From Flavobacterium supellecticarium (GTDB lineage Bacteria; Bacteroidota; Bacteroidia; Flavobacteriales; Flavobacteriaceae), in contig NZ_SSNZ01000002.1 in the NCBI RefSeq assembly GCF_004801375.1, forward strand, positions 806,001 through 870,000: 64,000 bases of DNA, given 5' to 3'. Under the pieces are notes generated by a model. That model was not told the origin of the DNA and did no database searches. It saw only the letters and a list, made by a program, of their open reading frames with translations. Below are positions 1-64,000 of the stretch, piece after piece (the first letter of the stretch is position 1; each line of letters opens with the position of its first letter). The position numbers were made by a program, and so were the translations under genes.

Positions 1-696
1 GCTGAAACCGGAGTGAAGCGGATTGTTTACGTGAGTTCGATCGCAGCGTTAGACTACCGACAACTTCCTACCAAAGAAAGTAAGGGTTATAATACCGATC
101 GTAGGGATATGTATTACAATTCCAAAAACGATGGCGAAAAATTGGCGTTCGAATTGGCTAAAAAGCATCAAATTGAATTGGTGGCGGTATTACCGTCGGC
201 GATGATAGGTGGTGTTGCTTTTGCACCGCTCAATGTGTCGTACAATATCATTAGCCTGATTTTAAAAAAACAAATTCCGGTCGAAACCAATATAACCCTA
301 AACTGGATAGATGTCAACGATGTGGCCGAAGGGTGTTACTTAGCCGCGACAAAAGGACGTAATGGTGAACGCTATATTCTGGCGAACGAACAGTGTACCT
401 CGATAAAAGAAACGACGCGAATTGCGCAGGAATTGTTTCCGGAATTGGGTTTAAAACTTCCGATGGCGGTTCCGAAACCCATTTTATATACGGTAGCCTG
501 GCTGATGGAAACGACCAGTGCGATAAGGGGAAAAGCACCCGTTATCACTACAAAAGACATCGCAATGTTTTCGGGATTACAGCAAAACTTCGATATCACC
601 AAAGCGCGAACCGAACTGGGATTTACGCCCAAAAATACAAAGCAAGCCATTCGGGAAGCGATGCAATATTTGCGTGAAAACGAGCGTAGGTTATGA
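1..696 (+). CDS. NAD(P)-dependent epimerase/dehydratase, 5' end outside window
   Basis: C-terminal part of an extended short-chain dehydrogenase related to dihydroflavonol-reductase/3-beta-HSD-like epimerases. The frame is open from base 1. The GTG at 13 reads as an internal Val in the family pattern G-V-K-R-I-V-Y-V-S-S, so the gene starts upstream and its Rossmann glycine motif is outside the window. Visible features are the VYVSS strand, the catalytic YxxxK (YYNSK, about 34 codons in), the LPSAMIGG loop and the NWIDVNDVAEG segment seen in this family. It should act in the cytoplasm on a nucleotide-sugar or carbonyl substrate that cannot be named from sequence. No operon partner is visible downstream. 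Confidence 0.85.
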   Translation, partial: AETGVKRIVYVSSIAALDYRQLPTKESKGYNTDRRDMYYNSKNDGEKLAFELAKKHQIELVAVLPSAMIGGVAFAPLNVSYNIISLILKKQIPVETNITLNWIDVNDVAEGCYLAATKGRNGERYILANEQCTSIKETTRIAQELFPELGLKLPMAVPKPILYTVAWLMETTSAIRGKAPVITTKDIAMFSGLQQNFDITKARTELGFTPKNTKQAIREAMQYLRENERRL

Positions 697-974
697 GTTA
701 GTAGGTGTAAAGTATAAAAAAAATAACCCTTTAGGACGTTTTTTCAGCAGATACATCGGGTAGTTCCGAAATATAAAAGCATTCTGAAATAAAGGCGAAT
801 GGGCGCTATTATCCATATTAAACAGCACGATATCACCAAGAAATTTAATTTTTGAAAAATAAAATAATACGTGTTTTTACGTTACTTCATTTACCATAAT
901 AAAAATAATTTCGCATAATGCTATATATAAAGCGGCATTGTTTTTAAATAAAATTAACCCCAAATACAATAATT
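697..974. other. AT-rich intergenic region with a TACGT direct repeat
   Basis: No gene is visible. The only notable element is TACGT-N5-TACGT at 868-882, which belongs to a motif recurring in this window (see the sites at 6993, 23202, 33193 and 59541). It lies 107 nt before the start of the next gene and is the likely regulatory region for it. Confidence 0.5.
868..882 (+). promoter_or_regulatory. TACGTGTTTTTACGT motif, candidate regulatory site
   Basis: Two TACGT half-sites separated by GTTTT. It is similar to the elements before the collar operon and the amidase gene, but stands 107 nt rather than 76 nt upstream of its gene. The cognate regulator is unknown. Confidence 0.4.
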
Positions 975-1481
975 ATGAACACAACAAAACAAGAAAATCC
1001 TACGTGCCAACAGAAAGTAAAACCGGCTGGTATCGCAATAACCGGCGTTAAAGTGAACCGCATAGAGACGCAAATCGATTTCCCAAATCCAAGACATGAC
1101 AAGCCTTTGCCACCCATTTCTCAGGCGACAGTAAATAAGGATAACGAATTGGAAATCAGTATTGTCGTATTTATCAGTGCGAATACCGCGATTAAAGGCG
1201 ATGAATTAAAAGTTATACAGGATTTTAGCTATACCAACGATCAGGTTCCGTATGCTAATTTTTACGTATGCTATGATATTGCTCCGGAACCGTGTGCGAC
1301 GTTTAATATCTTTCAAGTGAATTTTACAGCCGATCCCAAAGGCTATATTCCAAACGCGACTTTACCAAAAGGTTTACCAGTACCCAACCTTTTAGCGCTA
1401 CAAGAAATCGTTACTTTTTTATGGGACGAAGATCCTGTGGGTTCCAGAGGTACGGTTACAACGGTACAATCGGGTGTATAA
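975..1481 (+). CDS. hypothetical protein, 168 aa
   Basis: I do not recognise this protein. It has no signal peptide or membrane segment and is rich in beta-type stretches (for example ELEISIVVFISAN). It has a few Cys residues and a polar N-terminus. The ATG is preceded by an AT-rich leader, and the gene is followed 15 nt later by a strong terminator, so it is monocistronic. It sits directly upstream of a two-component system and of a GH64-like protein of similar unsignalled, beta-rich character. A TACGT-type motif lies in its upstream region. Function unknown. Confidence 0.7.
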   Translation: MNTTKQENPTCQQKVKPAGIAITGVKVNRIETQIDFPNPRHDKPLPPISQATVNKDNELEISIVVFISANTAIKGDELKVIQDFSYTNDQVPYANFYVCYDIAPEPCATFNIFQVNFTADPKGYIPNATLPKGLPVPNLLALQEIVTFLWDEDPVGSRGTVTTVQSGV

Positions 1482-1497
1482 TTCCAAGTGATTAAAA

Positions 1498-1526
1498 AAC
1501 AGCGTCATTTTGACGCTGTTTTTTTA
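1498..1526 (+). terminator. rho-independent terminator
   Basis: Perfect 10-bp stem (1498-1507 with 1511-1520), 3-nt loop TTT and a following T-run, placed 17 nt after the stop of the 168-aa gene. Confidence 0.9.
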
Positions 1527-1551
1527 ACTAAATTGCGGTAAAAATCAGTAG

Positions 1552-3288
1552 ATGAAAGCCGTTTTTAGAATCGTAATTTTTAGTTTTTTGCTTTATTCCC
1601 AATCAAACTCAGCGCAACAAAACTATACCCCTTTTGAAAAGGAAATTATAGCCAAAAGCAAAACGATTGTTGGGAATCCCGATTTTACAAAAGCACAGCA
1701 TTTTTTTTTACAAAAAGAATGGGACTCCTGCTTTGTTTACACGATGAAACAGTTAAGTGTCGGCAAGCAACCCGAAAAAATTCAAAACTTTTGTCACTTT
1801 TTTAGAGGTTTCGGCTTTAAAGAGAAAAAACTATTTAAAGAAAGTAAAAAAGAGTTTCAACTCATTACAACCGACTTTCAATTCCACAATCATATTCAAA
1901 TGTTTCTAGGCGAAATTGCTTTAGAAGAAAAAAGATTTAATGAGGCCGTCAACTACTTTACCGAAATTGAACAACTCCATCCCAATTTGCTTTTGGGGAT
2001 CAAAAAAAGCAGTGTAAAACACAACCTGGGTTTGTGCTATTTGCATTTGGAAAAATACGATACCGCTGAGCGCTATTTACGGGAAGGATTACAATTGGAA
2101 GAAGCGCAAAACGATACTGTTGCTTTAGTCGGAACTTATGGCGACATGGCCACATTGTATTATGATCAATATAAAGACAAACTGGCGATACCTTATTTTG
2201 AAAAAGCCTATCAGCTCTCGAAAAAAGTAAAAAATTACCAGCTAAAACAAAATGCAGCCTTAAATATGGCTGTGGTCGAAGAAAATCGTAACGATTATGC
2301 CAAAGCGCTAACCTATAGAAAAGAATACGAACAGTGGAAAGATTCGTTAAACGATCAGAATAAAGTGTGGGAAGTTGCCGAACTCGAAAAGCAATTTACC
2401 GTAAAGCAAAAACAAAAGGAGGTAAGTCTGCTAAAGGCGGAAAATAAAATTAAAATAGCCGAGCGAAACGGACTGTTATACTCCGCGATAGTATTATTCG
2501 TGTTATTGGGAACAGCGGTTTATTTCTACAGGGAAAAGACAAAAAAGAACAAAATCATATCGGCTCAAAAAGAAGCGCTTTCCGAGCTCAATGCCACAAA
2601 AGATAAACTATTTTCTATAGTGAGTCATGACCTGCGTTCTGCTGTGAATGCTATGAAAATCAGTAATGCCAGATTACTGGAAAATGTAGCCGCCAAAAAC
2701 CTGGATGAACTGGATTCGTTGTTACAACGCAATAGTGCCATTGCAAATAGTACATACAATTTATTAGATAATTTATTGCATTGGGCGTTATTGCAAACCA
2801 AGCAATCGTATTTTGAAATAACCACTATCCGATTGTATCATTGTGTCGAACAAATGGTTTATAATTACCGGCCGTTACTGTTTGAAAAAAATCTTGTTTT
2901 TGAAAATACAATTTCCAGGAATGACATTGTTTGCGCCGATCAGGAATCGTTAAAAATAATACTTCGGAATTTTATCGACAACGCTATCAAGTTTTCAAAA
3001 GAAAACGGAATCATCAAAATGTATACCCAAAATACCGATGAAAAGTATTGTACTTTGCTAATCGAAGATAACGGAATTGGCATGAGTACGGCCTTACAAA
3101 CTGCCCTTTTACAAGAAACAAGACTGTTGTCGAAAACCGATAATGAAGCCATAAGCGGTACGGGTCTGGGAATGCAATTGTGTAAATCATTAATTCAAAA
3201 AAACGGAGGGAAATTAGACCTGAAAAGCGAAGTTGGAAAAGGAACCAAAATCATTGTATCTTTGATTAAAAAGCAACCCAATGGATAA
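1552..3288 (+). CDS. TPR-containing sensor histidine kinase
   Basis: Membrane-bound two-component kinase of the Bacteroidota TPR type. Layout over 578 aa: signal peptide (1-21), sensory tetratricopeptide-like helices (about 55-265), coiled coil (about 270-305), one transmembrane helix (about 308-326), HisKA with phospho-acceptor H359 in SIVSHDLRS, and HATPase_c with N-box NFIDNAIKFS (473-482), DNGIGM (506-511) and GTGLGM (536-541). All catalytic boxes are intact. The TPR part would face the periplasm. Its stop overlaps the start of the response regulator by 8 nt, so the two are translationally coupled partners. The signal sensed is not visible. The GH64-like gene and the collar block downstream are possible targets by position only. 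Confidence 0.93.
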   Translation: MKAVFRIVIFSFLLYSQSNSAQQNYTPFEKEIIAKSKTIVGNPDFTKAQHFFLQKEWDSCFVYTMKQLSVGKQPEKIQNFCHFFRGFGFKEKKLFKESKKEFQLITTDFQFHNHIQMFLGEIALEEKRFNEAVNYFTEIEQLHPNLLLGIKKSSVKHNLGLCYLHLEKYDTAERYLREGLQLEEAQNDTVALVGTYGDMATLYYDQYKDKLAIPYFEKAYQLSKKVKNYQLKQNAALNMAVVEENRNDYAKALTYRKEYEQWKDSLNDQNKVWEVAELEKQFTVKQKQKEVSLLKAENKIKIAERNGLLYSAIVLFVLLGTAVYFYREKTKKNKIISAQKEALSELNATKDKLFSIVSHDLRSAVNAMKISNARLLENVAAKNLDELDSLLQRNSAIANSTYNLLDNLLHWALLQTKQSYFEITTIRLYHCVEQMVYNYRPLLFEKNLVFENTISRNDIVCADQESLKIILRNFIDNAIKFSKENGIIKMYTQNTDEKYCTLLIEDNGIGMSTALQTALLQETRLLSKTDNEAISGTGLGMQLCKSLIQKNGGKLDLKSEVGKGTKIIVSLIKKQPNG

Positions 3289-4027
3289 TGTAAACATCCT
3301 CATTATTGAAGATACACCCGCTGAGAGTGAGGCGTTGATCAAGGTATTAAAAGCCCACAATTATACCATCACCGGCGTGGCAACCAGTCATAAAGAGGCT
3401 TTGACGCTTTTTTACAATACTAAAGTGGATATCGTTATCATCGATATTTTTTTAAATGGTTTGCCAGACGGACTCGCTTTTGCCGAAAATATCAGTGTTG
3501 TTCCCAATGCTGCGAAGCCTTTTGTTTTTTTGACGAGCTCGACCGACCGCCAAATATTTGAACGGGCAAAACTGACCAATCCATTCAGTTATCTGATAAA
3601 ACCGTTTAATGAACTGGAACTTTTATATGCTCTTGAACTGGCAGTTGAAAAATTCTACAATCAACACGAGGTGTTTCTTGGGGAAGAAGAAAACACAGTT
3701 GTCAGTCAGGATTATTTATTTATAAAAAAAGGAAAATCGCTTAAAAAAGTGGAAATCAGTGATATTATCTATATTGAAGTTGAAGAAAAATATTGCAGCA
3801 TTATAACCGAAACCGAAAAATTTGTCATTCTGATCTCCTTAACCAAAATTTTGGAGTTGTTCGACAGCCATATTTTTTGCAGAACGCATCGCAATTTTAT
3901 CGTGAATACTAAAAAGATAACCGAGATCATTCCGATAGACAATTTGGTGCTGTTAAAAGGCGACCATAAAGTAATTCTCAGCGATAAATACAAAGACAGT
4001 ATTATGCAACGCTATATTTTAAAGTAA
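3281..4027 (+). CDS. LytTR-family response regulator
   Basis: 248-aa cytoplasmic response regulator. The N-terminal receiver domain (1-125) has acidic residues E10/D11, the phospho-acceptor D55 in IVIID, and K107 in the LIKPF motif. The C-terminal LytTR DNA-binding domain (about 145-245) shows the family pattern ending in FCRTHRNFIVN. It should bind direct-repeat sites upstream of target genes after phosphorylation by the kinase encoded just upstream, with which it overlaps by 8 nt. Regulators of this architecture usually control extracellular or surface functions, but its targets here are not shown by the sequence. Confidence 0.93.
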   Translation: MDNVNILIIEDTPAESEALIKVLKAHNYTITGVATSHKEALTLFYNTKVDIVIIDIFLNGLPDGLAFAENISVVPNAAKPFVFLTSSTDRQIFERAKLTNPFSYLIKPFNELELLYALELAVEKFYNQHEVFLGEEENTVVSQDYLFIKKGKSLKKVEISDIIYIEVEEKYCSIITETEKFVILISLTKILELFDSHIFCRTHRNFIVNTKKITEIIPIDNLVLLKGDHKVILSDKYKDSIMQRYILK

Positions 4028-4219
4028 TTTTCAGACTTATTCCACCGATTTATTCCTTAGCTTTTTTGCCTGTTGTAAAAGCGTTATAATTAATACTACG
4101 CATTAGGAATCTTATGCCCAAAAAATACTGTTTCGTTCCATTTTTTTAAATCACAAAAGCAGATACAGCTACTTTTATAAAACAAAGAACACCGTTTATC
4201 AATTTAAAAAAGTAATACT

Positions 4220-5548
4220 ATGGCAACATTAACAGTAAAATTTAAGAACAACAGTGGGTTATCGGATAACCTGGTGTCCATCGGATTTGTATCCGGAAGT
4301 ACTACCGCTCCATTTAGCATCAGTTACCCGTCTCCTTTTAATGCAGAACCATTGGAACTGCAAATACAACCTTTAAATCAAACAAAAGGCACTGGAAATT
4401 GGTATCCTTTAACGGATTTAAGTAATGGCATCACCATTTCAAATTTCAGTGGCCGGATTTATGTCGCTTATGGTCAGACGTGGTCCGTTTTGAAAGCCGG
4501 ATATGAACCCGCTCAAAATAGTACCGATGCCAATTTCTTTCTGCGCTATGATAAAATGGAATTGACCTTTAATGGTAATCCGGCAGATGTAGCCGATTTA
4601 ACCAGTATTGATTATTGGAGCATTCCGATGCAGTTAGAAACTTTCCTAAACGGAACCTGCGTTCAGGTGGATAATGGAGTCAAAACCGGAAAAACGGCCG
4701 AAATGATATATTCGCAATTAAGCGCGATTACCACACCGCCACAATCAGGGTTAAAAAATGCGATTGCTGCGGTTGTTCCGGGAAGCTTTCAACAAGGACC
4801 TACGCAACCCGGAACCGGTTTTGCACGTATTATAGGGCCATCTTCTTATCCGCCCATTGGAGGTGTTCCGATTATGCCATATGATCTTTTTGAAAATTAT
4901 ATCGACTATTTAATCCAGAATTTTGGACCGGGTACGACTTTAGGAAACGTTATCCCCGGATTAGGAAACGGAACAATTGCTACAATTGGAGGTTATTTTA
5001 ACGGGGTAGGACCTGTTGTACCGACAAGCGGGCCGCAAAGTGCTCAAAGTTATAATTTTACGGCATCAATAGATAATTCGGGAGCTGTTACGTTAACCGG
5101 AACTGTAGGTAGTGTTAGCGGAACGACGACTATCGTGTATAAAAAAAGTGATTTAATCAGTCCAAGTGGTATTTATGGTGCCAATGCTTCCTTTTCGATT
5201 AATGGCGGAGCGGCTCAAAATCCGGCAAACGATGTTTATGGATGGATAACCGGCGATTTGTTAGCCGGATTTAATATTGGCGCCATTGCTTCGGAAACAA
5301 CAATAAACACTGTACAAGTGGGGACGATGGAGAGCTCCAAATGGTTTACACTACCGGATACGTCTTTATTTGGTAATTTACAAAGCAACTCATCATATTA
5401 CAATCAATATGCAGCTACGTTACAACCGTTGTCGGACGCCTATAATTTTGCCTATTCCGATCGCTTTTCACCGGTATTGGTATCGTTAAATCCGGCTACG
5501 GTGGATACTTTACAGATTTCGGTGTTTGATGTTGCTACAAACAGTTAA
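4220..5548 (+). CDS. GH64/thaumatin-like (beta-1,3-glucanase-type) protein
   Basis: 442-aa protein whose first about 240 residues resemble the GH64 / thaumatin-like fold: a short N-terminal beta region, then RYDKMELTF (109-117) and SIDYWSIPMQLETF (129-142), the pattern that precedes the substrate cleft in laminaripentaose-producing beta-1,3-glucanases. The C-terminal half is Gly/Ser/Thr-rich. There is no N-terminal signal peptide, which is odd for a glucanase and suggests intracellular storage, non-classical release or a non-enzymatic role. It is transcribed alone, with a 192-nt leader and a perfect 14-bp hairpin after the stop. Enzymatic activity is inference, since the family also contains uncharacterised non-glucanase members. 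Confidence 0.65.
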   Translation: MATLTVKFKNNSGLSDNLVSIGFVSGSTTAPFSISYPSPFNAEPLELQIQPLNQTKGTGNWYPLTDLSNGITISNFSGRIYVAYGQTWSVLKAGYEPAQNSTDANFFLRYDKMELTFNGNPADVADLTSIDYWSIPMQLETFLNGTCVQVDNGVKTGKTAEMIYSQLSAITTPPQSGLKNAIAAVVPGSFQQGPTQPGTGFARIIGPSSYPPIGGVPIMPYDLFENYIDYLIQNFGPGTTLGNVIPGLGNGTIATIGGYFNGVGPVVPTSGPQSAQSYNFTASIDNSGAVTLTGTVGSVSGTTTIVYKKSDLISPSGIYGANASFSINGGAAQNPANDVYGWITGDLLAGFNIGAIASETTINTVQVGTMESSKWFTLPDTSLFGNLQSNSSYYNQYAATLQPLSDAYNFAYSDRFSPVLVSLNPATVDTLQISVFDVATNS

Positions 5549-5560
5549 AAAAGTATGACT

Positions 5561-5594
5561 AAAATGTACCAATTCCAGACAATTGGTACATTTT
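5561..5594. terminator. perfect 14-bp inverted repeat, terminator-like
   Basis: 5561-5574 pairs perfectly with 5581-5594 around a 6-nt loop. It has terminal A and T runs and lies 13 nt after the GH64-like gene. It would work as a bidirectional terminator. Confidence 0.75.
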
Positions 5595-5596
5595 AA

Positions 5597-5868
5597 CGAT
5601 ACATTTCGGGCGCTGTAGCAACCGAGGTAACTCCGGAGGGTATTATAAAGCCTTAAAAGCGTCGTTGTTGAGTTATGGCGCCACATTTGAAAATGTAGTC
5701 AAAGAAAATTTATATACCACCGATATAGAAGCCATGAAAAAATACAACTACATTAGAAAAGAATTCTATAAAGGCGACTTTCCGGCAGCGACATGGGTAC
5801 AAATACAAAGACTGTATATGCCGACAGCAAAATTAGAGGTCGAACTAATCGCCCATTTGCCGAAGTAA
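5597..5868 (+). pseudogene. RidA (YjgF/YER057c/UK114) family remnant
   Basis: Decayed enamine/imine deaminase gene. Translating from 5597 gives YISGAVATEVTPEGIIKP and then a stop, which is the N-terminal RidA signature (isG....p.G). A different frame then carries KASLLSYGATFENVVKENL and the C-terminal part ending LEVELIAHLPK, the typical RidA terminus. About 25 residues between the two pieces are missing and the frame has shifted. The only remaining open frame (67 aa from a TTG at 5665) lacks the N-terminal half. The gene abuts the hairpin after the GH64-like gene, so its own promoter has also been lost. Confidence 0.75.
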
Positions 5869-5940
5869 ACGGAGTAGGGTATTTTATTTTAATGTCAAGC
5901 GGAGTGCCACAGCGTAAAAACATAGTAGTCCTGATTCTTT

Positions 5941-6771
5941 TTAATTGATTTTTGCAGAGAAATAGGCATAGGTTTTTACCTCATATCCTGAATCTTCATC
6001 AAGGGAAGATCTATACGCTTTTATAAATAGTGTCGAATCGCCTTTCCATCTTATTTCTTCAATCGATAATCCGTTTTCGATAAAACAGCTTGCGTATTCT
6101 TTCAGGAAAAATTTTGGATTCTGTTTATCATTAATTTTTAAAACGGCGATACTTAACGGTCCTGATCCAACTTCTGGATTTTGATAATATACCATGAATT
6201 TGTTGTTTTCGGAAGCAACAGGCAATGAAACACTCCAATCTCCCAAGGATTCAATTATATATTGATAATTTGTTGTTCCGTCAATCAGAATCATTTCCGC
6301 AAAACCTAAAAGGTCTATGGTAACAGACTCATCACGTAAAGCATATAAATTCAGTTTTGAATTATAGCCTAAATATTCATGTCCGCTAAGCTCTTCACGA
6401 CCTAATTTTGCAGCATATGTAATAGAATCGGCTACTTTTTCAAAACTCATTTTTTGGTTAGCGGTTTGGATATAAAATTTTTTTGAATCCTGCTGAATTC
6501 TATTTTCACTAAATGTTTGAGTTGATTTTATTTTATTAAAATCTTTTTCTTCTATAGAATCAAGTTTAAAACTTTTGAGTGATTTATAAGTATCATAATA
6601 TCCAATTCGAATTACAGGGTACTTACTTTTTGAATTTTCAGGGTTATTGGCCTCGATTTTAGTAGTGTCCACTTTGTTTTCGTTTGTTTCATCCGCGTCA
6701 TTTTTATAGGAATTTGAAAAATTGCAAGAGGTGAGTAACACGATTAAAAAAAATAGAGTGTAATTTTTCAT
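5941..6771 (-). CDS. hypothetical lipoprotein, 276 aa
   Basis: Starts with a lipoprotein signal peptide (MKNYTLFFLIVLLTSC, lipobox LTSC) followed by a Ser/Asn/Lys linker. The mature part is soluble and mixed alpha/beta, with no family I recognise. It is expected to be anchored in the inner leaflet of the outer membrane or at the cell surface. It is transcribed alone on the minus strand. Its upstream region holds a 55-nt sequence (6836-6890) that recurs before the Pth2-like gene at 27430. Confidence 0.7.
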   Translation of the reverse strand: MKNYTLFFLIVLLTSCNFSNSYKNDADETNENKVDTTKIEANNPENSKSKYPVIRIGYYDTYKSLKSFKLDSIEEKDFNKIKSTQTFSENRIQQDSKKFYIQTANQKMSFEKVADSITYAAKLGREELSGHEYLGYNSKLNLYALRDESVTIDLLGFAEMILIDGTTNYQYIIESLGDWSVSLPVASENNKFMVYYQNPEVGSGPLSIAVLKINDKQNPKFFLKEYASCFIENGLSIEEIRWKGDSTLFIKAYRSSLDEDSGYEVKTYAYFSAKIN

Positions 6772-6835
6772 ATGTATTTTTTAGAAAACGTTTCGATAGA
6801 CTGTTGTATAAAATTGTTTGGCTAATTTATTGAAA

Positions 6836-6890
6836 AATGTAAGTTAAAACTTTAAAATAAATAAAAAATACTGGATAACGAAATGATGAA
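6836..6890. repeat. dispersed repeat, copy 1 (mate at 27488-27543)
   Basis: Both copies share AATGTAAGTTAAA, then a TTAAAAT-rich stretch, then GGATAACGAAAT. Each lies 65-120 nt upstream of a minus-strand gene start (6771 and 27430), so it may be a promoter-region duplication. Confidence 0.55.
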
Positions 6891-6992
6891 AAGAAATATT
6901 GGCAATTGACAAAAATTGCAAAACATTGATTGGACGTTCAACAACATTTGTTTGCCTAAAAAGGAGTGCTAAAATAACATTCGCAGGTGGAA

Positions 6993-7008
6993 TAGGTATT
7001 TTTACCTG
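6993..7008 (+). promoter_or_regulatory. TAGGTATTTTTACCTG motif before the collar operon
   Basis: Near-palindromic AGGTA-TTTT-TACCT element whose first base is exactly 76 nt upstream of the ATG at 7069. The related motif at 23202 has the same 76-nt offset from the amidase gene. The position fits an activator or promoter element. Confidence 0.5.
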
Positions 7009-7068
7009 TAAGAAATCTACGAAAAAGTTATAGGTTCGGCCTTTGAAAATGGAACGATTTTAAAGCGT

Positions 7069-7806
7069 ATGAAAACAGCTAAAAGACAGCAGATTACTAC
7101 AAAAGACATTATCTTGTTTCTTCTTTTTTTAATAGCCAATGCTTCGGTGTTGTTTGCTCAAAATGATGCTTTAAAAATACTTCCGAATGGAAATGTTGGC
7201 GTAGGAGCAACCAATCCGAACGAAAAACTTCAGGTCGCCGGAAACATTAAATCGGAAGGACGGATCAAAGACAAAACCGGAAACGTAGTACCGGTAGGTT
7301 CTATTATGGCGTTCGCCGGCGCACAGGCACCGGATGGCTGGTTGTTGTGCGATGGAAAATCCTATCCGGTATCAGGCGACAAAAATGACCTTTTTAATGT
7401 AATCAGTACGACTTATGGAGGCGGTAACGGTCAGTTTAATGTACCCGATTTACGACAAACGTTTGTGATGGGCGCCAATCCGGCAAACGGAAACGAACAA
7501 TTGGGTAAAAAAGGAGAAGCCGACCGGCATACACACAGTATCAATCCTCCGGGCCAGTCATTTAAGACATCGGATGACGGGGCGCATTACCATAGATTCA
7601 ATCCCAACTGGTATAAAAGAAATTTTGGATCAGGAGGTTACTCCGGCATCGATACAGACGGGACAGATATTAAAAACCAGACGACAGAAAGTGTTCCAAA
7701 TCATTCACATTCCGTTTATGTTGCGTTACCGGCTTTTACAAGTGGTGAATATACGGGACAAAATCGCCCGAAATGGATGGCTCTAAATTATATCATAAAA
7801 TATTAA
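7069..7806 (+). CDS. secreted phage tail collar domain protein
   Basis: 245-aa protein with a Sec signal peptide (1-31). It then has the Bacteroidota fibre-type repeat N-G-N-V-G-V-G-A-T-N-P...KLQVAGNI (39-61) and a phage tail collar domain starting at VPVGSIMAFAGAQAPDGWLLCDG-type sequence (about 74-140). The C-terminal His pairs DRHTH and NHSHS are the kind that bind metal in trimeric fibre tips. Collar domains cap trimeric beta-helical fibres, so this is probably a surface or secreted fibre. It is first in the long plus-strand operon. The signal peptide distinguishes it from real phage tail fibres and from the second collar protein at 22540. Confidence 0.85.
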   Translation: MKTAKRQQITTKDIILFLLFLIANASVLFAQNDALKILPNGNVGVGATNPNEKLQVAGNIKSEGRIKDKTGNVVPVGSIMAFAGAQAPDGWLLCDGKSYPVSGDKNDLFNVISTTYGGGNGQFNVPDLRQTFVMGANPANGNEQLGKKGEADRHTHSINPPGQSFKTSDDGAHYHRFNPNWYKRNFGSGGYSGIDTDGTDIKNQTTESVPNHSHSVYVALPAFTSGEYTGQNRPKWMALNYIIKY

Positions 7807-7829
7807 CCTAACATTAAAATCTAATAATT

Positions 7830-8528
7830 ATGGCAGTAACAATCTCCGAAATTCAAAACCTTACGACTTCAGATGTATTAAGTAATGAGGATATAGCAAA
7901 ATTCAATAATGCGACAGCCTATGCCGCAACTATTGAAGCAAAAGACGTGACTTCAACCTGGAAAGCTTCGGATAATATCCAGGTAACCTGGTCCAATGGT
8001 AATAAAGTAGTAACAAGAGCCGTTAACGGAACGATAGCAGTTGCAGATGGTAAATGTACGATAAGCGGATTAGTCGATGTGTCCAAATACAGTGTAGGTT
8101 TAAACGGACAAATTGGAATTGGTCCGAAAACAAACCCGGAAGCCGTTTTAGTGAGCGTACGAATTGGAAATATCCCAACCGCCAACAATCCGAAAGCCGA
8201 CTGGATTATCGATTTTAGCGACAAACAGGAAAGTGCACCGGGTACCAGTATCAAGTTAAACGAGCTTGTGGAGTGGATTCAGGGCAAATCGAACGATACT
8301 ACAACTGTTAGTTTTCCTCCAGTTAAAGCCGGTGAAAAAGAGATAAAAGATTATACCATCGAGTTTAAAGATTTTTATTATAACGCTACGCAAAATACAT
8401 TCGATTTTAATGTACAGTCAAAAGATGGCGATACCATACAATTTGGCAATTTTACCATTAAGAAAGCAGGTTTTCGGGTAACCAATACGCCGCAAACCGT
8501 TGCTACAAAAGCTATCGAAAAAGCATAG
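7830..8528 (+). CDS. hypothetical protein, 232 aa
   Basis: No recognised family. There is no signal peptide or membrane segment. An N-terminal helical start (about 1-35) is followed by alternating beta-type segments, with one acidic/amphipathic helix around residues 145-160 (KLNELVEWIQG). It lies 23 nt after the secreted collar gene and 139 nt before the 1088-aa gene. That gap contains an imperfect GGGATCC/GGATCCC hairpin that could attenuate transcription. Membership of the fibre/giant-protein operon is inferred from spacing and strand. Confidence 0.65.
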   Translation: MAVTISEIQNLTTSDVLSNEDIAKFNNATAYAATIEAKDVTSTWKASDNIQVTWSNGNKVVTRAVNGTIAVADGKCTISGLVDVSKYSVGLNGQIGIGPKTNPEAVLVSVRIGNIPTANNPKADWIIDFSDKQESAPGTSIKLNELVEWIQGKSNDTTTVSFPPVKAGEKEIKDYTIEFKDFYYNATQNTFDFNVQSKDGDTIQFGNFTIKKAGFRVTNTPQTVATKAIEKA

Positions 8529-8567
8529 TTTCCAGAGCAAACGATTTTAAAATAAAACTACCATTCA

Positions 8568-8607
8568 AAAGGGATCCGGTTTAGCTAATAAATTAAGGAT
8601 CCCCTTT
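8568..8607 (+). terminator. imperfect hairpin, possible attenuator
   Basis: AAAGGGATCC (8568-8577) pairs with GGATCCcCTTT (8597-8607) with one bulge and a 19-nt loop. There is no strong T-run after it, so it may only reduce read-through inside the operon. Confidence 0.4.
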
Positions 8608-8667
8608 GTATGAACAAACCTGTCGTTTTCAGATAGGTTGATCATAGTACAATAATTACCGTTTAGT

Positions 8668-11600
8668 ATGGCAGCAAATAACTCCTTTTTAGTAGAAATC
8701 ACGGGGCAGACAGCATTCCATTTGGGAAATCCGTCTGCTCCGCTTGCTGTAGACATTGCGGTCGGTTACAGAAGCAGGATTGTAGAAAACGACCAAAGAG
8801 AACGTTTTTTATATGCCACGTTGACCTCAGAAAATAAAAACGGGATCAGCATACAGGATATCATCAATTGTTGTACGAACCAACCCGCAGTAATACCGGA
8901 TCTCCTAAATGCGGTTACGTTAAAACAGTTTTCGGTAACCTATGGTTCCGGCGGTATGGATGCGACGGATTTTAAAATTGAATTCAACTGTAAACTTCAT
9001 ATCAACGACAGGTATTTTGATGCCGTTATTACGATCGATTACCAAAAAAACGGTTCGCAAACGACCTTCGCTTTTGGAGGAATTTTATCGGTAGAGGAAC
9101 ATCGTTTTGCCTTACATTTTGTTCAGGAAAAAGAAGCGGGTTATCTGTATGCCGCCTATCAGAACTTTGGGAAAACAACCATCGATTTACGCGCCTTAGC
9201 CACAAAATTCTTTGGCGAAAGTGCGACCAACAAAATGCCGGCACTTTCCTTTACACTCGAAACTTTTAAAGCCTTTTTGCTGTATAAAAAAGAAAAAGAC
9301 ACCTCCGGTTTGTGTTTTGGAATGGGCGCGGGACTTGAACTCGATTTAAACGATCTTCCTTTGGCCGGACCGGTGTTAACGCAGGGGCGTGCCTTTGCTT
9401 TTAAAGAAGTACTGGCTTTATATAGCAACGGAACTTTTGAAAAAGAGGTCTTACAACGCTTTGAGGCCTTACCACCGGTAGCAATTGGTTCCGGATTTAA
9501 TATCACGACACAACTCGAGATTAATGGCGAAGCCGAATACTATGCTTTAAACGACGGAACGGATCAGGAGTTTACCAAACCAGAACAGCCACAGCAAACA
9601 AGTGTTACTGCGGTTGCACCGCTAGGCGACGGTATCATTGCTAAGGCGAAATGGAAAAAAATAGATAAAAAAATAGGCCCGGTAACTTTACAACGATTGG
9701 GGTTTGCCTATCAGGATAGTAAGGTCGTATTACTGCTCGATGCCACCATGGAAATGAAAGGCATGGGCATGCAACTCATGGGATTTGGTCTCGGCTTTAA
9801 GTTACAATGGCCACCCGGAATACCGGATTTCTATCTGGAAGGACTCGGACTTTCGTATACAGCACCACCAATCGAAATATCAGGTGCCTTTTTGCATACA
9901 ACAGCTTCTTACAACGGAAAAACGATTGATGTATATAATGGCGGGGCGATTATAAAAGTAAGTCGTTTTACGATCTCGGCCATCGGATCGTATGCCAAAG
10001 TAGCCGATGAAGCATCCTTGTTTATTTATGGCGTATTCGACGGTCCTATAGGTGGTCCGGCTTTCTTTTTTGTAACGGGAATTGCCGCCGGATTTGGTTA
10101 TAATCGTAAAATAAATGTGCCTTCGATAAACGAGGTAGCACTATTTCCATTGGTAGCATTGGCCATGCGACCGGAAGAGGATCAGGGATTGTTACCCTTG
10201 TTGGCTTCATTGGAAACCCCTATGAAAAACGGTAAAAAACCGATAGAGATTTCTATTGGGGATTACTGGTTGGCAGTTGGAATTAAATTTACTTCCTTTA
10301 AACTGATCGAGTCGTTTGTACTGCTAACGGTCAATTTTGGAACCCAGCTGGAATTTGCAATTCTAGGACTTTCCCGACTGAGTTGGCCGGAAAAATCGAT
10401 GGCTCCGCAACCGATCGTGTATGTGGAACTTGCGATTTTGGCGCATTTCGGACCGGGTAGTGATGTGATCGCTGTAGAAGCCGTTGTGACGCCAAATTCC
10501 TATGTCCTTTCCAGAGATTGTAAGCTATCGGGAGGATTTGCTTTTTACACCTGGATCAAAGGACCTTATGAAGGGGATTTTGTGATTACATTGGGAGGTT
10601 ATCATCCGAAGTTTATAAAACCGGCGCATTATCCTAGCGTACCGCGACTGGCCTTAAGCTGGAAAATTAGCAGTCTGGTGTCGATTAAAGGAGAACTGTA
10701 CTACGCGCTTACCGCTTCGGCAATTATGGCAGGTGGTAAATGGGAAGTACTTTTTAAAACCTCAATTATCAAAGCGTCGATTGTGATTTGGGCCGATATG
10801 CTCATTGCCTGGGCACCGTTCCACTATTATATCGATATGGGGATTACGGTTAAAATCGAGGCCGATATTAAAATACTATTTATCCGGATTCATTTCAGTT
10901 TCGAAATGGGAGCGGAACTACATATATGGGGACCTCCGTTTGCCGGAGAAGCCTACGTGGACTGGACGATATTCTCGTTCACCATTCCTTTCGGCGATCA
11001 TTCCAAAAAAGAACCGAAAAAGCTGCAATGGACAGAATTTGCAAGCGGTTTTATACCACAGAAGAAAAATACCGTATCGACCAACGCCCGACTAAAAGAA
11101 GGCGAAGCAGCCGGTATTTCCAATCCGGATCCAACCAATATTACCATTAGTAATGGATTGATTGAAGTAAAGGGAGTCGACAAATTCCCGGTCATCAATC
11201 CGCACCAGCTGGCCATTACAATTGACTCTTTTATTCCGGTATCTCAATTAAAAATTAATGAAAAGGAAGTATCCGGAAGTACCGTGATGAAATCGGAAAC
11301 GGGTGATACTATTTATGCCAACCGCGAACAAAACATCGGAATCCGTCCGTGTGGTTTTACCACAGGAACCGTAGCATTCCAGATGAATGTCGATGTGGTG
11401 TTAAACGGGACTAAAATGCCGATGACGGTTTCCGGTATTGCAAAAGGAGTCGCAGAAGCCTTATGGAGTGGCGAAGCATCGAAAAGCACGAATGCGAACC
11501 CGGGAACCACGAAAATACTAACGAATGTACTGAGTGGTGTGATGCTTCAACCACCAGCGATCCCGCAGGTTGCGCAGATTCGCACCTTCGATTTTTCAAC

Positions 11601-11934
11601 CTTATTTGACGCTTCCAAAACCGAATTTGACTGGATATTTACGTTAGCCAAAACCGGAGAAGCCTATCATGCGATTGAAGTGTTGGGCTATTACGATGAG
11701 GTGAACCATATCAAAGTAACGGGTATTCTGGAAAGTACATACGAAGAAAATAATGTAAAAACGAAACGGGAAAAAATAGTAGCGCTCCTTAAAGCGGGAT
11801 TTGACGAAAGTTTCCCGGATATCGATGAGGACGCCATAAACAGAAATATGTCTAATGAAGACGATTACTTTACCGGTATTCCGGTGATTTGCGAAATAGG
11901 ACAGTTGCCACAATACAGTACCGATGTGAAATAA
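8668..11934 (+). CDS. giant beta-rich protein, DUF6603-like
   Basis: 1088-aa protein without signal peptide. From memory, the middle (roughly residues 335-760) resembles the uncharacterised DUF6603 type: long runs of alternating amphipathic strands rich in Gly and aromatic residues (LEGLGLSYTAPP, FDGPIGGPAFFFVTGIAAGFGYN, GPYEGDFVITLGGYHP). This could form a large beta-barrel or beta-sheet lamina. The C-terminal about 280 residues are polar and mixed alpha/beta. It is followed 22 nt later by the 732-aa gene on the same strand. The function of DUF6603 proteins is not known to me. A lipid-facing or self-assembling role is only inference from the alternating hydrophobic pattern. Confidence 0.6.
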   Translation: MAANNSFLVEITGQTAFHLGNPSAPLAVDIAVGYRSRIVENDQRERFLYATLTSENKNGISIQDIINCCTNQPAVIPDLLNAVTLKQFSVTYGSGGMDATDFKIEFNCKLHINDRYFDAVITIDYQKNGSQTTFAFGGILSVEEHRFALHFVQEKEAGYLYAAYQNFGKTTIDLRALATKFFGESATNKMPALSFTLETFKAFLLYKKEKDTSGLCFGMGAGLELDLNDLPLAGPVLTQGRAFAFKEVLALYSNGTFEKEVLQRFEALPPVAIGSGFNITTQLEINGEAEYYALNDGTDQEFTKPEQPQQTSVTAVAPLGDGIIAKAKWKKIDKKIGPVTLQRLGFAYQDSKVVLLLDATMEMKGMGMQLMGFGLGFKLQWPPGIPDFYLEGLGLSYTAPPIEISGAFLHTTASYNGKTIDVYNGGAIIKVSRFTISAIGSYAKVADEASLFIYGVFDGPIGGPAFFFVTGIAAGFGYNRKINVPSINEVALFPLVALAMRPEEDQGLLPLLASLETPMKNGKKPIEISIGDYWLAVGIKFTSFKLIESFVLLTVNFGTQLEFAILGLSRLSWPEKSMAPQPIVYVELAILAHFGPGSDVIAVEAVVTPNSYVLSRDCKLSGGFAFYTWIKGPYEGDFVITLGGYHPKFIKPAHYPSVPRLALSWKISSLVSIKGELYYALTASAIMAGGKWEVLFKTSIIKASIVIWADMLIAWAPFHYYIDMGITVKIEADIKILFIRIHFSFEMGAELHIWGPPFAGEAYVDWTIFSFTIPFGDHSKKEPKKLQWTEFASGFIPQKKNTVSTNARLKEGEAAGISNPDPTNITISNGLIEVKGVDKFPVINPHQLAITIDSFIPVSQLKINEKEVSGSTVMKSETGDTIYANREQNIGIRPCGFTTGTVAFQMNVDVVLNGTKMPMTVSGIAKGVAEALWSGEASKSTNANPGTTKILTNVLSGVMLQPPAIPQVAQIRTFDFSTLFDASKTEFDWIFTLAKTGEAYHAIEVLGYYDEVNHIKVTGILESTYEENNVKTKREKIVALLKAGFDESFPDIDEDAINRNMSNEDDYFTGIPVICEIGQLPQYSTDVK

Positions 11935-11956
11935 ACAGGGGTAAAACGTAACAAAA

Positions 11957-14155
11957 ATGAGTGAGAATACAAAAATAGTACAATGCTTTTTACCTGCCAT
12001 GGTTGCCGGAAAATATACAACGGTCGTCCATCAGCAGGTAATTAAAGACAAGTCAAGCCTTCAGGATTTGAATAAAACATTCGATTTTGGAGTCGATGCG
12101 GCTCGGTTTACGCTAAATCCGAATGATATTTATTCGGTTTATCCTCCCGCTAACCAGTCGGGAAACTATTCGGAATCCTTGCCTCATTTGGTATTTACCC
12201 GACGCACCTTGCCGTGGGAACGTACGTTAGACGGAAAACTTCCGGTTTTCCAACGCGACACAACTCCGGAAAACCTGCGTAACCCACAGGATTCGCCGCC
12301 CGTTCCCTGGATGGCCTTACTGCTTTTTGACGAGGAGGAAATGAAAGGGCTACCGATTACTAAAAATACCATTGCCGGAGTGATCCAACCGAATCTTTCC
12401 GATGGTATTATCCGACCGGATATTTTTGAAGCGAAGTCGACCGACAAAGGAACTTTAAAACTGATGGAATGGGAGAAAACAACGGATGGCTGTTTTACCA
12501 TTGACCTGACCAAAGAACAATTTGAAAATTATATTCCGTCCCAAAAAAGTCTCTCCCTGTTGGCACATGCCAAAGAGGTGCGTATCGATAATAAAGACAA
12601 AGACGGAATTACCGATATCAATGCCGATGGAGCCGGTGTTTTTGCCGTGATCGTCGGAAATCGCCTGCCGGCCAAAGGAAAGCAACATACCGCTATTCTG
12701 GTATCACTGGAAGGCTATACCGACTATTTAAAAGACGCGGATCCTAAAAAAAACATCCCGGACGATCATAAAGTCCGACTGGTGGTACTGGCGAGTTGGA
12801 ATTTTATCGATTCGGGAAAAGCCAGTTTTTCGCAATTAGTTGACGGACTCGAACTAAAAAGTATCAAAATTCAACGGGGAGTGGAAGCACCGGAACTGAC
12901 CACCTATTTTGATTCGGGGTATGTCCCGTTGGAACATCTCACGCGAACCGGAGCGAATACCATCAGCTGGTATCATGGGCCGCTGGTACCGAAATTATTT
13001 CCGACAACGTCAAAGGGTATTTCTTTTAGTTCGGCCGATGCAGCATTGCGCTATGATAAAACCACCGGTTTTTTTGATATTTCCTTTGCGGCAGCATGGC
13101 AATTGGGACGTATACTGGCTTTGCAGAACCAGGAGTTTTCGAAGGCCATTTTAAACTGGCGTCTGGCGCAAAATCAACTCGAAGCCGAAAAGTCAAAAAA
13201 CAATACGCTAAATGCCATTTTGGAGGACGACAGTGCGATCAACATAAAAGATAAGGTAATCCGTTATCTGGGCGATTTGCACGCGGTTACTACAGTCGTT
13301 CCAGAAGAAACAACAACCGATTTGCCAACAACCGTCCCGAATGAAGTGAAACACTTTTTAGGAAATTTGTACAAATTAAACGGAATTCCGTTTTCCTATA
13401 TTGTTCCGCATGAATGGTTACTGCAGAAGGAACACCTTAAAAATAATAAAAACTACACCGGTACCTTATCACTGTTTTATGTCGATCCGAATTGGATAGA
13501 AGCTTTGTTGGACGGTGCGCTTAGTATTGGCAGAACCAATAAAAATGAAGCTTTACTGGAGCAGGCGGTGAACGGTAATTTTATAGACGGATATCAGACG
13601 CAGTCGATGGAAATCAGTGGTGGAACCATCGAAAAAAAAGGAAGACGACTCAATACGACCGGATTCCTGCTTCGGTCGGATCTGGTATCGGGTTGGCGCG
13701 GACTCGAAATCACGGCTTTTGATGCCGATAATCAGTTGCTTCCTGCTTTGCGTTTTGAGCGTATTGATTCGGATATTTTCCTGGGAATTTTCGACGGTAA
13801 CATTGCCAGTATTTCGATCAAACAACCTTACGAGGGTTTGCATTTTGGGATCAAAAACAATAATGCCTATATCAAAAATCTAAAAAATGAAGACGGTACC
13901 AATCAGGAAATAGCCGATGGAACCGCCGATGTGAATGCCGAATTAAACGATGGACTAATTAAAAACAACGTTATCGATATCGCCGGATTAGCCCGTGTGA
14001 TGCAAGAAAAACTAACCGCTAAAAACTGGATGGAAATCACAGACGAAAGCAAAGGAATCCACTTTACATCCGCCGAATTTGCCTACCAGATGGTCGACAG
14101 TCCGGTAAAAAAGAATATTGCGATTAACATCCTAAATACCGATAGCCATGTGTAA
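11957..14155 (+). CDS. hypothetical large protein, 732 aa
   Basis: Unknown family. There is no signal peptide or transmembrane helix. Notable segments are the aromatic/charged TRRTLPWERTLDG (about 78-90), PVPWMALLLFDEEE, SWYHGPLVPKLFP (about 335-347) and AAWQLGRILALQNQEFSKAI (about 380-399), which look like conserved structural blocks rather than enzyme motifs. The C-terminus contains an EKLTAKNWMEI region with no signature. It overlaps the next gene by 8 nt, implying coupled translation and perhaps a fixed-ratio complex with the 1183-aa protein. Confidence 0.65.
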   Translation: MSENTKIVQCFLPAMVAGKYTTVVHQQVIKDKSSLQDLNKTFDFGVDAARFTLNPNDIYSVYPPANQSGNYSESLPHLVFTRRTLPWERTLDGKLPVFQRDTTPENLRNPQDSPPVPWMALLLFDEEEMKGLPITKNTIAGVIQPNLSDGIIRPDIFEAKSTDKGTLKLMEWEKTTDGCFTIDLTKEQFENYIPSQKSLSLLAHAKEVRIDNKDKDGITDINADGAGVFAVIVGNRLPAKGKQHTAILVSLEGYTDYLKDADPKKNIPDDHKVRLVVLASWNFIDSGKASFSQLVDGLELKSIKIQRGVEAPELTTYFDSGYVPLEHLTRTGANTISWYHGPLVPKLFPTTSKGISFSSADAALRYDKTTGFFDISFAAAWQLGRILALQNQEFSKAILNWRLAQNQLEAEKSKNNTLNAILEDDSAINIKDKVIRYLGDLHAVTTVVPEETTTDLPTTVPNEVKHFLGNLYKLNGIPFSYIVPHEWLLQKEHLKNNKNYTGTLSLFYVDPNWIEALLDGALSIGRTNKNEALLEQAVNGNFIDGYQTQSMEISGGTIEKKGRRLNTTGFLLRSDLVSGWRGLEITAFDADNQLLPALRFERIDSDIFLGIFDGNIASISIKQPYEGLHFGIKNNNAYIKNLKNEDGTNQEIADGTADVNAELNDGLIKNNVIDIAGLARVMQEKLTAKNWMEITDESKGIHFTSAEFAYQMVDSPVKKNIAINILNTDSHV

Positions 14156-17100
14156 TACTTCCAGACTTTTTGTGCCCCTGTATATGGAAGCCCTGGCCCT
14201 GGGGAGCGATAAAAACGATTGCATGGATTTGGGGCCGCAATTACAACAATACAACCAAAGTATTCTGGGGAATGTCCTACAACCCGATACCGACAAAACA
14301 GTAGCACTCCAAAAAGGAATTCACCTGCACTGGACTTTACCCAAAGCTTTAAAACACGCTTTTATAAACGAAGGGGAAGAAGTCCAATTTCCGTATGCGC
14401 CCAACCGGTGGATGGTGATCCGAATCCGGACGGACAAAGGAATCAAAAACATGGAATCCCGGATGTGGATCGTTAAAAGTGATGAAAAAAATAGCATCAA
14501 AAATAATAAACCCACACCCAATTGGGTAACACTACACGACGACAAACTGGATTTCAACAACCTCGGAAAAGTGGTCGAATGGTCGGCGGCCTATGAAGAG
14601 ACTACCACACCGCCTGTTTTAACCGGTGTAGGTGCTGTAAACCCGTATTTTGCGTCGTTATACCAAAGTAGTAAAAATGTATTTGGTTTCCACGATGATA
14701 TGGCCGACATTGATTCGGATTGTACGGTTGCCTACGTTGTTACCGGTTGGTACAATGATCCCGCTATGGATCCGTTGGCACCTTTCGATTTTAACGAAGC
14801 AACGGCAACAAACGAACAGATTCGTCAGAAAAGAACACAGGATTGGTTTAAACAACAATGGAAATGCGATTCGGAAGCTTATCCGGAATCCAGTTTACTG
14901 CATGCGGCCATCCATAGTATTCAATGGAACAGCGAATTAAAAAGCGGCGTTCCGGACGGTGCGATACAAGTCTATGTGGGCAATACCGCCATCGAATCGT
15001 TAAGTGCTCAGATTATCAAAAGCAGTGCGATTGAAAAACCGGGTGTGGAAACCCTGTTAAATGCCTTGCAATATCAGTTTCTGGAAGATAGTAAAAACGA
15101 ACCGGGACTGAAATCGATTCAGACTGAAATTCATAAAAGAGGCTTTACACCTAAAAACAGAGGCTCGATCTGGGAAATCACCCGGGTAGAAGCGACCGAT
15201 AAAGCCTTGGAAGACAAACAGGACGACCGACCGCATTTCCCGGAAAACAGCGCGATTCTAAGCGAGCTGAATGACTTAAATAAAACGCAGATCAGCTGTA
15301 ACCAAATTAAACAGGAAATCCTACGACTACAACAGGAATATTACTTTCTGTGGTACAAACAAGCCTATAAAACCGTAAATGATTATACGGTTCCAAACTT
15401 TGATTACACGACCTCCAGAACCAACCTGTTGGATCAGTTGGTGAGTAAAAAAGTAGAAGCCGATGTATTGGATCGGGAAATCCAGCAACGTACATTTAAC
15501 TTGCGACAATATCAGGAATTAGCAGGGGAAAATCCGGAGTTTGAACTAAAAGAAACCCTTGAAGATCGTTTTTGGGAACCTAATGATCCGGTTTTGTTGC
15601 TTTGCGGATCGGGCATTGGAACTACCGAAAAACCGGCTTTTCAGGCCATGGATAAAGAAATAAACTGCCGACAGGAAGCGCAGTTGCTCACAAAGCTCTA
15701 TCTCGATGTTCCGTATAACGACACCAGCATTCCGGTGGTTATTCCGGCTACTAAAATTAGCGTTCCGGATGTAGCGGCCTTACAACATCCGAAATTACCT
15801 TTTACAGCAATACAAGCACTAGTATCCGAAACACTGTTATTGGATCACTCGCTTGCTGTGGATATCGCGTTACAAGCCTATATCGAAGCGCAACTGGGAG
15901 AAGGAAAAGACAAAACCAGTGCTGTTATCAAAGCCTTTGGTCAAAAAGTGATCGAAGTACAATCGAAACCGGAATACCGGGAAACCGAAAAAGCGCACGA
16001 AAGTTTTGCCATTACCCAATGGGAACAGGCCTGGACACCACTGTTTATGGTCTGGGATATGGAATATAGATCCAATAATCCGGATATCAATAATCTGGAT
16101 CTTATGGAAGATACGGCAAACTGGAAACTGGAAGAAGGGCTGTATTTTAAAAAGCAAACAACAAAAGAACAGGGAGCGCCTATTGGCATTAGCGGCATAA
16201 GTCCGTTTACAAATTCGGTATTTGCCAACCTGAAAAAAATGGTTCCGGAGGCAATCGTCAATAAATACGGGGAACTCAACCTGATTGCACAGGCTTTAAG
16301 TGGTTTGCATAAAAATTTACTGATGCAGCGCACCGATATTCAATTGCCTCCTTTTCACTATAACAGTGACCCTGATTATAATTTTGAAACGGAATATCAG
16401 ATTGACCGGAACGAGCTCAACATAATCGGGGAAGATGGCTATAAACTGGGATGTGATCCCGGAAATACCAACGGCGCGGATGCTACGGCTTTTAATCCGT
16501 TGCGCTCGGGGGCTATGGTCATCAAAAAACTTTCGATTGTTGATGCCTTTGGTCAGGTTAAAAAAGTAATAGTCGAAAACGATAATGCTAATTCAGATAT
16601 TGGCTGTGCGGTTACGTTGCAAGGCGATGATCAGTCGGGTAGAAGCATTCCGTTACCGCCACGAATCATTCAGCCTTCCCGTTTGCAATTTCATTGGTTA
16701 AATGCCAGCGACACTATTCTGTATCAGGACACGGGAAAAATGGATAATCCTGTTTTAGGATGGCTGGTTCCCAATTATTTAGATAATACTATTTTAGTGT
16801 ATGACGGAGACGGAAATGAAATATGCCTATTGCAAATAACCTCGGATCTAACCCAAAATAAAGGCTCAAAGCTAATCCGGCAAGCCTTTCCGGGCGGTAA
16901 TGCAATTCCGGAAGCGATACATCCGCAGTTGGAAAAGCTACTCAAAACACTCAATAGCGGAAGCAGGGCTACGGGGATTATGGACCTGGCCTATAAAGTG
17001 AGTGTAAATGCCACGGGGAATGCGGCTTTACAAAATACAACCTCGGCCTTGCTATATGGGCAACCCTTAGCTTTAGTGCGTTGCTCGTTAGGACTGGAAA

Positions 17101-17699
17101 CGTTGGGACTTCCGTATTATGATCAACGATGGAGTCAATCCGGTAAAAGGGATACGGGACATATCGAAACGGTTAAATTTCCGCTTACGATTGGCGATTA
17201 TGATATGGATAAAAATGGCCTAATCGGCTATTTTACCGATACCGATACGGATGTATTTCATACAATCGCCAATGCACCGGAGTTTTCGTTTAGTGATTCG
17301 GATTCCTTTTTTGCGAAGCATACGGTATTAAAACTAAACCTGAATCAGGAGCCGGTTAAAGCCACCTTATTGATGCTACCTTCGGCCGGAGTACATTTCG
17401 CAACCGGGATTCTGCCCACAAAGTATGTGGAATTATTCAACCATAATTCGGGGCGTTTGTTGTCGCAACTGGATATTGGGTTTCGGGTAGCGCCTTTTAT
17501 AGCCGAAAAAGTGGCCCCTGATATTCCGATACCAACGGGGATTAATGCCAATTGGAAATGGACCCATAAGTCGGATGTTACAACCTGGCAGAGCGATGCG
17601 GCTTTGGCCGAAGGAAAAAGCAAACAGATTTCCGGGTTTACCAAACAGCAGGTTTACGAAGGATGGTTACGGCTAAGCAATTTAAAAACGAACAATTAA
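14148..17699 (+). CDS. hypothetical giant protein, 1183 aa
   Basis: Unknown family; largest protein in the window. It starts without a signal peptide (MCNTSRLFVPLYMEALALG). Early blocks include QKGIHLHWTLPKALKH (about 47-62) and NRWMVIRIRTD. A predicted coiled-coil region lies around residues 370-470 (LNDLNKTQISCNQIKQEIL, VLDREIQQRTFNLRQYQEL), and the rest looks beta-rich. It overlaps the preceding gene by 8 nt and precedes the Kelch-like gene by 12 nt. The size, coiled coil and coupling suggest a structural component or scaffold of whatever the operon builds. No catalytic signature is visible. Confidence 0.65.
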   Translation: MCNTSRLFVPLYMEALALGSDKNDCMDLGPQLQQYNQSILGNVLQPDTDKTVALQKGIHLHWTLPKALKHAFINEGEEVQFPYAPNRWMVIRIRTDKGIKNMESRMWIVKSDEKNSIKNNKPTPNWVTLHDDKLDFNNLGKVVEWSAAYEETTTPPVLTGVGAVNPYFASLYQSSKNVFGFHDDMADIDSDCTVAYVVTGWYNDPAMDPLAPFDFNEATATNEQIRQKRTQDWFKQQWKCDSEAYPESSLLHAAIHSIQWNSELKSGVPDGAIQVYVGNTAIESLSAQIIKSSAIEKPGVETLLNALQYQFLEDSKNEPGLKSIQTEIHKRGFTPKNRGSIWEITRVEATDKALEDKQDDRPHFPENSAILSELNDLNKTQISCNQIKQEILRLQQEYYFLWYKQAYKTVNDYTVPNFDYTTSRTNLLDQLVSKKVEADVLDREIQQRTFNLRQYQELAGENPEFELKETLEDRFWEPNDPVLLLCGSGIGTTEKPAFQAMDKEINCRQEAQLLTKLYLDVPYNDTSIPVVIPATKISVPDVAALQHPKLPFTAIQALVSETLLLDHSLAVDIALQAYIEAQLGEGKDKTSAVIKAFGQKVIEVQSKPEYRETEKAHESFAITQWEQAWTPLFMVWDMEYRSNNPDINNLDLMEDTANWKLEEGLYFKKQTTKEQGAPIGISGISPFTNSVFANLKKMVPEAIVNKYGELNLIAQALSGLHKNLLMQRTDIQLPPFHYNSDPDYNFETEYQIDRNELNIIGEDGYKLGCDPGNTNGADATAFNPLRSGAMVIKKLSIVDAFGQVKKVIVENDNANSDIGCAVTLQGDDQSGRSIPLPPRIIQPSRLQFHWLNASDTILYQDTGKMDNPVLGWLVPNYLDNTILVYDGDGNEICLLQITSDLTQNKGSKLIRQAFPGGNAIPEAIHPQLEKLLKTLNSGSRATGIMDLAYKVSVNATGNAALQNTTSALLYGQPLALVRCSLGLETLGLPYYDQRWSQSGKRDTGHIETVKFPLTIGDYDMDKNGLIGYFTDTDTDVFHTIANAPEFSFSDSDSFFAKHTVLKLNLNQEPVKATLLMLPSAGVHFATGILPTKYVELFNHNSGRLLSQLDIGFRVAPFIAEKVAPDIPIPTGINANWKWTHKSDVTTWQSDAALAEGKSKQISGFTKQQVYEGWLRLSNLKTNN

Positions 17700-17711
17700 A
17701 AGGATAATAAT

Positions 17712-19508
17712 ATGGGATATGTAACTACCGGCAGCAGTAATTCGGTTACGAATGGAGAAACACTGGCGTTGGATATAATGATCGCTCAGGACGAAAAAAA
17801 GGCCATCTTACTGATGGGGATTTTTACGATTGAAAATTTAGATACTCTGGTAGCGGCAGCCGATTTAAAAAAACTAAGCTGTGAGCTTTGGGCTAAAACG
17901 GACGACGTAAACAAAACAACGACTTTTCCTGTGAAAATCTGTGAATTTTCATACGATAACAACAACCCGGGAAAACGAATATATAATTTTCCGAAAGGCT
18001 ATGATGATGGCTATACCTATCTGATTGTAAAAATCAGAGCGGCAAAATGTACGGTTACGACACCATCGACTACCTTACAACTAAGCTTTAAAGATAAAAA
18101 CGATCCAACCGATCCAAAACCGTTGGTATCGCTTCCTTTTACTGTCATCGCCGAAGAGGCCAAACCGGAAATCAAGCTGTTTGAATCGGATAAAACAGTA
18201 GTGCAGCGCAATGCTCCGGTTACGCTATCCTGGGACGTTAAAGGAACCCGGTATATTGTAAGAGAAGGACTGGAAGAACTCAAAAGTGGTACAGACGGAG
18301 CAGGAAGTTATACGATAGCCAATATCGCCAATGGAGATCACTCGTATACCTTAGAAGTACAAATGGGTACGGTTTCGGTAACCAAAACAATATTGGTCCG
18401 CGCTTTAGGAGAATCGAAATTATATTCGAATGCAAATCCGACCGGAGCGTATGCGGCTTATAAGATTGGTAATTTTTGCGCCGGACAAGATGCCGCTTAT
18501 CTATATAGCTTAATGCTAAAAACGGAAAATAATAAAACTCAGATTGATCATATAGGATATACCAATACCAACGAAGGCTTTTCGGATAATTGGCATCGCA
18601 TAACACTTTCTGAAACCGAAAAAAACAAGCTAAAACCTTTTGCAACCGCACCGTTATTGCATATGAAAAGTGCGGGAGAGTTGCACGGGCGCCTGTTTTT
18701 TATAGGAGGTAGCTATGTCAAACCGATGGAATCTGCTAATGCGGTGGCGATTGTTACTCTGGATGCCGAAAGCGAATCCAGAGTAACCGTTATCGATAAT
18801 TTACCATGGGATTCCCGTATGGGACATTCGTGTGCGATTTTTCCGCATGGCGATCAGGATAAAATCTGGATGATGGGTGGTGTAAATGAATGGGGCGCGG
18901 CTTTAAATGATATTTGGGTATCGGGCGATGGTAAAGTATGGGATAATATTGGTTTAAACGGAAGCGTAAATCCGGACAAAACCAATCCTGTAAAAATGCC
19001 GTGGAAAGTAAGATGCTTAAATGGAATTGCAACCGAATTGGATGCCAACGGAAGTAAAACGGCTTTATGGTTGGGCGGTGGTTTCTCGGAAATAGGCGGA
19101 ACCGAAATCTCGGATATCTGGAAATGGGATAAAAATAACTGGACTACCATTACACCGTTGATCATCAATAACAATTCGTATTTATCGTCCGGATTGTCCT
19201 TTTTGGGAAAAGACACGATCGACAGTACGGGTATTTTTTTACTGGGCGGCTATCAGGAACAGGAAAACAAGAAGAAATATTTTTACAGAGTAACGTTAAA
19301 TAACGGTAAATATGGTAGCAATCAGATGGATACGTCAGCCGGTGTAGACAGCTTTGCAACTACAAAAGATTCCAAGATCGTCACAGCCTTTTTTAAAGGT
19401 TGCTTATGGTATATGGTATTCACCAACGAAGGAGATTTGGGAATAACCTATTCTGATTTGTTTTACTGGGTACCGGTAGCCACAGGTCGGACTTTAATTT
19501 TAACCTAG
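17712..19508 (+). CDS. Ig-like plus Kelch/beta-propeller-like protein
   Basis: 598 aa, no signal peptide. The N-terminal about 145 residues are beta-rich and unassigned. Residues about 150-235 look like an Ig-like domain (ETEKP-type start, QRNAPVTLSWDVKGT). The rest has Kelch-type blades: paired GG motifs followed by W (LFFIGGSYV, WMMGGVNEWGAALNDIWVS, LWLGGGFSEIGGTEISDIW, FLLGGYQEQ). Such propellers bind proteins or glycans. It follows the giant gene by 12 nt and ends at the edge of the next gene's leader. Likely an accessory or recognition subunit of the same assembly. Confidence 0.7.
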   Translation: MGYVTTGSSNSVTNGETLALDIMIAQDEKKAILLMGIFTIENLDTLVAAADLKKLSCELWAKTDDVNKTTTFPVKICEFSYDNNNPGKRIYNFPKGYDDGYTYLIVKIRAAKCTVTTPSTTLQLSFKDKNDPTDPKPLVSLPFTVIAEEAKPEIKLFESDKTVVQRNAPVTLSWDVKGTRYIVREGLEELKSGTDGAGSYTIANIANGDHSYTLEVQMGTVSVTKTILVRALGESKLYSNANPTGAYAAYKIGNFCAGQDAAYLYSLMLKTENNKTQIDHIGYTNTNEGFSDNWHRITLSETEKNKLKPFATAPLLHMKSAGELHGRLFFIGGSYVKPMESANAVAIVTLDAESESRVTVIDNLPWDSRMGHSCAIFPHGDQDKIWMMGGVNEWGAALNDIWVSGDGKVWDNIGLNGSVNPDKTNPVKMPWKVRCLNGIATELDANGSKTALWLGGGFSEIGGTEISDIWKWDKNNWTTITPLIINNNSYLSSGLSFLGKDTIDSTGIFLLGGYQEQENKKKYFYRVTLNNGKYGSNQMDTSAGVDSFATTKDSKIVTAFFKGCLWYMVFTNEGDLGITYSDLFYWVPVATGRTLILT

Positions 19509-19531
19509 TGTACCAATTTAAAATAAAGATT

Positions 19532-21574
19532 ATGAAAAAAATAAGGTATAGCTATATTCTTGCAGTATTATTACTGCTCACAAAACCGCAGACACTGTTG
19601 GCGCAATCAAAATATACCGTTGTATTGCCGCAAATCGACATGGCATTACAGTCGGATGGTAGTGGCGATTTACGGGTTGCGGCCGATGATAAAGGAAACG
19701 AAACCTATAAGTCTTTTTTTAAATTTGACTGTAACAATTTGCCGGCCAATGCCAAGGTTATGACCCTGAATTTGAAATTGTACAACATGCCCAATGATAA
19801 GATGTCTGAATTTTCGGTTCAGACGATAACGGCTTTAAAAGGAACCAATGGATGGACCGGAAGTGAAACGAGTTTAAATGATCCGAAACTAAGCTGGGCC
19901 ATTTTGAGTAATAATACGGAAGGTCCTGTAGGTCGGGCGGAGATACGGAAGAGCACGACATCGATCGCGATGAAACTCAAGTTCCCGGGTTCGCTAAAAC
20001 CGGTTGCCGATTTTCTGCCGGACGGTATTTTATCTCTGGCGGCACGATCACCGGAAAAAGGACAGGATACTCGTTTTTTCTCTTCTAAAACCGCAGAATC
20101 GTCTTCCAATTTTACCAAAAAGCCAAAATTACTGGTGAACTACGAAATCGATCCGTATCCGTTTCGGGAAGATTGGGCGCAGTCGTTTGGAAACATGCAG
20201 CACAATAGCCTGCTAAACTGGAAAAGCAATACGTATGTTCAGGAAGCCCAAACCCGTATACTTCCCTATGGTGGCGGGTACCTGCAGGAAGTCGGTTCTA
20301 CGGGTGCCCTTGCGATTTATAAAAATTTACCCCTAGTATTTACGCAGGAAACTACCGGAACACCGACTGTTTTTAATGTAAAACAATTGGATTCGAAAGG
20401 AAACGTTTTGTGGAAACAAGGAGTAGACGATGTCGCCAAATCATGGCCGTTAATCGATGAGCAGGGTCGTTTGTATTATATCTCCAAATCCGGAAAACTG
20501 AGTATCTTGGATTTAAACAATTCCGGAAATATTCTATTTAACAAACTGTTGTCGGAGATTACAAATCAACAGCTGACAACCCTTAACAATACGGCAACTA
20601 TCGGATATGACGGAACGCTTTACCTGCCCTCCGATACGGGAATTGTTGCGCTGTCGGCTTATCCGCAATTAAAAATACGTTGGAAATACACACCGAAAAC
20701 AAATGAACTTTGTGGCCCGGTTTCGTTAAGTCCGGACGAAAGCAAATCCTTCTTTATTGTGGTCGATACCCAACAAAAAAAGAGCCGACTGGTGGTATTG
20801 GATAATTTAGACGGAAGCATACTGGCCACATCCGATACGGTTTTAGATGGCTATCAGAACGATATTAATTTTTATATTCCGGCACCGGTGGTTCAGGACA
20901 ATACCCGTGTTTTTGTGTTGAATGGCTTCGACAACAGTAACCAGCTTTTTGTATTTGATACCGATGATAAAGGAGCGATTGTCCGAACTCAGTTTATAAC
21001 TTCCGGAAATTCGGAGAATACCGGCATTTCGCAACCGGTGATCAATGCCGAATCCAATGTGTTTTTGGTATTCCAATCGAAATTAGCAAAGTATAATGAG
21101 AAACTGAATAAAGCTGAGGTCTTCGAAAAATCGGCAACTTTGAATACGGCCTCGATAGTACTCACCGATGCGTCATCGCGTATTTATGCTACCGATCCGT
21201 ACAGTACACCCAAAATGATACTGGGCTTTCAAAACGATATTGACAATCCGAATGCCTTTGCAATGGCTATCAATCCGACTATCGGGTATACCAGAAAAAA
21301 TATGGTTTTGGCTCCGGATGGAACATTATATACGGCTACGGCTACGAATCTGATAGCGGTTACGGCTACTAAAGTTGCCCAAAACGATGCGGTTATCAAT
21401 CAGGCGAATTTAAAAACGAATACCGTTTACCGTGCGACAAATAGCATTACGGTCGAAGGGATTACCGTGGCACCATCTGTAAATGTGATTCTTAATTCCG
21501 GTGGAAGCATTTCTTTTAAACCGGGATTTACCGTAACCAAAGGCGCACAACTCAATTGTAAAACAGCAAATTAA
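19532..21574 (+). CDS. secreted protein with CBM96/DNRLRE-like domain and propeller
   Basis: The ATG at 19532 is preferred over the GTG at 19508 because it starts a clean signal peptide (MKKIRYSYILAVLLLLT...LLAQ). Mature layout: a DNRLRE/CBM96-like carbohydrate-binding domain (about 30-210, with YKSFFKFDCNNLP); a PQQ/WD-like beta-propeller (about 240-610) with repeats such as VLWKQGVD, YDGTLYLPSD, IRWKYTPKT; and a short C-terminal domain (VNVILNSGGSISFKPGFTV) typical of Bacteroidota secreted proteins. It is probably exported to the cell surface, where the N-terminal module could bind polysaccharide. It lies in the same operon, followed 28 nt later by the S74 protein. Confidence 0.7.
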   Translation: MKKIRYSYILAVLLLLTKPQTLLAQSKYTVVLPQIDMALQSDGSGDLRVAADDKGNETYKSFFKFDCNNLPANAKVMTLNLKLYNMPNDKMSEFSVQTITALKGTNGWTGSETSLNDPKLSWAILSNNTEGPVGRAEIRKSTTSIAMKLKFPGSLKPVADFLPDGILSLAARSPEKGQDTRFFSSKTAESSSNFTKKPKLLVNYEIDPYPFREDWAQSFGNMQHNSLLNWKSNTYVQEAQTRILPYGGGYLQEVGSTGALAIYKNLPLVFTQETTGTPTVFNVKQLDSKGNVLWKQGVDDVAKSWPLIDEQGRLYYISKSGKLSILDLNNSGNILFNKLLSEITNQQLTTLNNTATIGYDGTLYLPSDTGIVALSAYPQLKIRWKYTPKTNELCGPVSLSPDESKSFFIVVDTQQKKSRLVVLDNLDGSILATSDTVLDGYQNDINFYIPAPVVQDNTRVFVLNGFDNSNQLFVFDTDDKGAIVRTQFITSGNSENTGISQPVINAESNVFLVFQSKLAKYNEKLNKAEVFEKSATLNTASIVLTDASSRIYATDPYSTPKMILGFQNDIDNPNAFAMAINPTIGYTRKNMVLAPDGTLYTATATNLIAVTATKVAQNDAVINQANLKTNTVYRATNSITVEGITVAPSVNVILNSGGSISFKPGFTVTKGAQLNCKTAN

Positions 21575-21601
21575 TACAACGCTTATTAAATGATACCTAC
21601 C

Positions 21602-22492
21602 ATGAAAAAAAACTATTGGTTATTGGGAACCCTACTTGTTATCCTTTCGAATCCGATCCAGGCGCAAACAGAGGCGATGAAAATTCTTCCGAATGGCAAT
21701 GTGGGAATTGGCACGTCTACACCTACACAAGCCAAATTGGTTGTTTCCGGAGAACAAAGCACTAACGCGAACGGCATGTTTATGTACGGTTACAGATCCT
21801 CTAAAATTCTCGACTCGGGAACGGTAAAAAATTCGATCTATGCAACCGATGGTGTCACGGCACAACAATTTAATGTGGTATCGGATGCGCGTATTAAAAA
21901 GATATTGGGCGTAAGTAATACTGCCCGTGACCTGGATATTCTTTCCAGAATTGAGATAACGGATTATAAAATGATCGATTCGGTTCAACGAGGCAATCAG
22001 GTTTATAAAAAAGTCATTGCCCAACAGGTGGAACAAGTCTATCCATTGGCAGTAAATACGAAACAAACCGAAGTTATTCCGAATATTTATCAGCTAAGTA
22101 CCCTTAAGAATGGCTGGATATCGGTACCGACAAAAGACCTTGCTGTTGGCGACAAAATCAAATTGGTTTTTAGTAGCGAAACAATGCTCACGGATATACA
22201 GGCGATCAGCAAAGAGGGGATTCGGGTGAATTGCCCAAAAGAAGGAAGCGTTTTTGTGTACGGAAAAGAAGTACACGATTTTCATTCCGTGGATTACGAA
22301 GCGATAGCGATGCTGAATGTCAGCGCGACTCAGGCCTTGTTAAAACGCATTGAAATGTTGGAAGCCAAAAATACAAACCTGGTTCAGGCGGTAGGCAAAC
22401 TGGAAAAAGAACAGCAAACCACAAACGATCGCCTAAAGGCAATAGAGAAATTAGTACTACCGGTGGTCGCCGAAAACGATGCTGTAAAATAA
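21602..22492 (+). CDS. secreted fibre protein with S74 intramolecular chaperone domain
   Basis: 296 aa if started at the ATG at 21602, which begins a signal peptide (MKKNYWLLGTLLVILSNPIQAQ). An in-frame ATG at 21590 is less likely. The mature start repeats the MKILPNGNVGIGTSTP fibre motif found in the first collar protein. A Peptidase_S74 chaperone core follows (SDARIKK with the Ser/Lys auto-cleavage dyad, then DILSRIEITDYKM and VIAQQVEQVYPLA), with a C-terminal coiled coil (about 245-285). S74 domains trimerise fibres and then release themselves. Together with the two collar proteins it argues for trimeric fibres made by this operon. Confidence 0.85.
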   Translation: MKKNYWLLGTLLVILSNPIQAQTEAMKILPNGNVGIGTSTPTQAKLVVSGEQSTNANGMFMYGYRSSKILDSGTVKNSIYATDGVTAQQFNVVSDARIKKILGVSNTARDLDILSRIEITDYKMIDSVQRGNQVYKKVIAQQVEQVYPLAVNTKQTEVIPNIYQLSTLKNGWISVPTKDLAVGDKIKLVFSSETMLTDIQAISKEGIRVNCPKEGSVFVYGKEVHDFHSVDYEAIAMLNVSATQALLKRIEMLEAKNTNLVQAVGKLEKEQQTTNDRLKAIEKLVLPVVAENDAVK

Positions 22493-22539
22493 TAAAAAGA
22501 AGAAAGAAGAAAGACTATTAATGATCAAAATAAGATACT

Positions 22540-23064
22540 ATGAAAGTTAATGATTTTACGACGGTTCCGTTGGGAACCATATTGCCTTTTGCGCTTGATG
22601 TGACTTGTATACCGGACGGCTGGTTACTATGTGATGGTAAGGAAATACCAACAAAGTATAAAACATTACGGGAATCATTTAAGATTTATAATACTCCTAA
22701 TTTAATCGGGAGAACATTAATTGGTTCTGGAATGATTAAGGACAGCATCAGCGCACAATCAGATGGGAAAAGTCCAAATTTTGGAGGGCCTGCAAGTTTG
22801 ACGCTGGGTTATACAGGGGGAGAGTACCAACATCAATTAACGATTAACGAAATGCCAAGACACTGGCATAAAATCAATGGTGGTAATTTTGGATTACATC
22901 ATCGAAGTTTTAGTGGTAGTGGTGACTCCGATATTCCTTTTAAAACCAATGCCGAAGCTGCCAGAGTTTTGACCGGAACCGATTATGAAGGCGGTGACGC
23001 TTACCATAACACCATGCAGCCCTATTATGTGATCAATTATATTATTTATGCCGGAAGTGAATAA
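22540..23064 (+). CDS. phage tail collar domain protein without signal peptide
   Basis: 174-aa short collar protein: VPLGTILPFALDVTCIPDGW (9-28) followed by LLCDGKEIP, RTLIGSG and the NEMPRHWHKINGG His cluster, ending in a YYVINYIIYAG-type terminus shared with the 7069 protein. It lacks the signal peptide and the GNVGIGT repeat. It is the last gene of the operon, before a clear terminator. It could be a tip or receptor-binding subunit assembled inside the cell, or exported by a different route from its secreted relative. Confidence 0.85.
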   Translation: MKVNDFTTVPLGTILPFALDVTCIPDGWLLCDGKEIPTKYKTLRESFKIYNTPNLIGRTLIGSGMIKDSISAQSDGKSPNFGGPASLTLGYTGGEYQHQLTINEMPRHWHKINGGNFGLHHRSFSGSGDSDIPFKTNAEAARVLTGTDYEGGDAYHNTMQPYYVINYIIYAGSE

Positions 23065-23090
23065 AATCGGTTAAAAAGTGGAATACTGAT

Positions 23091-23121
23091 AAAATGGGGT
23101 TTTATGCCCCATTTTTGATTT
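23091..23121 (+). terminator. rho-independent terminator of the collar operon
   Basis: AAAATGGGG (23091-23099) pairs with CCCCATTTT (23107-23115), followed by T-rich sequence, 27 nt after the last collar gene. It separates the large operon from the amidase unit. Confidence 0.85.
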
Positions 23122-23201
23122 CTTTTTGTTACAATAACGATTAAAAAGAGTGCGTTATGAGCCATGTCGTAAAAAGGCTACACGATTCGAGTACTTAAAA
23201 T

Positions 23202-23217
23202 TACGTATTTTTCCGTA
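23202..23217 (+). promoter_or_regulatory. TACGTATTTTTCCGTA motif before the amidase unit
   Basis: Near-palindromic element. Its first base is 76 nt upstream of the ATG at 23278, the same offset as the 6993 element before the collar operon. This supports a shared regulator for the two units. Confidence 0.5.
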
Positions 23218-23277
23218 TTGACAAGTAAGTGCTAAGATGTTAATTTAGACTGCTTTAACTTTTTAAATAACGACACC

Positions 23278-24264
23278 ATGGAAACAAAATACGGATTTAC
23301 CAAAATGACCGTTCCAGAATTTGAAACCTGGATTTCAAATCTCAGAGTGGGACGGACGATTTTAAAAGTGCAACAACACCATACCTATATTCCCAGTTAT
23401 GTCCACTTTACGGGGAACAATCATTTTGACCGACAATTGGCCATGAAAAACTTCCATGTCAATCAAAATGGATGGCAGGATATCGGGCAACATTTTACCA
23501 TTTTTCCGGACGGAACGGTTTTGACCGGTAGAAGTCTGGAAAACTCACCGGCCTGTATACTCAATCAAAATGCATATGCCATTTGCATCGAAAATTTCGG
23601 CAATTTTGATCAGAATGCCGATGTGATGACAAATGTCCAAAAGGATGCCATTATAGCCATTACCGCGGCTTTATGCAAGCGGTTTAATTTACCGGTTAAC
23701 TCCAATTCGATCGTTTACCACCATTGGTTCCGTTTGGATAACGGCGTACGGAATAATGGAAGCGGAAACAATAAATCCTGCCCGGGAACCAACTTTTTTG
23801 GCGGTAACAAAGTGCCCGATTTTGACACTAATTTTGCCCCTTTAGTCCGCGCAAAACTCGGCAGTCATCCGATAAAAACCGACACCAGTGCGATTACTAA
23901 ATATGTATGTGTAACCGCCAACAGTCTTAATGTCCGCACCGAACCGGATGGCGGAAGTCCAAAAGCGACCGATCGTCCTGCCATTCCATTGGGCGCTATT
24001 TTGCGGGTGTATGAAGAAAAGGACGGCTGGTTAAAAATATCCAATACCCAATCCAACTGGGTGGCGGCGCGCTATACCGTTGATGTAAAAAGAGCTACCG
24101 TAAACGCTACGATTTTAAATGTAAGAACCGGTCCCGGTACCAATTTCCCTAAAGTGGATCGGGTTGAAAAAGACGAAGAAGTTTTTGTTTTTGAAACACA
24201 GAACGGCTGGTGTAAAATTGACCTCGGAGACAAGTGGGTGACGCAATCGTATTTAAACTTTTAA
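23278..24264 (+). CDS. N-acetylmuramoyl-L-alanine amidase with two SH3b domains
   Basis: Peptidoglycan amidase of the Amidase_2/PGRP fold (about 20-190). Zinc ligands are plausible at H34/H35 (QQHHTY), H148/H149 (VYHHWF) and C168 (SCPGTNFF). Two bacterial SH3 domains follow (about 206-265 and 270-328), each with the LNVRT(G/E)P signature, for cell-wall binding. There is no signal peptide, so delivery to the wall would need another route, as with phage endolysins or injected effectors. It starts its own transcription unit (terminator and motif upstream) and is 12 nt ahead of a membrane hydrolase. Confidence 0.9.
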   Translation: METKYGFTKMTVPEFETWISNLRVGRTILKVQQHHTYIPSYVHFTGNNHFDRQLAMKNFHVNQNGWQDIGQHFTIFPDGTVLTGRSLENSPACILNQNAYAICIENFGNFDQNADVMTNVQKDAIIAITAALCKRFNLPVNSNSIVYHHWFRLDNGVRNNGSGNNKSCPGTNFFGGNKVPDFDTNFAPLVRAKLGSHPIKTDTSAITKYVCVTANSLNVRTEPDGGSPKATDRPAIPLGAILRVYEEKDGWLKISNTQSNWVAARYTVDVKRATVNATILNVRTGPGTNFPKVDRVEKDEEVFVFETQNGWCKIDLGDKWVTQSYLNF

Positions 24265-24276
24265 AACGACAACCCA

Positions 24277-25494
24277 ATGGAAAAAGTAGGGGTTTATATT
24301 TCGGGTTTAGGGCAATCGTTTCAACAGGAATCGTTTGAAAAATATGCCATCCGTCTTAAAAACGAGTTCTGTTTTACTGATAACGGAAGTGAGTTTGAAC
24401 TAAAAACGGAGAAGATTGTTTATACAGAGGAAAGAGACAGCACAGTAGTAAGTATTTTTAAATACAAAAAAGACAATCCGGATAATGCCGAACTGGTGTA
24501 TAAATTATACGATTTTAAATACCATGAGATTTTAACGGAGCGCTTTAAAAAGCAAAATCTACTGCTTAAAAACCTGATTCTACTAGGATTAATACTCAAA
24601 AAACTACCACAGCTTTTTTTGCGAATTTTTAGCAGGGGTAGTTTTAGCCGACCATATCTTACGTTTTACGCTTTTTTAGTTTTGCTGGTCATTTCACTGG
24701 CGATCATTTTCCTGATACCGGCCAGTATCGATATTGTGACGCAATATGGTGCACAGAAAGAAATAAAGACTCTTATTGAAAGCTGTCATCTTGATTTTGA
24801 AAAAATTACCGGCTTTTTGTCGGGCCTCTCGCAAAAAACAAAATGGTTTGTTCCGATTACCACCTTTATACTGCTGGTTATTCCGGAATCGAAAACCTTG
24901 TTAACCTCATTGGCGACCGAGTTTGTTTGTGTGGATCAATATATCGAAAATGGAGATCAGAGTCAGCTGGTGCTTGGAAATCTGGATTTACTGATCGAAT
25001 ATATTGCCGAAAACGATCCGAAGGCACAGATACACTATCACAGCTATAGTTTTGGAACGATTATCGCGATGGATTTATTGTTTCCGATAGGTAATGTTCC
25101 GTCGGCCAATACCAAAGACAGGAGTGAATTGCTGATTACAATAGGAACGCCATATGAATTTATAAATGCTTATTATCCGAAGTTTTTTAACAACAGAAGC
25201 GCTCAAATGGAAACAAAGTTGACGTGGATGAATGTCTATTCTATTGCCGATGCCCTGGCGACCAATTTTAGAAAAGACACCAACCGGGGCCCGGCTTTAT
25301 TTGGGATCGATGGGTTTTCGCTTTTGCCAATCAACATCAATTATGAAGTGACGTCCGACAAAAGCATGACACTATTCAATTTTATTACGATGTATGCGAT
25401 CCGAATGCATAAATGCTATTGGGATGCGTCGCCTAACGGACAGAGTTGTATCCGGGTGTTATGTAACGAAATGAAAGCACGCGGCTTTATCTAA
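24277..25494 (+). CDS. membrane-anchored lipase-like alpha/beta-hydrolase
   Basis: 405 aa. The N-terminal part is soluble (1-125) and followed by hydrophobic helices at about 131-150 and 190-203. The C-terminal domain is an alpha/beta-hydrolase with a nucleophile elbow HSYSFGT (Ser258; SxSxG rather than the usual GxSxG) and the ITIGTPYEF strand typical of lipases and esterases. The catalytic His may lie near MHKCYWD at the end. It follows the amidase by 12 nt and is followed by a strong terminator. The pair could attack wall and membrane, or remodel the host's own envelope. The substrate is unknown. Confidence 0.65.
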   Translation: MEKVGVYISGLGQSFQQESFEKYAIRLKNEFCFTDNGSEFELKTEKIVYTEERDSTVVSIFKYKKDNPDNAELVYKLYDFKYHEILTERFKKQNLLLKNLILLGLILKKLPQLFLRIFSRGSFSRPYLTFYAFLVLLVISLAIIFLIPASIDIVTQYGAQKEIKTLIESCHLDFEKITGFLSGLSQKTKWFVPITTFILLVIPESKTLLTSLATEFVCVDQYIENGDQSQLVLGNLDLLIEYIAENDPKAQIHYHSYSFGTIIAMDLLFPIGNVPSANTKDRSELLITIGTPYEFINAYYPKFFNNRSAQMETKLTWMNVYSIADALATNFRKDTNRGPALFGIDGFSLLPININYEVTSDKSMTLFNFITMYAIRMHKCYWDASPNGQSCIRVLCNEMKARGFI

Positions 25495-25520
25495 AGCGGC
25501 TATTTTATACGGTATCTCTT

Positions 25521-25568
25521 TAGCCCGGTGGAAATAAATTGCGATTCCCGCCGGGCTACTTTTTTATA
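25521..25568 (+). terminator. rho-independent terminator
   Basis: TAGCCCGG (25521-25528) pairs with CCGGGCTA (25551-25558) and is followed by a T-run. It ends the amidase-hydrolase unit and separates it from convergent minus-strand genes. Confidence 0.85.
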
Positions 25569-25633
25569 AAGTTAGACGCATTATTCTAAATCAGATATTC
25601 CTTGTTGCTTTCTTTGTTTATCTATCTTATCGT

Positions 25634-26296
25634 TTAGGCTTCCATCAGATTGTTGTCGAATGCAATTTTGGCATCATTTCCGTCCCAAATGACTTTAAAA
25701 CCATAGGGAAGTGCCATAAATTTAACCGTTTCCGGACGGTAGGTCATAAGTTGTCCGACGGTTATTTCTTCGAACGCCATAGTTTCTTCATCAAAGTTAT
25801 CGGTCATCACCATCCAACCCGAATCGGGAGTCGCTCTGTTCCAACGAAACAAATGCGCCGGTAATCCGCTTCGGATTAACGGATCGATCATAACGATATG
25901 ATCAAAATCAGGGAAAACAGGCTCTACTTTTAATTGATCACAAACAAAAAGTTGTTGCTCCAATACATGAAGCGTGTGATTAAGACCACTTGCAAACCCT
26001 CCTTTTTCCGGAACGATTTCCAGAATTTCGAAATAATCACCTTCTTCATGCGCTAAAATAAGCCAGGAGAAACAGGTTAATTTATTACCGCTTTTAATAT
26101 CCGGTTTTTCATCCTGAATGAATTCGACCAGATAGTGTAGAATAGGGTTTAATTCCTCCAGAGTAAGGCCGTATTTTTTGATTTTTATTTCCTTTTGAAT
26201 CGATGTCGCTAAACCTTTGGAATAAAAATAATCTCCATCGGCGAAAAAGGCGATATCTCTCACTTTTAATGCTTTTATTTTGTTGAATAATCCCAT
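25634..26296 (-). CDS. hypothetical protein, 220 aa (possible immunity-type)
   Basis: Cytoplasmic, no signal peptide. The C-terminal part has DSGWMVMTDNFDEE, a pattern that reminds me of the DUF2185/Imm33-type immunity domain (…DSGW.…), but the match is weak. The N-terminal half carries an acidic mixed alpha/beta domain. It lies 32 nt downstream of another unknown minus-strand gene, so the two may be co-transcribed. The function is not established. Position at the head of the immunity-like gene run supports that reading only loosely. Confidence 0.6.
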   Translation of the reverse strand: MGLFNKIKALKVRDIAFFADGDYFYSKGLATSIQKEIKIKKYGLTLEELNPILHYLVEFIQDEKPDIKSGNKLTCFSWLILAHEEGDYFEILEIVPEKGGFASGLNHTLHVLEQQLFVCDQLKVEPVFPDFDHIVMIDPLIRSGLPAHLFRWNRATPDSGWMVMTDNFDEETMAFEEITVGQLMTYRPETVKFMALPYGFKVIWDGNDAKIAFDNNLMEA

Positions 26297-26328
26297 GGAT
26301 ATTGGTTTGTTTTTAAAAAGATCAGGTT

Positions 26329-27033
26329 TTATTTGCCTAATATGTTTTTTATAAAAAGACTTATTTTGGATTCTTTCTTCTGATAGCTGTAATAAGGAGC
26401 CGGAATATTAATATCAGTGGTGTCCTTTGTTAGTTTTATGAGATGACTATGTAAATGCTCTCCGATGGAATTTGGAATTGGCGTTACTTTGGTTAAGGGA
26501 TAAAATCGGTTATAGCCATCCATTCCAACCGGGAAGTTGGTTCTTTCCACCCAAAATGGCTCCAATAAATCGGCTAATGGCTCCTGGTGTATTCGGGTAT
26601 CAAAACTTTGTCGCGCCTTTTGAATAATATCCTCATCCAAATTCGAGCTGACATTATCAAAATAGTGTAAGCCTTTTGCCGGTATGTGTAGCAAAAATAT
26701 TTGGGTTTTATCTCCAATTTTATAAATATCAAGCACTTTAAAATAACTGTTGATATTGATACAGCAATGCCCAAATCGTTCATTATCCGGGTTTATTTCA
26801 TATAATTTTGCTGCTTTTGAGGAGGCGATTAAAAAACGGGTATTAAATTTAAGACCACCGCCACGACAACTAACATCCAGAAAATAACCATTTCGGATGA
26901 GTTTGTATTTTGTAAATTTTTCGGCTATGGAAGGGGTTAAATCACAATCTTTATAATATAATACGGCACCGGGATAGGTCCAGTTTAAGATTGCTTCGGA
27001 GTTTTCAAAAACACCATTTTCTATTGCAGTCAT
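26329..27033 (-). CDS. hypothetical protein, 234 aa
   Basis: Unrecognised soluble protein. It contains a Gly-rich turn (SCRGGGLKFNTRF, about 55-67), an aromatic middle and a basic C-terminal tail (KKESKISLFIKNILGK) that could be a membrane-proximal amphipathic helix. No catalytic motif is seen. It is probably co-transcribed with the 220-aa gene 32 nt downstream. The leader upstream of the ATG is AT-rich without a Shine-Dalgarno sequence. Confidence 0.55.
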   Translation of the reverse strand: MTAIENGVFENSEAILNWTYPGAVLYYKDCDLTPSIAEKFTKYKLIRNGYFLDVSCRGGGLKFNTRFLIASSKAAKLYEINPDNERFGHCCININSYFKVLDIYKIGDKTQIFLLHIPAKGLHYFDNVSSNLDEDIIQKARQSFDTRIHQEPLADLLEPFWVERTNFPVGMDGYNRFYPLTKVTPIPNSIGEHLHSHLIKLTKDTTDINIPAPYYSYQKKESKISLFIKNILGK

Positions 27034-27115
27034 ATCGTTTGTTTTTTAGGCTCTGCCCGTTTTTTGGGAGTGGTGAGCGGTTGTCCCTTTTTTTTATTTC
27101 GTAATAAACATCATT

Positions 27116-27430
27116 CTAGCTGTTTTGTGGCGTCCACATTTTTAGAAACTGAAACTTTTTGTGGTATTCCTCCCTTGGACAAAAGGCCAAGCAGACTTCT
27201 TTGCCATCCAGCGCCGATTCAGTTAGCAATACAAAATCCGATTCGTTTTTAAGCGCTTCAAATTCCGTTTCATTTGCCAGACAAACCACTTTTTTGAATA
27301 TTCCGTTGATCCATTGGATCATACGTTCATTTTCCTCAAATTTTTTGTAGCAGGCTAAGGAAGCATGTGCCGTGATGACCGGAACCAGCTTGTCGGGTAT
27401 GTTGTTTTTTACGATAATATACATTTTCAT
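27116..27430 (-). CDS. Pth2-like (peptidyl-tRNA hydrolase 2 fold) protein
   Basis: 104-aa protein resembling the archaeal/eukaryotic-type Pth2 fold: N-terminal YIIVKNNIPDKLVPVITAHA strand-helix, an internal LACYKK helix, a KVVCLANE strand and a C-terminal KEVCLAFCP strand. Bacterial stand-alone members are small and often of unknown role. Whether it hydrolyses peptidyl-tRNA is not shown. The upstream region carries the dispersed repeat found at 6836. Confidence 0.6.
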   Translation of the reverse strand: MKMYIIVKNNIPDKLVPVITAHASLACYKKFEENERMIQWINGIFKKVVCLANETEFEALKNESDFVLLTESALDGKEVCLAFCPREEYHKKFQFLKMWTPQNS

Positions 27431-27896
27431 ATGGCGTGGTCGATTGCTTCTTACAATTGTTTATTTCGTGAAATCGGGACTAATTTACTTAAATTAATGT
27501 AAGTTAAATCTTAAAATGAATAAAAAAGTGTCGGATAACGAAATCCTAACAAAACGATCCAAATATAAAGTAAAATTAGATTCCGGTTTGCGTAAATCGA
27601 CAAACGTTGCTTTTGCCGATATAAGCGTCGTAAAAGCGCGGATATTCGTTTGGTCTGCTAGTCTCGAGATCCTAGCTACTGCTTCTAACAAACACAACAC
27701 TTACCATTAAAACGAATATACAAAAAAGTCACAGCGTTGAGAAAAAAATAGACTTTGGATTTTTCGCGGAGAAAAAAGCGTGATGGAAAAGGAGGATTAA
27801 AATAAGAGCGTTTGCTCCAACTCGTGCTAAAAAAAGACAAAATTTGATCAACTAATTGTTTTAACGGAAAGAACCATGAACTAATTTTTGCGGTGA
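27431..27896. other. intergenic region without a convincing gene
   Basis: Holds the dispersed repeat at 27488-27543. Short open frames on both strands (for example 27516-27710 plus) have no family character and overlap the repeat, so I treat them as non-coding. No ParE-like toxin gene is found next to the ParD remnant that follows. Confidence 0.55.
27488..27543. repeat. dispersed repeat, copy 2 (mate at 6836-6890)
   Basis: About 55 nt, with conserved AATGTAAGTTAAA and GGATAACGAAAT ends. It sits upstream of the minus-strand Pth2-like gene, as copy 1 does upstream of the lipoprotein gene. Confidence 0.55.
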
Positions 27897-28173
27897 TTAC
27901 GGATGCCTTTTTAAGGCAGTCGTAACCTGGCAAATTGGATCATTCTTTTTTCCAGACTTTAACCTTTCCAGCTGCTTTTTAGGATCAAAATTTTCAGCAC
28001 ATCCACTATCAATTCCTTTTTGAATGGCATTTCTTAAAACAGTAATCCTGTTTTCTTCTTTCAAAGCCTTACGTTCGGCTCGCAACTTGATTTCCGTTAC
28101 TAATGCGCCCTTTTGAAACGGTTACTATACTACAACGTTCGAAATCTATTACTATAGTTCTGTTTCGTACCAT
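27897..28173 (-). pseudogene. decayed ParD-family antitoxin
   Basis: The C-terminal half is intact in one frame (LRAERKALKEENRITVLRNA, then IQKGIDSGCAENFDPKKQLE), the classic ParD helix followed by the G..SG....FD tail. That frame is closed by a stop at 28122-28124. The N-terminal half (MVRNRTIVIDFE… from the ATG at 28173) is in another frame, so the gene carries a frameshift near 28105-28113 and a poorly conserved N-terminus. The partner ParE gene, normally adjacent downstream, is missing. This is a dead type II toxin-antitoxin locus. Confidence 0.65.
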
Positions 28174-28288
28174 GGTGCTTTCTTTTAGAAAATTATCCAA
28201 TTGGGGAGTCGTACTTTTAACGTTGCGTTGTAGATAAATCCGATGGTGCAAATACGAATTATTTCCGCTTAAAAATAGCGGAGTGCTT

Positions 28289-28936
28289 TTATTCCATCTT
28301 CTTTTTTAGGTTTTCGACCACTCTTACAGTAAGCCCGGTTAGTTGGGCGATAAATTTAATTTCTAATCCTTGTTCCAGACATGTTGTGGCCATTTCTTTT
28401 GCTTTTTCATTTCGACCAGTTTTTAAGCCGACAGTTATTCCGAGTTCTTTTGCTTCTTTGTGTATCTGTTCTTCCAGTTTATACCTTGGAACATATTTGG
28501 TACTTCTTCGTAGCTCGTCCATAAGACCAATATCGGTAAAGCTTAGATAGCTTTTTTCTGAAATGATTAAATGATCGATGACTTCGGTTTGAACGATTAT
28601 CCCCACTTGTATGAGTCGGTCGGTAATATCTTTATCGGCATCCGAGGGTTTGAGTTCGCCACTCGGGTGATTATGGCACAAAATGATTTTAACGGCTCGT
28701 TTTTGTAACGCAAAACTGAACACTTCCATGGGATGGACAAGCGTTTTGTTTACGGTTCCCAAGCTGATGAGTTCAATAAAAAGAACCAGATTATTATTAG
28801 CTAATCCGATCACCCAGAAATGCTCCCGATCGAGATCAATTTTATTTTCCCGAAGCAATACCTGTTGCATGATGACATAGATGTCATCGGAATTTAGAAT
28901 TTTGATTTTTTGTGTCTCTGTTAGTTTTACATTCAT
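28289..28936 (-). CDS. RadC-like JAB/MPN domain protein
   Basis: 215 aa. The JAMM/MPN metal site is intact: E55 (FIELIS), H88-x-H90-P-S-G and D101 in HNHPSGELKPSDAD. This is the core of the RadC/JAB family found on mobile elements. A C-terminal extension (about 150-215) is helical and ends in a helix-turn-helix-like segment (IAQLTGLTVRVVENLKKK). The usual N-terminal helix-hairpin-helix of full RadC is absent. The in vivo substrate of RadC-type proteins is not settled. It is transcribed alone. Its presence next to a TA remnant fits an accessory region. Confidence 0.85.
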   Translation of the reverse strand: MNVKLTETQKIKILNSDDIYVIMQQVLLRENKIDLDREHFWVIGLANNNLVLFIELISLGTVNKTLVHPMEVFSFALQKRAVKIILCHNHPSGELKPSDADKDITDRLIQVGIIVQTEVIDHLIISEKSYLSFTDIGLMDELRRSTKYVPRYKLEEQIHKEAKELGITVGLKTGRNEKAKEMATTCLEQGLEIKFIAQLTGLTVRVVENLKKKME

Positions 28937-29116
28937 TGATACAATAATTAGGTTTTACAATTTTTGAAGTATCGTTTCAGCCTAATGTGGGTTTGTTTAT
29001 TTTGCGCAATTAGCGTCATTTTTAAAGGTAAAACTTTTTCGGGAAGTAAAATGTGTTGGGGCGGAATTGGGAGTGGGATGGGGGGATTTGGCTTTGCTGA
29101 TGCTTGTATGTAGTTA
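28937..29116. other. intergenic region
   Basis: 180 nt between the RadC-like gene and the next minus-strand gene, with a G-rich stretch at about 29053-29090. No gene, terminator or repeat is clear here. Confidence 0.4.
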
Positions 29117-29998
29117 TTAATCTAGGTTATATTCAACATTATCGATTGAGCAACTTAAGACTTTGGTTACATAGTATTTAGTTATTTTTATTCTACCTGT
29201 TTCATCAATTTTTCTAGAATGACTTAATTTTACATTGAGTTTTACTTTGTTATTATGCTTGATATCTCCTTGAAATACACGTTGTTTAAAATTTTCATCT
29301 AGCATTTCAAAATCAATGATTTGTGAATTTAAAAAACCTTTCCATTTGAATTTTCCTTGTTTTAGAGCTGAAGAAATCAAATCAATGCTAACAATTTGGT
29401 CTGTTATATCTGGTATGTTTTCATCAAACAAGATAAATTGCTCAAAATCACCTAATCTTAACGTTTCTGGTTGAGAAGATGGCTTGTAGTCTAAAAGCTT
29501 GTTTGTACTTATTTTGTTAATTCTCTTGTATTGGGTTATTTTTTTGAAAAAATTAGAGCGTCTCCAAATAATTTTATAGTTTTTAACTAAAAAGGAGATG
29601 ACTTTGGCGATCAACTTTTCATCGATATGATCAATATTATTTATTCCTAATTTTTTTAATTCTTCTCTTTTTAACTGATTATCTAATTCGAGATTTTCAA
29701 TTTGTAACTTGGTGAGTTTCCTATTTTGAACAGGAACCCTTGACATAATAAGTGTAAAAATAGTAACTAATAAGGTTATGGTTTCCTTATTTGTTCCAAT
29801 GAACTCCCATATTTCAATGAAGCCTCCATTTTGAGGAGGCTTAGCCTCAATTAATATTTTTATTTCAAGATCATTACAAGCTTCTTCAAATAACTTTAAT
29901 AATTCTTTTTCACATTCGTTTCGTACAATTGCATCAAAGCCATGAGAATCATCTTGGAAGTAGTAATGTAATTCAAATTGATTGTAGAATTCAGTCAT
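29117..29998 (-). CDS. hypothetical protein with one membrane segment, 293 aa
   Basis: AT-rich gene. The N-terminal domain (1-65) carries a SHGFDAIVRNECEKELLKLF block, followed by a probable transmembrane helix (about 70-90, ETITLLVTIFTLIM) and then a charged coiled-coil-like region (about 95-120). The C-terminal beta-rich domain (about 180-290) is of unknown type. I recall similar proteins near defence and phage genes but cannot name a family. Base composition is clearly more AT-rich than the 7-25 kb block, in keeping with acquisition. Confidence 0.6.
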   Translation of the reverse strand: MTEFYNQFELHYYFQDDSHGFDAIVRNECEKELLKLFEEACNDLEIKILIEAKPPQNGGFIEIWEFIGTNKETITLLVTIFTLIMSRVPVQNRKLTKLQIENLELDNQLKREELKKLGINNIDHIDEKLIAKVISFLVKNYKIIWRRSNFFKKITQYKRINKISTNKLLDYKPSSQPETLRLGDFEQFILFDENIPDITDQIVSIDLISSALKQGKFKWKGFLNSQIIDFEMLDENFKQRVFQGDIKHNNKVKLNVKLSHSRKIDETGRIKITKYYVTKVLSCSIDNVEYNLD

Positions 29999-30068
29999 GT
30001 TGTTTTTGATTTTTTTAAATGTACGAATTATATACTATATTAGATATAATGGATTACTACTATGCATA

Positions 30069-30172
30069 GTAACAACAAGTTATTGAAAATGTTAAAAAAC
30101 AGATTTTAATGAAGTGAGAATTTTCTAAGAAAGACAAAATTAACTATTGAGCAAAACTACGGTTGTACGCTG
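30069..30172. repeat. attC-like imperfect palindrome (likely)
   Basis: Its right end (TTTTCTAAGAAAGACAAA … GAGCAAAACTACGGTTGTAC) matches the right ends of the sites at 53702, 54283 and 55296 in order and spacing, and abuts the stop of the next minus-strand gene. The left end (AGTAACAAC) pairs only partly. A degenerate recombination-site-like element. Confidence 0.45.
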
Positions 30173-30177
30173 TTTTT

Positions 30178-31605
30178 TTATTCATCGTCAGCATTTAAAC
30201 ACATCGGGAATTCTTCTGTTATTAATTCTTCAATTGTCTTTAGATTTTCGCCATTTTTTAATTTTTCTAAAATCGCAAGTGTTTCTCTGTATTCCATAGC
30301 TTCGGGTAGTCTAACAAATTCAGCTTCAAATCCCAATAGTTTTATTGTGTCTTCTATTTCTTCAAGAGTAACATTAAAAAACTCTTTTCGGTGATTTATC
30401 ATGTTCACTTTTTTATGTGTAAAAGCTTTATGTAATTCATATTCTAGTGTTCTTGCTTCATCACTGTATATCATAGCATGTACATCAAATTGAAATGGGA
30501 CAGATGCATCACCAAGTTCTTTAACGCGATCAAGAGGTTCGAGCCTTCTTGTCATACCAATTTTATACATGTTTTCACCAAACGCTCCAATGTTTGAAAT
30601 AATGTAAACGTGTCCTCGTTTGGTTTGTTGCGCCATTGAAAGTGCTCTTTCCTTTTTATCGTGCGCATCTTGCAGTTCTTGCTCAAGCTTAGCAATTTGT
30701 TCCTGTAGTTTTTCTGCTTTCACTCCATTGGCCTGTTCAAATTCTTTACGAACTTTGTCTAAGGCCTTTTCGAACATTGTTTCTTGTTTTTCTGCTTCTC
30801 TTTGAGCTTTCTCATAATCCCTTCTAGCTTTTTCTTCTTCTCTTATTTCATCTTGAATTGCTTTCATTTCCTCTTTTTCCTTTTGCTTTTTAGCTTGGAA
30901 CTCATATTCAAGTATTAATTCTTGCTCTTTCAATTTAAAATACTCCATATTAATAGAAACACGGAATCCTTCTCCTAATTTATTTATAGCACTGAATGTC
31001 TTTGACATCCTTTCTTTCATTTGATTAATGTTATTCCATTTCACTTTAGCAATCATTACATCACATTCACCATTGAAAGCTCTAAGCATCAATTTCTTAT
31101 AGACTTTTACAACAGCTTTTCCTTTCGCTTCACTTCCTTCAACTGTCCATTTTGTACTGCATAAAGCAGCAGTATCATCTTGGATCATCTGTTTTTGATC
31201 CGCAATAACTTCATTTTGAGCTTGTCGGAAGTCATCGGATTTGTCAAAATCATAAATTGGTTCGTAAATTCCAAATTCAATTAAGTCAAGTTTATTCTCA
31301 AAAAGGCCAACTTCTTTTCTTAATTTCTTATATGTTTCTAAGGAGTCTTGATAATTTTCATTTAGCTTCTTAAATTCATTTTGTTGTGAATTTATTTGAA
31401 GCTGTTTTTCAGAAATAATATTCTCTAATTCCTGTTTTTTGTTTTGGACTTCATTTTCAATACTGATTAAAGCGCTATATCTTTCCAGTTGCTTATTTAG
31501 ATTCTCTATCTTGCTATTGCAATTAGATTTGTGTATTTCTAAATCTCTTTTGAGTTGATTAATTTCTTCAAATTCTTTTTTCTTTAAAAAGTCAAATAGT
31601 CCCAT
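30178..31605 (-). CDS. DUF4041 plus T5orf172 (GIY-YIG-like) protein
   Basis: 475 aa. Layout: a long N-terminal coiled coil (about 10-110), a DUF4041 middle domain (about 125-230, with CSTKWTVEGSEAKGKAVVK), a second charged coiled coil (about 230-330), and a C-terminal T5orf172/Mug113 domain (about 335-440) starting GHVYIISNIGAFGENMYKIG, related to GIY-YIG nucleases. The MTRR and EYELHKAF segments are characteristic. Found widely on phages and accessory elements, with unknown function. The gene is flanked at its 3' end by an attC-like site. Confidence 0.85.
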   Translation of the reverse strand: MGLFDFLKKKEFEEINQLKRDLEIHKSNCNSKIENLNKQLERYSALISIENEVQNKKQELENIISEKQLQINSQQNEFKKLNENYQDSLETYKKLRKEVGLFENKLDLIEFGIYEPIYDFDKSDDFRQAQNEVIADQKQMIQDDTAALCSTKWTVEGSEAKGKAVVKVYKKLMLRAFNGECDVMIAKVKWNNINQMKERMSKTFSAINKLGEGFRVSINMEYFKLKEQELILEYEFQAKKQKEKEEMKAIQDEIREEEKARRDYEKAQREAEKQETMFEKALDKVRKEFEQANGVKAEKLQEQIAKLEQELQDAHDKKERALSMAQQTKRGHVYIISNIGAFGENMYKIGMTRRLEPLDRVKELGDASVPFQFDVHAMIYSDEARTLEYELHKAFTHKKVNMINHRKEFFNVTLEEIEDTIKLLGFEAEFVRLPEAMEYRETLAILEKLKNGENLKTIEELITEEFPMCLNADDE

Positions 31606-32020
31606 AGATTACTGATTTTGTTTTTTGGTTTGTGTTTAGAGTAATATTACTATAATGATTTCTGCTATTAGTATTGATTGGTTTAGTACTAAACTTTATA
31701 AGTATGTACATAAAAGAATTCTGTTTGAGTTCGCAAAAGTAACCGGACATGCAATTATTGTTAGCTGTAGTTTTTTAGGAGTAACCCATTCAAAATCTAT
31801 TGATTGGGCTAAATTATTGATTTACTAATGAATTAAATTACGGAAAGCCATATAGTTAGTGTGATTCAATTTAGGTTGTAGTTAATGTTTTACGTCCATG
31901 TAATTGTTGTGAGTAAAGCGATTGGGATTTTATCAATCGAAGATTATGCCTTTTGGGACTTATAAATTTCAAGCTAATAAAACACCTCTAAATTGTGCAA
32001 AATGGTTGTTAGGATCAGGT
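31606..32020. other. AT-rich intergenic region with a partial attC-like end
   Basis: No gene is visible. 31990-32013 (GTGCAAAATGGTTGTTAGGATCAGG) resembles the right arm of the attC-like sites and again abuts a minus-strand stop codon. The left arm is not recognisable. Confidence 0.4.
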
Positions 32021-32521
32021 TTACGGATTCTGAGATTCGTAAATTAATTTCTGGCCATATGACTCTAATGATCCTTTACCTCGCTGAAAACATTCACAAA
32101 GTAAATCGAGATCATTTGTATATTTCAATGCCTGATTAAAAAGTTCAATTTCAGGATTTAACCAAGGCTCATATGCTCTTGGATAGTTAATTCTGGCGCT
32201 GATTATGTATTCTGAAAGATTTTCTGTTTTAGAAATACCAATTGCTTTAACCTGCTTTTTTAGATGATCAATTATTTCATCTGTCATTTGATTAAATTTT
32301 TCCCGACGAAAAAAATCAACCTGCTTGTGCAGATTTTTCTTTTCATCATTATCTGTAACTTTCTTAGGTTTTTTCTTTTTTAATTCGTTAATCGCTACAT
32401 GCAATGCTCTAACAACATCGGGCTCATTTATTACACTATTTTCATCAACTATTTCACCCGTTTTAGGAGAACAACCTGCTGCTAATGCTTCTAATATTTC
32501 TATCGTTTTATTTAATTCCAT
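32021..32521 (-). CDS. hypothetical protein, about 166 aa
   Basis: The start at the ATG at 32521 (MELNKTIEILEALAAG) is preferred over an upstream in-frame ATG at 32548. The first 45 residues, ALAAGCSPKTGEIVDEN... with EPDVVRALHVAI, form a small helical motif I have seen before helicase-associated and uncharacterised accessory proteins. A Lys-rich linker (KKKKPKK) and a helical C-terminus follow. The function is unknown. A partial attC-like arm lies at its 3' side, so it may be a cassette gene. Confidence 0.6.
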   Translation of the reverse strand: MELNKTIEILEALAAGCSPKTGEIVDENSVINEPDVVRALHVAINELKKKKPKKVTDNDEKKNLHKQVDFFRREKFNQMTDEIIDHLKKQVKAIGISKTENLSEYIISARINYPRAYEPWLNPEIELFNQALKYTNDLDLLCECFQRGKGSLESYGQKLIYESQNP

Positions 32522-32758
32522 ATTTTCTAAAATTATAGTCAATGTCACGGCGACTTTATGAAGTTGGGATTTTTACTCCCAAACCATTCAGTTAGTACTG
32601 AAAGTAAAATATGCAAAAAGCTCATCCTATTAAATACCAAACAATAATTTCTCAGAACCGCTGCTAACGGTATTTTTTATTGAACTCATGATAAAGTTGT
32701 CAATGATTTTTATTTAGCCATTAATTTTGTAATCTTCTTTTTTGATTATGTTTTGAAT
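32522..32758. other. intergenic region with weak attC-like arm
   Basis: 32655-32680 (GAACCGCTGCTAACGGT) looks like the right arm of the nearby repeats. Otherwise nothing is seen. Confidence 0.3.
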
Positions 32759-33079
32759 TTATAAGATATTAATTTTTCCTTTTATTTGGTTCAGTAAATT
32801 ACTCATATTACTGCCAAAAAAACTTGGGCGTTTAAAATCATCATAAAATATTGCTCGGTCATAATCGGAAATATCAGGACCTCCGGTAAAAAGTTCATAA
32901 ACTGCCCAATTATTTACAACATGATAATCTGCTAACTCAATCGCGTGATCTATATTTTTTTCTGCCTCAACTCTAATTTTTTTATTTTTCCCATTTTTAT
33001 AAATTGGATAATTCTTCAAAAATTCAGAATTAAGTCGATTTAAAATTTCTTATAACGTTTGCCATTCTTGTTTTGTCAT
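32759..33079 (-). pseudogene. hypothetical gene with an in-frame stop near its start
   Basis: Reading from the ATG at 33079 gives MTKQEWQTL, then TAA (33050-33052), then EILNRLNSEFLKNYPIYK and on in the same frame to a stop at 32759. The only uninterrupted frame starts at a TTG (33019) and encodes 86 aa. Because both pieces are in one frame without gap, a nonsense mutation in a 106-codon gene is the simplest reading. The protein is acidic and lacks known motifs. A start at the TTG remains possible. Confidence 0.5.
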
Positions 33080-33113
33080 GATGATATTGTGTTAGAATTG
33101 TCTCTAAAATTGT

Positions 33114-33254
33114 TTCTCACGAAACCATCAATCTATTTATTCGTGAAAAATATGTAAACCTGCAAGAAACCAATTTCCTCCTAACAAATCAATACGTATT
33201 TTTACTTAATTTGCTTCCTGTAGAATTTTAAAGTATTGTATTACAAGTCATAAA
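33114..33254. repeat. about 140-nt dispersed repeat, copy 1 (mate 59447-59592)
   Basis: Shares with the mate CACGAAACC at the left, AAGAAAC in the middle, CAATACGTATTTTTAC, and then AAAG-ATTG and CATAA blocks at the right, with the same order and spacing. It contains one of the TACGTATTTTTAC motifs (33193). Both copies lie upstream of a minus-strand gene. Here the RNA ligase gene also starts downstream on the plus strand. Confidence 0.6.
33193..33208 (+). promoter_or_regulatory. TACGTATTTTTACTTA motif
   Basis: Same core as the motifs at 868, 6993 and 23202, but 188 nt before the RNA ligase ATG and within a dispersed repeat. A regulatory role is therefore less certain here. Confidence 0.35.
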
Positions 33255-33380
33255 GATGAACAAAGCAATCGAATGATATACTCCGATTTTTCGTTTAACT
33301 ATTTCCGATATATTTGCAAACAGCCGCGCTATAGTGGCGTAACGGTATTACTTTGCAACGTATTAGCAAAAAGATAAAAG

Positions 33381-34400
33381 ATGCGTGAATTTTCGGGCTA
33401 TGAAAAGATGCCCAATAGTCTAAAAAAACTCGGTTTAAGTGAAAAGGATTTTTCCGAAATGGAAAAATTAAAATGGGTCGTGACTGAAAAAGTCCACGGG
33501 GCGAATTTTAGTTTTAGCTATGAAAACGGTACGCTTCGGTTTGCGAAACGAAAAGACTACCTCCAATGGAATGACGATTTTTTTGGGTTTCAACTGGTCG
33601 TAAGCAAACTCGAAAACAACATACTGCGCCTGTTTGAACAGCTTAGCAACGACCGCCACGGCGAAAAATATATGATGTACGGCGAATTGTTTGGCGGTTA
33701 CTATCCGCATCCGGAAGTCGATCCTATAGCCGGTTTACAGGCCATTCAGACCGGAGTGTATTATACGCCTGACATTGCATTTTGTGCTTTTGATATTGCG
33801 ATTGAAAACGAATCCGGATCGAAATATTACCTGGATTATGAAACTGCCGTGGGCTATTTTGAGCAGTTTGGGATCTTTTATGCCAAACCCTTACTGATCG
33901 GAAAATTTGCCGAAGCGATGAACTTTACTATCCGGATAAACTCGACGATTCCGAAAGCCTTGCAACTTCCGGAACTACAAGATAATCTAATCGAAGGTGT
34001 GGTGATCAAACCGTATAACCAAGTGGATCAAAACAGACGTCCTATCGTAAAATTAAAGAATCCTGAATTTGACGAGGAAGAGAAATTCCATGAGGCCGAA
34101 AAATGGTCGTTCGTACCCAATGTTTCCTCGCGGACAGAAGATTTATCGTTTATCGTCGCGGAATTGCGGCACTATATTACACAAAACCGATTGCAAAGTG
34201 CGATTTCTAAAATCGGTACCTTGGATCGGACTAATGCGCTTCGGGTGGCCGACATTAAAGCCGAGTTTTTAGAAGATGTGCTGGTCGATTTTAACGAAAA
34301 CAACAACCATCTTTTAAACGAGTTAGCACCCGACGAAAAAGAATGGATTGTGGAAAGAGTCCGTTTTGAGATCCATAAAATGATCCTTGCAAATGGGTAA
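33381..34400 (+). CDS. Rnl2-type RNA ligase family protein
   Basis: 339-aa ATP-dependent RNA ligase of the T4 Rnl2 kind. Motif I is TEKVHGAN with adenylated Lys37, followed by RFAKRKD (53-59), motif III ELFGGYY (about 100), AFDI, motif IV IEGVVIKP and motif V VKLKNPEF. All nucleotidyl-transfer motifs are present, so it should seal 3'-OH/5'-phosphate nicks in RNA, using ATP to adenylate itself. A C-terminal helical domain (about 250-339) completes the family length. It is transcribed alone, with a strong terminator behind it. Stand-alone bacterial Rnl2-like enzymes are linked to RNA repair. No Hen1/Pnkp partner is seen. Confidence 0.87.
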   Translation: MREFSGYEKMPNSLKKLGLSEKDFSEMEKLKWVVTEKVHGANFSFSYENGTLRFAKRKDYLQWNDDFFGFQLVVSKLENNILRLFEQLSNDRHGEKYMMYGELFGGYYPHPEVDPIAGLQAIQTGVYYTPDIAFCAFDIAIENESGSKYYLDYETAVGYFEQFGIFYAKPLLIGKFAEAMNFTIRINSTIPKALQLPELQDNLIEGVVIKPYNQVDQNRRPIVKLKNPEFDEEEKFHEAEKWSFVPNVSSRTEDLSFIVAELRHYITQNRLQSAISKIGTLDRTNALRVADIKAEFLEDVLVDFNENNNHLLNELAPDEKEWIVERVRFEIHKMILANG

Positions 34401-34412
34401 TCCTTTAGTATA

Positions 34413-34447
34413 AAAAAGCCTTGAACGTTTCTAATTCAAGGCTTTTT
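34413..34447 (+). terminator. rho-independent terminator
   Basis: Perfect 13-bp stem (34413-34425 with 34435-34447), A-run before and T-run after, 12 nt past the RNA ligase stop. Confidence 0.92.
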
Positions 34448-34529
34448 CGTTTTTTATTCTTCTCGGATCTATTTCAAATTTTTATAGTTGATCAAGAATC
34501 ATCTAACTAGTTATTATGTCATAATAATT

Positions 34530-34628
34530 TCATTTTATAGGTAAATTCATAATCGAAAAATCTTCAAATTCTTTTTTAGGATAAAAATCATAAAGCTGTC
34601 CTTTTGGCTCAACGATACTATTTCCGAC
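34530..34628 (-). pseudogene. 33-codon orphan 3' gene fragment
   Basis: Minus-strand frame VGNSIVEPKGQLYDFYPK… ending NLPIK-stop reads like a real protein C-terminus but has no start codon, and a TAA directly precedes it. Probably a leftover of a gene lost next to the RiPP cluster. The family is unknown. Confidence 0.3.
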
Positions 34629-34738
34629 TTATAATTTTTATAAATTCTGCTAATGAAATTCTTAATAGGCTATTACACTACCTGATGCGTTGGGTAAAAG
34701 ACTATTAAGTTATGTGTTTAATTTAATAAAATAGATTT

Positions 34739-34942
34739 ATGGAGCTAGAAAGTTTAAAAAAAGACAAATTTGAGGCGTTCAAAGAAAATGAAATTTTAAA
34801 CATAGTCGGTATTGTTGGTGGCAGGATAGAACCCGTTGCAACGTGCCTTAATGGTCATAATGACTACCGCGACTATGAGACTCAAACGGCAGGACAAACA
34901 GACGGTGGAGGAACCGCCTGGGATTTTAGAGTATTAGATTAG
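34739..34942 (+). CDS. grasp-with-spasm RiPP precursor peptide (GwsA-like)
   Basis: 67-aa peptide. The leader (1-29) has the Bacteroidota pattern LKKDKFEAFKENEILNI followed by VGIVGG, a double-Gly leader end. The core (30-67) has 5 Thr, 7 Asp/Glu and one Cys, with no Ser or Lys (for example DYETQTAGQTDGGGTAWDF). This fits ATP-grasp macrocyclisation by Thr side-chain esters to Asp/Glu. It is first in the cluster, followed by a hairpin and then the processing genes. A weak promoter-like TTG … TATGTGTTTA pair lies at 34690-34720. Identification rests on its position before GwsG/GwsS-like enzymes and on the leader pattern. Confidence 0.75.
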   Translation: MELESLKKDKFEAFKENEILNIVGIVGGRIEPVATCLNGHNDYRDYETQTAGQTDGGGTAWDFRVLD

Positions 34943-34957
34943 GAGTTACAATTATTT

Positions 34958-34986
34958 ATGGAGCTGCAATCAGCTCCATCTTTTTA
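34958..34986 (+). terminator. hairpin between precursor and processing genes
   Basis: ATGGAGCTG (34958-34966) pairs perfectly with CAGCTCCAT (34971-34979), 4-nt loop, followed by CTTTTT. A partial terminator here would keep the precursor transcript in excess over the enzyme genes, as is common in RiPP clusters. Confidence 0.75.
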
Positions 34987-34999
34987 AGATTAATCGATT

Positions 35000-36013
35000 A
35001 TGAACAGCATATTTTCTTTAGTACTTCTGTTACCGCTATTCGCATATTCTCAGAAAAAAGATTACCGGGACTATCATTTGAATATAAATAAGGCTGAGGA
35101 ACTTTTTTTTATGCAACAAAAAGTGGATAGCTGCTTATACTATTATGATAACGTTTTTTCGAATTATGATTTCATTTTTGTAAAAGATCTGGTCAATGCG
35201 GCACAAATTGCGCTATTTTCGAAGAAACCGTATAAAAAATATATTGAACAAGCTTTTACACAAGGATTGAAATTGGAAACTATTGAAAAGTATCCATTAT
35301 TCAAAAAAGTTATTCCAACGTTAAAGAAAGACAAAAGACTAATTAAAAAATACAAGATTGCCCGATCCAATTACATTAAAAAAATAGATTTTGAATACCT
35401 CGACTGGCTTTACAAAAATGCAATTCAGGACCAAAAAGATAAAAGATTAAAGTGGTTTAAATATATGAATCTTGTATATAAAACATCGAATAGGATGATG
35501 GACTTAACCCAGAAGAAAGGGTTTCCGGGGGACAAAATAATTGGACTGGGCGATAGTTTAATTTTTAAAGAAATAAACAAACCCTGGTTGGATTTATATC
35601 AGCAACGAAAACATGATTCGCGCTTGTTTTATATGAACACGAACGACAAAGGTTTGAGTGCTACAGAATATAGTCTGGTTATTATGGTACACAATCCATG
35701 TTCCTATTTTTTATACAAAAATATTCTTATTAAAGAAATGATAAAAGGGAATATCCATCCCAGAGATATTGGTTTAATTTATGATAACACCTACAGATTT
35801 AGAGGCTATTTTCCGTATTACTGTAATGTAAAACTAAAGGGGGTTTATAGATTAAATCTTTACACGGATTATAGGACTCATAATGATATAGAAGAAACGA
35901 ATGCGATGCGAAAAAAATTATATATCGTTTCGACTCATGTTGACGATCAAAAAAAGGAATATGAAATAGAATATGGTTTTAAATTGTTTTCCGGATTTTG
36001 GAATTGTAGATAA
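35000..36013 (+). CDS. secreted helical (TPR-like) protein of the RiPP cluster
   Basis: 337 aa. Signal peptide MNSIFSLVLLLPLFAYSQ, then helical pairs (residues 25-140) that look TPR-like (KAEELFFMQQKVDSCLYYYDN) and a mixed C-terminal domain without a known signature. It lies between the precursor and the ATP-grasp ligase and ends just before the ligase start. Proteins of this sort accompany grasp-with-spasm clusters. A periplasmic or outer-membrane role in peptide export, sensing or protection is inference. Confidence 0.65.
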   Translation: MNSIFSLVLLLPLFAYSQKKDYRDYHLNINKAEELFFMQQKVDSCLYYYDNVFSNYDFIFVKDLVNAAQIALFSKKPYKKYIEQAFTQGLKLETIEKYPLFKKVIPTLKKDKRLIKKYKIARSNYIKKIDFEYLDWLYKNAIQDQKDKRLKWFKYMNLVYKTSNRMMDLTQKKGFPGDKIIGLGDSLIFKEINKPWLDLYQQRKHDSRLFYMNTNDKGLSATEYSLVIMVHNPCSYFLYKNILIKEMIKGNIHPRDIGLIYDNTYRFRGYFPYYCNVKLKGVYRLNLYTDYRTHNDIEETNAMRKKLYIVSTHVDDQKKEYEIEYGFKLFSGFWNCR

Positions 36014-36020
36014 ATAAGTG

Positions 36021-37013
36021 ATGAAAGAAATTTTTATTCAGTCAGAGCGTAATGATTTAAGTACTGATGATGTAATCGCATGGATTTATTATTTAAAAAA
36101 AGATATTAAAATAAATACTTTTTTAGATGATTATTTGATAGACAGCTTAAGTATTGAAATGTCCAATAACAAAAAAGTTGAAGTTCGGATAAATAATAAG
36201 AAATTAAATAGCATCTCTAACGTATGGTACAGGAGAGGTGAATGGATTGGTTTCGACAAAAATAATGTAAGGAATAAAGAAATTCACAGAAAGATAAACA
36301 CGGAAGCAATTACACCTGCTCTGGAATTTTTAAATAGTGGTTTTTCTATCAATCAGATCAATAAATTTGACGACAATCAGGCTAATAAGTTGAAAATGTT
36401 GCGGACAGCTTTGTCACTAGGAATTAAAATACCAGATGTTTTACTAACCGGAAGCAATTTAGAATTACATCAATTTATAAAGAAGCACAAAAAAGTGATT
36501 ACAAAACCCGTTGAAAATCCATACACCAATTTCAAGTTTAAGAATCATTCGATAAAATTTTCAACGAGTTCAAAGCTAATAACAGAAGATGATGTAGAAG
36601 AAAACGAATCGTTTTTTTTACCTTCTTTTTTTCAGAAATACATTGAGAAAAAGTACGAAATAAGGAGTTTTTATATTGATGGTTTGTTTAAAAGTATGGC
36701 AATTTTTAGTCAGCAAAACGAAAAGACAAAAATCGATTTTAGAAATTATGATCGGATTAGACCAAATAGATGTGTCCCTTATCTATTACCTAAAGCATTA
36801 GAACGAAAATTACATAAGCTAATGATTCAAATGGAATTGAATTGTGGTTCCTTTGATATTATTGTAACGCCCCAAAATCAATATTACTTTTTGGAAGTAA
36901 ACCCAATAGGTCAATTCCAATGGGTTAGCCTTAATTGTAATTATTATATTGAAAAATTAATAGCAAAAAGATTGACTAAAAATGGAAACCAAAGCGATAC
37001 AAAAAGCTGTTAA
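36021..37013 (+). CDS. grasp-with-spasm ATP-grasp peptide maturase (GwsG-like)
   Basis: The ATG at 36021 is preferred over the GTG three nt earlier; about 330 aa. ATP-grasp fold: N-terminal NVWYRRGEW (about 68), ATP-binding KVITKPVENPY (about 152-162), FQKYIEKKYEIRSFYIDG (about 205-222) and the Mg2+-binding end FLEVNPIGQF (about 292-301), the signature shared by graspetide ligases. It should phosphorylate Asp/Glu side chains of the precursor core and join them to Thr or Lys. Its 3' end overlaps the 78-aa gene by 32 nt. Confidence 0.85.
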   Translation: MKEIFIQSERNDLSTDDVIAWIYYLKKDIKINTFLDDYLIDSLSIEMSNNKKVEVRINNKKLNSISNVWYRRGEWIGFDKNNVRNKEIHRKINTEAITPALEFLNSGFSINQINKFDDNQANKLKMLRTALSLGIKIPDVLLTGSNLELHQFIKKHKKVITKPVENPYTNFKFKNHSIKFSTSSKLITEDDVEENESFFLPSFFQKYIEKKYEIRSFYIDGLFKSMAIFSQQNEKTKIDFRNYDRIRPNRCVPYLLPKALERKLHKLMIQMELNCGSFDIIVTPQNQYYFLEVNPIGQFQWVSLNCNYYIEKLIAKRLTKNGNQSDTKSC

Positions 37014-37218
37014 AATGGATATGATGGAAAATCCAACAGCCTATCCTTTTATTGCTAAATATTGGGATGTTGAAGTATTCACAAATGACGGAGATTTAAA
37101 ACCTAAGGAAGTCTATTTTGGACATTATGAGACAAAATCATCTGTTTTAATACCTTTTTACAAGCCCATTTCAAAGATCATAGATCTATCACAATTTTAT
37201 GAAACCGCAACTATTTAA
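36982..37218 (+). CDS. small protein between GwsG and GwsS, 78 aa
   Basis: Unrecognised 78-aa protein. It overlaps the ATP-grasp gene by 32 nt and the SPASM gene by 20 nt, so all three are translationally coupled, which argues that it is real. It is mixed polar/aromatic (TAYPFIAKYWDVEVFTND, KEVYFGHYETKSSV) with no signal peptide, double Gly or membrane segment. It could be a leader-binding or scaffold component of the maturation complex, or an alternative substrate. The function is unknown. Confidence 0.6.
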   Translation: METKAIQKAVKMDMMENPTAYPFIAKYWDVEVFTNDGDLKPKEVYFGHYETKSSVLIPFYKPISKIIDLSQFYETATI

Positions 37219-38299
37219 ACTTTTTTCAAATTGTCAGATTGTAATTGGAAAAAACAGATCAACCATCTGTGATTTACAACGAAATAAATATATTTTGATA
37301 CCGAATAGTTTGGCAAATTTATTTGATAAAAATGGAATTATAGATGTTTCCGAAATATCAAAAAAACTGGATGCAACGAATCATCTGATATTTGAGGAGT
37401 ATTTAGAATTGTTGCATAAAAACGAAGTGATCTTTCCTTGTACGAAAAGTGAAATTGCCCGATTTCCAGTTATGGATTTAGAATTTGATTATCCAGCTAT
37501 AGTATCGAATATGATTATTGATTTTTCTAAAAATTCCGATCATGATTTTGGTTTACTACTTACAAAATTTATTAAACCTCTTAATTGTCGACATATACAA
37601 GTCCGGTTTTTTGATGCGACTAGTTTTAATCGGATCAATGAAATTGTTCAAAAAGTAAATAACAGTTTTATGCGAACAATTGATTTCGTTATCAAAAGAG
37701 ATTTTGAAATTTCGTCTACATTTCTACACTGGGTTTCAGAGAATAAGAAAATTAGAAGTATTACTATTCATTCGTGTGATAAAACTAAAATAATTAGTGA
37801 AGGAAAAGATGGTTTTGGAGTTGTGATTTGTACAAAGCAAAAAATAGATTCCTCGATCCATTGTGGGATAATTAGCCCCAATCTATTTAATATAACAATT
37901 GAAACTTTTTCAGAATCACAAAACTACAATACTTGTTTGAATAGAAAATTGGCGATAGCGAGTAATGGTACTATTAAAAATTGTCCCTCTATGAAGGAAG
38001 CATTTGGTAATAGTAAGACCACCAAATTGGAAGAAATTATTGGAAACAAGGAATTTAAAAAATATTGGAATATAACTAAAGACCAAATAGAAGTTTGTAA
38101 AGATTGTGAATTCAGGCACATCTGTACTGATTGCAGGGCATATGTAGAGAATCCCCAAAATAGATACTCTAAACCTTTAAAATGCGGCTATAACCCATAT
38201 ACGGCTACTTGGGAGGAATGGAGTCATAACCCTTTAAAAAAAAATGCCATCGCCTTTTATGAAATGTCATCAGAATGGCATCAAAACCAAAGGTTTTAG
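37199..38299 (+). CDS. grasp-with-spasm SPASM-domain peptide maturase (GwsS-like)
   Basis: 366 aa. The C-terminal SPASM-like cysteine set is clear: CGIISPN, CLNRKLAIASNGTIKNCPS and CKDCEFRHICTDCRAY (about 305-320), then KCGY. These should bind auxiliary iron-sulfur clusters. The N-terminal half is barrel-like but has no CxxxCxxC, so the radical-SAM cluster motif is absent. This matches what I recall of the grasp-with-spasm SPASM partner, which works with the ATP-grasp ligase. It lies at the end of the cluster and faces convergent minus-strand genes 9 nt away. Confidence 0.8.
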   Translation: MKPQLFKLFSNCQIVIGKNRSTICDLQRNKYILIPNSLANLFDKNGIIDVSEISKKLDATNHLIFEEYLELLHKNEVIFPCTKSEIARFPVMDLEFDYPAIVSNMIIDFSKNSDHDFGLLLTKFIKPLNCRHIQVRFFDATSFNRINEIVQKVNNSFMRTIDFVIKRDFEISSTFLHWVSENKKIRSITIHSCDKTKIISEGKDGFGVVICTKQKIDSSIHCGIISPNLFNITIETFSESQNYNTCLNRKLAIASNGTIKNCPSMKEAFGNSKTTKLEEIIGNKEFKKYWNITKDQIEVCKDCEFRHICTDCRAYVENPQNRYSKPLKCGYNPYTATWEEWSHNPLKKNAIAFYEMSSEWHQNQRF

Positions 38300-38308
38300 A
38301 CCAGTTTA

Positions 38309-38779
38309 TTATTCCGGTCTAAGGTCTTTTATATTCCCGTTTTCAATTTCCGAAAAGTCAAAGTCATTTTCGATGACAAATGTTGCTTTAATATGTTTGG
38401 GTTCTCCAATTGGATCCAGTCGGAGCAAATCGTCGTCGTCGTTTAGTTGGGTTAAAAATTCGGATTCCGAATTGGCCGTACCCAAAATAACCCACGGCCA
38501 TCCGGATTTGGTTTCCATATAGTAGACGTCTAATTCCAGATTTCCGTTATCAAGATACAAGACTTCGCCAATGGGATAATCCTGATGCTCGCCGATACGC
38601 TCAAAATTGGTTCCAAGTTGCGCGAGCATATAGCTACGTTTCTGTTGTTCGATTTTATAGGCCATATCTTCCTGCGTTTGATACGCATTGGAAAAACTAG
38701 GACGTTCCGTTCGCAGTAGGAAGTATTTGTCCTCATTTTGGGTTTTATAAATCGTATAGATGGTTAATTCGCTTGCCAT
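38309..38779 (-). CDS. hypothetical protein, 156 aa
   Basis: Soluble, acidic, no signal peptide. It has WPWVILGTANSESEFLTQLNDDDDLL near the middle-to-end and an internal basic YKIEQQKRSYMLAQL helix. There is no recognised family. It ends 9 nt from the convergent SPASM gene. Small acidic proteins like this fill the following 13 kb and resemble immunity or contact-interaction partners. Confidence 0.6.
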   Translation of the reverse strand: MASELTIYTIYKTQNEDKYFLLRTERPSFSNAYQTQEDMAYKIEQQKRSYMLAQLGTNFERIGEHQDYPIGEVLYLDNGNLELDVYYMETKSGWPWVILGTANSESEFLTQLNDDDDLLRLDPIGEPKHIKATFVIENDFDFSEIENGNIKDLRPE

Positions 38780-38829
38780 AAGTGAGTTGTTTTAGTAATG
38801 AGTGGATACTAATAATATAAAATTAAATG

Positions 38830-39189
38830 TTAGATGTGCGAACTAAAATCGTATTGAATATCAAACTGTTTGCAGTAATCCCGAAGGTTACGGCAACCGT
38901 CTAAACCGCTAAAATTTTCGGATAATACGGCTTTGTTATCCAATTCCGGATTTTGTTCGGACAATTTGGTAAAAAGGAGTTTGGTATTTTCGACATCAAA
39001 AGCATACCAGTATTCGTAATCGCTATCGGAAAAATGCTCCTGAACAACATCGCCCAAATCCTGACCGGAGATTAAAAGACATTCCTTACGGATTTCCGCC
39101 CATACATTTACCGAAAGTCGGGTACCGTCCCGGTATTCACAGAGTGAAAATTTTGCTATATCCTGGATGGTAGTATTGTTTAATTCCAT
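38830..39189 (-). CDS. hypothetical protein, 119 aa (immunity-like)
   Basis: Soluble acidic 119-aa protein, no motifs I can name. The SGQDLGDVVQEHFSDSDYEYWYAF stretch with paired acidic and aromatic residues looks like a protein-binding face. It lies 40 nt from the ankyrin gene and 50 nt from the 156-aa gene, all on the minus strand, so it may share a transcript with them. Confidence 0.55.
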   Translation of the reverse strand: MELNNTTIQDIAKFSLCEYRDGTRLSVNVWAEIRKECLLISGQDLGDVVQEHFSDSDYEYWYAFDVENTKLLFTKLSEQNPELDNKAVLSENFSGLDGCRNLRDYCKQFDIQYDFSSHI

Positions 39190-39229
39190 ATTCTATTTCG
39201 TATTTTTTTACCGCACTATCTGTCTGTTA

Positions 39230-40843
39230 TTACCAATTGTGTTCTTTTATTTGTATTAGTTGGAGTTCTTTTTCGGTAGAAACAAACAGATGCTCACCGT
39301 CTTTGTCGACGTATACGTTTTTGATTTCAGCTACTACATCCAAGGGGAGTTCGGCTGTGATTCGTTTCTGCTCCGTATCGATGATCAATAGTGTTTTTCC
39401 TTTTCCAACCACCAGAGTAGTAGCGTTTATACAGGCCAGATAGCTGGCATTGTATTTCGAGGTATACTCCGACAGGTCCATTTCCCACAGTTTGTTTGGT
39501 TTTCCGTTTTCAAAAGTATAATATTCTAATTCATAAGGAAAAGAAACCGCAAATTGATTTTGTTGAAAGCTAAAACCACTTGATGTATTATCCCAGTCTT
39601 TGAAAAAAGTGCGAATCAATGTAATGTTATAATCCTTATCGATTTGGTACAGATTGTAATACGTATCCTGATCGTAGCTTAAAAACGCAATCAAACGTTC
39701 ATCCGGACTTATTTTAGGAACCATCGTTCCGTCTTCTGTTTCGAATTTACGAATCACTTTGTAAGTATCAGTGAGTAATACAAGCTCCCAATTGGAAGCA
39801 CTTCCCAGAAATATATTTTTGGAAGGCAGGTATTCGATCTGATCGAATGCTAAGTCGCTATCAAGTGTAATAATCTGTAGTAATTGAAATGTGTTCGGTT
39901 CCAGTACCAGTAATTGACTATCGGCTGTTGGAATGAGAATATTTCCATTTTGATCAAAGCAGAAATTTCGGATCATCGGAATAGCAATTGCCGCTATTTG
40001 ATCGATGATCAATTCTCGATTCACCACGACATACTTTACGAGTTTTAGGTTTTGGGTTAACCCAATAAAACACTCCGATTGCGTTGGACTTTGTCTTAGA
40101 AAAAAGACGCTCTCAAAGGCATACGTATGGGTTGGTATATTTTCGACCTTATAGGAAATTAATTCGGGATATTGCTCTTTAAAATGCTTTAAAATAGTTG
40201 TTCTTTGTCCTTGTTTTGCCAGATCGTAAGGCGTTCGGCCACTACCGTCTTTTTCCCATGGACAACCATTGTTGTAGGCAAAGTCAAAAACTTCCGGAAG
40301 GTCGAGCCAGGATAACTGATGCAACAGATTACTATTTCGGTTATCGCGCCCATCTATTTTGATATTGTGTTTCAGATATATATGTAAGCACCCGATACTT
40401 TTGCCTTCCAGATATTGTGGCGCGATAGGATCGATTTTGGCACCTTTCAATAACAATAAGTCCACAATAGCAACTTTATCCCGACTGGTGGCTAAATACA
40501 ATTCTTTATCATCCATGGTGGCGCCATGATCAAGAAGATAACGTGCGATTTCAAAACTGTCCGCCCAACAGAGTGGTGTCGTATAGAGCCCGCTTCTTTC
40601 GGCATTTACGTTTGCGCCGTTTTCGATCAGAAATTGCACCATTTCGAAGTTTCCACTTAACGCTGCGATATGCAAAGGTGTATCGTCCATCCAGCCTTTA
40701 AGGGCTATTTCAGATGGATTTTGCTGTAAATGTCGTTTTGCCGCTTCGTTCTTATGCGCTGTGATCAGCGTAAAGATTTCCGGCGTTTTGGTGTGATCGG
40801 TCTGATAAATATTCATATGACGTCGTTTTGAAATCGGATTCAT
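39230..40843 (-). CDS. ankyrin-repeat plus beta-propeller-like protein
   Basis: About 528-537 aa. The ATG at 40816 (MNIYQTDHTKTPEIF) is as plausible as the ATG at 40843. The N-terminal part has four to six ankyrin repeats (DTPLHIAALSGNFEMVQFLI, ENGANVNAERSGLYTTPL, GRTPYDLAKQG). The C-terminal about 300 residues are propeller-like, with repeated strand blocks such as NFCFDQNGNILIPTADSQLL. It is cytoplasmic and probably binds other proteins. The gap to the neighbouring propeller gene at 40943 is 99 nt. Confidence 0.75.
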   Translation of the reverse strand: MNPISKRRHMNIYQTDHTKTPEIFTLITAHKNEAAKRHLQQNPSEIALKGWMDDTPLHIAALSGNFEMVQFLIENGANVNAERSGLYTTPLCWADSFEIARYLLDHGATMDDKELYLATSRDKVAIVDLLLLKGAKIDPIAPQYLEGKSIGCLHIYLKHNIKIDGRDNRNSNLLHQLSWLDLPEVFDFAYNNGCPWEKDGSGRTPYDLAKQGQRTTILKHFKEQYPELISYKVENIPTHTYAFESVFFLRQSPTQSECFIGLTQNLKLVKYVVVNRELIIDQIAAIAIPMIRNFCFDQNGNILIPTADSQLLVLEPNTFQLLQIITLDSDLAFDQIEYLPSKNIFLGSASNWELVLLTDTYKVIRKFETEDGTMVPKISPDERLIAFLSYDQDTYYNLYQIDKDYNITLIRTFFKDWDNTSSGFSFQQNQFAVSFPYELEYYTFENGKPNKLWEMDLSEYTSKYNASYLACINATTLVVGKGKTLLIIDTEQKRITAELPLDVVAEIKNVYVDKDGEHLFVSTEKELQLIQIKEHNW

Positions 40844-40942
40844 AATTCTTAGGTTTTACCATTGAGTAGGAATCGGAGTACAAGTTATCGATTATTCGTA
40901 CAGGTTGTGTCGTATAAGATGCTTTATTGTTTTTTGCTGTTA

Positions 40943-41833
40943 TTATTCGTTATCGTCCCAGGTTTTCATTGGTAATGGCGTAGGGATTGAAACCGGTTGT
41001 AAGGCATTCAGATCGTGTAGCATTTCCAAATTCGGATACGCCACGGAACCGTCGGTCGCTATTCTGGAAGCGTATAATTTCCCTTCTTTGGTGGCAATGA
41101 CACGGTTGCGATTGTCAATATCTGCCCAGCTAACGTCATGCAATTTGACTTTCGATTCCTTTCTGCCAAGATAAAACCAATCGACATTTTTTCGCTGTTC
41201 GGAATTATAAAAGCTAATCCAATACAAAGCCGCACTATTGGTAATCGGTTTTTTCCAAAGTTTCGGAACGATAGGAGCGAGGCTTTCGATATTTATTTCC
41301 TGTTGTATAAAAGCGGGATCATTCTGCTCCGTCCATCCGTTTATTTCCTGTCGGTATTCGTGTAATAGATTCACATGTCCTTTCGATAGCGAATATTCTT
41401 TTTGGGTTTGAAAGGTAGCAACATTTAAGTGAGTTGGCACAGGATAGTGTTCAAGTGCCTGTGTGGATTTCAAATTTAGCAACACCGTTTTTTCGTCCGC
41501 GAATACGCCACCTCCGGTATCAAAAAGCAGATCGCCATGTTCCCAAACGGTAAGCCCTGTCCAGAATGGCGGCTTACAAATGACCGTTCTGCTGTTTCCG
41601 TTTTCAAAATTATCGACCGCATAAATCAGGTATTTCCCGGAAGGAGAACTATCGCAATTTCGCATCGGAACCTTTTTGTTAATCCATTGTCCGGGTTCCA
41701 AGGTGTCGTTATCCAAATTCCAGATACTCATCTGAATCCAGTCGGTAGGGCCACGTCTAAAAACAATGGCGCTATTCGTTATTCTTGATTTCAGAAAGAA
41801 AATCCGTGCGGTGGTCGTATTGGGCTGTTTCAA
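40943..41833 (-). CDS. beta-propeller-like hypothetical protein, 296 aa
   Basis: Starts at a TTG (41833). No ATG precedes it before an in-frame stop 18 nt upstream. WD/YWTD-like short strands (LIYAVDNFENGN, GDLLFDTGGGVFADEKTVLL, VIATKEGKLYASRI) suggest a beta-propeller, and there is no signal peptide. It shares the propeller character of the C-terminus of the ankyrin protein encoded 99 nt further on. They may be ancient relatives or partners. The function is unknown. Confidence 0.6.
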   Translation of the reverse strand: MKQPNTTTARIFFLKSRITNSAIVFRRGPTDWIQMSIWNLDNDTLEPGQWINKKVPMRNCDSSPSGKYLIYAVDNFENGNSRTVICKPPFWTGLTVWEHGDLLFDTGGGVFADEKTVLLNLKSTQALEHYPVPTHLNVATFQTQKEYSLSKGHVNLLHEYRQEINGWTEQNDPAFIQQEINIESLAPIVPKLWKKPITNSAALYWISFYNSEQRKNVDWFYLGRKESKVKLHDVSWADIDNRNRVIATKEGKLYASRIATDGSVAYPNLEMLHDLNALQPVSIPTPLPMKTWDDNE

Positions 41834-41862
41834 TGTAACGTGATTTTTGTTTTATCGGTTTT

Positions 41863-42432
41863 TCATACATTTCCCTTCTGATACCACAATCGGGGATGCG
41901 TCGCTTCAAGCATTCCTTTCTTGATCAATTGTGCCACTTCTGCTTCGCTCCATTCGTATGGGTAATCCACACCTTTTGCAATACCAATAACGTCCATCGT
42001 ATCTAAAAGGGTTGCGATAATGCCATCATAAACCGTTGTATGGGCGTTATATAGAGCACTTCTTGTTGCAATGGCGATCGATTCGATAGTCTGATTATCG
42101 AGTGAACGAAACTCTACACGAACATCATACGGAGCCGATTCTTCAAATTCTTCTGTAATACTTCTATAATTGACTATTCCTCCGGTTCTGTGGGTGCTAA
42201 GTCTTTCAATGACGGCATCTCTTTCCTGTTTTGACTCCGGATTGATCCATTTCGATTCAAACACATAATCGCTGCCATCATCCGTTTCAATATCAGCGAG
42301 GTAAACCGAATCGAACGGTTCCTCTTCAAATTCGAAATTATTTTGGACTAAAACAGCATGCATACGATCAAAAACGCTTTTCATCTCGGAAGGAGGTACT
42401 ACTATTATGATAACCTGATATAAATAAGACAT
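41863..42432 (-). CDS. hypothetical protein, 189 aa (immunity-like)
   Basis: Soluble. N-terminal beta-alpha-beta (YLYQVIIIVVPPSEMKSVFDRM), a highly acidic middle and a C-terminal helical end with YEWSEAEVAQLIKKGML. No known family. It ends 29 nt before the TTG of the propeller gene, so the two may be co-transcribed. Confidence 0.55.
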   Translation of the reverse strand: MSYLYQVIIIVVPPSEMKSVFDRMHAVLVQNNFEFEEEPFDSVYLADIETDDGSDYVFESKWINPESKQERDAVIERLSTHRTGGIVNYRSITEEFEESAPYDVRVEFRSLDNQTIESIAIATRSALYNAHTTVYDGIIATLLDTMDVIGIAKGVDYPYEWSEAEVAQLIKKGMLEATHPRLWYQKGNV

Positions 42433-42486
42433 TTTTGAGTTTCAATTTTTGGTTTTAATCTATTTGGACGTATTGTAGCTTACAAT

Positions 42487-42921
42487 TTATTTGGAATCAT
42501 CGAAAGCGCGTATGTATTTTTCCAGAACCGGATCTTGTATTTGTTCACAAACATATTCAAAAATAGTTTTCAGCAGCTCCGATTCATTTGTATGAGCATG
42601 ATAGCTATCTTTTAGTAGGAGATGAATGGCAACGGTATCTTCCAGACTTATTTTTCTAAAGGTCCCATCATTGATCGTGATCCCTTTCGGGATGGATGGA
42701 TTCGTATGACAGGCTTTTATCAGGCTAACGATTTTTAGTATCGTTTGATCATCGTCAATTTTGGCATGCCAGGCTTTACCATCTTCCTGAAAGTAGTCCG
42801 ATTTCGACATGATAACGAGCAAGTTATAGTGCTTGTCAGTTTGTTTGATTTCGATGTCCAATTCGCCTGCCAGAGATGCTATATTTATTTTGATCATAAT
42901 GAGTTTATAATAATCAGCCAC
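42487..42921 (-). CDS. hypothetical protein, about 136-144 aa
   Basis: The start could be the ATG at 42921 or, more likely, the ATG at 42897 (MIKINIASLAGELDIEIKQ). The protein has a strand-rich N-terminal half (YNLLVIMSKSDYF) and a helical C-terminal half ending in a lysine tail. It has no signal peptide or known domain. Minus-strand neighbour of a TPR-like secreted protein. Confidence 0.55.
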   Translation of the reverse strand: MADYYKLIMIKINIASLAGELDIEIKQTDKHYNLLVIMSKSDYFQEDGKAWHAKIDDDQTILKIVSLIKACHTNPSIPKGITINDGTFRKISLEDTVAIHLLLKDSYHAHTNESELLKTIFEYVCEQIQDPVLEKYIRAFDDSK

Positions 42922-42948
42922 TATCTTTCTACCCGTTTTATAAGTCGT

Positions 42949-43758
42949 CTAAAATTTTAATAATTCGGCTACTTCTTTAGGGATTTCTGCTTTATTATCA
43001 ATTTTGTCATACATTTTAACTGCTTTCTGTTTCATTTTTGCGTCATTTTTGAGTTCGGAAACTTTTAATAAACACAATGCATAATGAATTTTAAAGTTAT
43101 CTTCTTTTTTATAGGAAGAATAACTTTTTTCTAAATTTTCAAGCCCCTCCTCATACCTTTTATTTAGTGCAAGTAAGATTCCTTTTATGAATACTACATC
43201 ATCTTTTAGCGGAATATTTTTTTGATTATATTTTTCGATTGCAAGGTCTATATTTTCCAAGCCTTGTTCCACATCGCCATATATAGGGGACGTTATTGCG
43301 AATCCGAAGTATCCTTCCGGGCTTTCAGGAAAGTATTTAATAATTTCATTATATTTTCTCCTTGCAATTTTGGTTGAAATCTCGTTACCATATCTTAAAG
43401 CTTCTCCAGCTAAATTAATTTTAAATTCAAGGGATCTGTTGTTCGCTAAACTATCGGCTAAATAATAACAAGCTAATGCATTTTCATCATTCAGTAAGCG
43501 TAGCGTATACCCCGTAAAAAATAAGGCATCACAAAAAGTGGAATCCATTTTATAAGCGCCAAAAAAAGCCTCTGAGGTCATTTTTAAATACTTTTTATCT
43601 AATGTTTTATTTAAGTATAGCGTTTCAATTCCTGTATTAAATAATTGTATAGCTTTTGGATTTTCGGATTTACAATACAATGTTTTGCCTTCAAAATAGC
43701 TTTGTGAAAAGGCTACATTTATAGTAAGAACAAAAAAAATAAGAATTAATTTTTGCAT
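42949..43758 (-). CDS. secreted TPR-like protein, 269 aa
   Basis: Signal peptide MQKLILIFFVLTINVAFSQ, then helical pairs spaced like tetratricopeptide repeats (KAIQLFNTGIETLYLNK, DALFFTGYTLRLLNDENALACYY, EGLENLEKSYSSYKKED). Probably a periplasmic scaffold protein. No enzymatic signature. Gene-start and gene-end spacing leave a 27-nt gap to the 42921 start. Confidence 0.7.
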   Translation of the reverse strand: MQKLILIFFVLTINVAFSQSYFEGKTLYCKSENPKAIQLFNTGIETLYLNKTLDKKYLKMTSEAFFGAYKMDSTFCDALFFTGYTLRLLNDENALACYYLADSLANNRSLEFKINLAGEALRYGNEISTKIARRKYNEIIKYFPESPEGYFGFAITSPIYGDVEQGLENIDLAIEKYNQKNIPLKDDVVFIKGILLALNKRYEEGLENLEKSYSSYKKEDNFKIHYALCLLKVSELKNDAKMKQKAVKMYDKIDNKAEIPKEVAELLKF

Positions 43759-43858
43759 AATTTATGTAGTTGTTTTTGGGTTTTAATTTTTGTAAATTAT
43801 TTTATTTCAATATTTTGTTTTAGGTTGGTTGTCGTTATAGTGGATTCCACAGTCGTTT

Positions 43859-44461
43859 TTAGCGCCATGACGTTACCTTATAATTCGTATAATTCACATC
43901 CATATCTTTTAATCTGTCGTTTAGACTTTCTATCCCGTCTTTTAAATAGCGTTCCTGCTCTTCTTTTGATAATTGATGGTACACATCGATTCCAACACCT
44001 ATAGTTTTACTAATTAAAAGACCATAGGTTAAGTCGGGATTTTTATACATAATGTAATCCATGCCTTTGTAATCAATTATAATTTGATGTTTGGGTGTAA
44101 GGCTCTCCAGATCAATTAACACTTTTCGAACCACCCGGTATCTTTTTTGTGGACCATGGCCGCCTAATTCTACGTAATAGAAAAAAACCGTATGGCATTT
44201 TTGGCATTGATAAAGGTCACAACCGTAATACGGATAGCAGTCGAATCGGATTTTCGCATCTTGTCCCCAATAGGGAGCCTCCCATTGTTTTTCGCCAGGC
44301 TGTATTGCAATTTGTCCAATCTTAGTCAGGTTCGTTTTTAAGGCTTCCGTTTCGTTATGCCATTCCCAAAAATCGGTATGACCACCACAAGCGTCGTTCA
44401 CCTTTATGGATGCCAGAAAATGTAAAAGTTTTTGTTCGTCAATATCAAATGTGGTTTCCAT
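43859..44461 (-). CDS. zinc-knuckle-containing hypothetical protein, about 200 aa
   Basis: The start at 44461 (METTFDIDEQKLLHFL) is preferred over an upstream ATG at 44506 because the extra residues look like untranslated leader. It has CxxC-type pairs around DCYPYYGCDLYQCQKCHTV (about 75-95), probably binding zinc, within a soluble alpha/beta protein. It resembles small immunity proteins with a zinc site. No family name can be given. The only other protein with a similar short Cys pair is at 49520. Confidence 0.55.
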   Translation of the reverse strand: METTFDIDEQKLLHFLASIKVNDACGGHTDFWEWHNETEALKTNLTKIGQIAIQPGEKQWEAPYWGQDAKIRFDCYPYYGCDLYQCQKCHTVFFYYVELGGHGPQKRYRVVRKVLIDLESLTPKHQIIIDYKGMDYIMYKNPDLTYGLLISKTIGVGIDVYHQLSKEEQERYLKDGIESLNDRLKDMDVNYTNYKVTSWR

Positions 44462-44769
44462 AAGATTGTAAATACTGTTTGTTAGCACTAAGACTAAGCG
44501 GATCACAAACGAAAATAGTAATTATTTTCTTATGTGTGTGAAATTTTAGTAAACTATTTTTCTTAAAAAAACAGTTATCTTTCGCTAGAATTAACCGTGT
44601 TTTTGATTATTTAAAAAGGATAAAAACAGTATTGTTAGTATTTTAAATTGAATTTTTGTCAAAAAAGCAAAACCAATACGACTCCCTATACTAAAATAAT
44701 AGCTGCGGATTACAGCTGGGAACGTTCCGTTTCCGAATCAAGAATAACAAAAAACCAATTTGATACTCT
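44462..44769. other. intergenic region, divergent start zone
   Basis: 308 nt between two divergent gene starts. AT-rich, with no clear terminator, repeat or gene. It presumably holds promoters for both. Confidence 0.4.
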
Positions 44770-45897
44770 ATGAATACGCGCAATACTATAAAAGTATTTT
44801 TGACTGTTATACTACTTTTTAATGGGATTCTGAGCCATTCTCAGGAATACAAAACCGAAAAACCGTTGGCGGGCTATAGTGGATTCTATCCGTATGAAAA
44901 GGGATATGCCACAGTGGGAATCAATAAAAAATACGGATTTATAGATAAAAAAGGGCGCAATGTGGTACCCTGTAAGTATAATTTTGTATTCAGCTTCCAC
45001 AAAGGTCTGGTAGCGGTTGAATTGGGCGAAAAATACGGGCTTGTAGATACCACAGGTCGGGAAGTGGTGCCTTTTAAATATGATTTTATTGGCGGCTTTG
45101 AGGATAGCAACCGATCGATTGTAAAATTAGATGAAAAATGGGGTTTTATTGACAAAACGGGAAAAGAGATCATCCCTGTTATTTATGAGGATGCGGGTTA
45201 TTTTTATGAAGAAGTCACTACCGTTAAAGAAAACGACAAATGGTATATCATCGATACGCTGAACAATCGAAAACCGGTTCGGAATGATTTTGAGGATCTT
45301 ACTTCTTTTCGCGAAGGACTGGCGGCTGTAAAAATCCGCGGAAAATCCGGGTGGGGCTTTATCAATAAGCAGGGAAAAATAGTCATTCCGCCAAAATACG
45401 ATAAGCCCTCTTTTTTTCAGAATGGTCTGGCATGCGTAGCGTACAATGGTAAATCCGGTTTTATCAACAAAAAAGGCGAGGTGGTAGTGCCTTTGCTTTA
45501 TGAAGGTTTCGCTCATTTTAGCGATGGTATGGCGGCAGTGACTCTAAATGACAAATATGGCTTTGTGAACACAAAAGGAACGCTGGTTATACCTGCAAAA
45601 TACCCGAATGTCTATAGTTTTTATGACGGTATGGCCATCATCCCGATATCCGGAAAATACGGTTGCATTAACAAAAAAGGAGAAACAGTGATTCCGTTTG
45701 TCTATGATGAGATGTATTCGGGCGAAGGTGTTTTTGCAGTGGTGAAAGACGGAAAAGGCTATTTTATAGATGCGAAGCAAAACGTACTGTTTCCGGAAGA
45801 GTACCAGAGTGTAGACGCCTTTAAAGACGGAGCAGCTTTGGTGAAACAAAACGGAATCTGGTTTTTTATTGACAAAAAAGGAAAGCGGTTATTTTAA
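44770..45897 (+). CDS. WG-repeat secreted protein
   Basis: 375 aa. Signal peptide (1-25) followed by at least seven WG-type repeats with the pattern (K/G)YGF(I/V)(D/N)(K/T)KG … V(V/I)P.KY, for example KYGFIDKKGRNVVPCKY and GFINKKGEVVVPLLY. WG repeats form a beta-structure and are found in exported or cell-surface proteins, where they often contact other proteins. It is the only plus-strand gene in this minus-strand stretch. Its 3' end overlaps the convergent transposase-like gene by 9 nt. Confidence 0.88.
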   Translation: MNTRNTIKVFLTVILLFNGILSHSQEYKTEKPLAGYSGFYPYEKGYATVGINKKYGFIDKKGRNVVPCKYNFVFSFHKGLVAVELGEKYGLVDTTGREVVPFKYDFIGGFEDSNRSIVKLDEKWGFIDKTGKEIIPVIYEDAGYFYEEVTTVKENDKWYIIDTLNNRKPVRNDFEDLTSFREGLAAVKIRGKSGWGFINKQGKIVIPPKYDKPSFFQNGLACVAYNGKSGFINKKGEVVVPLLYEGFAHFSDGMAAVTLNDKYGFVNTKGTLVIPAKYPNVYSFYDGMAIIPISGKYGCINKKGETVIPFVYDEMYSGEGVFAVVKDGKGYFIDAKQNVLFPEEYQSVDAFKDGAALVKQNGIWFFIDKKGKRLF

Positions 45898-46401
45898 ACG
45901 GTAGTCTTTTATAATGGCTATGGCTAAATCTTCTTTATTTAAAATGTTGGAATACCAGAAGCCTTTTCCCCAGGTTCCTTTGCCGACATAGGTTTCCGGA
46001 TATTCAAAACTAAGAAGTGTTGCGGTTCGACTTTTTAATCGGCCAATTTTTTGAGCGAGTACCGCGGCATCTGAAAGCACCAGCATTTCGACTTTTGAGG
46101 GATCAATTCTAAGCATTTTGATTTTCAAACCATCGATAATCCGGTCTTTGTTGTCCTGGCAAAGATTCTCAATGTCGGATTTTAATTGAGCTATTGCTTT
46201 TTCACTGAGTAAAGTAGGTTCTTGCTGCGAATGCCTGTTTGTATATTCCGGATGTAATGTTTTGTATGGATGATAGCTGATATGATGCTTTTCCAATTCG
46301 GCATAGGTAGCAGACAGTTTTTGCCAATTTCCCCTTTTGTCCCATACGGGATATGCATTAAAAACAGTCCAAATAATATGAAATAACTGGTGGTTTGCCA
46401 T
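45889..46401 (-). CDS. IS200/RAYT-type transposase-like protein lacking the HUH site
   Basis: The start at the ATG at 46401 (MANHQLFHIIWTVFNA) fits the family N-terminus better than 46449. The sequence follows the Y1-transposase outline: LFHIIW at the start, a middle helix, KVEMLVLSD where DHVHLL-type sequence would be, LKSRTATLLSFEY, and a GKGTWGKGFWYSNI end. The histidine-hydrophobic-histidine (HUH) metal site is gone and the central region is unusual, so it is probably inactive as a nuclease or repurposed. REP-like palindromes occur in the window at 48651, 55536 and 56215. Confidence 0.45.
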   Translation of the reverse strand: MANHQLFHIIWTVFNAYPVWDKRGNWQKLSATYAELEKHHISYHPYKTLHPEYTNRHSQQEPTLLSEKAIAQLKSDIENLCQDNKDRIIDGLKIKMLRIDPSKVEMLVLSDAAVLAQKIGRLKSRTATLLSFEYPETYVGKGTWGKGFWYSNILNKEDLAIAIIKDYRLK

Positions 46402-46492
46402 GGTTTGTAATTGTCGTAAAAAAGGTTTTTTGTGAAATATAAGTGTCAAACTATAGAGTAGGGTTCGATTTTTTTTATAAATCGGGCTTAAT

Positions 46493-46969
46493 TTAATCGA
46501 TATTTTCCCACTCGTAAAAATTCTCCAAATCCCATTTGTAAAAATTGCTGATTACATCAAAAAAATCTTGTCTGGTTGGATTTTCGGGTAGTATTTCTTT
46601 TGGGAAGATCCGATTTAAAAACAGTCTATAGTCGTCGACTTGTTCTTTAAAGTCCTCATCGCTTAAATTTTCGATAGCAGCAACACTATCGGGGAAAGCC
46701 CGGCTTGCTATTGTATCCCGTAAATTTCGACGGTCTGTTCCGTTCCAGTTATCGCCATTGGTTTCCCAAATCGTAATAATTCCCAATAATTGCAGCGGAT
46801 CTTCGGCAATAAAATCCCGATGCTCTTGTATCGCCCAATAATGACCGTAAAAAGCATCACTTTCGCTTGGATATAAAAATATTTTATAGCCTTTGGATTG
46901 TATAATCCGCAATGCCGCATTATGCATATTTGCTTCTGCCGAAACTCTAAAACTTTTATTTACTTCCAT
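46493..46969 (-). CDS. hypothetical protein, about 158 aa (immunity-like)
   Basis: The start at the ATG at 46969 (MEVNKSFRVSAEANMHN) avoids a 10-nt overlap with the next upstream gene that a start at 47005 would create. It contains YPSESDAFYGHYWAIQEHRD and LGIITIWETNGDNW strand blocks. Soluble, acidic, no named domain. Likely in one transcript with the genes at 47268 and 47905. Confidence 0.55.
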   Translation of the reverse strand: MEVNKSFRVSAEANMHNAALRIIQSKGYKIFLYPSESDAFYGHYWAIQEHRDFIAEDPLQLLGIITIWETNGDNWNGTDRRNLRDTIASRAFPDSVAAIENLSDEDFKEQVDDYRLFLNRIFPKEILPENPTRQDFFDVISNFYKWDLENFYEWENID

Positions 46970-46995
46970 AACGATTTTCTTACTATGTTGTCGCT

Positions 46996-47268
46996 CTAAT
47001 GCCACGCTTTTCCAATTGTCTTATAAAGACCTTCTCTTAATTCGGATAGTGCTTCGTTTTCTTTTTGACAAAGTGTCCCGTTATGATACAGTACGAAATC
47101 GTTAAAAGAACCCATTCCGCCATATATGGAAAGGATTTTTCTAAAAACGGTATTGTTTTCGGCGGCTTCTAATTCTGAAATAAAATTGCGGAAACATTTG
47201 GCCCAATGCAATTCTCCAACTTCCACTAGAATTTTATGAATTTCAATACAATAGTCCTTTACAGTCAT
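46996..47268 (-). CDS. small hypothetical protein, 90 aa (DUF6966-like)
   Basis: 90 aa, helical, with ELHWAKCFRNFISELEAAE and a GGMGSFNDFVLYHNG block. I recall a similar GGMGSxND pattern in a small DUF6966-type family, but this is from memory. A start before 47268 is unlikely because of the 16-nt gap to the next gene. Typical of small immunity or partner proteins. Confidence 0.5.
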   Translation of the reverse strand: MTVKDYCIEIHKILVEVGELHWAKCFRNFISELEAAENNTVFRKILSIYGGMGSFNDFVLYHNGTLCQKENEALSELREGLYKTIGKAWH

Positions 47269-47284
47269 TTATTAGCGGTTTTGT

Positions 47285-47905
47285 TTATTGTATGTCGTAA
47301 TACTCGTATGAATTTTTCAGGTTGTATTTTTGTTTTATTTCCGTTTTCCAGGCTAAATATTCATCGATAAACCCATTAACGTCACTGGGTATTCCTTTTG
47401 TCCAATACATTTCTCCGTGAACGAGTAGCATTGCCCAATGAAATTCCAGTTCATGTGTGATATATTCCACGTCTTTAATGGTCCGGGGCTCTTTTATCAG
47501 ATAGGAATCATTTAGCTTTTCGGTTGCTGCATCGTAGTCAACCTTTCCATAATGGACCATGATGTGTTTTAGCATTTCACAGAATGAAAAATGATTAAAT
47601 ACAACGCCTGTTTCGTCATCCTCCAATTGAAGTCCATCGGTTAGTTGGACTGGTTTTTGCTTGTCCCAAACTTTTATTTCGGGCTTACACCAACCCGTAA
47701 TGATGTCCAGTATATCGTAGGCGCTGTCTCGTAACGTTTCATCATTTGAAAAATCAACCGCCACTTGTTCGATAAGTTTCCGGGCCGTTTCCTGTTGTCC
47801 GCCGGAATGTTTATAGTCCAATAAAATCTGCTGTACGGACGTATTGAGACAGTCGCCTTGCGCTATTTTTTCTTTTACGATTTTTTGTAGTTCGTTGTCG
47901 GTCAT
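47285..47905 (-). CDS. hypothetical protein, 206 aa (immunity-like)
   Basis: Soluble, acidic. Helical N-terminus, acidic QLEDDETGVVFNHFSFCEML middle, C-terminal HGEMYWTKGIPSDVNGFIDE. The protein resembles small antagonist proteins in overall form, but no family is recognised. It is 16 nt from the 90-aa gene and 2 nt from the lipoprotein gene, suggesting one minus-strand operon of four genes (48627 to 46493). Confidence 0.55.
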   Translation of the reverse strand: MTDNELQKIVKEKIAQGDCLNTSVQQILLDYKHSGGQQETARKLIEQVAVDFSNDETLRDSAYDILDIITGWCKPEIKVWDKQKPVQLTDGLQLEDDETGVVFNHFSFCEMLKHIMVHYGKVDYDAATEKLNDSYLIKEPRTIKDVEYITHELEFHWAMLLVHGEMYWTKGIPSDVNGFIDEYLAWKTEIKQKYNLKNSYEYYDIQ

Positions 47906-47907
47906 TC

Positions 47908-48627
47908 TTAGTAGTAGGTATATTCTTTGTTCAAGACATGTTTCACTTTTTGCTTGTTTTTGTCGTCATAGCCATAAAGGACAGTTGGATTGCCTTGGCT
48001 GTCATATTTCTGGACGACTTGAATGCGATACGACACGCTCTTTTTTCCATCGGTGTTTTCAATCTCCTTATTTATAATTTCCTGTATTTTATCGTTTTTG
48101 TAAACCGTTTCAATTTCTTCCTCTGATTCGATAATATCTCCCCTCTTGAAAATACTTTTGACCATGCGGTAATTTTTATCTAAGGTAATAATGTTTGCAT
48201 AAGAACTGTCTTTCTCCGAACGAATATTGTAACTGTAATCGTCTAACCAAATGTATTTATAGCTATTTTCGGTATGTTCTCCATCGTAAAGATGTGCTGT
48301 TTCTTTATACGACAAGGCTTTTCCTGTGCCGGAAAAAACGCTCAAAAATTCCGATTTGCCGATACCTTTAATATCCCATACCTTATTCAGGGTAATGACA
48401 TTTCCCATATTATCGAACGTCATCGTAATTTTCCCAATGGGTTTGGCTGTATTTGCGGGTATTTTTCCGTCTTCAACGGAATGTATATACGTGATTACTT
48501 CTTTTACAGGGCCTTTAAGTCCGTATTCCAGTTTCTGGGTGTAGGTCGTTTCGGTTGTTTTGTTTCCTTGTCCGTTGCAAGAAAGGAATAGTGGAAGAAG
48601 TAAAAGTAAGAATACTGTTTTTTTCAT
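47908..48627 (-). CDS. hypothetical lipoprotein, 239 aa
   Basis: Lipoprotein signal peptide MKKTVFLLLLLPLFLSC (lipobox LFLSC), then a beta-rich domain with repeated strand-turn blocks (GKITMTFDNMGNVITLNK, NIITLDKNYRMVKSIFKRG) that look like a small beta-barrel or YD-like repeat. Probably surface or periplasmic. First gene of the four-gene minus-strand group, with only a 2-nt gap to the next gene. Confidence 0.7.
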   Translation of the reverse strand: MKKTVFLLLLLPLFLSCNGQGNKTTETTYTQKLEYGLKGPVKEVITYIHSVEDGKIPANTAKPIGKITMTFDNMGNVITLNKVWDIKGIGKSEFLSVFSGTGKALSYKETAHLYDGEHTENSYKYIWLDDYSYNIRSEKDSSYANIITLDKNYRMVKSIFKRGDIIESEEEIETVYKNDKIQEIINKEIENTDGKKSVSYRIQVVQKYDSQGNPTVLYGYDDKNKQKVKHVLNKEYTYY

Positions 48628-48650
48628 TTGTTATTTCGTTTTTATCAGAT

Positions 48651-48673
48651 AGCGCGGATTTATAATCCGCGCT
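48651..48673. repeat. REP-like palindrome, copy 1
   Basis: AGCGCGGATT/AATCCGCGCT perfect 10-bp stem, 3-nt loop. It has the same core as the 15-bp version at 56215-56247 and the half copy at 55536-55548. Lies between two minus-strand genes. Confidence 0.75.
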
Positions 48674-48719
48674 TATAAAATGCTACATTATATTCATCTT
48701 GGTTATTACATTCCCTCTT

Positions 48720-49349
48720 TTAATCTAAATTTTCATGGCCCCACTTTGCCAATGTCGGGTCGTTTGGATCAGCATCTACAACCTGCGTTAAATCTTGTGT
48801 CCGTACTAAAGTCACTTTTAATTTTTGTTCTAAAATAATACCCTCCAGATGCTTACTGATAAAAATATAGGTCGGAAAATCAAGTACTCTAAAAATATTC
48901 CTGCCATTTGTTTTTTCATCAATCATTTCCACTCTTGTAATAGCATCAGGCCAAAATTCATTCGGATTTATATATTTTGTTTCTTTTATATATTCGCTTT
49001 TTTCCCAGTCAAAACAATCCACTAATTCAAGGATATTCATGATCCAGAATTCTTCTTTTTGTTTTGCATAATTCGATTTACATTGAATAAACTGAATGTA
49101 CTTACTATCCGGAAGCGAACTTATTATGTCTTTGAACCGGGTTGAAACAATCGGAAAGCGCCCGATTCCCATTATATAATCGGTTACTTTTGCATTTTTA
49201 TTTCGGAATTTAAGGGTCGGATCTCCGATATTATCAATAGCTACCCCGCTGAATACTAATTTTTCAGCATCGTTATCGATGTTCTCGATATCGGTATAAT
49301 ATAAATGACCGTTTGTATGATAACTCTGTATTCTGATAAAGTTTGACAT
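48720..49349 (-). CDS. Imm11-like (DUF1629-type) immunity protein
   Basis: 209 aa, soluble. The ordering of segments (GDPTLKFRNKNAKVTDYI, then FPIVSTRFKDIISSLPDSKY, then EFWIMNILELVDCFDWEKS, then NIFRVLDFPTYIFISKHLEG) recalls the Imm11/DUF1629 immunity family seen beside polymorphic toxins, but the match is from memory. No toxin gene with a matching C-terminal domain is next to it. Confidence 0.55.
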   Translation of the reverse strand: MSNFIRIQSYHTNGHLYYTDIENIDNDAEKLVFSGVAIDNIGDPTLKFRNKNAKVTDYIMGIGRFPIVSTRFKDIISSLPDSKYIQFIQCKSNYAKQKEEFWIMNILELVDCFDWEKSEYIKETKYINPNEFWPDAITRVEMIDEKTNGRNIFRVLDFPTYIFISKHLEGIILEQKLKVTLVRTQDLTQVVDADPNDPTLAKWGHENLD

Positions 49350-49519
49350 CGTATTTTTTATATTTTATTTTTTGATAGTAGCGACACAATAGTCGCTTTA
49401 AAAGCTTTTTTTAACGCTTCCAATGATTTTATCTAAAAATAGTTTTTCGATTTAGCTTTGCTCAATCGTGCTAAACTTCCTGTTTTGTTATTTTCTTTTA
49501 GTTGTAATATCGCATCATT

Positions 49520-50143
49520 TTAAATCCATTCTGCAGGGATAATAATCCCCTCAGGACAATTAAAATCTTTAATAACATCGAGAAATTTTTGGGTCACACC
49601 AATTTCTCCGTGATCGGTAAAGTCAAAGATATCGGCACCTTCATACGTATCCGAAAAAACCTGTAGCGGAATCGGATTTTCAGTTGTTTTCCGTATAATC
49701 AATTTCGATTTTTCCTCATTGTATTTATTGAGCGTCAGATTACATCCGTCGCAAATTCCGGTATAATCGCAAGCAATAGGAATATTTTTAATAGCAGGAG
49801 CTAAAATGGCTAAATAAACAAAATCAGGTATTGTTTTAACATCAATGTCGGCATATTTATAGGGTACCTTTTTCACTTTTAGAGGCGCAAATCCTTTAAT
49901 TCCTGCCAACATCAGCGCTTCATAAAGCCTATGAGAAACCATTAGTATACCGGAAGCGCTTGCCCAATCTTCTCCGTTATATCGGTCGACCTCCAATTCT
50001 ACTTTCGAATATTCGATTTCTTCTTTTAATGCTCTGTTGCATTTTTCGCATTTGGGTTGTTGTACTTTACTACTCTTTTTGCTCAGACTTCCCATCCAGC
50101 TTCTGCAATTGAGGGTGTATATTTTGGGATTGTTATGATCCAT
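49520..50143 (-). CDS. CxxC-containing Imm/SitI6-like protein, 207 aa
   Basis: Soluble protein with a Cys pair near the start (PKCEKCNRALKEE, about 31-43) and another isolated pair (CDYTGICDGCNL, about 125-136), suggesting a zinc site. In form it resembles double-CXXCG/SitI6-like immunity proteins. The C-terminus DHGEIGVTQKFLDVIKDF is acidic. It fits the surrounding run of orphan immunity-like genes. The family is uncertain. Confidence 0.5.
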   Translation of the reverse strand: MDHNNPKIYTLNCRSWMGSLSKKSSKVQQPKCEKCNRALKEEIEYSKVELEVDRYNGEDWASASGILMVSHRLYEALMLAGIKGFAPLKVKKVPYKYADIDVKTIPDFVYLAILAPAIKNIPIACDYTGICDGCNLTLNKYNEEKSKLIIRKTTENPIPLQVFSDTYEGADIFDFTDHGEIGVTQKFLDVIKDFNCPEGIIIPAEWI

Positions 50144-50188
50144 TTTTTTGACTTGTTATTTTGTTTATATAAGCATTAGCGTAATTTT

Positions 50189-50701
50189 TTACTTTGTGAT
50201 TTCATTCTCTAAACACGCCACTATTTTATCATCAATTGGCATTCTTTTCAGATTTAGCATGCCACATTTTATAAATTCCAGAATTTTTAATCCGTTGGTT
50301 TTCCCTTTAACGATTGATGTTTTTAGTTTTCCACCGACTTTAAAGAACATTTTTTGTGACGTACCGATAAATGATTTTCGATCTTCATCTTCCAAAAATA
50401 AAGCGATCTCATTTTCTTTTGGTTCATAAAGTTCGGCATCATCCATTATGCTTGCTCCATCCGATTGTGTTTGTATCCGAATCACAATCGATTTTAAATC
50501 GCTATCCTTGGAATTGAAAAAGGCACTTTTAAAATTCTTTTTCATTACGGTTAAGTTCTCATAACCACCTCCGGAACTGTATTCGTCATAATATTCTTTT
50601 GGGTTGTCTACTTTATGGATATGCTCACAGTTGAGTTGGTGACTTTGCGCTTGGCACATTGTAACAATAAAAAGGGCTATTAGGGTTGTCTTTTTTTTCA
50701 T
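50189..50701 (-). CDS. secreted hypothetical protein, about 170 aa
   Basis: The start at the ATG at 50701 (MKKKTTLIALFIVTMCQAQ) gives a clean signal peptide. An earlier in-frame ATG at 50761 adds an unlikely hydrophobic extension. The mature protein is short and beta-rich with several charged surface stretches (KSAFFNSKDSDLKSIVIRI, EIALFLEDEDRKSFIG). No family recognised. Probably periplasmic. Confidence 0.6.
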   Translation of the reverse strand: MKKKTTLIALFIVTMCQAQSHQLNCEHIHKVDNPKEYYDEYSSGGGYENLTVMKKNFKSAFFNSKDSDLKSIVIRIQTQSDGASIMDDAELYEPKENEIALFLEDEDRKSFIGTSQKMFFKVGGKLKTSIVKGKTNGLKILEFIKCGMLNLKRMPIDDKIVACLENEITK

Positions 50702-50835
50702 AAAGTGGTTTAGGTTTGCTGCTAATGTTTTGATAATTAGGGGTAAGTATATAAAAGCCATGATTTAGTGTACCACAAGGCAGTATGCTGGTAGTACTTG
50801 TTTGTGGCACGGTCTTTTGTACTTCGAAGAAGCAG

Positions 50836-51678
50836 TTATTGGTGCAGCGATAAGCCCGGCCTTTTCGATAACGCCTCCGGTATCGTTAAAAGCGGATTGC
50901 CTTTCAGGTGCAGTTGATCGATCCGGTAGCCGCCCTGACCTAAGGTTCCCAGTGATTCCAGTTCATTGTTATCAAGATAGATGTCTTCAAAGACTACCTT
51001 GTGCAAGGTGTTGGGCAGTGTTTTTAAGCGGTTACTACTAATATTAAAATAGACTACCGTTTCTTTTAAGTTTCCTAAAGATTCCGGCAAATGGATAAGT
51101 TGATTGTGATTTAGGTTTAGTACTTGGATCTGTGTCATGTTTCCGAATAGTTCCGGAAGCTGGGTCAACTGGTTATTTGCCGCATTGAAACTACGTACAC
51201 GCGTCACGGAACAGATGCTATCGGGCAGTGTTTTTAGTTGGTTGTTATCCAGATCGATATTAGTAAGCCTGGTCAACTTTCCAATTGCGTCCGGCAGACT
51301 TGTGAGCTGGTTGCTTTTTAGGTCGATATAGGTAAGTGTGCTAAGATTTCCGATCGTGTTCGGCAAGCTTGTCAGTTGGTTGTTTCTTAGGGTTAGTAAG
51401 TCCAATTGGGGTAAGTCACCAATGGCATCCGGCAGGCTTGTCAGCTGATTGTTGTCCAGATAGAGCTGTCTCAGATTTTTAAATTGTCCGATGGTTTCCG
51501 GCAATTCCTTTAGGTTCTGGTGGCTTAGGTCGAGTGCGGTGTGTTTTAACGGGTTTTTTAAGGCTTTTTCAAGCGTCAACGGCTTCTTTTTAAAGAGCTG
51601 CCCGATCGTACTAAAGATACTTTTTTTAGGAGATTTTTTTAAAAGATCTCCAATGCTCATGTCGTCGTGGTTTGCCAT
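50836..51678 (-). CDS. leucine-rich-repeat protein
   Basis: 280 aa. Polar N-terminus (1-50), then about nine LRRs of roughly 23 residues with the bacterial pattern LP.(A/T)IG.L..L..L.L.NN(Q)L(T)SLP (for example RQLYLDNNQLTSLPDAIG). No signal peptide, so it is cytoplasmic or delivered unconventionally. LRR proteins of this sort bind partner proteins. The short internal repeats make the DNA here look repetitive without being a genomic repeat. Confidence 0.9.
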   Translation of the reverse strand: MANHDDMSIGDLLKKSPKKSIFSTIGQLFKKKPLTLEKALKNPLKHTALDLSHQNLKELPETIGQFKNLRQLYLDNNQLTSLPDAIGDLPQLDLLTLRNNQLTSLPNTIGNLSTLTYIDLKSNQLTSLPDAIGKLTRLTNIDLDNNQLKTLPDSICSVTRVRSFNAANNQLTQLPELFGNMTQIQVLNLNHNQLIHLPESLGNLKETVVYFNISSNRLKTLPNTLHKVVFEDIYLDNNELESLGTLGQGGYRIDQLHLKGNPLLTIPEALSKRPGLSLHQ

Positions 51679-51792
51679 TTTTGTTTGCTATTTTGTTTTA
51701 AAGTATTCCAGATTCAATATAAGGTTCGGGGAAGATAACCAAAAAATTGTTTGATCAATTCTCATGGTTGTGAAATTTGCCAACAAAATAAA

Positions 51793-51827
51793 AAAAGTTC
51801 AGTCGTTTTCAAGAGGTCTGAACTTTT
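51793..51827. terminator. terminator-like inverted repeat
   Basis: AAAAGTTCAG (51793-51802) pairs with CTGAACTTTT (51818-51827), with A/T runs flanking it on both sides. Confidence 0.65.
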
Positions 51828-51945
51828 ATCAAATGTATATAATCAAAAAATAGTCAACCTATTTTAGGACGACTCAATAAAAAAAATGATATTAGTATTG
51901 GGAATAAATAGTTTTTTAGAGAAAGCCGTCTGAATATACCAATAA

Positions 51946-51991
51946 AAAATTCAGTCTAAATTTAGTTTTGACTGAGTTTAGACTGAATTTT
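51946..51991 (-). terminator. perfect 15-bp inverted repeat after the PixA operon
   Basis: 51946-51960 pairs perfectly with 51977-51991 around a 16-nt loop. It is about 78 nt beyond the last codon of the PixA-type operon on the minus strand, with a T-run on that strand. Confidence 0.7.
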
Positions 51992-52068
51992 AATGCTAAT
52001 AAAAATGTAAAAAAGGCGAAATGTATTAAAAATCAGATTGGTATCAATAATATGAATTATTGACCTTG

Positions 52069-52515
52069 CTATTTTGGATTTAATACCCCTGCCGTAACGG
52101 TATAGATTAACCCATCGGCTCCCTCTTGTGCAAAACCAAAAATACCATATTTTCCTCCCTGGTAAATTTGGTTGTTTCTTTCATTGTAAGGTATAGCGGC
52201 CCATTTTTGAACATCAGAAGCTTTAACTGTGATTTTGGTAGTCGGATAGCTTGAATCTGATGGACATGAGATTTCCAGAGTGAAAGAAGTGTCCAGAATA
52301 TTATCGTCCGGCACTAAAAACCAGGTAGGTGTAGGGCCAAAACCATTTTGTCCGGGAGGTGTTGGCAAGGCTATCATTTCGTTAATTGAAAAAGATCCGG
52401 TTCTTACATTTCCATTAGTAATTTTTGTTACTTCACAGAATAGTTGACTTCCGTCTGCTGCTCCTGCATCGTTTTGACTTAGAGCAGATAATTGAAAAAC
52501 TGTATTTTTTGTCAT
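52069..52515 (-). CDS. hypothetical protein linked to the PixA-type gene, 148 aa
   Basis: 148 aa, no signal peptide, beta-rich (VRTGSFSINEMIALPTPPG, TSFTLEISCPSDSS). It lies 30 nt from the AidA/PixA gene on the same strand and shares its general composition, so it is probably a paired or co-assembled inclusion protein. Family not recognised. The hairpin downstream ends the pair. Confidence 0.6.
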   Translation of the reverse strand: MTKNTVFQLSALSQNDAGAADGSQLFCEVTKITNGNVRTGSFSINEMIALPTPPGQNGFGPTPTWFLVPDDNILDTSFTLEISCPSDSSYPTTKITVKASDVQKWAAIPYNERNNQIYQGGKYGIFGFAQEGADGLIYTVTAGVLNPK

Positions 52516-52545
52516 GTTTTCTTATGTTTTAAATAGGTTGTTTTT

Positions 52546-53121
52546 TTAAACTACTGCCTCCTGTTTTTTCAGGTAAGCTTTACGTTCTCTTAGATAATCT
52601 TCTGTATTCATCACCTTTACGAAAGGATCCCAAAAATAATAACCCAGGCTGTTTCCCAGATTATCCATTATTTGAAAAGAAATTGAATACTGGGTAGTTC
52701 CTGTAGCCAATACATTAGAACAATAATCGGTTTGTTTAACTATTTGATAACCCGGTAAACCTGCCGTGTCATAAATATTTCTGTAAGTCACAACCGGAAC
52801 CGGAGTAGAAATGGAGGGTGGATTAGGTTCAGAGCCCGGATTTACACCTGCAATTATGGCATCATGCTGCAAACCGGATCCGGGACACGTTAATTCCCAT
52901 TGAATAGTATCACCTGCATTAGCATCAATTACCAATTCGGAATCCGCTCTGTTTTTATCAGCACTGTCTATATAGCCTCGGCTCGTAATCATATACACAT
53001 ATATATCGGATGTGCCATATGATCCCAGAGATGTTGGATTTGTTGCTGTTCCTGCTGGAATTTTGTTTGCAAGAATCGTTTCAACATCTATTACACTAAG
53101 AATGTTTATTGTTTTAGCCAT
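52546..53121 (-). CDS. AidA/PixA inclusion-body family protein
   Basis: 191 aa, no signal peptide. Matches the AidA/PixA pattern closely: INILSVIDVETILA at the start, YMITSRGYIDSADKNRADSELV, NAGDTIQWEL and a C-terminal LGYYFWDPFVKV block. PixA-type proteins form crystalline cytoplasmic inclusions in Xenorhabdus-type bacteria and occur in many secreted-factor loci. Co-transcribed with the 148-aa protein. Role in this organism unknown. Confidence 0.8.
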   Translation of the reverse strand: MAKTINILSVIDVETILANKIPAGTATNPTSLGSYGTSDIYVYMITSRGYIDSADKNRADSELVIDANAGDTIQWELTCPGSGLQHDAIIAGVNPGSEPNPPSISTPVPVVTYRNIYDTAGLPGYQIVKQTDYCSNVLATGTTQYSISFQIMDNLGNSLGYYFWDPFVKVMNTEDYLRERKAYLKKQEAVV

Positions 53122-53546
53122 GATTTCTAAAATTTATTGATTATTCCTACTCATAAGGCTTTTCGGATTTCTCCCCGTTTTTATAGTGGTTTCTGAACTC
53201 CACTTTTAAATAAATGAGCGAAACTAAACCTAGCTAGCATTTTAATCTCTTTAGTAAAAGTATGGTGTTGTAATCGTGTACGTTGAGAAAAAACCATAAA
53301 CATTCGTTTTTTATCCATAAGAATGCAAAATTCCGGAACAAGATTTTTGGTGTAAATATTTTATACTACTAAATGAAGCAGGTTTCGCGTGTTAATGACA
53401 ACAAACAAAATAAGCGCAACAATTGTCGACCCCATTGTATTCAAGGATAGCCTATTAATTGGTTGACTTCCGCAACATTGCTATGAAATTCGCAATGTAT
53501 CAGCAAGGCTTGAAGGGGAGTAGCGAAAATAAGTATAATAAAAAAT

Positions 53547-53572
53547 CCCTGATAATTTTTATCAGGGCTTTT
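53547..53572. terminator. hairpin with CCCTGATAA stem
   Basis: CCCTGATAA (53547-53555) pairs with TTATCAGGG (53559-53567), followed by CTTTT. The stem and following T-run resemble the terminator beside the tRNA-Ser gene (59650-59678). Confidence 0.65.
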
Positions 53573-53578
53573 GTAAAG

Positions 53579-53645
53579 TCGCGGGCTGAAAGGTATCACA
53601 ATCGAACACCTGATGCTGTTTTTGTTGTATTTTGATAGGGTGGGG
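53579..53645. repeat. dispersed repeat, copy 1 (mate 56261-56333)
   Basis: GCGGG-T-GA-AGGTATCACAAT, then CGAACACCTGATG, is shared with the copy at 56261. The ATCGAAC…CCTG part resembles the T-arm region of the tRNA-Ser gene, so both may be relics of tRNA 3' ends. Confidence 0.6.
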
Positions 53646-53701
53646 TGATGTTATATATGACTGTATTGTTTAGTGTTTTTTTGGCTTAATTATTTAAACG
53701 T

Positions 53702-53810
53702 CCTGTAACTTTTCGTCCGTTGCGGAAATTGAAACTGAGTTCGCTCGGCTGAACAAAACGAACTTTTACAAGAAAAGTAGCTATGGCGCAAAACAGCTGT
53801 TGTAAGCAGG
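53702..53810. repeat. attC-like imperfect palindrome
   Basis: Left arm CCTGTAACTTTTCGTCCGTT and right arm AAAACAGCTGTTGTAAGCAGG are imperfect inverted repeats. The right arm matches the sites at 54283 and 55296 in order and spacing, and ends 20 nt before the lipoprotein gene's stop. Confidence 0.6.
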
Positions 53811-53829
53811 TTTTATTGATTTGAGTATA

Positions 53830-54180
53830 TCAATTTCTACAATCAATCATAACTGTTCCGGCTTGACAGATATAAACATCATTTACTTTTGTATTACATT
53901 TATAATGGGCTTTCAAATCTTGTTTGAGTTCTTCGTATTCTCTGTTTTCTACAACTTTTTGAATTTTAATATTGATTAATCTTCCAACTGGCGTGATAGT
54001 ATATAATCCATCACTTGTTGTTTTTGCATATTCTGAGCCACCAAGGATTCCATAACTTTCATAAGTTGTCTGTAATGATTCTACAAAAGAATCAGTTTCT
54101 CTAAACAATTCACTTTTATTAGGAGAACACCCGATTATAAAGAATAAATAAAAGGATAGAAATAGGATTTTAGTTTTCAT
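53830..54180 (-). CDS. small lipoprotein in an attC-flanked cassette, 116 aa
   Basis: Lipoprotein signal peptide (…LFFIIGC, lipobox IIGC), then a short soluble domain with three Cys residues (CNTKVNDVYICQAGTVMIDC) that may form disulphides. The gene lies between two attC-like palindromes (53702 and 54283), in the same orientation as its neighbour. The family is unknown. Confidence 0.65.
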   Translation of the reverse strand: MKTKILFLSFYLFFIIGCSPNKSELFRETDSFVESLQTTYESYGILGGSEYAKTTSDGLYTITPVGRLINIKIQKVVENREYEELKQDLKAHYKCNTKVNDVYICQAGTVMIDCRN

Positions 54181-54282
54181 GATTTCACTTTTAAAATTTT
54201 AGAAATTTACAATTAAAGGGTTCTTTTTAAATACGGTTTTCCGTAACAATTAAAATAAAAAGTTCTAAAAGTTCGTTTGAAA

Positions 54283-54416
54283 CCTGCTTACAACGTTCCG
54301 CGGCTTTGAGCCGTAGTGGTACGTTAAGGATAAATCTAATAAGAAATTGTAAGGTTCAGCATATTTTGAAAGAAAGATAAAACGAGCTATAGCGCAAAAC
54401 CGCTGTTATAGGCAGG
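54283..54416. repeat. attC-like imperfect palindrome, best example
   Basis: Left arm CCTGCTTACAACGTTCCGCGG; right arm CCGCTGTTATAGGCAGG. After reverse-complementing the right arm, CCTGC-TA-AAC and CGG-TTTTG align with a 3-nt asymmetry. It ends 6 nt before the stop of the next minus-strand gene. Confidence 0.65.
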
Positions 54417-54421
54417 TTTTA

Positions 54422-55267
54422 TTATTTAATAATCTTTCTCAAACTTTTCTTTATTCCATGTTTTTCTATTGAGTACCAATTTAATCCTGTACTAATTTTA
54501 TGAAGCTTGTTCAAATTTAATTTAGCAAACAGGAAAATATTTTTTTTCAATTTTTTTCTTCTCTTTTCCTTTTTCAATAGATAAGGAATACGGATAAGAA
54601 GCATTTCATAACTCATATATAGAGCTACAAAATAAAGAAATGGAATTAAAAATAATGTATACACAAATGGGAGTAATAAACTTTTAATATTTTGAATAGT
54701 TAAAAGTTGGTCATAGTATTTGTAAGTTTTATAACTGACATATATGAAGATTAAAATTCCAGTAATGGATAGGAATCTTTTCAAGCAACTTGCGACTTTC
54801 AAATGTTCTGAATTTGTTTTAGATGAATGCTCCGCAAAGATTTGAAGAACTCCAATGAAAGTCATAATTGGTATAACAATCATTTCTGTAGTGAAACTAA
54901 AAGTGTAAAAATTTGTAATGAATTCGAAAACTACGGTAGCTTTTAGGTTTTCTAAAACCATAGGTTTGAAATAAGTGAAATCTTTTACTTTACTGATGTT
55001 GAAAAGTAAAATTGTTGCCGAAGTGATCGACCATATAATTGTATCTTTTAGCAATGTTAGATCCCAAGTTCTTAAGTAATACAAACAAATCGTTACGACT
55101 GCTATATAAATGAATGTACTCCAAAGAAGGGTTTGAATTTTATAGTTAAAGAATGATTTTAGAAGAGGTAAAATTCCCTTAAATTTTAGAATAATTAGTG
55201 CTCCAACAATAAATATTGATGACCAGATTATAATTGCAACTTCTCTTGTGGAAAATATCTCAAACAT
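54422..55267 (-). CDS. polytopic membrane protein, 281 aa
   Basis: Six or more hydrophobic segments (for example IIWSSIFIVGALIILKF, LLWSTFIYIAVVTICLYYL, LFLIPFLYFVALYMSY) with a lysine-rich C-terminal tail. No transport or enzyme motif is visible. It sits between two attC-like sites (54283-54416 and 55296-55428), so it is the clearest cassette-like gene here. AT-rich, with an unknown role. Confidence 0.65.
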   Translation of the reverse strand: MFEIFSTREVAIIIWSSIFIVGALIILKFKGILPLLKSFFNYKIQTLLWSTFIYIAVVTICLYYLRTWDLTLLKDTIIWSITSATILLFNISKVKDFTYFKPMVLENLKATVVFEFITNFYTFSFTTEMIVIPIMTFIGVLQIFAEHSSKTNSEHLKVASCLKRFLSITGILIFIYVSYKTYKYYDQLLTIQNIKSLLLPFVYTLFLIPFLYFVALYMSYEMLLIRIPYLLKKEKRRKKLKKNIFLFAKLNLNKLHKISTGLNWYSIEKHGIKKSLRKIIK

Positions 55268-55295
55268 GATTTTTAAGTAGATGTTGTATAAACTT

Positions 55296-55428
55296 GCTGA
55301 TAACGTTCCATGGCTTTGCGCAGTGGCGGAACATTAATAATTTATAAGAAAGATAAGTAAAATTTGAATTAGCGGATTGTTTTCCAAGAAAGATAAACTA
55401 CCCATTACGCAAAGCTGCTGTTACCAGC
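55296..55428. repeat. attC-like imperfect palindrome
   Basis: Left arm GCTGATAACGTTCCATGGCTTTGCG and right arm ACGCAAAGCTGCTGTTACCAGC are inverted copies: GCTG-TAAC, then GCTTTGCG and TGG blocks align, with 3-nt asymmetry. Starts 29 nt upstream of the membrane protein start. Confidence 0.65.
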
Positions 55429-55431
55429 CGT

Positions 55432-55860
55432 TTTTCTTAAACTCTTTGTACTCTCTCATATGCTAGATTCCCGTGTTCATAGTATTCAATTTGACAGCTT
55501 CTTTCTGCAATATTTACAATAACATAAACCCCCGATAGCGCGGATTTACTTTGTCAGTTCGGCTAAAGCCTCGGGTGTGATACGTGCCTAAAACTAGAGA
55601 AAAATCTTATTTTAAATTAGGGATTTTGTAAAATAGCAGAGAAAGAGAGATTCGCCCCGAACCTGTTACAGTCAACAGTTTTCAAAACTACCTTAATCGA
55701 ACCTTTGCCATTTCTCCAATAGATCCTAACCGCTTATCGATTTTTATAAAGTTTTGGAATAGTACCGCAAATATGTAAATTGCACTATCTCAAATAGGGT
55801 TCTATAGGCCGTCTAATAAAAGATCCACAAAAGCAATACAACTTTAAATTATAGGTAATT
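55432..55860. other. intergenic region with a half REP and a tRNA relic
   Basis: No gene. 55536-55548 (GATAGCGCGGATT) is half of the REP-like palindrome. 55637-55717 is a decayed tRNA-Ser copy. The rest is AT-rich sequence with no further signal. Confidence 0.6.
55637..55717 (-). pseudogene. decayed tRNA-Ser copy
   Basis: Aligns base-by-base along most of its length to the intact tRNA-Ser (59694-59778): GAGAAAGAGAGATTCG, CCTGTTACAGTCAACAG and a GCCATTTCTCC end. It has lost several bases and has changes in the D-arm, anticodon arm and T-arm, so it cannot fold as a tRNA. Confidence 0.75.
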
Positions 55861-56136
55861 ATGTTTTTTAAAAAGGAAGTTAAAATATCTAAAAACTTTG
55901 GAGAAGAATATATTGAAAAGGTAATATCATTTCTAATGCCTGAATTTACAATTTCTTTTAAAAGAACAAATGTGATTGAAATGGATTTGATTTTTTATGA
56001 TTATATAATTGATGGAAATGAGGTTACTTTTCTTTCTGAAACAATGGTAGGCACATCTATTCTAGGTAAAAAGAAAATAATTGACAGAATCAAAAAGAAA
56101 ATGAAGGAAGATAATACAGGATTTTTTGATATCTAA
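55861..56136 (+). CDS. hypothetical small protein, 91 aa
   Basis: 91 aa, N-terminal amphipathic helix (MFFKKEVKISKNFGEEYIEK), central strand-rich stretch (DLIFYDYIIDGNEVTFLSET), basic end. No family recognised. Oriented against its attC-flanked neighbours and not clearly a cassette. The preceding 140 nt holds only the tRNA-like relic. Confidence 0.5.
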   Translation: MFFKKEVKISKNFGEEYIEKVISFLMPEFTISFKRTNVIEMDLIFYDYIIDGNEVTFLSETMVGTSILGKKKIIDRIKKKMKEDNTGFFDI

Positions 56137-56214
56137 ATGGCAAATGTAAATTCAAAAAATAGTCAGCCTATTTTAAGGATAGTCGAAAAAATAAAAGGGT
56201 TGCAAAATTTACTT

Positions 56215-56247
56215 CAGATAGCGCGGATTGCAAATCCGCGCTATCTG
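56215..56247. repeat. REP-like palindrome, full copy
   Basis: Perfect 15-bp inverted repeat (56215-56229 with 56233-56247), 3-nt loop, containing GATAGCGCGGATT as at 48651 and 55536. Palindromic intergenic elements of this type are mobilised by RAYT transposases. A RAYT-like but altered gene is at 45889. Confidence 0.8.
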
Positions 56248-56260
56248 GGTCTTTAATAAA

Positions 56261-56333
56261 GTGGCGGGTTGTGAGAGGTATCACAATCGAACACCTGATG
56301 CCGCTTTGTTGTATTATAATAAGGTTGGATGAG
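56261..56333. repeat. dispersed repeat, copy 2 (mate 53579-53645)
   Basis: Shares GCGGG-TTG..AGGTATCACAAT and CGAACACCTGATG with the copy at 53579. Confidence 0.6.
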
Positions 56334-56551
56334 GTAATAATTATTAGATTCTTTTAGTATTGACAATATGGTTTATTATTTATAATCCCTCGAAGTTTAG
56401 CGAAGTGATTCTATTAGAAGTGAAACACTCACCATAGATAATATTTGACAGAAGCATCACAATTTAATCACTTTACTTTGCGCGCTAAGCTCTTGTGAGC
56501 AAAAGCCCTATTGTTCGTATGAAGCGATATTGCTTCATTTTTTGGACATAG

Positions 56552-57499
56552 TCATTTATAGGATTGCATTTGCCAATTAAGGATATTTCGTTCGTTTTTA
56601 TCCACTCCAACACCAACTAAAATTATTTTCTTTTTAGTAGTAAAATATTTTTGATAATATTTTTTCTGTTTAATCTGCTCAATCGCAATTGAACTGTCGT
56701 TTTGTTTGAACTCTATAATATGAATATAGTTGTCGGTTTCAATAACGGAATCAATTCGTCCTATGTTGGTTTCCAGTTCAGATTCAATTTTAAAGTCAAG
56801 CAGTGTCAACAATAGATGAATATGGCTATGGAAATAACCTTCAGTAATTTTCATGCCGTAGGACATGCTTGCAAAAACACTTTGGATTAATTTGAAAAAT
56901 TTGTTCAAGTCGTTGACCGAAAGCGCTTTCTTTAAATTCGTGAGTTTTTCAAATTTAATTGGAAGTAAATTATTTCCGTTAATCTCTGATGAACCATCAA
57001 TTTCAATATACTTCAACTTGAGTTGAGCTATTAAATCAACAATTGCTCTTTGTCTTGCGAGTTCTTTAGCAATTCCTTTTTCAGTCGTTAAACTTTCAAA
57101 AGGAGAACCTGTACGCATGTTTCTTTTAATATTGATTTGCCTGATGCCGTATGGAATACCTAATATTTTTTTGAACTTAATAGATATATCGTTTTTATGA
57201 TTAGTATTCCACTCATCCACTCTCACTTTATTTTGCTCTATCAAACTTGGAATTACACGAATTGTGTCTACAACTGTACATCCAAGTTTATAACAATGAT
57301 CGTAGTTCTTCATGATTTTTTTTTCAAGTTCTGATGAATTTCTAAATGCAAACAAAAATCCAATAATACCCAATCCCATTTCAATTGCATACTTTTTGTC
57401 CCGAGCGTTGTCGTAAAAAGTGTTAGCAATTTGAAAATGCTTATCAAACTCTTCTTTATAAGTTGTCTCGTAGATATTTATAAGTTCTTGATCATTCAT
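56552..57499 (-). CDS. PD-(D/E)XK nuclease domain protein (PDDEXK_9-like)
   Basis: 315 aa. The C-terminal domain (about 215-315) has the PDDEXK_9 pattern: GYFHSHIHLLLTLLDF, ESELETNIGRIDSVIET (catalytic D in GRID), YIHIIEFKQND (E-x-K), and KKKIILVGVGVDKNERNI. Members normally follow an AAA-ATPase-like domain. Here the N-terminus is a GxxxFLxxF-type helical domain (about 1-100) instead. Likely a DNA nuclease of a mobile or defence gene. Alone on the minus strand, near the tRNA relic. Confidence 0.8.
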   Translation of the reverse strand: MNDQELINIYETTYKEEFDKHFQIANTFYDNARDKKYAIEMGLGIIGFLFAFRNSSELEKKIMKNYDHCYKLGCTVVDTIRVIPSLIEQNKVRVDEWNTNHKNDISIKFKKILGIPYGIRQINIKRNMRTGSPFESLTTEKGIAKELARQRAIVDLIAQLKLKYIEIDGSSEINGNNLLPIKFEKLTNLKKALSVNDLNKFFKLIQSVFASMSYGMKITEGYFHSHIHLLLTLLDFKIESELETNIGRIDSVIETDNYIHIIEFKQNDSSIAIEQIKQKKYYQKYFTTKKKIILVGVGVDKNERNILNWQMQSYK

Positions 57500-57662
57500 T
57501 TCTTACCGTTAGTTTATAATTACTGCGCCATTATGGGTTGCTGCTAATATCCCTCATATTGACGTTTAAGAAAATATTGTTATGAAACCGAAAGTTGAAA
57601 CTACTGAGGATTTCAGTAAAAAATAAATGAATTATTATACAAAATCTATGCTATATACTGGT

Positions 57663-58229
57663 TTACAATTGCAATATTAATTTCCCTGAGTTAACTCCAT
57701 GTACAAAGTTTAAACTTAATTGCCCGAACTTTTTATTGTCAAATATTTCATTTGGGTTATCAATATACTTATGGCTAAGCTCTCTGTAATCCAGAGAATA
57801 TTCTTTATAACTAAAAGGTTCTACAAATAGTGTCGGAGAAATATTTCTATCTATTCCTTGAACTTGCAAGACATAATTCCCATCTGTTGTTTTTGGACGG
57901 TCCATTTTCGGAAAACTATCATTTACAAATTTCATAAGCATCAATGAACGAAGTTTTGTTTCGAAAGATGTCTTGTCGTATTCTTCTATATAATATCCCG
58001 GTTTTACATATGCTTGATAAAGATATAAAGGTTGGCTAGATTGATTTTTTATCCCTAAAATAAATGTATTATTATCTGTATCAAAATACGGTAACAAATC
58101 TGCTCCATCTATGCTTGACTTTATTTTACTTTTTAAAGCTTTATTTATTATAGTAAATATCCCTATACCGAAAAGGATATCAATGAATCCATATTTGGAA
58201 AGCCATTCTAATATGTTTAATATAACCAT
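57663..58229 (-). CDS. hypothetical protein with an N-terminal membrane segment, 188 aa
   Basis: A hydrophobic N-terminus (WLSKYGFIDILFGIGIFTIIN, about 9-28) resembles a single transmembrane anchor. A soluble beta-rich domain follows, with YFDTDNNTFILGIKNQSSQPLYLYQAY. No recognised family. Its gene end lies about 163 nt from the nuclease start at 57499 and its own start 130 nt from the CBS gene end. Orientation and AT content fit the accessory zone. Confidence 0.55.
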   Translation of the reverse strand: MVILNILEWLSKYGFIDILFGIGIFTIINKALKSKIKSSIDGADLLPYFDTDNNTFILGIKNQSSQPLYLYQAYVKPGYYIEEYDKTSFETKLRSLMLMKFVNDSFPKMDRPKTTDGNYVLQVQGIDRNISPTLFVEPFSYKEYSLDYRELSHKYIDNPNEIFDNKKFGQLSLNFVHGVNSGKLILQL

Positions 58230-58358
58230 TTTATTTTTTAATGTTAGTTATGAAGGTAAGCTTAATATTCAAAAGTTTAGCATCTCTAGTGCAATTCAAG
58301 AAAGATCATTAAGTATTGAGAGTTAATGTTAGTCGAGTGCTATTAGCTAGAGCCTTTT

Positions 58359-59405
58359 TTAAAATACTTTTAAATTTCTTAGAGTTTGTAAGAGCCTAAC
58401 AAAATTTCTAAGTGTTTCTGTGCTTTTAGCCTCTAAACCATCTGGATCAAAATGCATAATGTTATTCCTAATTACTCTAATTTTATCTAATTCAAAGCAA
58501 AATATTTTTCTATCAATCGAAAGTTTTAACTTTTCCCAAATTTCCGGAACTTCACAAATTCTTTGATATTCGCCAAATGTTAAATCTGCGACCGATTCTA
58601 TTTTTCTGTTTTCATCTTTAGAATCTTTTCCTTTTTCAAGTTCTTCTTTGTTAACAGTAACAAGAATTTGTCTTACGTGATTTTCAATTTCAGCTACTAA
58701 TAAAAAAGGTTCTGTCAATTGTTTAAATTGTAAGCTTAGATCACTTGCCGTTACTATTCCACAAATTTCATCCGCCTTGTTTTTTACCAAAATATAATCA
58801 TGCTCAATAATTATCGGTAAAGCCTTGAAAAGGGATGTTTCTTCTGAGATCAGTTGAAAATTGGGTTCCATTAATTCCCTAACTATAGAGGAAGAATTTT
58901 TGACGGATAGTTTTTGGCCTATTGACCTCCAACTAATTACACCTTTTAGTCCTCTATTAGGCTGTTGCATAACTGGAAGCTGAGAATAATCATGGGTCAT
59001 CATTAAAGTTATAGCTTCAGAAAGCTCACTATCCGGTTTTACGAAAATTAATTCTTTATTCGCGGCTTCTAATCTTGAAATTCTATAGGTTGGATCATCA
59101 AAGTTCAGTACATCGTCAGTAGATTTCTCTGCAATATTTTCAGGCTGATTTTCATCCTTATTTTTTTCATTTTTTGCAGGTACAACTTTTCTAAACTCAA
59201 TCAATGAATCAATATATACACTATTAAAATCTGGGTAAGTTTCTAATCCATTGATTTTTAAATTGTATCTAATGGCTGATACAACTCCCCAGCCTCTTCT
59301 TTGTGATCCCCAAAACCAATAAAGGAAATTTCGTACACTAATTGATTCAACTTTTTCTCCTTTATCTAGTTTTTCTTTAATTTCTTTTAATTTCTCACTA
59401 TACAT
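58359..59405 (-). CDS. CBS-pair protein with a HEPN-like C-terminus
   Basis: 348 aa. N-terminal helical domain (1-70, with RRGWGVVSAIRYNLK), two CBS domains (about 115-235: KELIFVKPDSELSEAITLMM, LPVMQQ, GVISWRSIGQKL, EICGIVTASDL), and a C-terminal helical domain (about 245-345). The last contains RNNIMH (R-x4-H), the catalytic motif of HEPN ribonucleases. CBS pairs bind adenylates, so nucleotide-gated RNA cleavage would fit a defence role. This is inference. AT-rich. Confidence 0.65.
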   Translation of the reverse strand: MYSEKLKEIKEKLDKGEKVESISVRNFLYWFWGSQRRGWGVVSAIRYNLKINGLETYPDFNSVYIDSLIEFRKVVPAKNEKNKDENQPENIAEKSTDDVLNFDDPTYRISRLEAANKELIFVKPDSELSEAITLMMTHDYSQLPVMQQPNRGLKGVISWRSIGQKLSVKNSSSIVRELMEPNFQLISEETSLFKALPIIIEHDYILVKNKADEICGIVTASDLSLQFKQLTEPFLLVAEIENHVRQILVTVNKEELEKGKDSKDENRKIESVADLTFGEYQRICEVPEIWEKLKLSIDRKIFCFELDKIRVIRNNIMHFDPDGLEAKSTETLRNFVRLLQTLRNLKVF

Positions 59406-59446
59406 AAATTATAATAGCTTGGTTGAGATTTTCCTTAGGATTCTTT

Positions 59447-59592
59447 TTTCACGAAACCTTACATATCTATATTTAGTAGAAGAGCGAGATCACAAGATTT
59501 GTAAAACCCGAAAGAAACTAATTTATACCCAATAAAACAATACGTATTTTTACCTAATTTACAAGATAAAGCATTGAATTATAAATCATAAT
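59447..59592. repeat. about 140-nt dispersed repeat, copy 2 (mate 33114-33254)
   Basis: Same blocks in the same order as copy 1, including CACGAAACC, AAGAAAC, CAATACGTATTTTTAC and ATTG/CATAA. Upstream of the CBS gene. Confidence 0.6.
59541..59556. promoter_or_regulatory. TACGTATTTTTACCTA motif within repeat copy 2
   Basis: Same core as 868, 6993, 23202 and 33193. The nearest start in the opposite orientation is the CBS gene at 59405. Regulatory role here is uncertain. Confidence 0.3.
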
Positions 59593-59649
59593 AAAAATAG
59601 ACGAGAGTTTTATTTACCAGAGAAGAAAATCACAAAGTATAGCAAACAA

Positions 59650-59678
59650 AAAAGCCCTGATCATAAATCAGGGCTTTT
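59650..59678 (-). terminator. terminator of tRNA-Ser
   Basis: AAAAGCCCTGAT (59650-59661) pairs with ATCAGGGCTTTT (59667-59678). On the minus strand it lies 16 nt after the tRNA 3' end and is followed by a T-rich stretch. Possibly bidirectional. Confidence 0.85.
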
Positions 59679-59693
59679 GTAAGAAAATTCTCG

Positions 59694-59778
59694 CGGAGAA
59701 AGAGGGATTCGAACCCCCGGACCTGTTACAGTCAACAGTTTTCAAGACTGCCGCAATCGACCACTCTGCCATTTCTCC
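59694..59778 (-). tRNA. tRNA-Ser (anticodon TGA)
   Basis: 85-nt tRNA on the minus strand. Acceptor stem GGAGAAA/TTTCTCC with discriminator G. The anticodon loop CTTGAAA reads anticodon TGA. It has a long variable arm, as serine tRNAs do, and a T-loop GTTCGAATC. CCA is not encoded. A decayed copy is at 55637-55717. Confidence 0.95.
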
Positions 59779-59924
59779 AATAAGACGCAACCGCTTTAGG
59801 ATTGCGGTTGCAAATATAGTGTGTTTTCCGGGTTTTACAAGTCTTTTGTGCTATAAAATCACCAAAAAAAGTGATTGGTTTTGTAACTAATTTATAGTGA
59901 CCGACTTATAAAGTAAGGGTTTGA

Positions 59925-61061
59925 TTAAAAACCTACGTATTCAGTGATTTCCAAACCGTATCCAATCATCCCCACACGTTTGGTTTGCTCGGAATTGGAT
60001 AACAAACGGATTTTGCAGATATCCAAATCGTGTAGCATTTGGGCTCCGATTCCGAAATCTTTGGTGTCGATCTTGATCTGAGGTGCTTTGTTTACGCCTT
60101 GTGCCTGTAAATTTTTCAGTTCTGACAAACGGTTTAGCATATCAGATGACTGGATTTCTTGGTTGATAAACAATATCGCGCCACGGCCTTCCTCGTTGAT
60201 ACGACGGAACATATCATCCAAACGTTTGTCGGCATCATTCGTAAGCGTTCCTAAAATGTCGTTATTCACATGCGTGGAATTGATACGCGTCAGGATCGAT
60301 TCGCCAGAGCTCCAGCTTCCTTTGGTAAGCGCAATATGCACTTGTTTGTTGGTGATTTGTAGATAAGCACGAAGGCGGAACGTTCCGAAACGGGTTTCAA
60401 TCTCGAAATCTTCTTTTTTCTGAATCAAGCTGTCGTGTTGCATTCTGTAGGCTACCAATGCCTCAATCGATACGATTTTAAGATCGAATCGTTTGGCTAC
60501 TTCCATCAATTGTGGTAAACGTGCCATCGATCCGTCTTCGTTTAAGATTTCAACAAGGATTCCGGCTGGTTTTAAGCCTGCCAGACGCGCTAAATCGATT
60601 GCGGCTTCCGTATGACCGGTACGACGCAATACACCGCCTTGTTTGGCGCGTAATGGGAAAATATGTCCTGGTCGACCAAGGTCTTCCGGTTTGGTGTTGT
60701 CATCTACTAATGAAAGGATCGTTTTGGCTCTGTCGTGAACCGAAATACCTGTGGTACAACCATGCCCTTTTAAGTCGACCGAAACGGTAAACTGAGTTTC
60801 ATGAAGTACGGTATTGTTGGTTACCATCAGGTTTAAATCAAGTTCCTTACATCTGGCTTCCGTTAAAGGAGCACAAATCAAACCACGACCATGGGTAGCC
60901 ATAAAGTTGATCATCTCAGGAGTCACTTTTTCAGCGGCTGCGATAAAGTCGCCTTCATTTTCGCGATCTTCGTCATCTACAACAATAATAATTTTACCTT
61001 GTCGGATGTCTTCAATAGCTTCTTCTATAGTGTGGAGTTGTATGTTAGTGTTAGTTGCCAT
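59925..61061 (-). CDS. ribB: 3,4-dihydroxy-2-butanone-4-phosphate synthase (RibB) with degenerate GCHII-like C-terminus
   Basis: 378 aa from the ATG at 61061 ([15 protein letters not shown]), which is preferred over an upstream start at 61127 lying inside the preceding gene. The N-terminal domain (about 10-205) has [26 protein letters not shown]-x-HDR and HTEAAIDLA, the catalytic core that converts ribulose 5-phosphate to dihydroxybutanone phosphate for riboflavin synthesis. The C-terminal GTP-cyclohydrolase-II-like domain lacks the three zinc Cys residues, so it is probably not catalytic. The first codons overlap the LptF/G gene by 11 nt. Confidence 0.93.
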
Positions 61062-62499
61062 TTTGGTTGTTATTATTTTTAAATAGTTTTTCGGAAAGTT
61101 TTTGGAACGGTAATGTGATCCAGTCAAAATTGATCATAACGCCAATATCGTTGGTTGCACGATAGGTTAGGAATATCGCCAATGGTGTTAATACAATGGA
61201 TGCCATCCAGGTTCCTAAAAAAGGAGGAATACCATTTTCCTGTGCTACTTTTTTACCGAAGGTATTGATGAAGTGGTAAATAATAAAGATAAGTACCGCA
61301 AATACGATTGGTAATCCCAGTCCTCCTTTTCGGATGATAGCTCCTAATGGCGCTCCGATAAAGAACATTAGCAGACAGGAAAAAGCGACTACAAATTTTT
61401 CGTGGAGTACAATCCAGTGTACGTTGATGTTTTTTTGTTTTTCAAGTAAATCGGCACTATTACTGTCGATAGAATAGTTTAGACTCGTGATATTGTTTTT
61501 GGCGATTTCCAGAACTTTGTATTGCATATCCGGCGCCATCAGTGACAATAGGTCTTTGGCTTTGTACGGGTCACCGCCAGCAGTATTATGTCTGGGCTTC
61601 AACGCATAATCGGTTCCTTGTATGATGTTATCGGCAAAAGAAAGTTTATCCTTTTTTAGATTGGTTTCGAGTGAGTCGATTGTAAAATTCAACTCATTCA
61701 GGGTAAGCATGGTATTCGTATTGGTGATTTTTTCGTTTTCGTCTACCGGATTTAAAACCGTCAGATCAATATTCACGCGGTATTTTTTAAAAGCAGCTTT
61801 GGCAAACGGTTCTCTTTTGCGTTCTTCGTAGCTTTTCGGCATTACATCTTCATAATAATAACCGTCGAACAAATCCAGTTTTAGAATATTCGAATTCTCT
61901 TCGTTGATCAATAAACCTCTTTTAGCTTTAATAACCGATTTGTTACCGGTTCCGAGGTTGGATTTTTCGTGCATGGTTACGCCTTGTAATTGCTCGCCTT
62001 TTTCCCCGGATTTTTTGTTGACTTTGATCGAAATGTTACCGATTTTATTAAAAAGTCCCTCGGCAATAGCCATAGCGGGTTTGGTATGAAAAATTTCTTT
62101 TCGGAGGTTTACGAAGTTATATTCGGCTTTTGGAATGACATTGTTAGCAAAAAAAAAGGATACAAAACTCAGAATCACAATGAAAATGTTCAAACTTTGC
62201 ATGGCCCGTTTCAGGGAAATACCGGACGATTTCATCGCCGCAAATTCATAATTCTCGGCAAAACTTCCAAAAGTCATGATCGAAGCCAGCAAAATAGAAA
62301 GTGGCAATACCAACGGAATCATTTTGGGCGAATAGAAAAGGAGGAATTGAAATACAAGCCAGGCATCGAGATCTTTACCTGCTAATTCGGCAATAAAGAG
62401 CCATATTCCCTGTAAAATGAATATAAAAAAAAGGATTACAAATACCGTAGCAAATGTAATCAGAAAGCTTTTAAGAATGTAACGGTCTAATATTTTCAC
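61051..62499 (-). CDS. LptF/LptG-family permease
   Basis: 482 aa inner-membrane permease of the lipopolysaccharide transport ABC exporter. N-terminal transmembrane helices ([54 protein letters not shown]), a large periplasmic domain (about 130-340) and three C-terminal helices (about 355-470). In the family order it lies between lolA and ribB. It should take LPS from the inner membrane with LptB (not in this window) and pass it to LptC/A. Which of the LptF or LptG roles it has cannot be told. Confidence 0.93.
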
Positions 62500-62506
62500 C
62501 CGATAA

Positions 62507-63151
62507 TTAATCTAATTTATTGATGTAGTAATTAGGATATTTACTCTCGGTAAAGGTAAAATGATTTTTCGAAATAGGCTGATTCGTTTTAAAAGAATTA
62601 ACAGTAAGCGTGGTTTTTGTACCGTCTTTTGCAATTTCGATCTTATTATAGATGTGTTTGGTTTGAGTATCAATACCTAACAGTATTTCTTTGGTTTTAT
62701 CTTTTGAACTAAGTGGTGTTAGTTTTACATACTGAATTTTACGACCACGGATGTTTTGCAGGATATCCCAGTTGTATTTATAACCGGAATTAAAGAACGT
62801 TAGCATTTTGGATGGCGTGATCGAATTTTCATCGTTTTCGTTGTATTTGGAAATCGTTACCTCTTCATCTTCCGGAATGATGGTATAATTTTTCTTTCCG
62901 TCGAAGATACGGGTAACGCCCATAAAGTTCAAAACAAACTGATTCCCTTTTAAAGTAAGGTTTCCTTTGCTGTCCTGATTTTGGTTTTGTTTTTGATTTT
63001 GCAGGGTAAAGCGAAAATCGATTACAATGTTATCGTAACTTTTGGCTTTAGCGGAAACTTCATCCAGCAGGTCTTTTGCCTTTTTGGAGTCCTGGGCCTG
63101 TAATGTTAAACCAAATAGGAGTAGGGTTAAAAATTGAAAAAAAGTACGCAT
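62507..63151 (-). CDS. LolA-like outer-membrane lipoprotein carrier
   Basis: About 214 aa. The ATG at 63151 (MRTFFQFLTLLLFGLTLQAQ) starts a clear signal peptide. A start at 63163 would overlap the ftsK stop. Mature part: LolA-like half-barrel with KAKSYDNIVIDFRFTLQN, KGNLTLKGNQFVLNFMG, FDGKKNYTIIPEDEEVTI. LolA carries lipoproteins through the periplasm to the outer membrane. Conserved neighbour of ftsK in flavobacteria. Confidence 0.88.
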   Translation of the reverse strand: MRTFFQFLTLLLFGLTLQAQDSKKAKDLLDEVSAKAKSYDNIVIDFRFTLQNQKQNQNQDSKGNLTLKGNQFVLNFMGVTRIFDGKKNYTIIPEDEEVTISKYNENDENSITPSKMLTFFNSGYKYNWDILQNIRGRKIQYVKLTPLSSKDKTKEILLGIDTQTKHIYNKIEIAKDGTKTTLTVNSFKTNQPISKNHFTFTESKYPNYYINKLD

Positions 63152-63152
63152 T

Positions 63153-64000
63153 TTACAAATCATTTAGTTCATTAGCAAAGAATTGATCAAGAGATACAAG
63201 ATCAGGAATCAATACGCTACGGGCTTTGCTGCCTTCGAACGGACCAACGATTCCGGCTGCTTCCAGCTGGTCGATTAGTCGTCCGGCGCGATTGTATCCC
63301 AATTTCAGTTTTCTTTGTAACAAAGAAGCCGATCCCTGTTGTGCGGTTACAATAATTTCGGCAGCATCTCTGAATAAAGAATCTCTATCGGAAATATCAA
63401 TATCAAGACTTATGCCATTTTCTTCGCCAACGTACTCCGGAAGCAAATAAGCATTCGGATAAGCTTTTTGAGAACCGATAAATTCGGTTATTTTTTCCAC
63501 TTCAGGCGTATCTACAAAAGCACATTGTACGCGGGTAAGATCGTTACCTTGTGTATACAATAAATCCCCGCGTCCAATCAACTGATCGGCACCCTGACTG
63601 TCCAGAATCGTCCTGGAGTCAATTTTGGATGTAACACGGAAAGCGATCCGGGCCGGGAAATTGGCTTTGATGATACCGGTAATAACATTTACCGATGGAC
63701 GTTGTGTTGCGATGATCAAATGAATTCCAATCGCACGTGCCAGCTGTGCCAGTCGGGCGATAGGGGTTTCCACTTCTTTACCAGCGGTCATGATCAGGTC
63801 GGCAAACTCATCGACAACCAAAACGATATAGGGTAGGAACCGGTGTCCGTTTTCGGGATTTAGTTTGCGAAGTTTGAATTTTTCGTTGTACTCCTTAATG
63901 TTCCGAACCATCGCATCTTTTAGCAGGCTGTAACGGTTGTCCATTTCGATACAAAGGGAATTCAGTGTATTGATCACTTTTGTGTTATCGGTAATAATGG
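63153..64000 (-). CDS. ftsK: FtsK/SpoIIIE DNA translocase, C-terminal part
   Basis: Only the C-terminal 282 codons lie in the window; the gene continues beyond base 64000. Visible are the Walker B block VVDEFADLIM, the RIAFRVTSKIDSRTILDSQGADQLIGRGDLLY segment that follows the motor, and the C-terminal gamma winged helix (IIVTAQQGSASLLQRKLKLG, GRLIDQLEAAGIVGPFEG) that recognises KOPS-type sequences. It moves DNA through the division septum and activates XerCD. The Walker A motif is outside the window. Confidence 0.93.
   Translation of the reverse strand, partial: IITDNTKVINTLNSLCIEMDNRYSLLKDAMVRNIKEYNEKFKLRKLNPENGHRFLPYIVLVVDEFADLIMTAGKEVETPIARLAQLARAIGIHLIIATQRPSVNVITGIIKANFPARIAFRVTSKIDSRTILDSQGADQLIGRGDLLYTQGNDLTRVQCAFVDTPEVEKITEFIGSQKAYPNAYLLPEYVGEENGISLDIDISDRDSLFRDAAEIIVTAQQGSASLLQRKLKLGYNRAGRLIDQLEAAGIVGPFEGSKARSVLIPDLVSLDQFFANELNDL

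Follow-up and report, generated by a model that had tools for sequence, protein, structure and literature searches.

Extracellular contractile injection systems and tailocins combine exchangeable cargo genes with core parts that mostly lack signal peptides, and Tc toxin complexes (ABC toxins) bring giant proteins together with propeller and receptor-binding parts and an enzyme cargo. In polymorphic toxin systems, according to the searched text of Zhang et al. (2012; PMC3482391), the exchanged module consists of C-terminal toxin domains. The locus described here lies in a stretch of 64,000 nucleotides that was analysed as a whole (the window); its genes hold up as real, and no system described so far corresponds to them.

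Gene layout and 3' neighbours

As initially annotated, eleven open reading frames, all on the plus strand and of the sizes first given, span positions 7069-25494:

o1, 7069..7806, plus strand: signal-peptide-like N terminus; repeat motif LPNGNVGVG; Collar domain as trimeric fibre tip
o2, 7830..8528, plus strand: 232 aa; exchangeable slot just 5' of DUF6603; no signal peptide or known domain
o3, 8668..11934, plus strand: core protein; DUF6603; hydrophobic, beta-amphipathic core at residues 332-807
o4, 11957..14155, plus strand: giant core protein of a nameless family
o5, 14148..17699, plus strand: giant core protein of a nameless family; beta domains and a long helical hairpin (about 368-453)
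o6, 17712..19508, plus strand: N-terminal region, Ig-like segment (about 145-235), Kelch-like propeller
o7, 19508..21574, plus strand: signal-peptide-like N terminus; DNRLRE/CBM96-like and beta-propeller segments; C-terminal stack domain
o8, 21590..22492, plus strand: signal-peptide-like N terminus; S74 intramolecular-chaperone fibre (from PF13884, PHROG and a search of its own genome)
o9, 22540..23064, plus strand: second protein with a Collar domain (PF07484, 34.1 bits)
Terminator-like hairpin, 23091..23115, plus strand: 10 pairs and a T-rich tail; candidate end of the o1-o9 unit
o10 and o11, 23278..25494, plus strand: o10, Amidase_2 with two SH3 domains; o11, membrane protein, hydrolase-like by eye; neighbouring unit

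The conserved system is the nine genes o1-o9 (7069-23064). Terminator-like stems between 6700 and 26400 occur at chance level (22 found, 21.8 in shuffles), and the longest of them is the one between o9 and o10 (23091-23115), for which reason the two-unit layout proposed earlier is kept with o1-o9 and o10-o11 as the simplest units. We mapped 94 loci, of which 80 were chosen by o4 and 13 by DUF6603 in one phylum sample, the last being the window; L074 duplicates L020 and L095 duplicates L025, while L028, one of the 13, is below cut-off and has no core. Open reading frames were called mechanically, and o4, hidden by an overlapping frame in five loci, was recovered there by tblastn. Relatives of o10 and o11 were detected (phmmer, E 1e-5) in 1/94 loci, namely the window itself, which rules out the pair as part of the system and leaves it as a neighbour only. 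The initial annotation had read these two genes as a wall-attack pair of an amidase and a lipase-like hydrolase; the Amidase_2 and SH3 protein stands, but 'lipase-like' was a motif seen by eye in o11, which matched no hydrolase family in Pfam, and a role of the pair in the locus or as its cargo is withdrawn.

A co-occurring core of three large proteins

The description of three large proteins of unknown function agrees with our searches. o3 is a member of DUF6603 (PF20248; 474.8 bits against a curated cut-off of 27 bits), which Pfam labels a family of unknown function, and the term DUF6603 was not found in the literature searched. o4 and o5 have no Pfam, NCBIfam or PHROG family over cut-off, none of the three has a PDB sequence relative, and the AlphaFold models of o4 (pLDDT 85) and o5 (pLDDT 83.4) gave no PDB match at E<=0.001. 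Relatives of o4 are numerous (540 proteins matched, of which the best 120 were listed; 160 stretches of named genomes by tblastn, of which 80 were kept), and 65 were found for o5. The DUF6603 core is hydrophobic and strongly beta-amphipathic (77 proteins; median GRAVY +0.28, median beta-moment z 4.1), in contrast to o4 with a GRAVY of -0.31 and no beta-amphipathicity. Hydrophobicity averaged over 19 residues rises to 1.6 in 47 of the 77 cores, so that membrane helices are possible in them.

The gene set is not peculiar to this window: the family occurs sporadically in at least nine bacterial phyla, and Chitinophaga filiformis DSM 527 and Herpetosiphon aurantiacus DSM 785 are examples of strains with the locus. 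In a sample of 296 genomes of the window's phylum (taken as Bacteroidota from the window's named nearest relatives), DUF6603 was found over cut-off in 12, o4 in eight (weakly in one, G111), all within those 12 (Fisher p 4e-13), and o5 in seven, all within the eight with o4. DUF6603 was also present in 76 of the 80 loci collected by o4 alone, and three of the other four lie close to a contig end. Among the mapped loci, o3 and o4 occur together in 89/94 and all three core genes in 75/94. Their distance matrices correlate strongly over 39 loci (r 0.85 for o3-o4, 0.80 for o3-o5 and 0.93 for o4-o5; best of 1000 permutations 0.25), to which common species history adds. The three core genes thus co-occur and remain together across phyla, and the lack of conserved co-occurrence that the initial annotation had named as the outcome speaking against its reading was not what we observed.

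The exchangeable slot, the recognition heads and candidate export signals

The gene directly 5' of DUF6603 (defined as an upstream frame of >=120 aa, the small ones being possibly spurious) falls into about 30 groups across loci; one of these (L102, L106) is a fibre-type protein, and some upstream frames, more than 500 bases from DUF6603, were not taken as cargo. The slot proteins that adjoin DUF6603 and have >=300 aa number about 40 when each is counted once; 33 were scanned individually against Pfam, the seven left out being those of L036, L042, L054, L056, L089, L099 and L102. Thirteen of the 33 are enzymes over cut-off from five superfamilies, a raw count uncorrected for how often enzymes lie beside other genes; one is a DUF4135 protein, three match metallo-beta-lactamases below cut-off and 16 have no match. 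Slot families include class-3 lipases, subtilases, an M91 'effector' family peptidase, and metallo-beta-lactamase-fold and endonuclease/phosphatase-fold proteins, and the motifs H-x-[HDN]-x-D-H (10 loci), HELVH (L060) and GTSMA (L022, L024) are seen. Closely related cores may carry unrelated slot proteins, as in L052 and L055 (76% identity in o4, 62% in o3), L056 and L072 (54% in o4) and L076 and L089 (68% in o4). Among 47 upstream proteins with >=300 aa, just two have a signal-peptide-like start, and both lie more than 500 bases away.

An exchangeable, cargo-like gene beside a conserved core is therefore found for the family, and the position just 5' of DUF6603 is likely the cargo position. 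In this window it is occupied by o2, which has no Pfam or NCBIfam match over cut-off and is not a recognisable enzyme; relatives of o2 occur in 12/94 loci, every one in the slot position, and o2 could be an effector that is not an enzyme, or a structural protein that has taken an effector's place. We also considered a lipid- or polymer-processing complex in which DUF6603 binds lipid, the slot enzymes act on lipid and the fibres only position the complex. The hydrophobicity and beta-amphipathicity of the DUF6603 core relative to o4 would suit it, and several slot superfamilies include lipid hydrolases, but the slot also holds subtilases, the M91 peptidase and several matchless families, and the exchange of collar, S74 and Kelch heads is hard to account for in this way, so that we regard it as improbable.

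The two collar proteins and the S74 fibre reported earlier all lie over the Pfam cut-off (PF07484: o1 67.5 bits and o9 34.1 bits, cut-off 24; PF13884: o8 24.0 bits, cut-off 22), and o1 and o8 also match PHROG tail fibres. For the proposed Kelch and CBM-like recognition proteins, matches are seen but stay below curated cut-offs, to Kelch in o6 (Pfam) and to CBM96 and other families in o7 (Pfam, NCBIfam). The o1-type profile is present in 36/94 loci, the o6-type profile in 34/94 and o7 relatives in 23/94; o5 and o6 are fused in two Chitinophaga loci (L035, L036). A common adaptor of about 130 aa was found in 51 proteins from 44 loci, with one genome entering the count twice. In collar and S74 fibres, and likewise in Kelch and lactonase-propeller proteins, it lies N-terminally or close to that end; in four o5 proteins it is C-terminal. 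The recognition heads are thus swapped on a common adaptor while the core stays. The Ig-like segment of o6 is common to adaptor-bearing relatives, and the N terminus of the window's o6 has no detectable kinship to the adaptor (hhalign probability about 1%).

Hydrophobic, signal-peptide-like starts are present in o1, o7 and o8 and absent from o2-o6, calls made by eye, as the measure is crude (o8 1.97 vs o4 1.83 and o5 1.78). Across loci, the same threshold is passed by 22/58 starts of o5, 3/81 of o3, 1/68 of o4 and 0/35 of o6, leaving the export status of o5 ambiguous. Because o1, o7 and o8 look exported and o2-o6 do not, any joint assembly would need to form beyond the cytoplasm. Several o1/o8 relatives from Acidobacteriota and Nitrospirota have, by eye, a single hydrophobic segment after a charged start. 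The signal-peptide-like starts of o1, o7 and o8, these single segments and the predominance of recognition domains among the accessory genes would be consistent with a surface-attached adhesion or matrix assembly, with fibres, propellers and lectin-like domains attaching cells to a substrate, the giants as scaffold and the slots as extracellular matrix-processing enzymes. We consider this unlikely, if worth bearing in mind, as signal-peptide-like starts are absent from o3, o4 and the slot proteins at almost every locus (o5 being ambiguous), and an M91 'effector' family peptidase and endonuclease/phosphatase-fold proteins would be odd in a matrix.

A possible delivery complex and its relation to known systems

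An undescribed machine that would take proteins to target cells is likely because three giant core proteins usually adjoin fibre-like or propeller-like proteins and an exchangeable, often enzyme-coding gene. The chances appear to us evenly balanced that o1-o9 form a target-binding complex, unrelated to contractile or Tc systems, delivering the slot-encoded protein, delivery itself being what the gene layout would suggest. In such a complex, o3-o5 would assemble with one another inside the cytoplasm or starting from it, target choice would fall to the fibre and propeller heads, the DUF6603 domain, hydrophobic and beta-amphipathic, might serve as cargo holder or for membrane passage, and the protein encoded 5' of DUF6603, here o2, would be the cargo. 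No recurring immunity gene came to light in a non-systematic reading of the loci. Of the earlier proposal of a secreted or surface assembly, or delivery of wall or membrane enzymes, the undescribed system is upheld, but not the amidase and lipase-like proteins as cargo, which are not conserved with it. If true, this would be a new kind of cell-cell contact machine, sporadic in at least nine phyla and laid out as a reloadable device of fixed core, exchanged slot and exchanged heads, two of its giant families lacking any curated match. In any genome the slot would then lead straight to candidate cargo, and the delivery idea can be tested on cores whose slot genes are swapped.

The initial annotation had noted no contractile injection machinery, and indeed no tail sheath match (PF04984) was found in the window, nor any tube, baseplate or AAA+ family when o1-o10 were compared with Pfam and PHROG (matches up to E 1) and o11 with Pfam, the only tail-type matches being to fibre tips (Collar; Gp10_C below cut-off). 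In the same genome, PF04984 matches, below cut-off, are confined to contig 13, which bears a contractile-injection-like cluster with sheath-, tube- and baseplate-like genes. This cluster, a Paenibacillus plasmid locus with annotated baseplate protein V genes at a distance of about 9 kb, and sheath matches in 6/12 DUF6603 genomes against 69/284 others (Fisher p 0.08) could point to an accessory set (payload or fibres) serving a contractile injection system or a phage tail whose genes lie elsewhere in the genome. We find this very improbable, since at E<=0.001 a sheath match is missing from 6/12 DUF6603 genomes and o3, o4 and o5 have no tblastn match in 50,697 phage records. The same count of 0 matches speaks against a prophage or phage remnant; o3 also has no confirmed relative in viral contigs.

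None of the features tested for, whether of contractile injection systems, of phage tails or of Tc toxins, was found. The locus resembles extracellular contractile injection systems and tailocins in its phage-type collar and S74 parts and, functionally, in its exchangeable cargo-type gene and a core mostly without signal peptides, but it differs in the missing sheath match, in the window as in half of the 12 DUF6603 genomes. With Tc toxin complexes it shares, as a functional likeness, giant proteins, propeller and receptor-binding parts and candidate enzyme cargo; unlike in them, no TcA, TcB or TcC domain family turned up when o1-o10 were compared with Pfam up to E 1, and o3, o4 and o5 lack PDB sequence relatives. 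Tail-fibre repeats, exchangeable toxin modules and a spread over many phyla are likewise described for polymorphic toxin systems in the searched text of Zhang et al. (2012; PMC3482391), in which 'collar' and 'Kelch' were not found, whereas the unit exchanged here is a separate gene 5' of the core. The family to which o3 belongs, DUF6603 (PF20248), is given no function by Pfam. Tentatively, and with more doubt than confidence, we speculate that DUF6603-o4-o5 could join contractile injection systems and Tc toxins as a third kind of bacterial delivery machine, independent of phages and built as a shell or translocon of three giant proteins, its slot reloaded with unrelated enzymes, its adaptor-docked collar, S74, Kelch and lactonase-propeller heads exchanged to change target, and the whole transferred across many phyla.

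Extent of the cluster and its core

The eleven plus-strand ORFs (o1–o11) described in the initial annotation were borne out at 7069–25494, with Collar domains in o1 and o9, an S74 domain in o8 and an amidase with SH3 repeats in o10. The o3 product is a DUF6603 protein (PF20248, 474.8 bits); for the two other core proteins, o4 (732 aa) and o5 (1183 aa), searches of Pfam, NCBIfam and PHROG gave zero families above cut-off, and profile comparison with the PDB gave no credible chain, o5 returning one row (E 0.33). The amidase/o11 pair had also been counted as part of the set, a claim that did not hold, as relatives of o10 and o11 are absent from the 93 other mapped loci. Since the pair is not conserved, and since the region's longest terminator-like stem (in a scan overall at chance level) separates o9 from o10, the system to be explained is o1–o9. 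This set and other features of the window are:

7069–23064 (+): o1–o9
1552–5548 (+): TPR histidine kinase, LytTR response regulator and GH64-like beta-1,3-glucanase (39.2 bits), just 5' of the cluster; possible regulators
25634–26296 (−): Imm33-like immunity-type protein (PF24719, 72.2 bits), convergent with o11
53140–53208 (−): DUF805 RNA motif (Rfam RF03081, 78.2 bits)

Among 296 Bacteroidota genomes, DUF6603 was above cut-off in 12, while o4 was present in 8 and o5 in 7, and these sets are nested, the o5 genomes lying within the o4 genomes and the latter within the DUF6603 genomes. Across the 94 mapped loci, chosen mainly by o4, o3 and o4 occur together in 89 and all three core genes in 75. 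The sole locus with o4, without DUF6603 and with 10 kb available on either side is L104, whose o3 may sit just beyond the stretch, because o3 is located behind o5 in L069 and L094. Most loci keep the order o3-o4-o5; o5-head-slot-o3-o4 is the arrangement in many loci of cyanobacteria and in some from Chloroflexota and elsewhere. Distance matrices of the three proteins (39 loci) correlate pairwise at 0.80 to 0.93, which supports contact but does not prove it, as the species history common to all contributes.

A divergent subfamily is found in the four DUF6603 genomes that lack o4 and in a fifth, G111, where o4 is matched weakly (E 1e-5). The giant-gene order is kept there, the second gene being a remote o4 and the third unrelated to o5. 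Five mapped loci (L022, L023, L024, L026, L027) have this arrangement with DUF6603 and a third gene of 1635–1920 aa, and a subtilase occupies the slot, the position just 5' of DUF6603, in L022 and L024.

The exchangeable slot

The slot proteins of the 77 loci with an upstream ORF were sorted at E<1e-5 into 36 groups, and in about 30 of these the gene lies within 500 bases of DUF6603; some groups will merge on deeper comparison, such as two metallo-beta-lactamase groups (hhalign 76%), and one is a fibre-type protein. Thirty-three of about 40 distinct adjacent slot proteins of at least 300 aa were scanned singly. Enzymes above curated cut-off accounted for 13 of the 33, a raw count: five of metallo-beta-lactamase fold, three class-3 lipases, two of endonuclease/exonuclease/phosphatase fold, two subtilases and one M91 peptidase. 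The other 20 comprised one DUF4135 protein, three sub-cut-off metallo-beta-lactamases and 16 without a family match. The motif H-x-[HDN]-x-D-H was observed in 10 loci.

L052 and L055, 76% identical in o4 and 62% in o3, carry unrelated slots; L048 and L049 have a slot family in common despite distant cores, and L021 holds a tandem pair of related slot proteins. One slot family of six loci (L107:2647–5103 and five relatives) has an invariant EWCHL...GHGDGG...NF...EQ block and may represent nucleases of a family without a name. The window and 11 related Bacteroidota loci carry o2 in this position, a protein with no assigned function, and it is chiefly here that the reading drawn from the family falls short of the window.

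Recognition heads and protein starts

Fifty-one proteins from 44 loci, with one genome entering twice, carry an adaptor of ~130 aa that is often in tandem. It sits at the N-terminal end or close to it in fibres of collar or S74 type and in Kelch and lactonase-propeller proteins, and C-terminally in four o5 proteins; profile comparison with the PDB gave no credible relative (best E 0.49). The N terminus of the window's o6 has no detectable relation to the adaptor; the Ig-like segment behind the adaptor is common to o6 and adaptor-bearing relatives. Per 94 loci, profiles matched o6-type proteins in 34, o7 in 23, o1-type in 36 and o8-type in 32, the o1 and o8 profiles overlapping via a common repeat motif. 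Two Chitinophaga loci encode o5 and o6 as a single protein. A Lachnospiraceae bin carries a sub-cut-off match to a Hint-type self-processing domain two genes 3' of o5 (L068:17288–19153).

On a simple hydrophobicity score combined with visual inspection, signal-peptide-like starts occur in o1 (2.87), o7 (2.12) and o8 (1.97); o2–o6 are without one, the closest being o4 (1.83) and o5 (1.78). Across the loci, 2.0 was passed by 3/81 o3, 1/68 o4, 0/35 o6 and 22/58 o5 proteins, the o5 start being ambiguous because the passing stretch is a conserved LLVP...EALVV-like segment. Such a start is also lacking in 45 of 47 upstream proteins of at least 300 aa. By eye, several o1/o8 relatives from Acidobacteriota and Nitrospirota have a charged start followed by a single hydrophobic segment, and cyanobacterial fibres have no such segment. 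Unlike o4, the core of DUF6603 combines hydrophobicity (median GRAVY +0.28, 77 proteins) with strong beta-type alternation (median z 4.1, least 2.5), and could form the lining of a cavity, bind a hydrophobic partner or insert into a membrane; it may also contain helices, as a 19-residue window attains 1.6 in 47/77 cores.

Distribution and comparison with known systems

Protein searches gave 540 matches to o4 (120 of them listed) and 65 to o5. Scanning one genome per species yielded 160 stretches with an o4 relative, the best 80 of which became loci. In the genus sample, o4 occurs in 4/199 genomes, counting the window's; plasmid-borne relatives are few (8 records, each <60% identity), and the phage records searched contained no core relatives. 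A tree of 57 o4 rows spans nine named phyla and requires 19 changes of phylum label (minimum possible 8), a count open to inflation by paralogues, binning errors and long branches; each of 200 label shuffles exceeded it (mean 29.9). The phyla are thus clustered, yet more scattered than a single origin per phylum, and transfer of the locus across phyla is likely.

DUF6603 is named in no paper of the literature searched, where no account of the gene set was found either, including in passages of a polymorphic toxin review (PMC3482391). The window's genome has a contractile-injection-like cluster on another contig (contig 13, about 18000–37100), with two sheath-like ORFs bearing sub-cut-off PF04984 matches and, by eye, tube-, spike-, PAAR- and baseplate-like ORFs.

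With a core that stays fixed while its cargo-like neighbour and the recognition heads are swapped, the locus has the layout of a delivery device, one that would be exported and assembled and would effect transfer to a target, all of which we infer. Although o1–o9 lack the tested features of contractile systems and of Tc systems, the set works like both.
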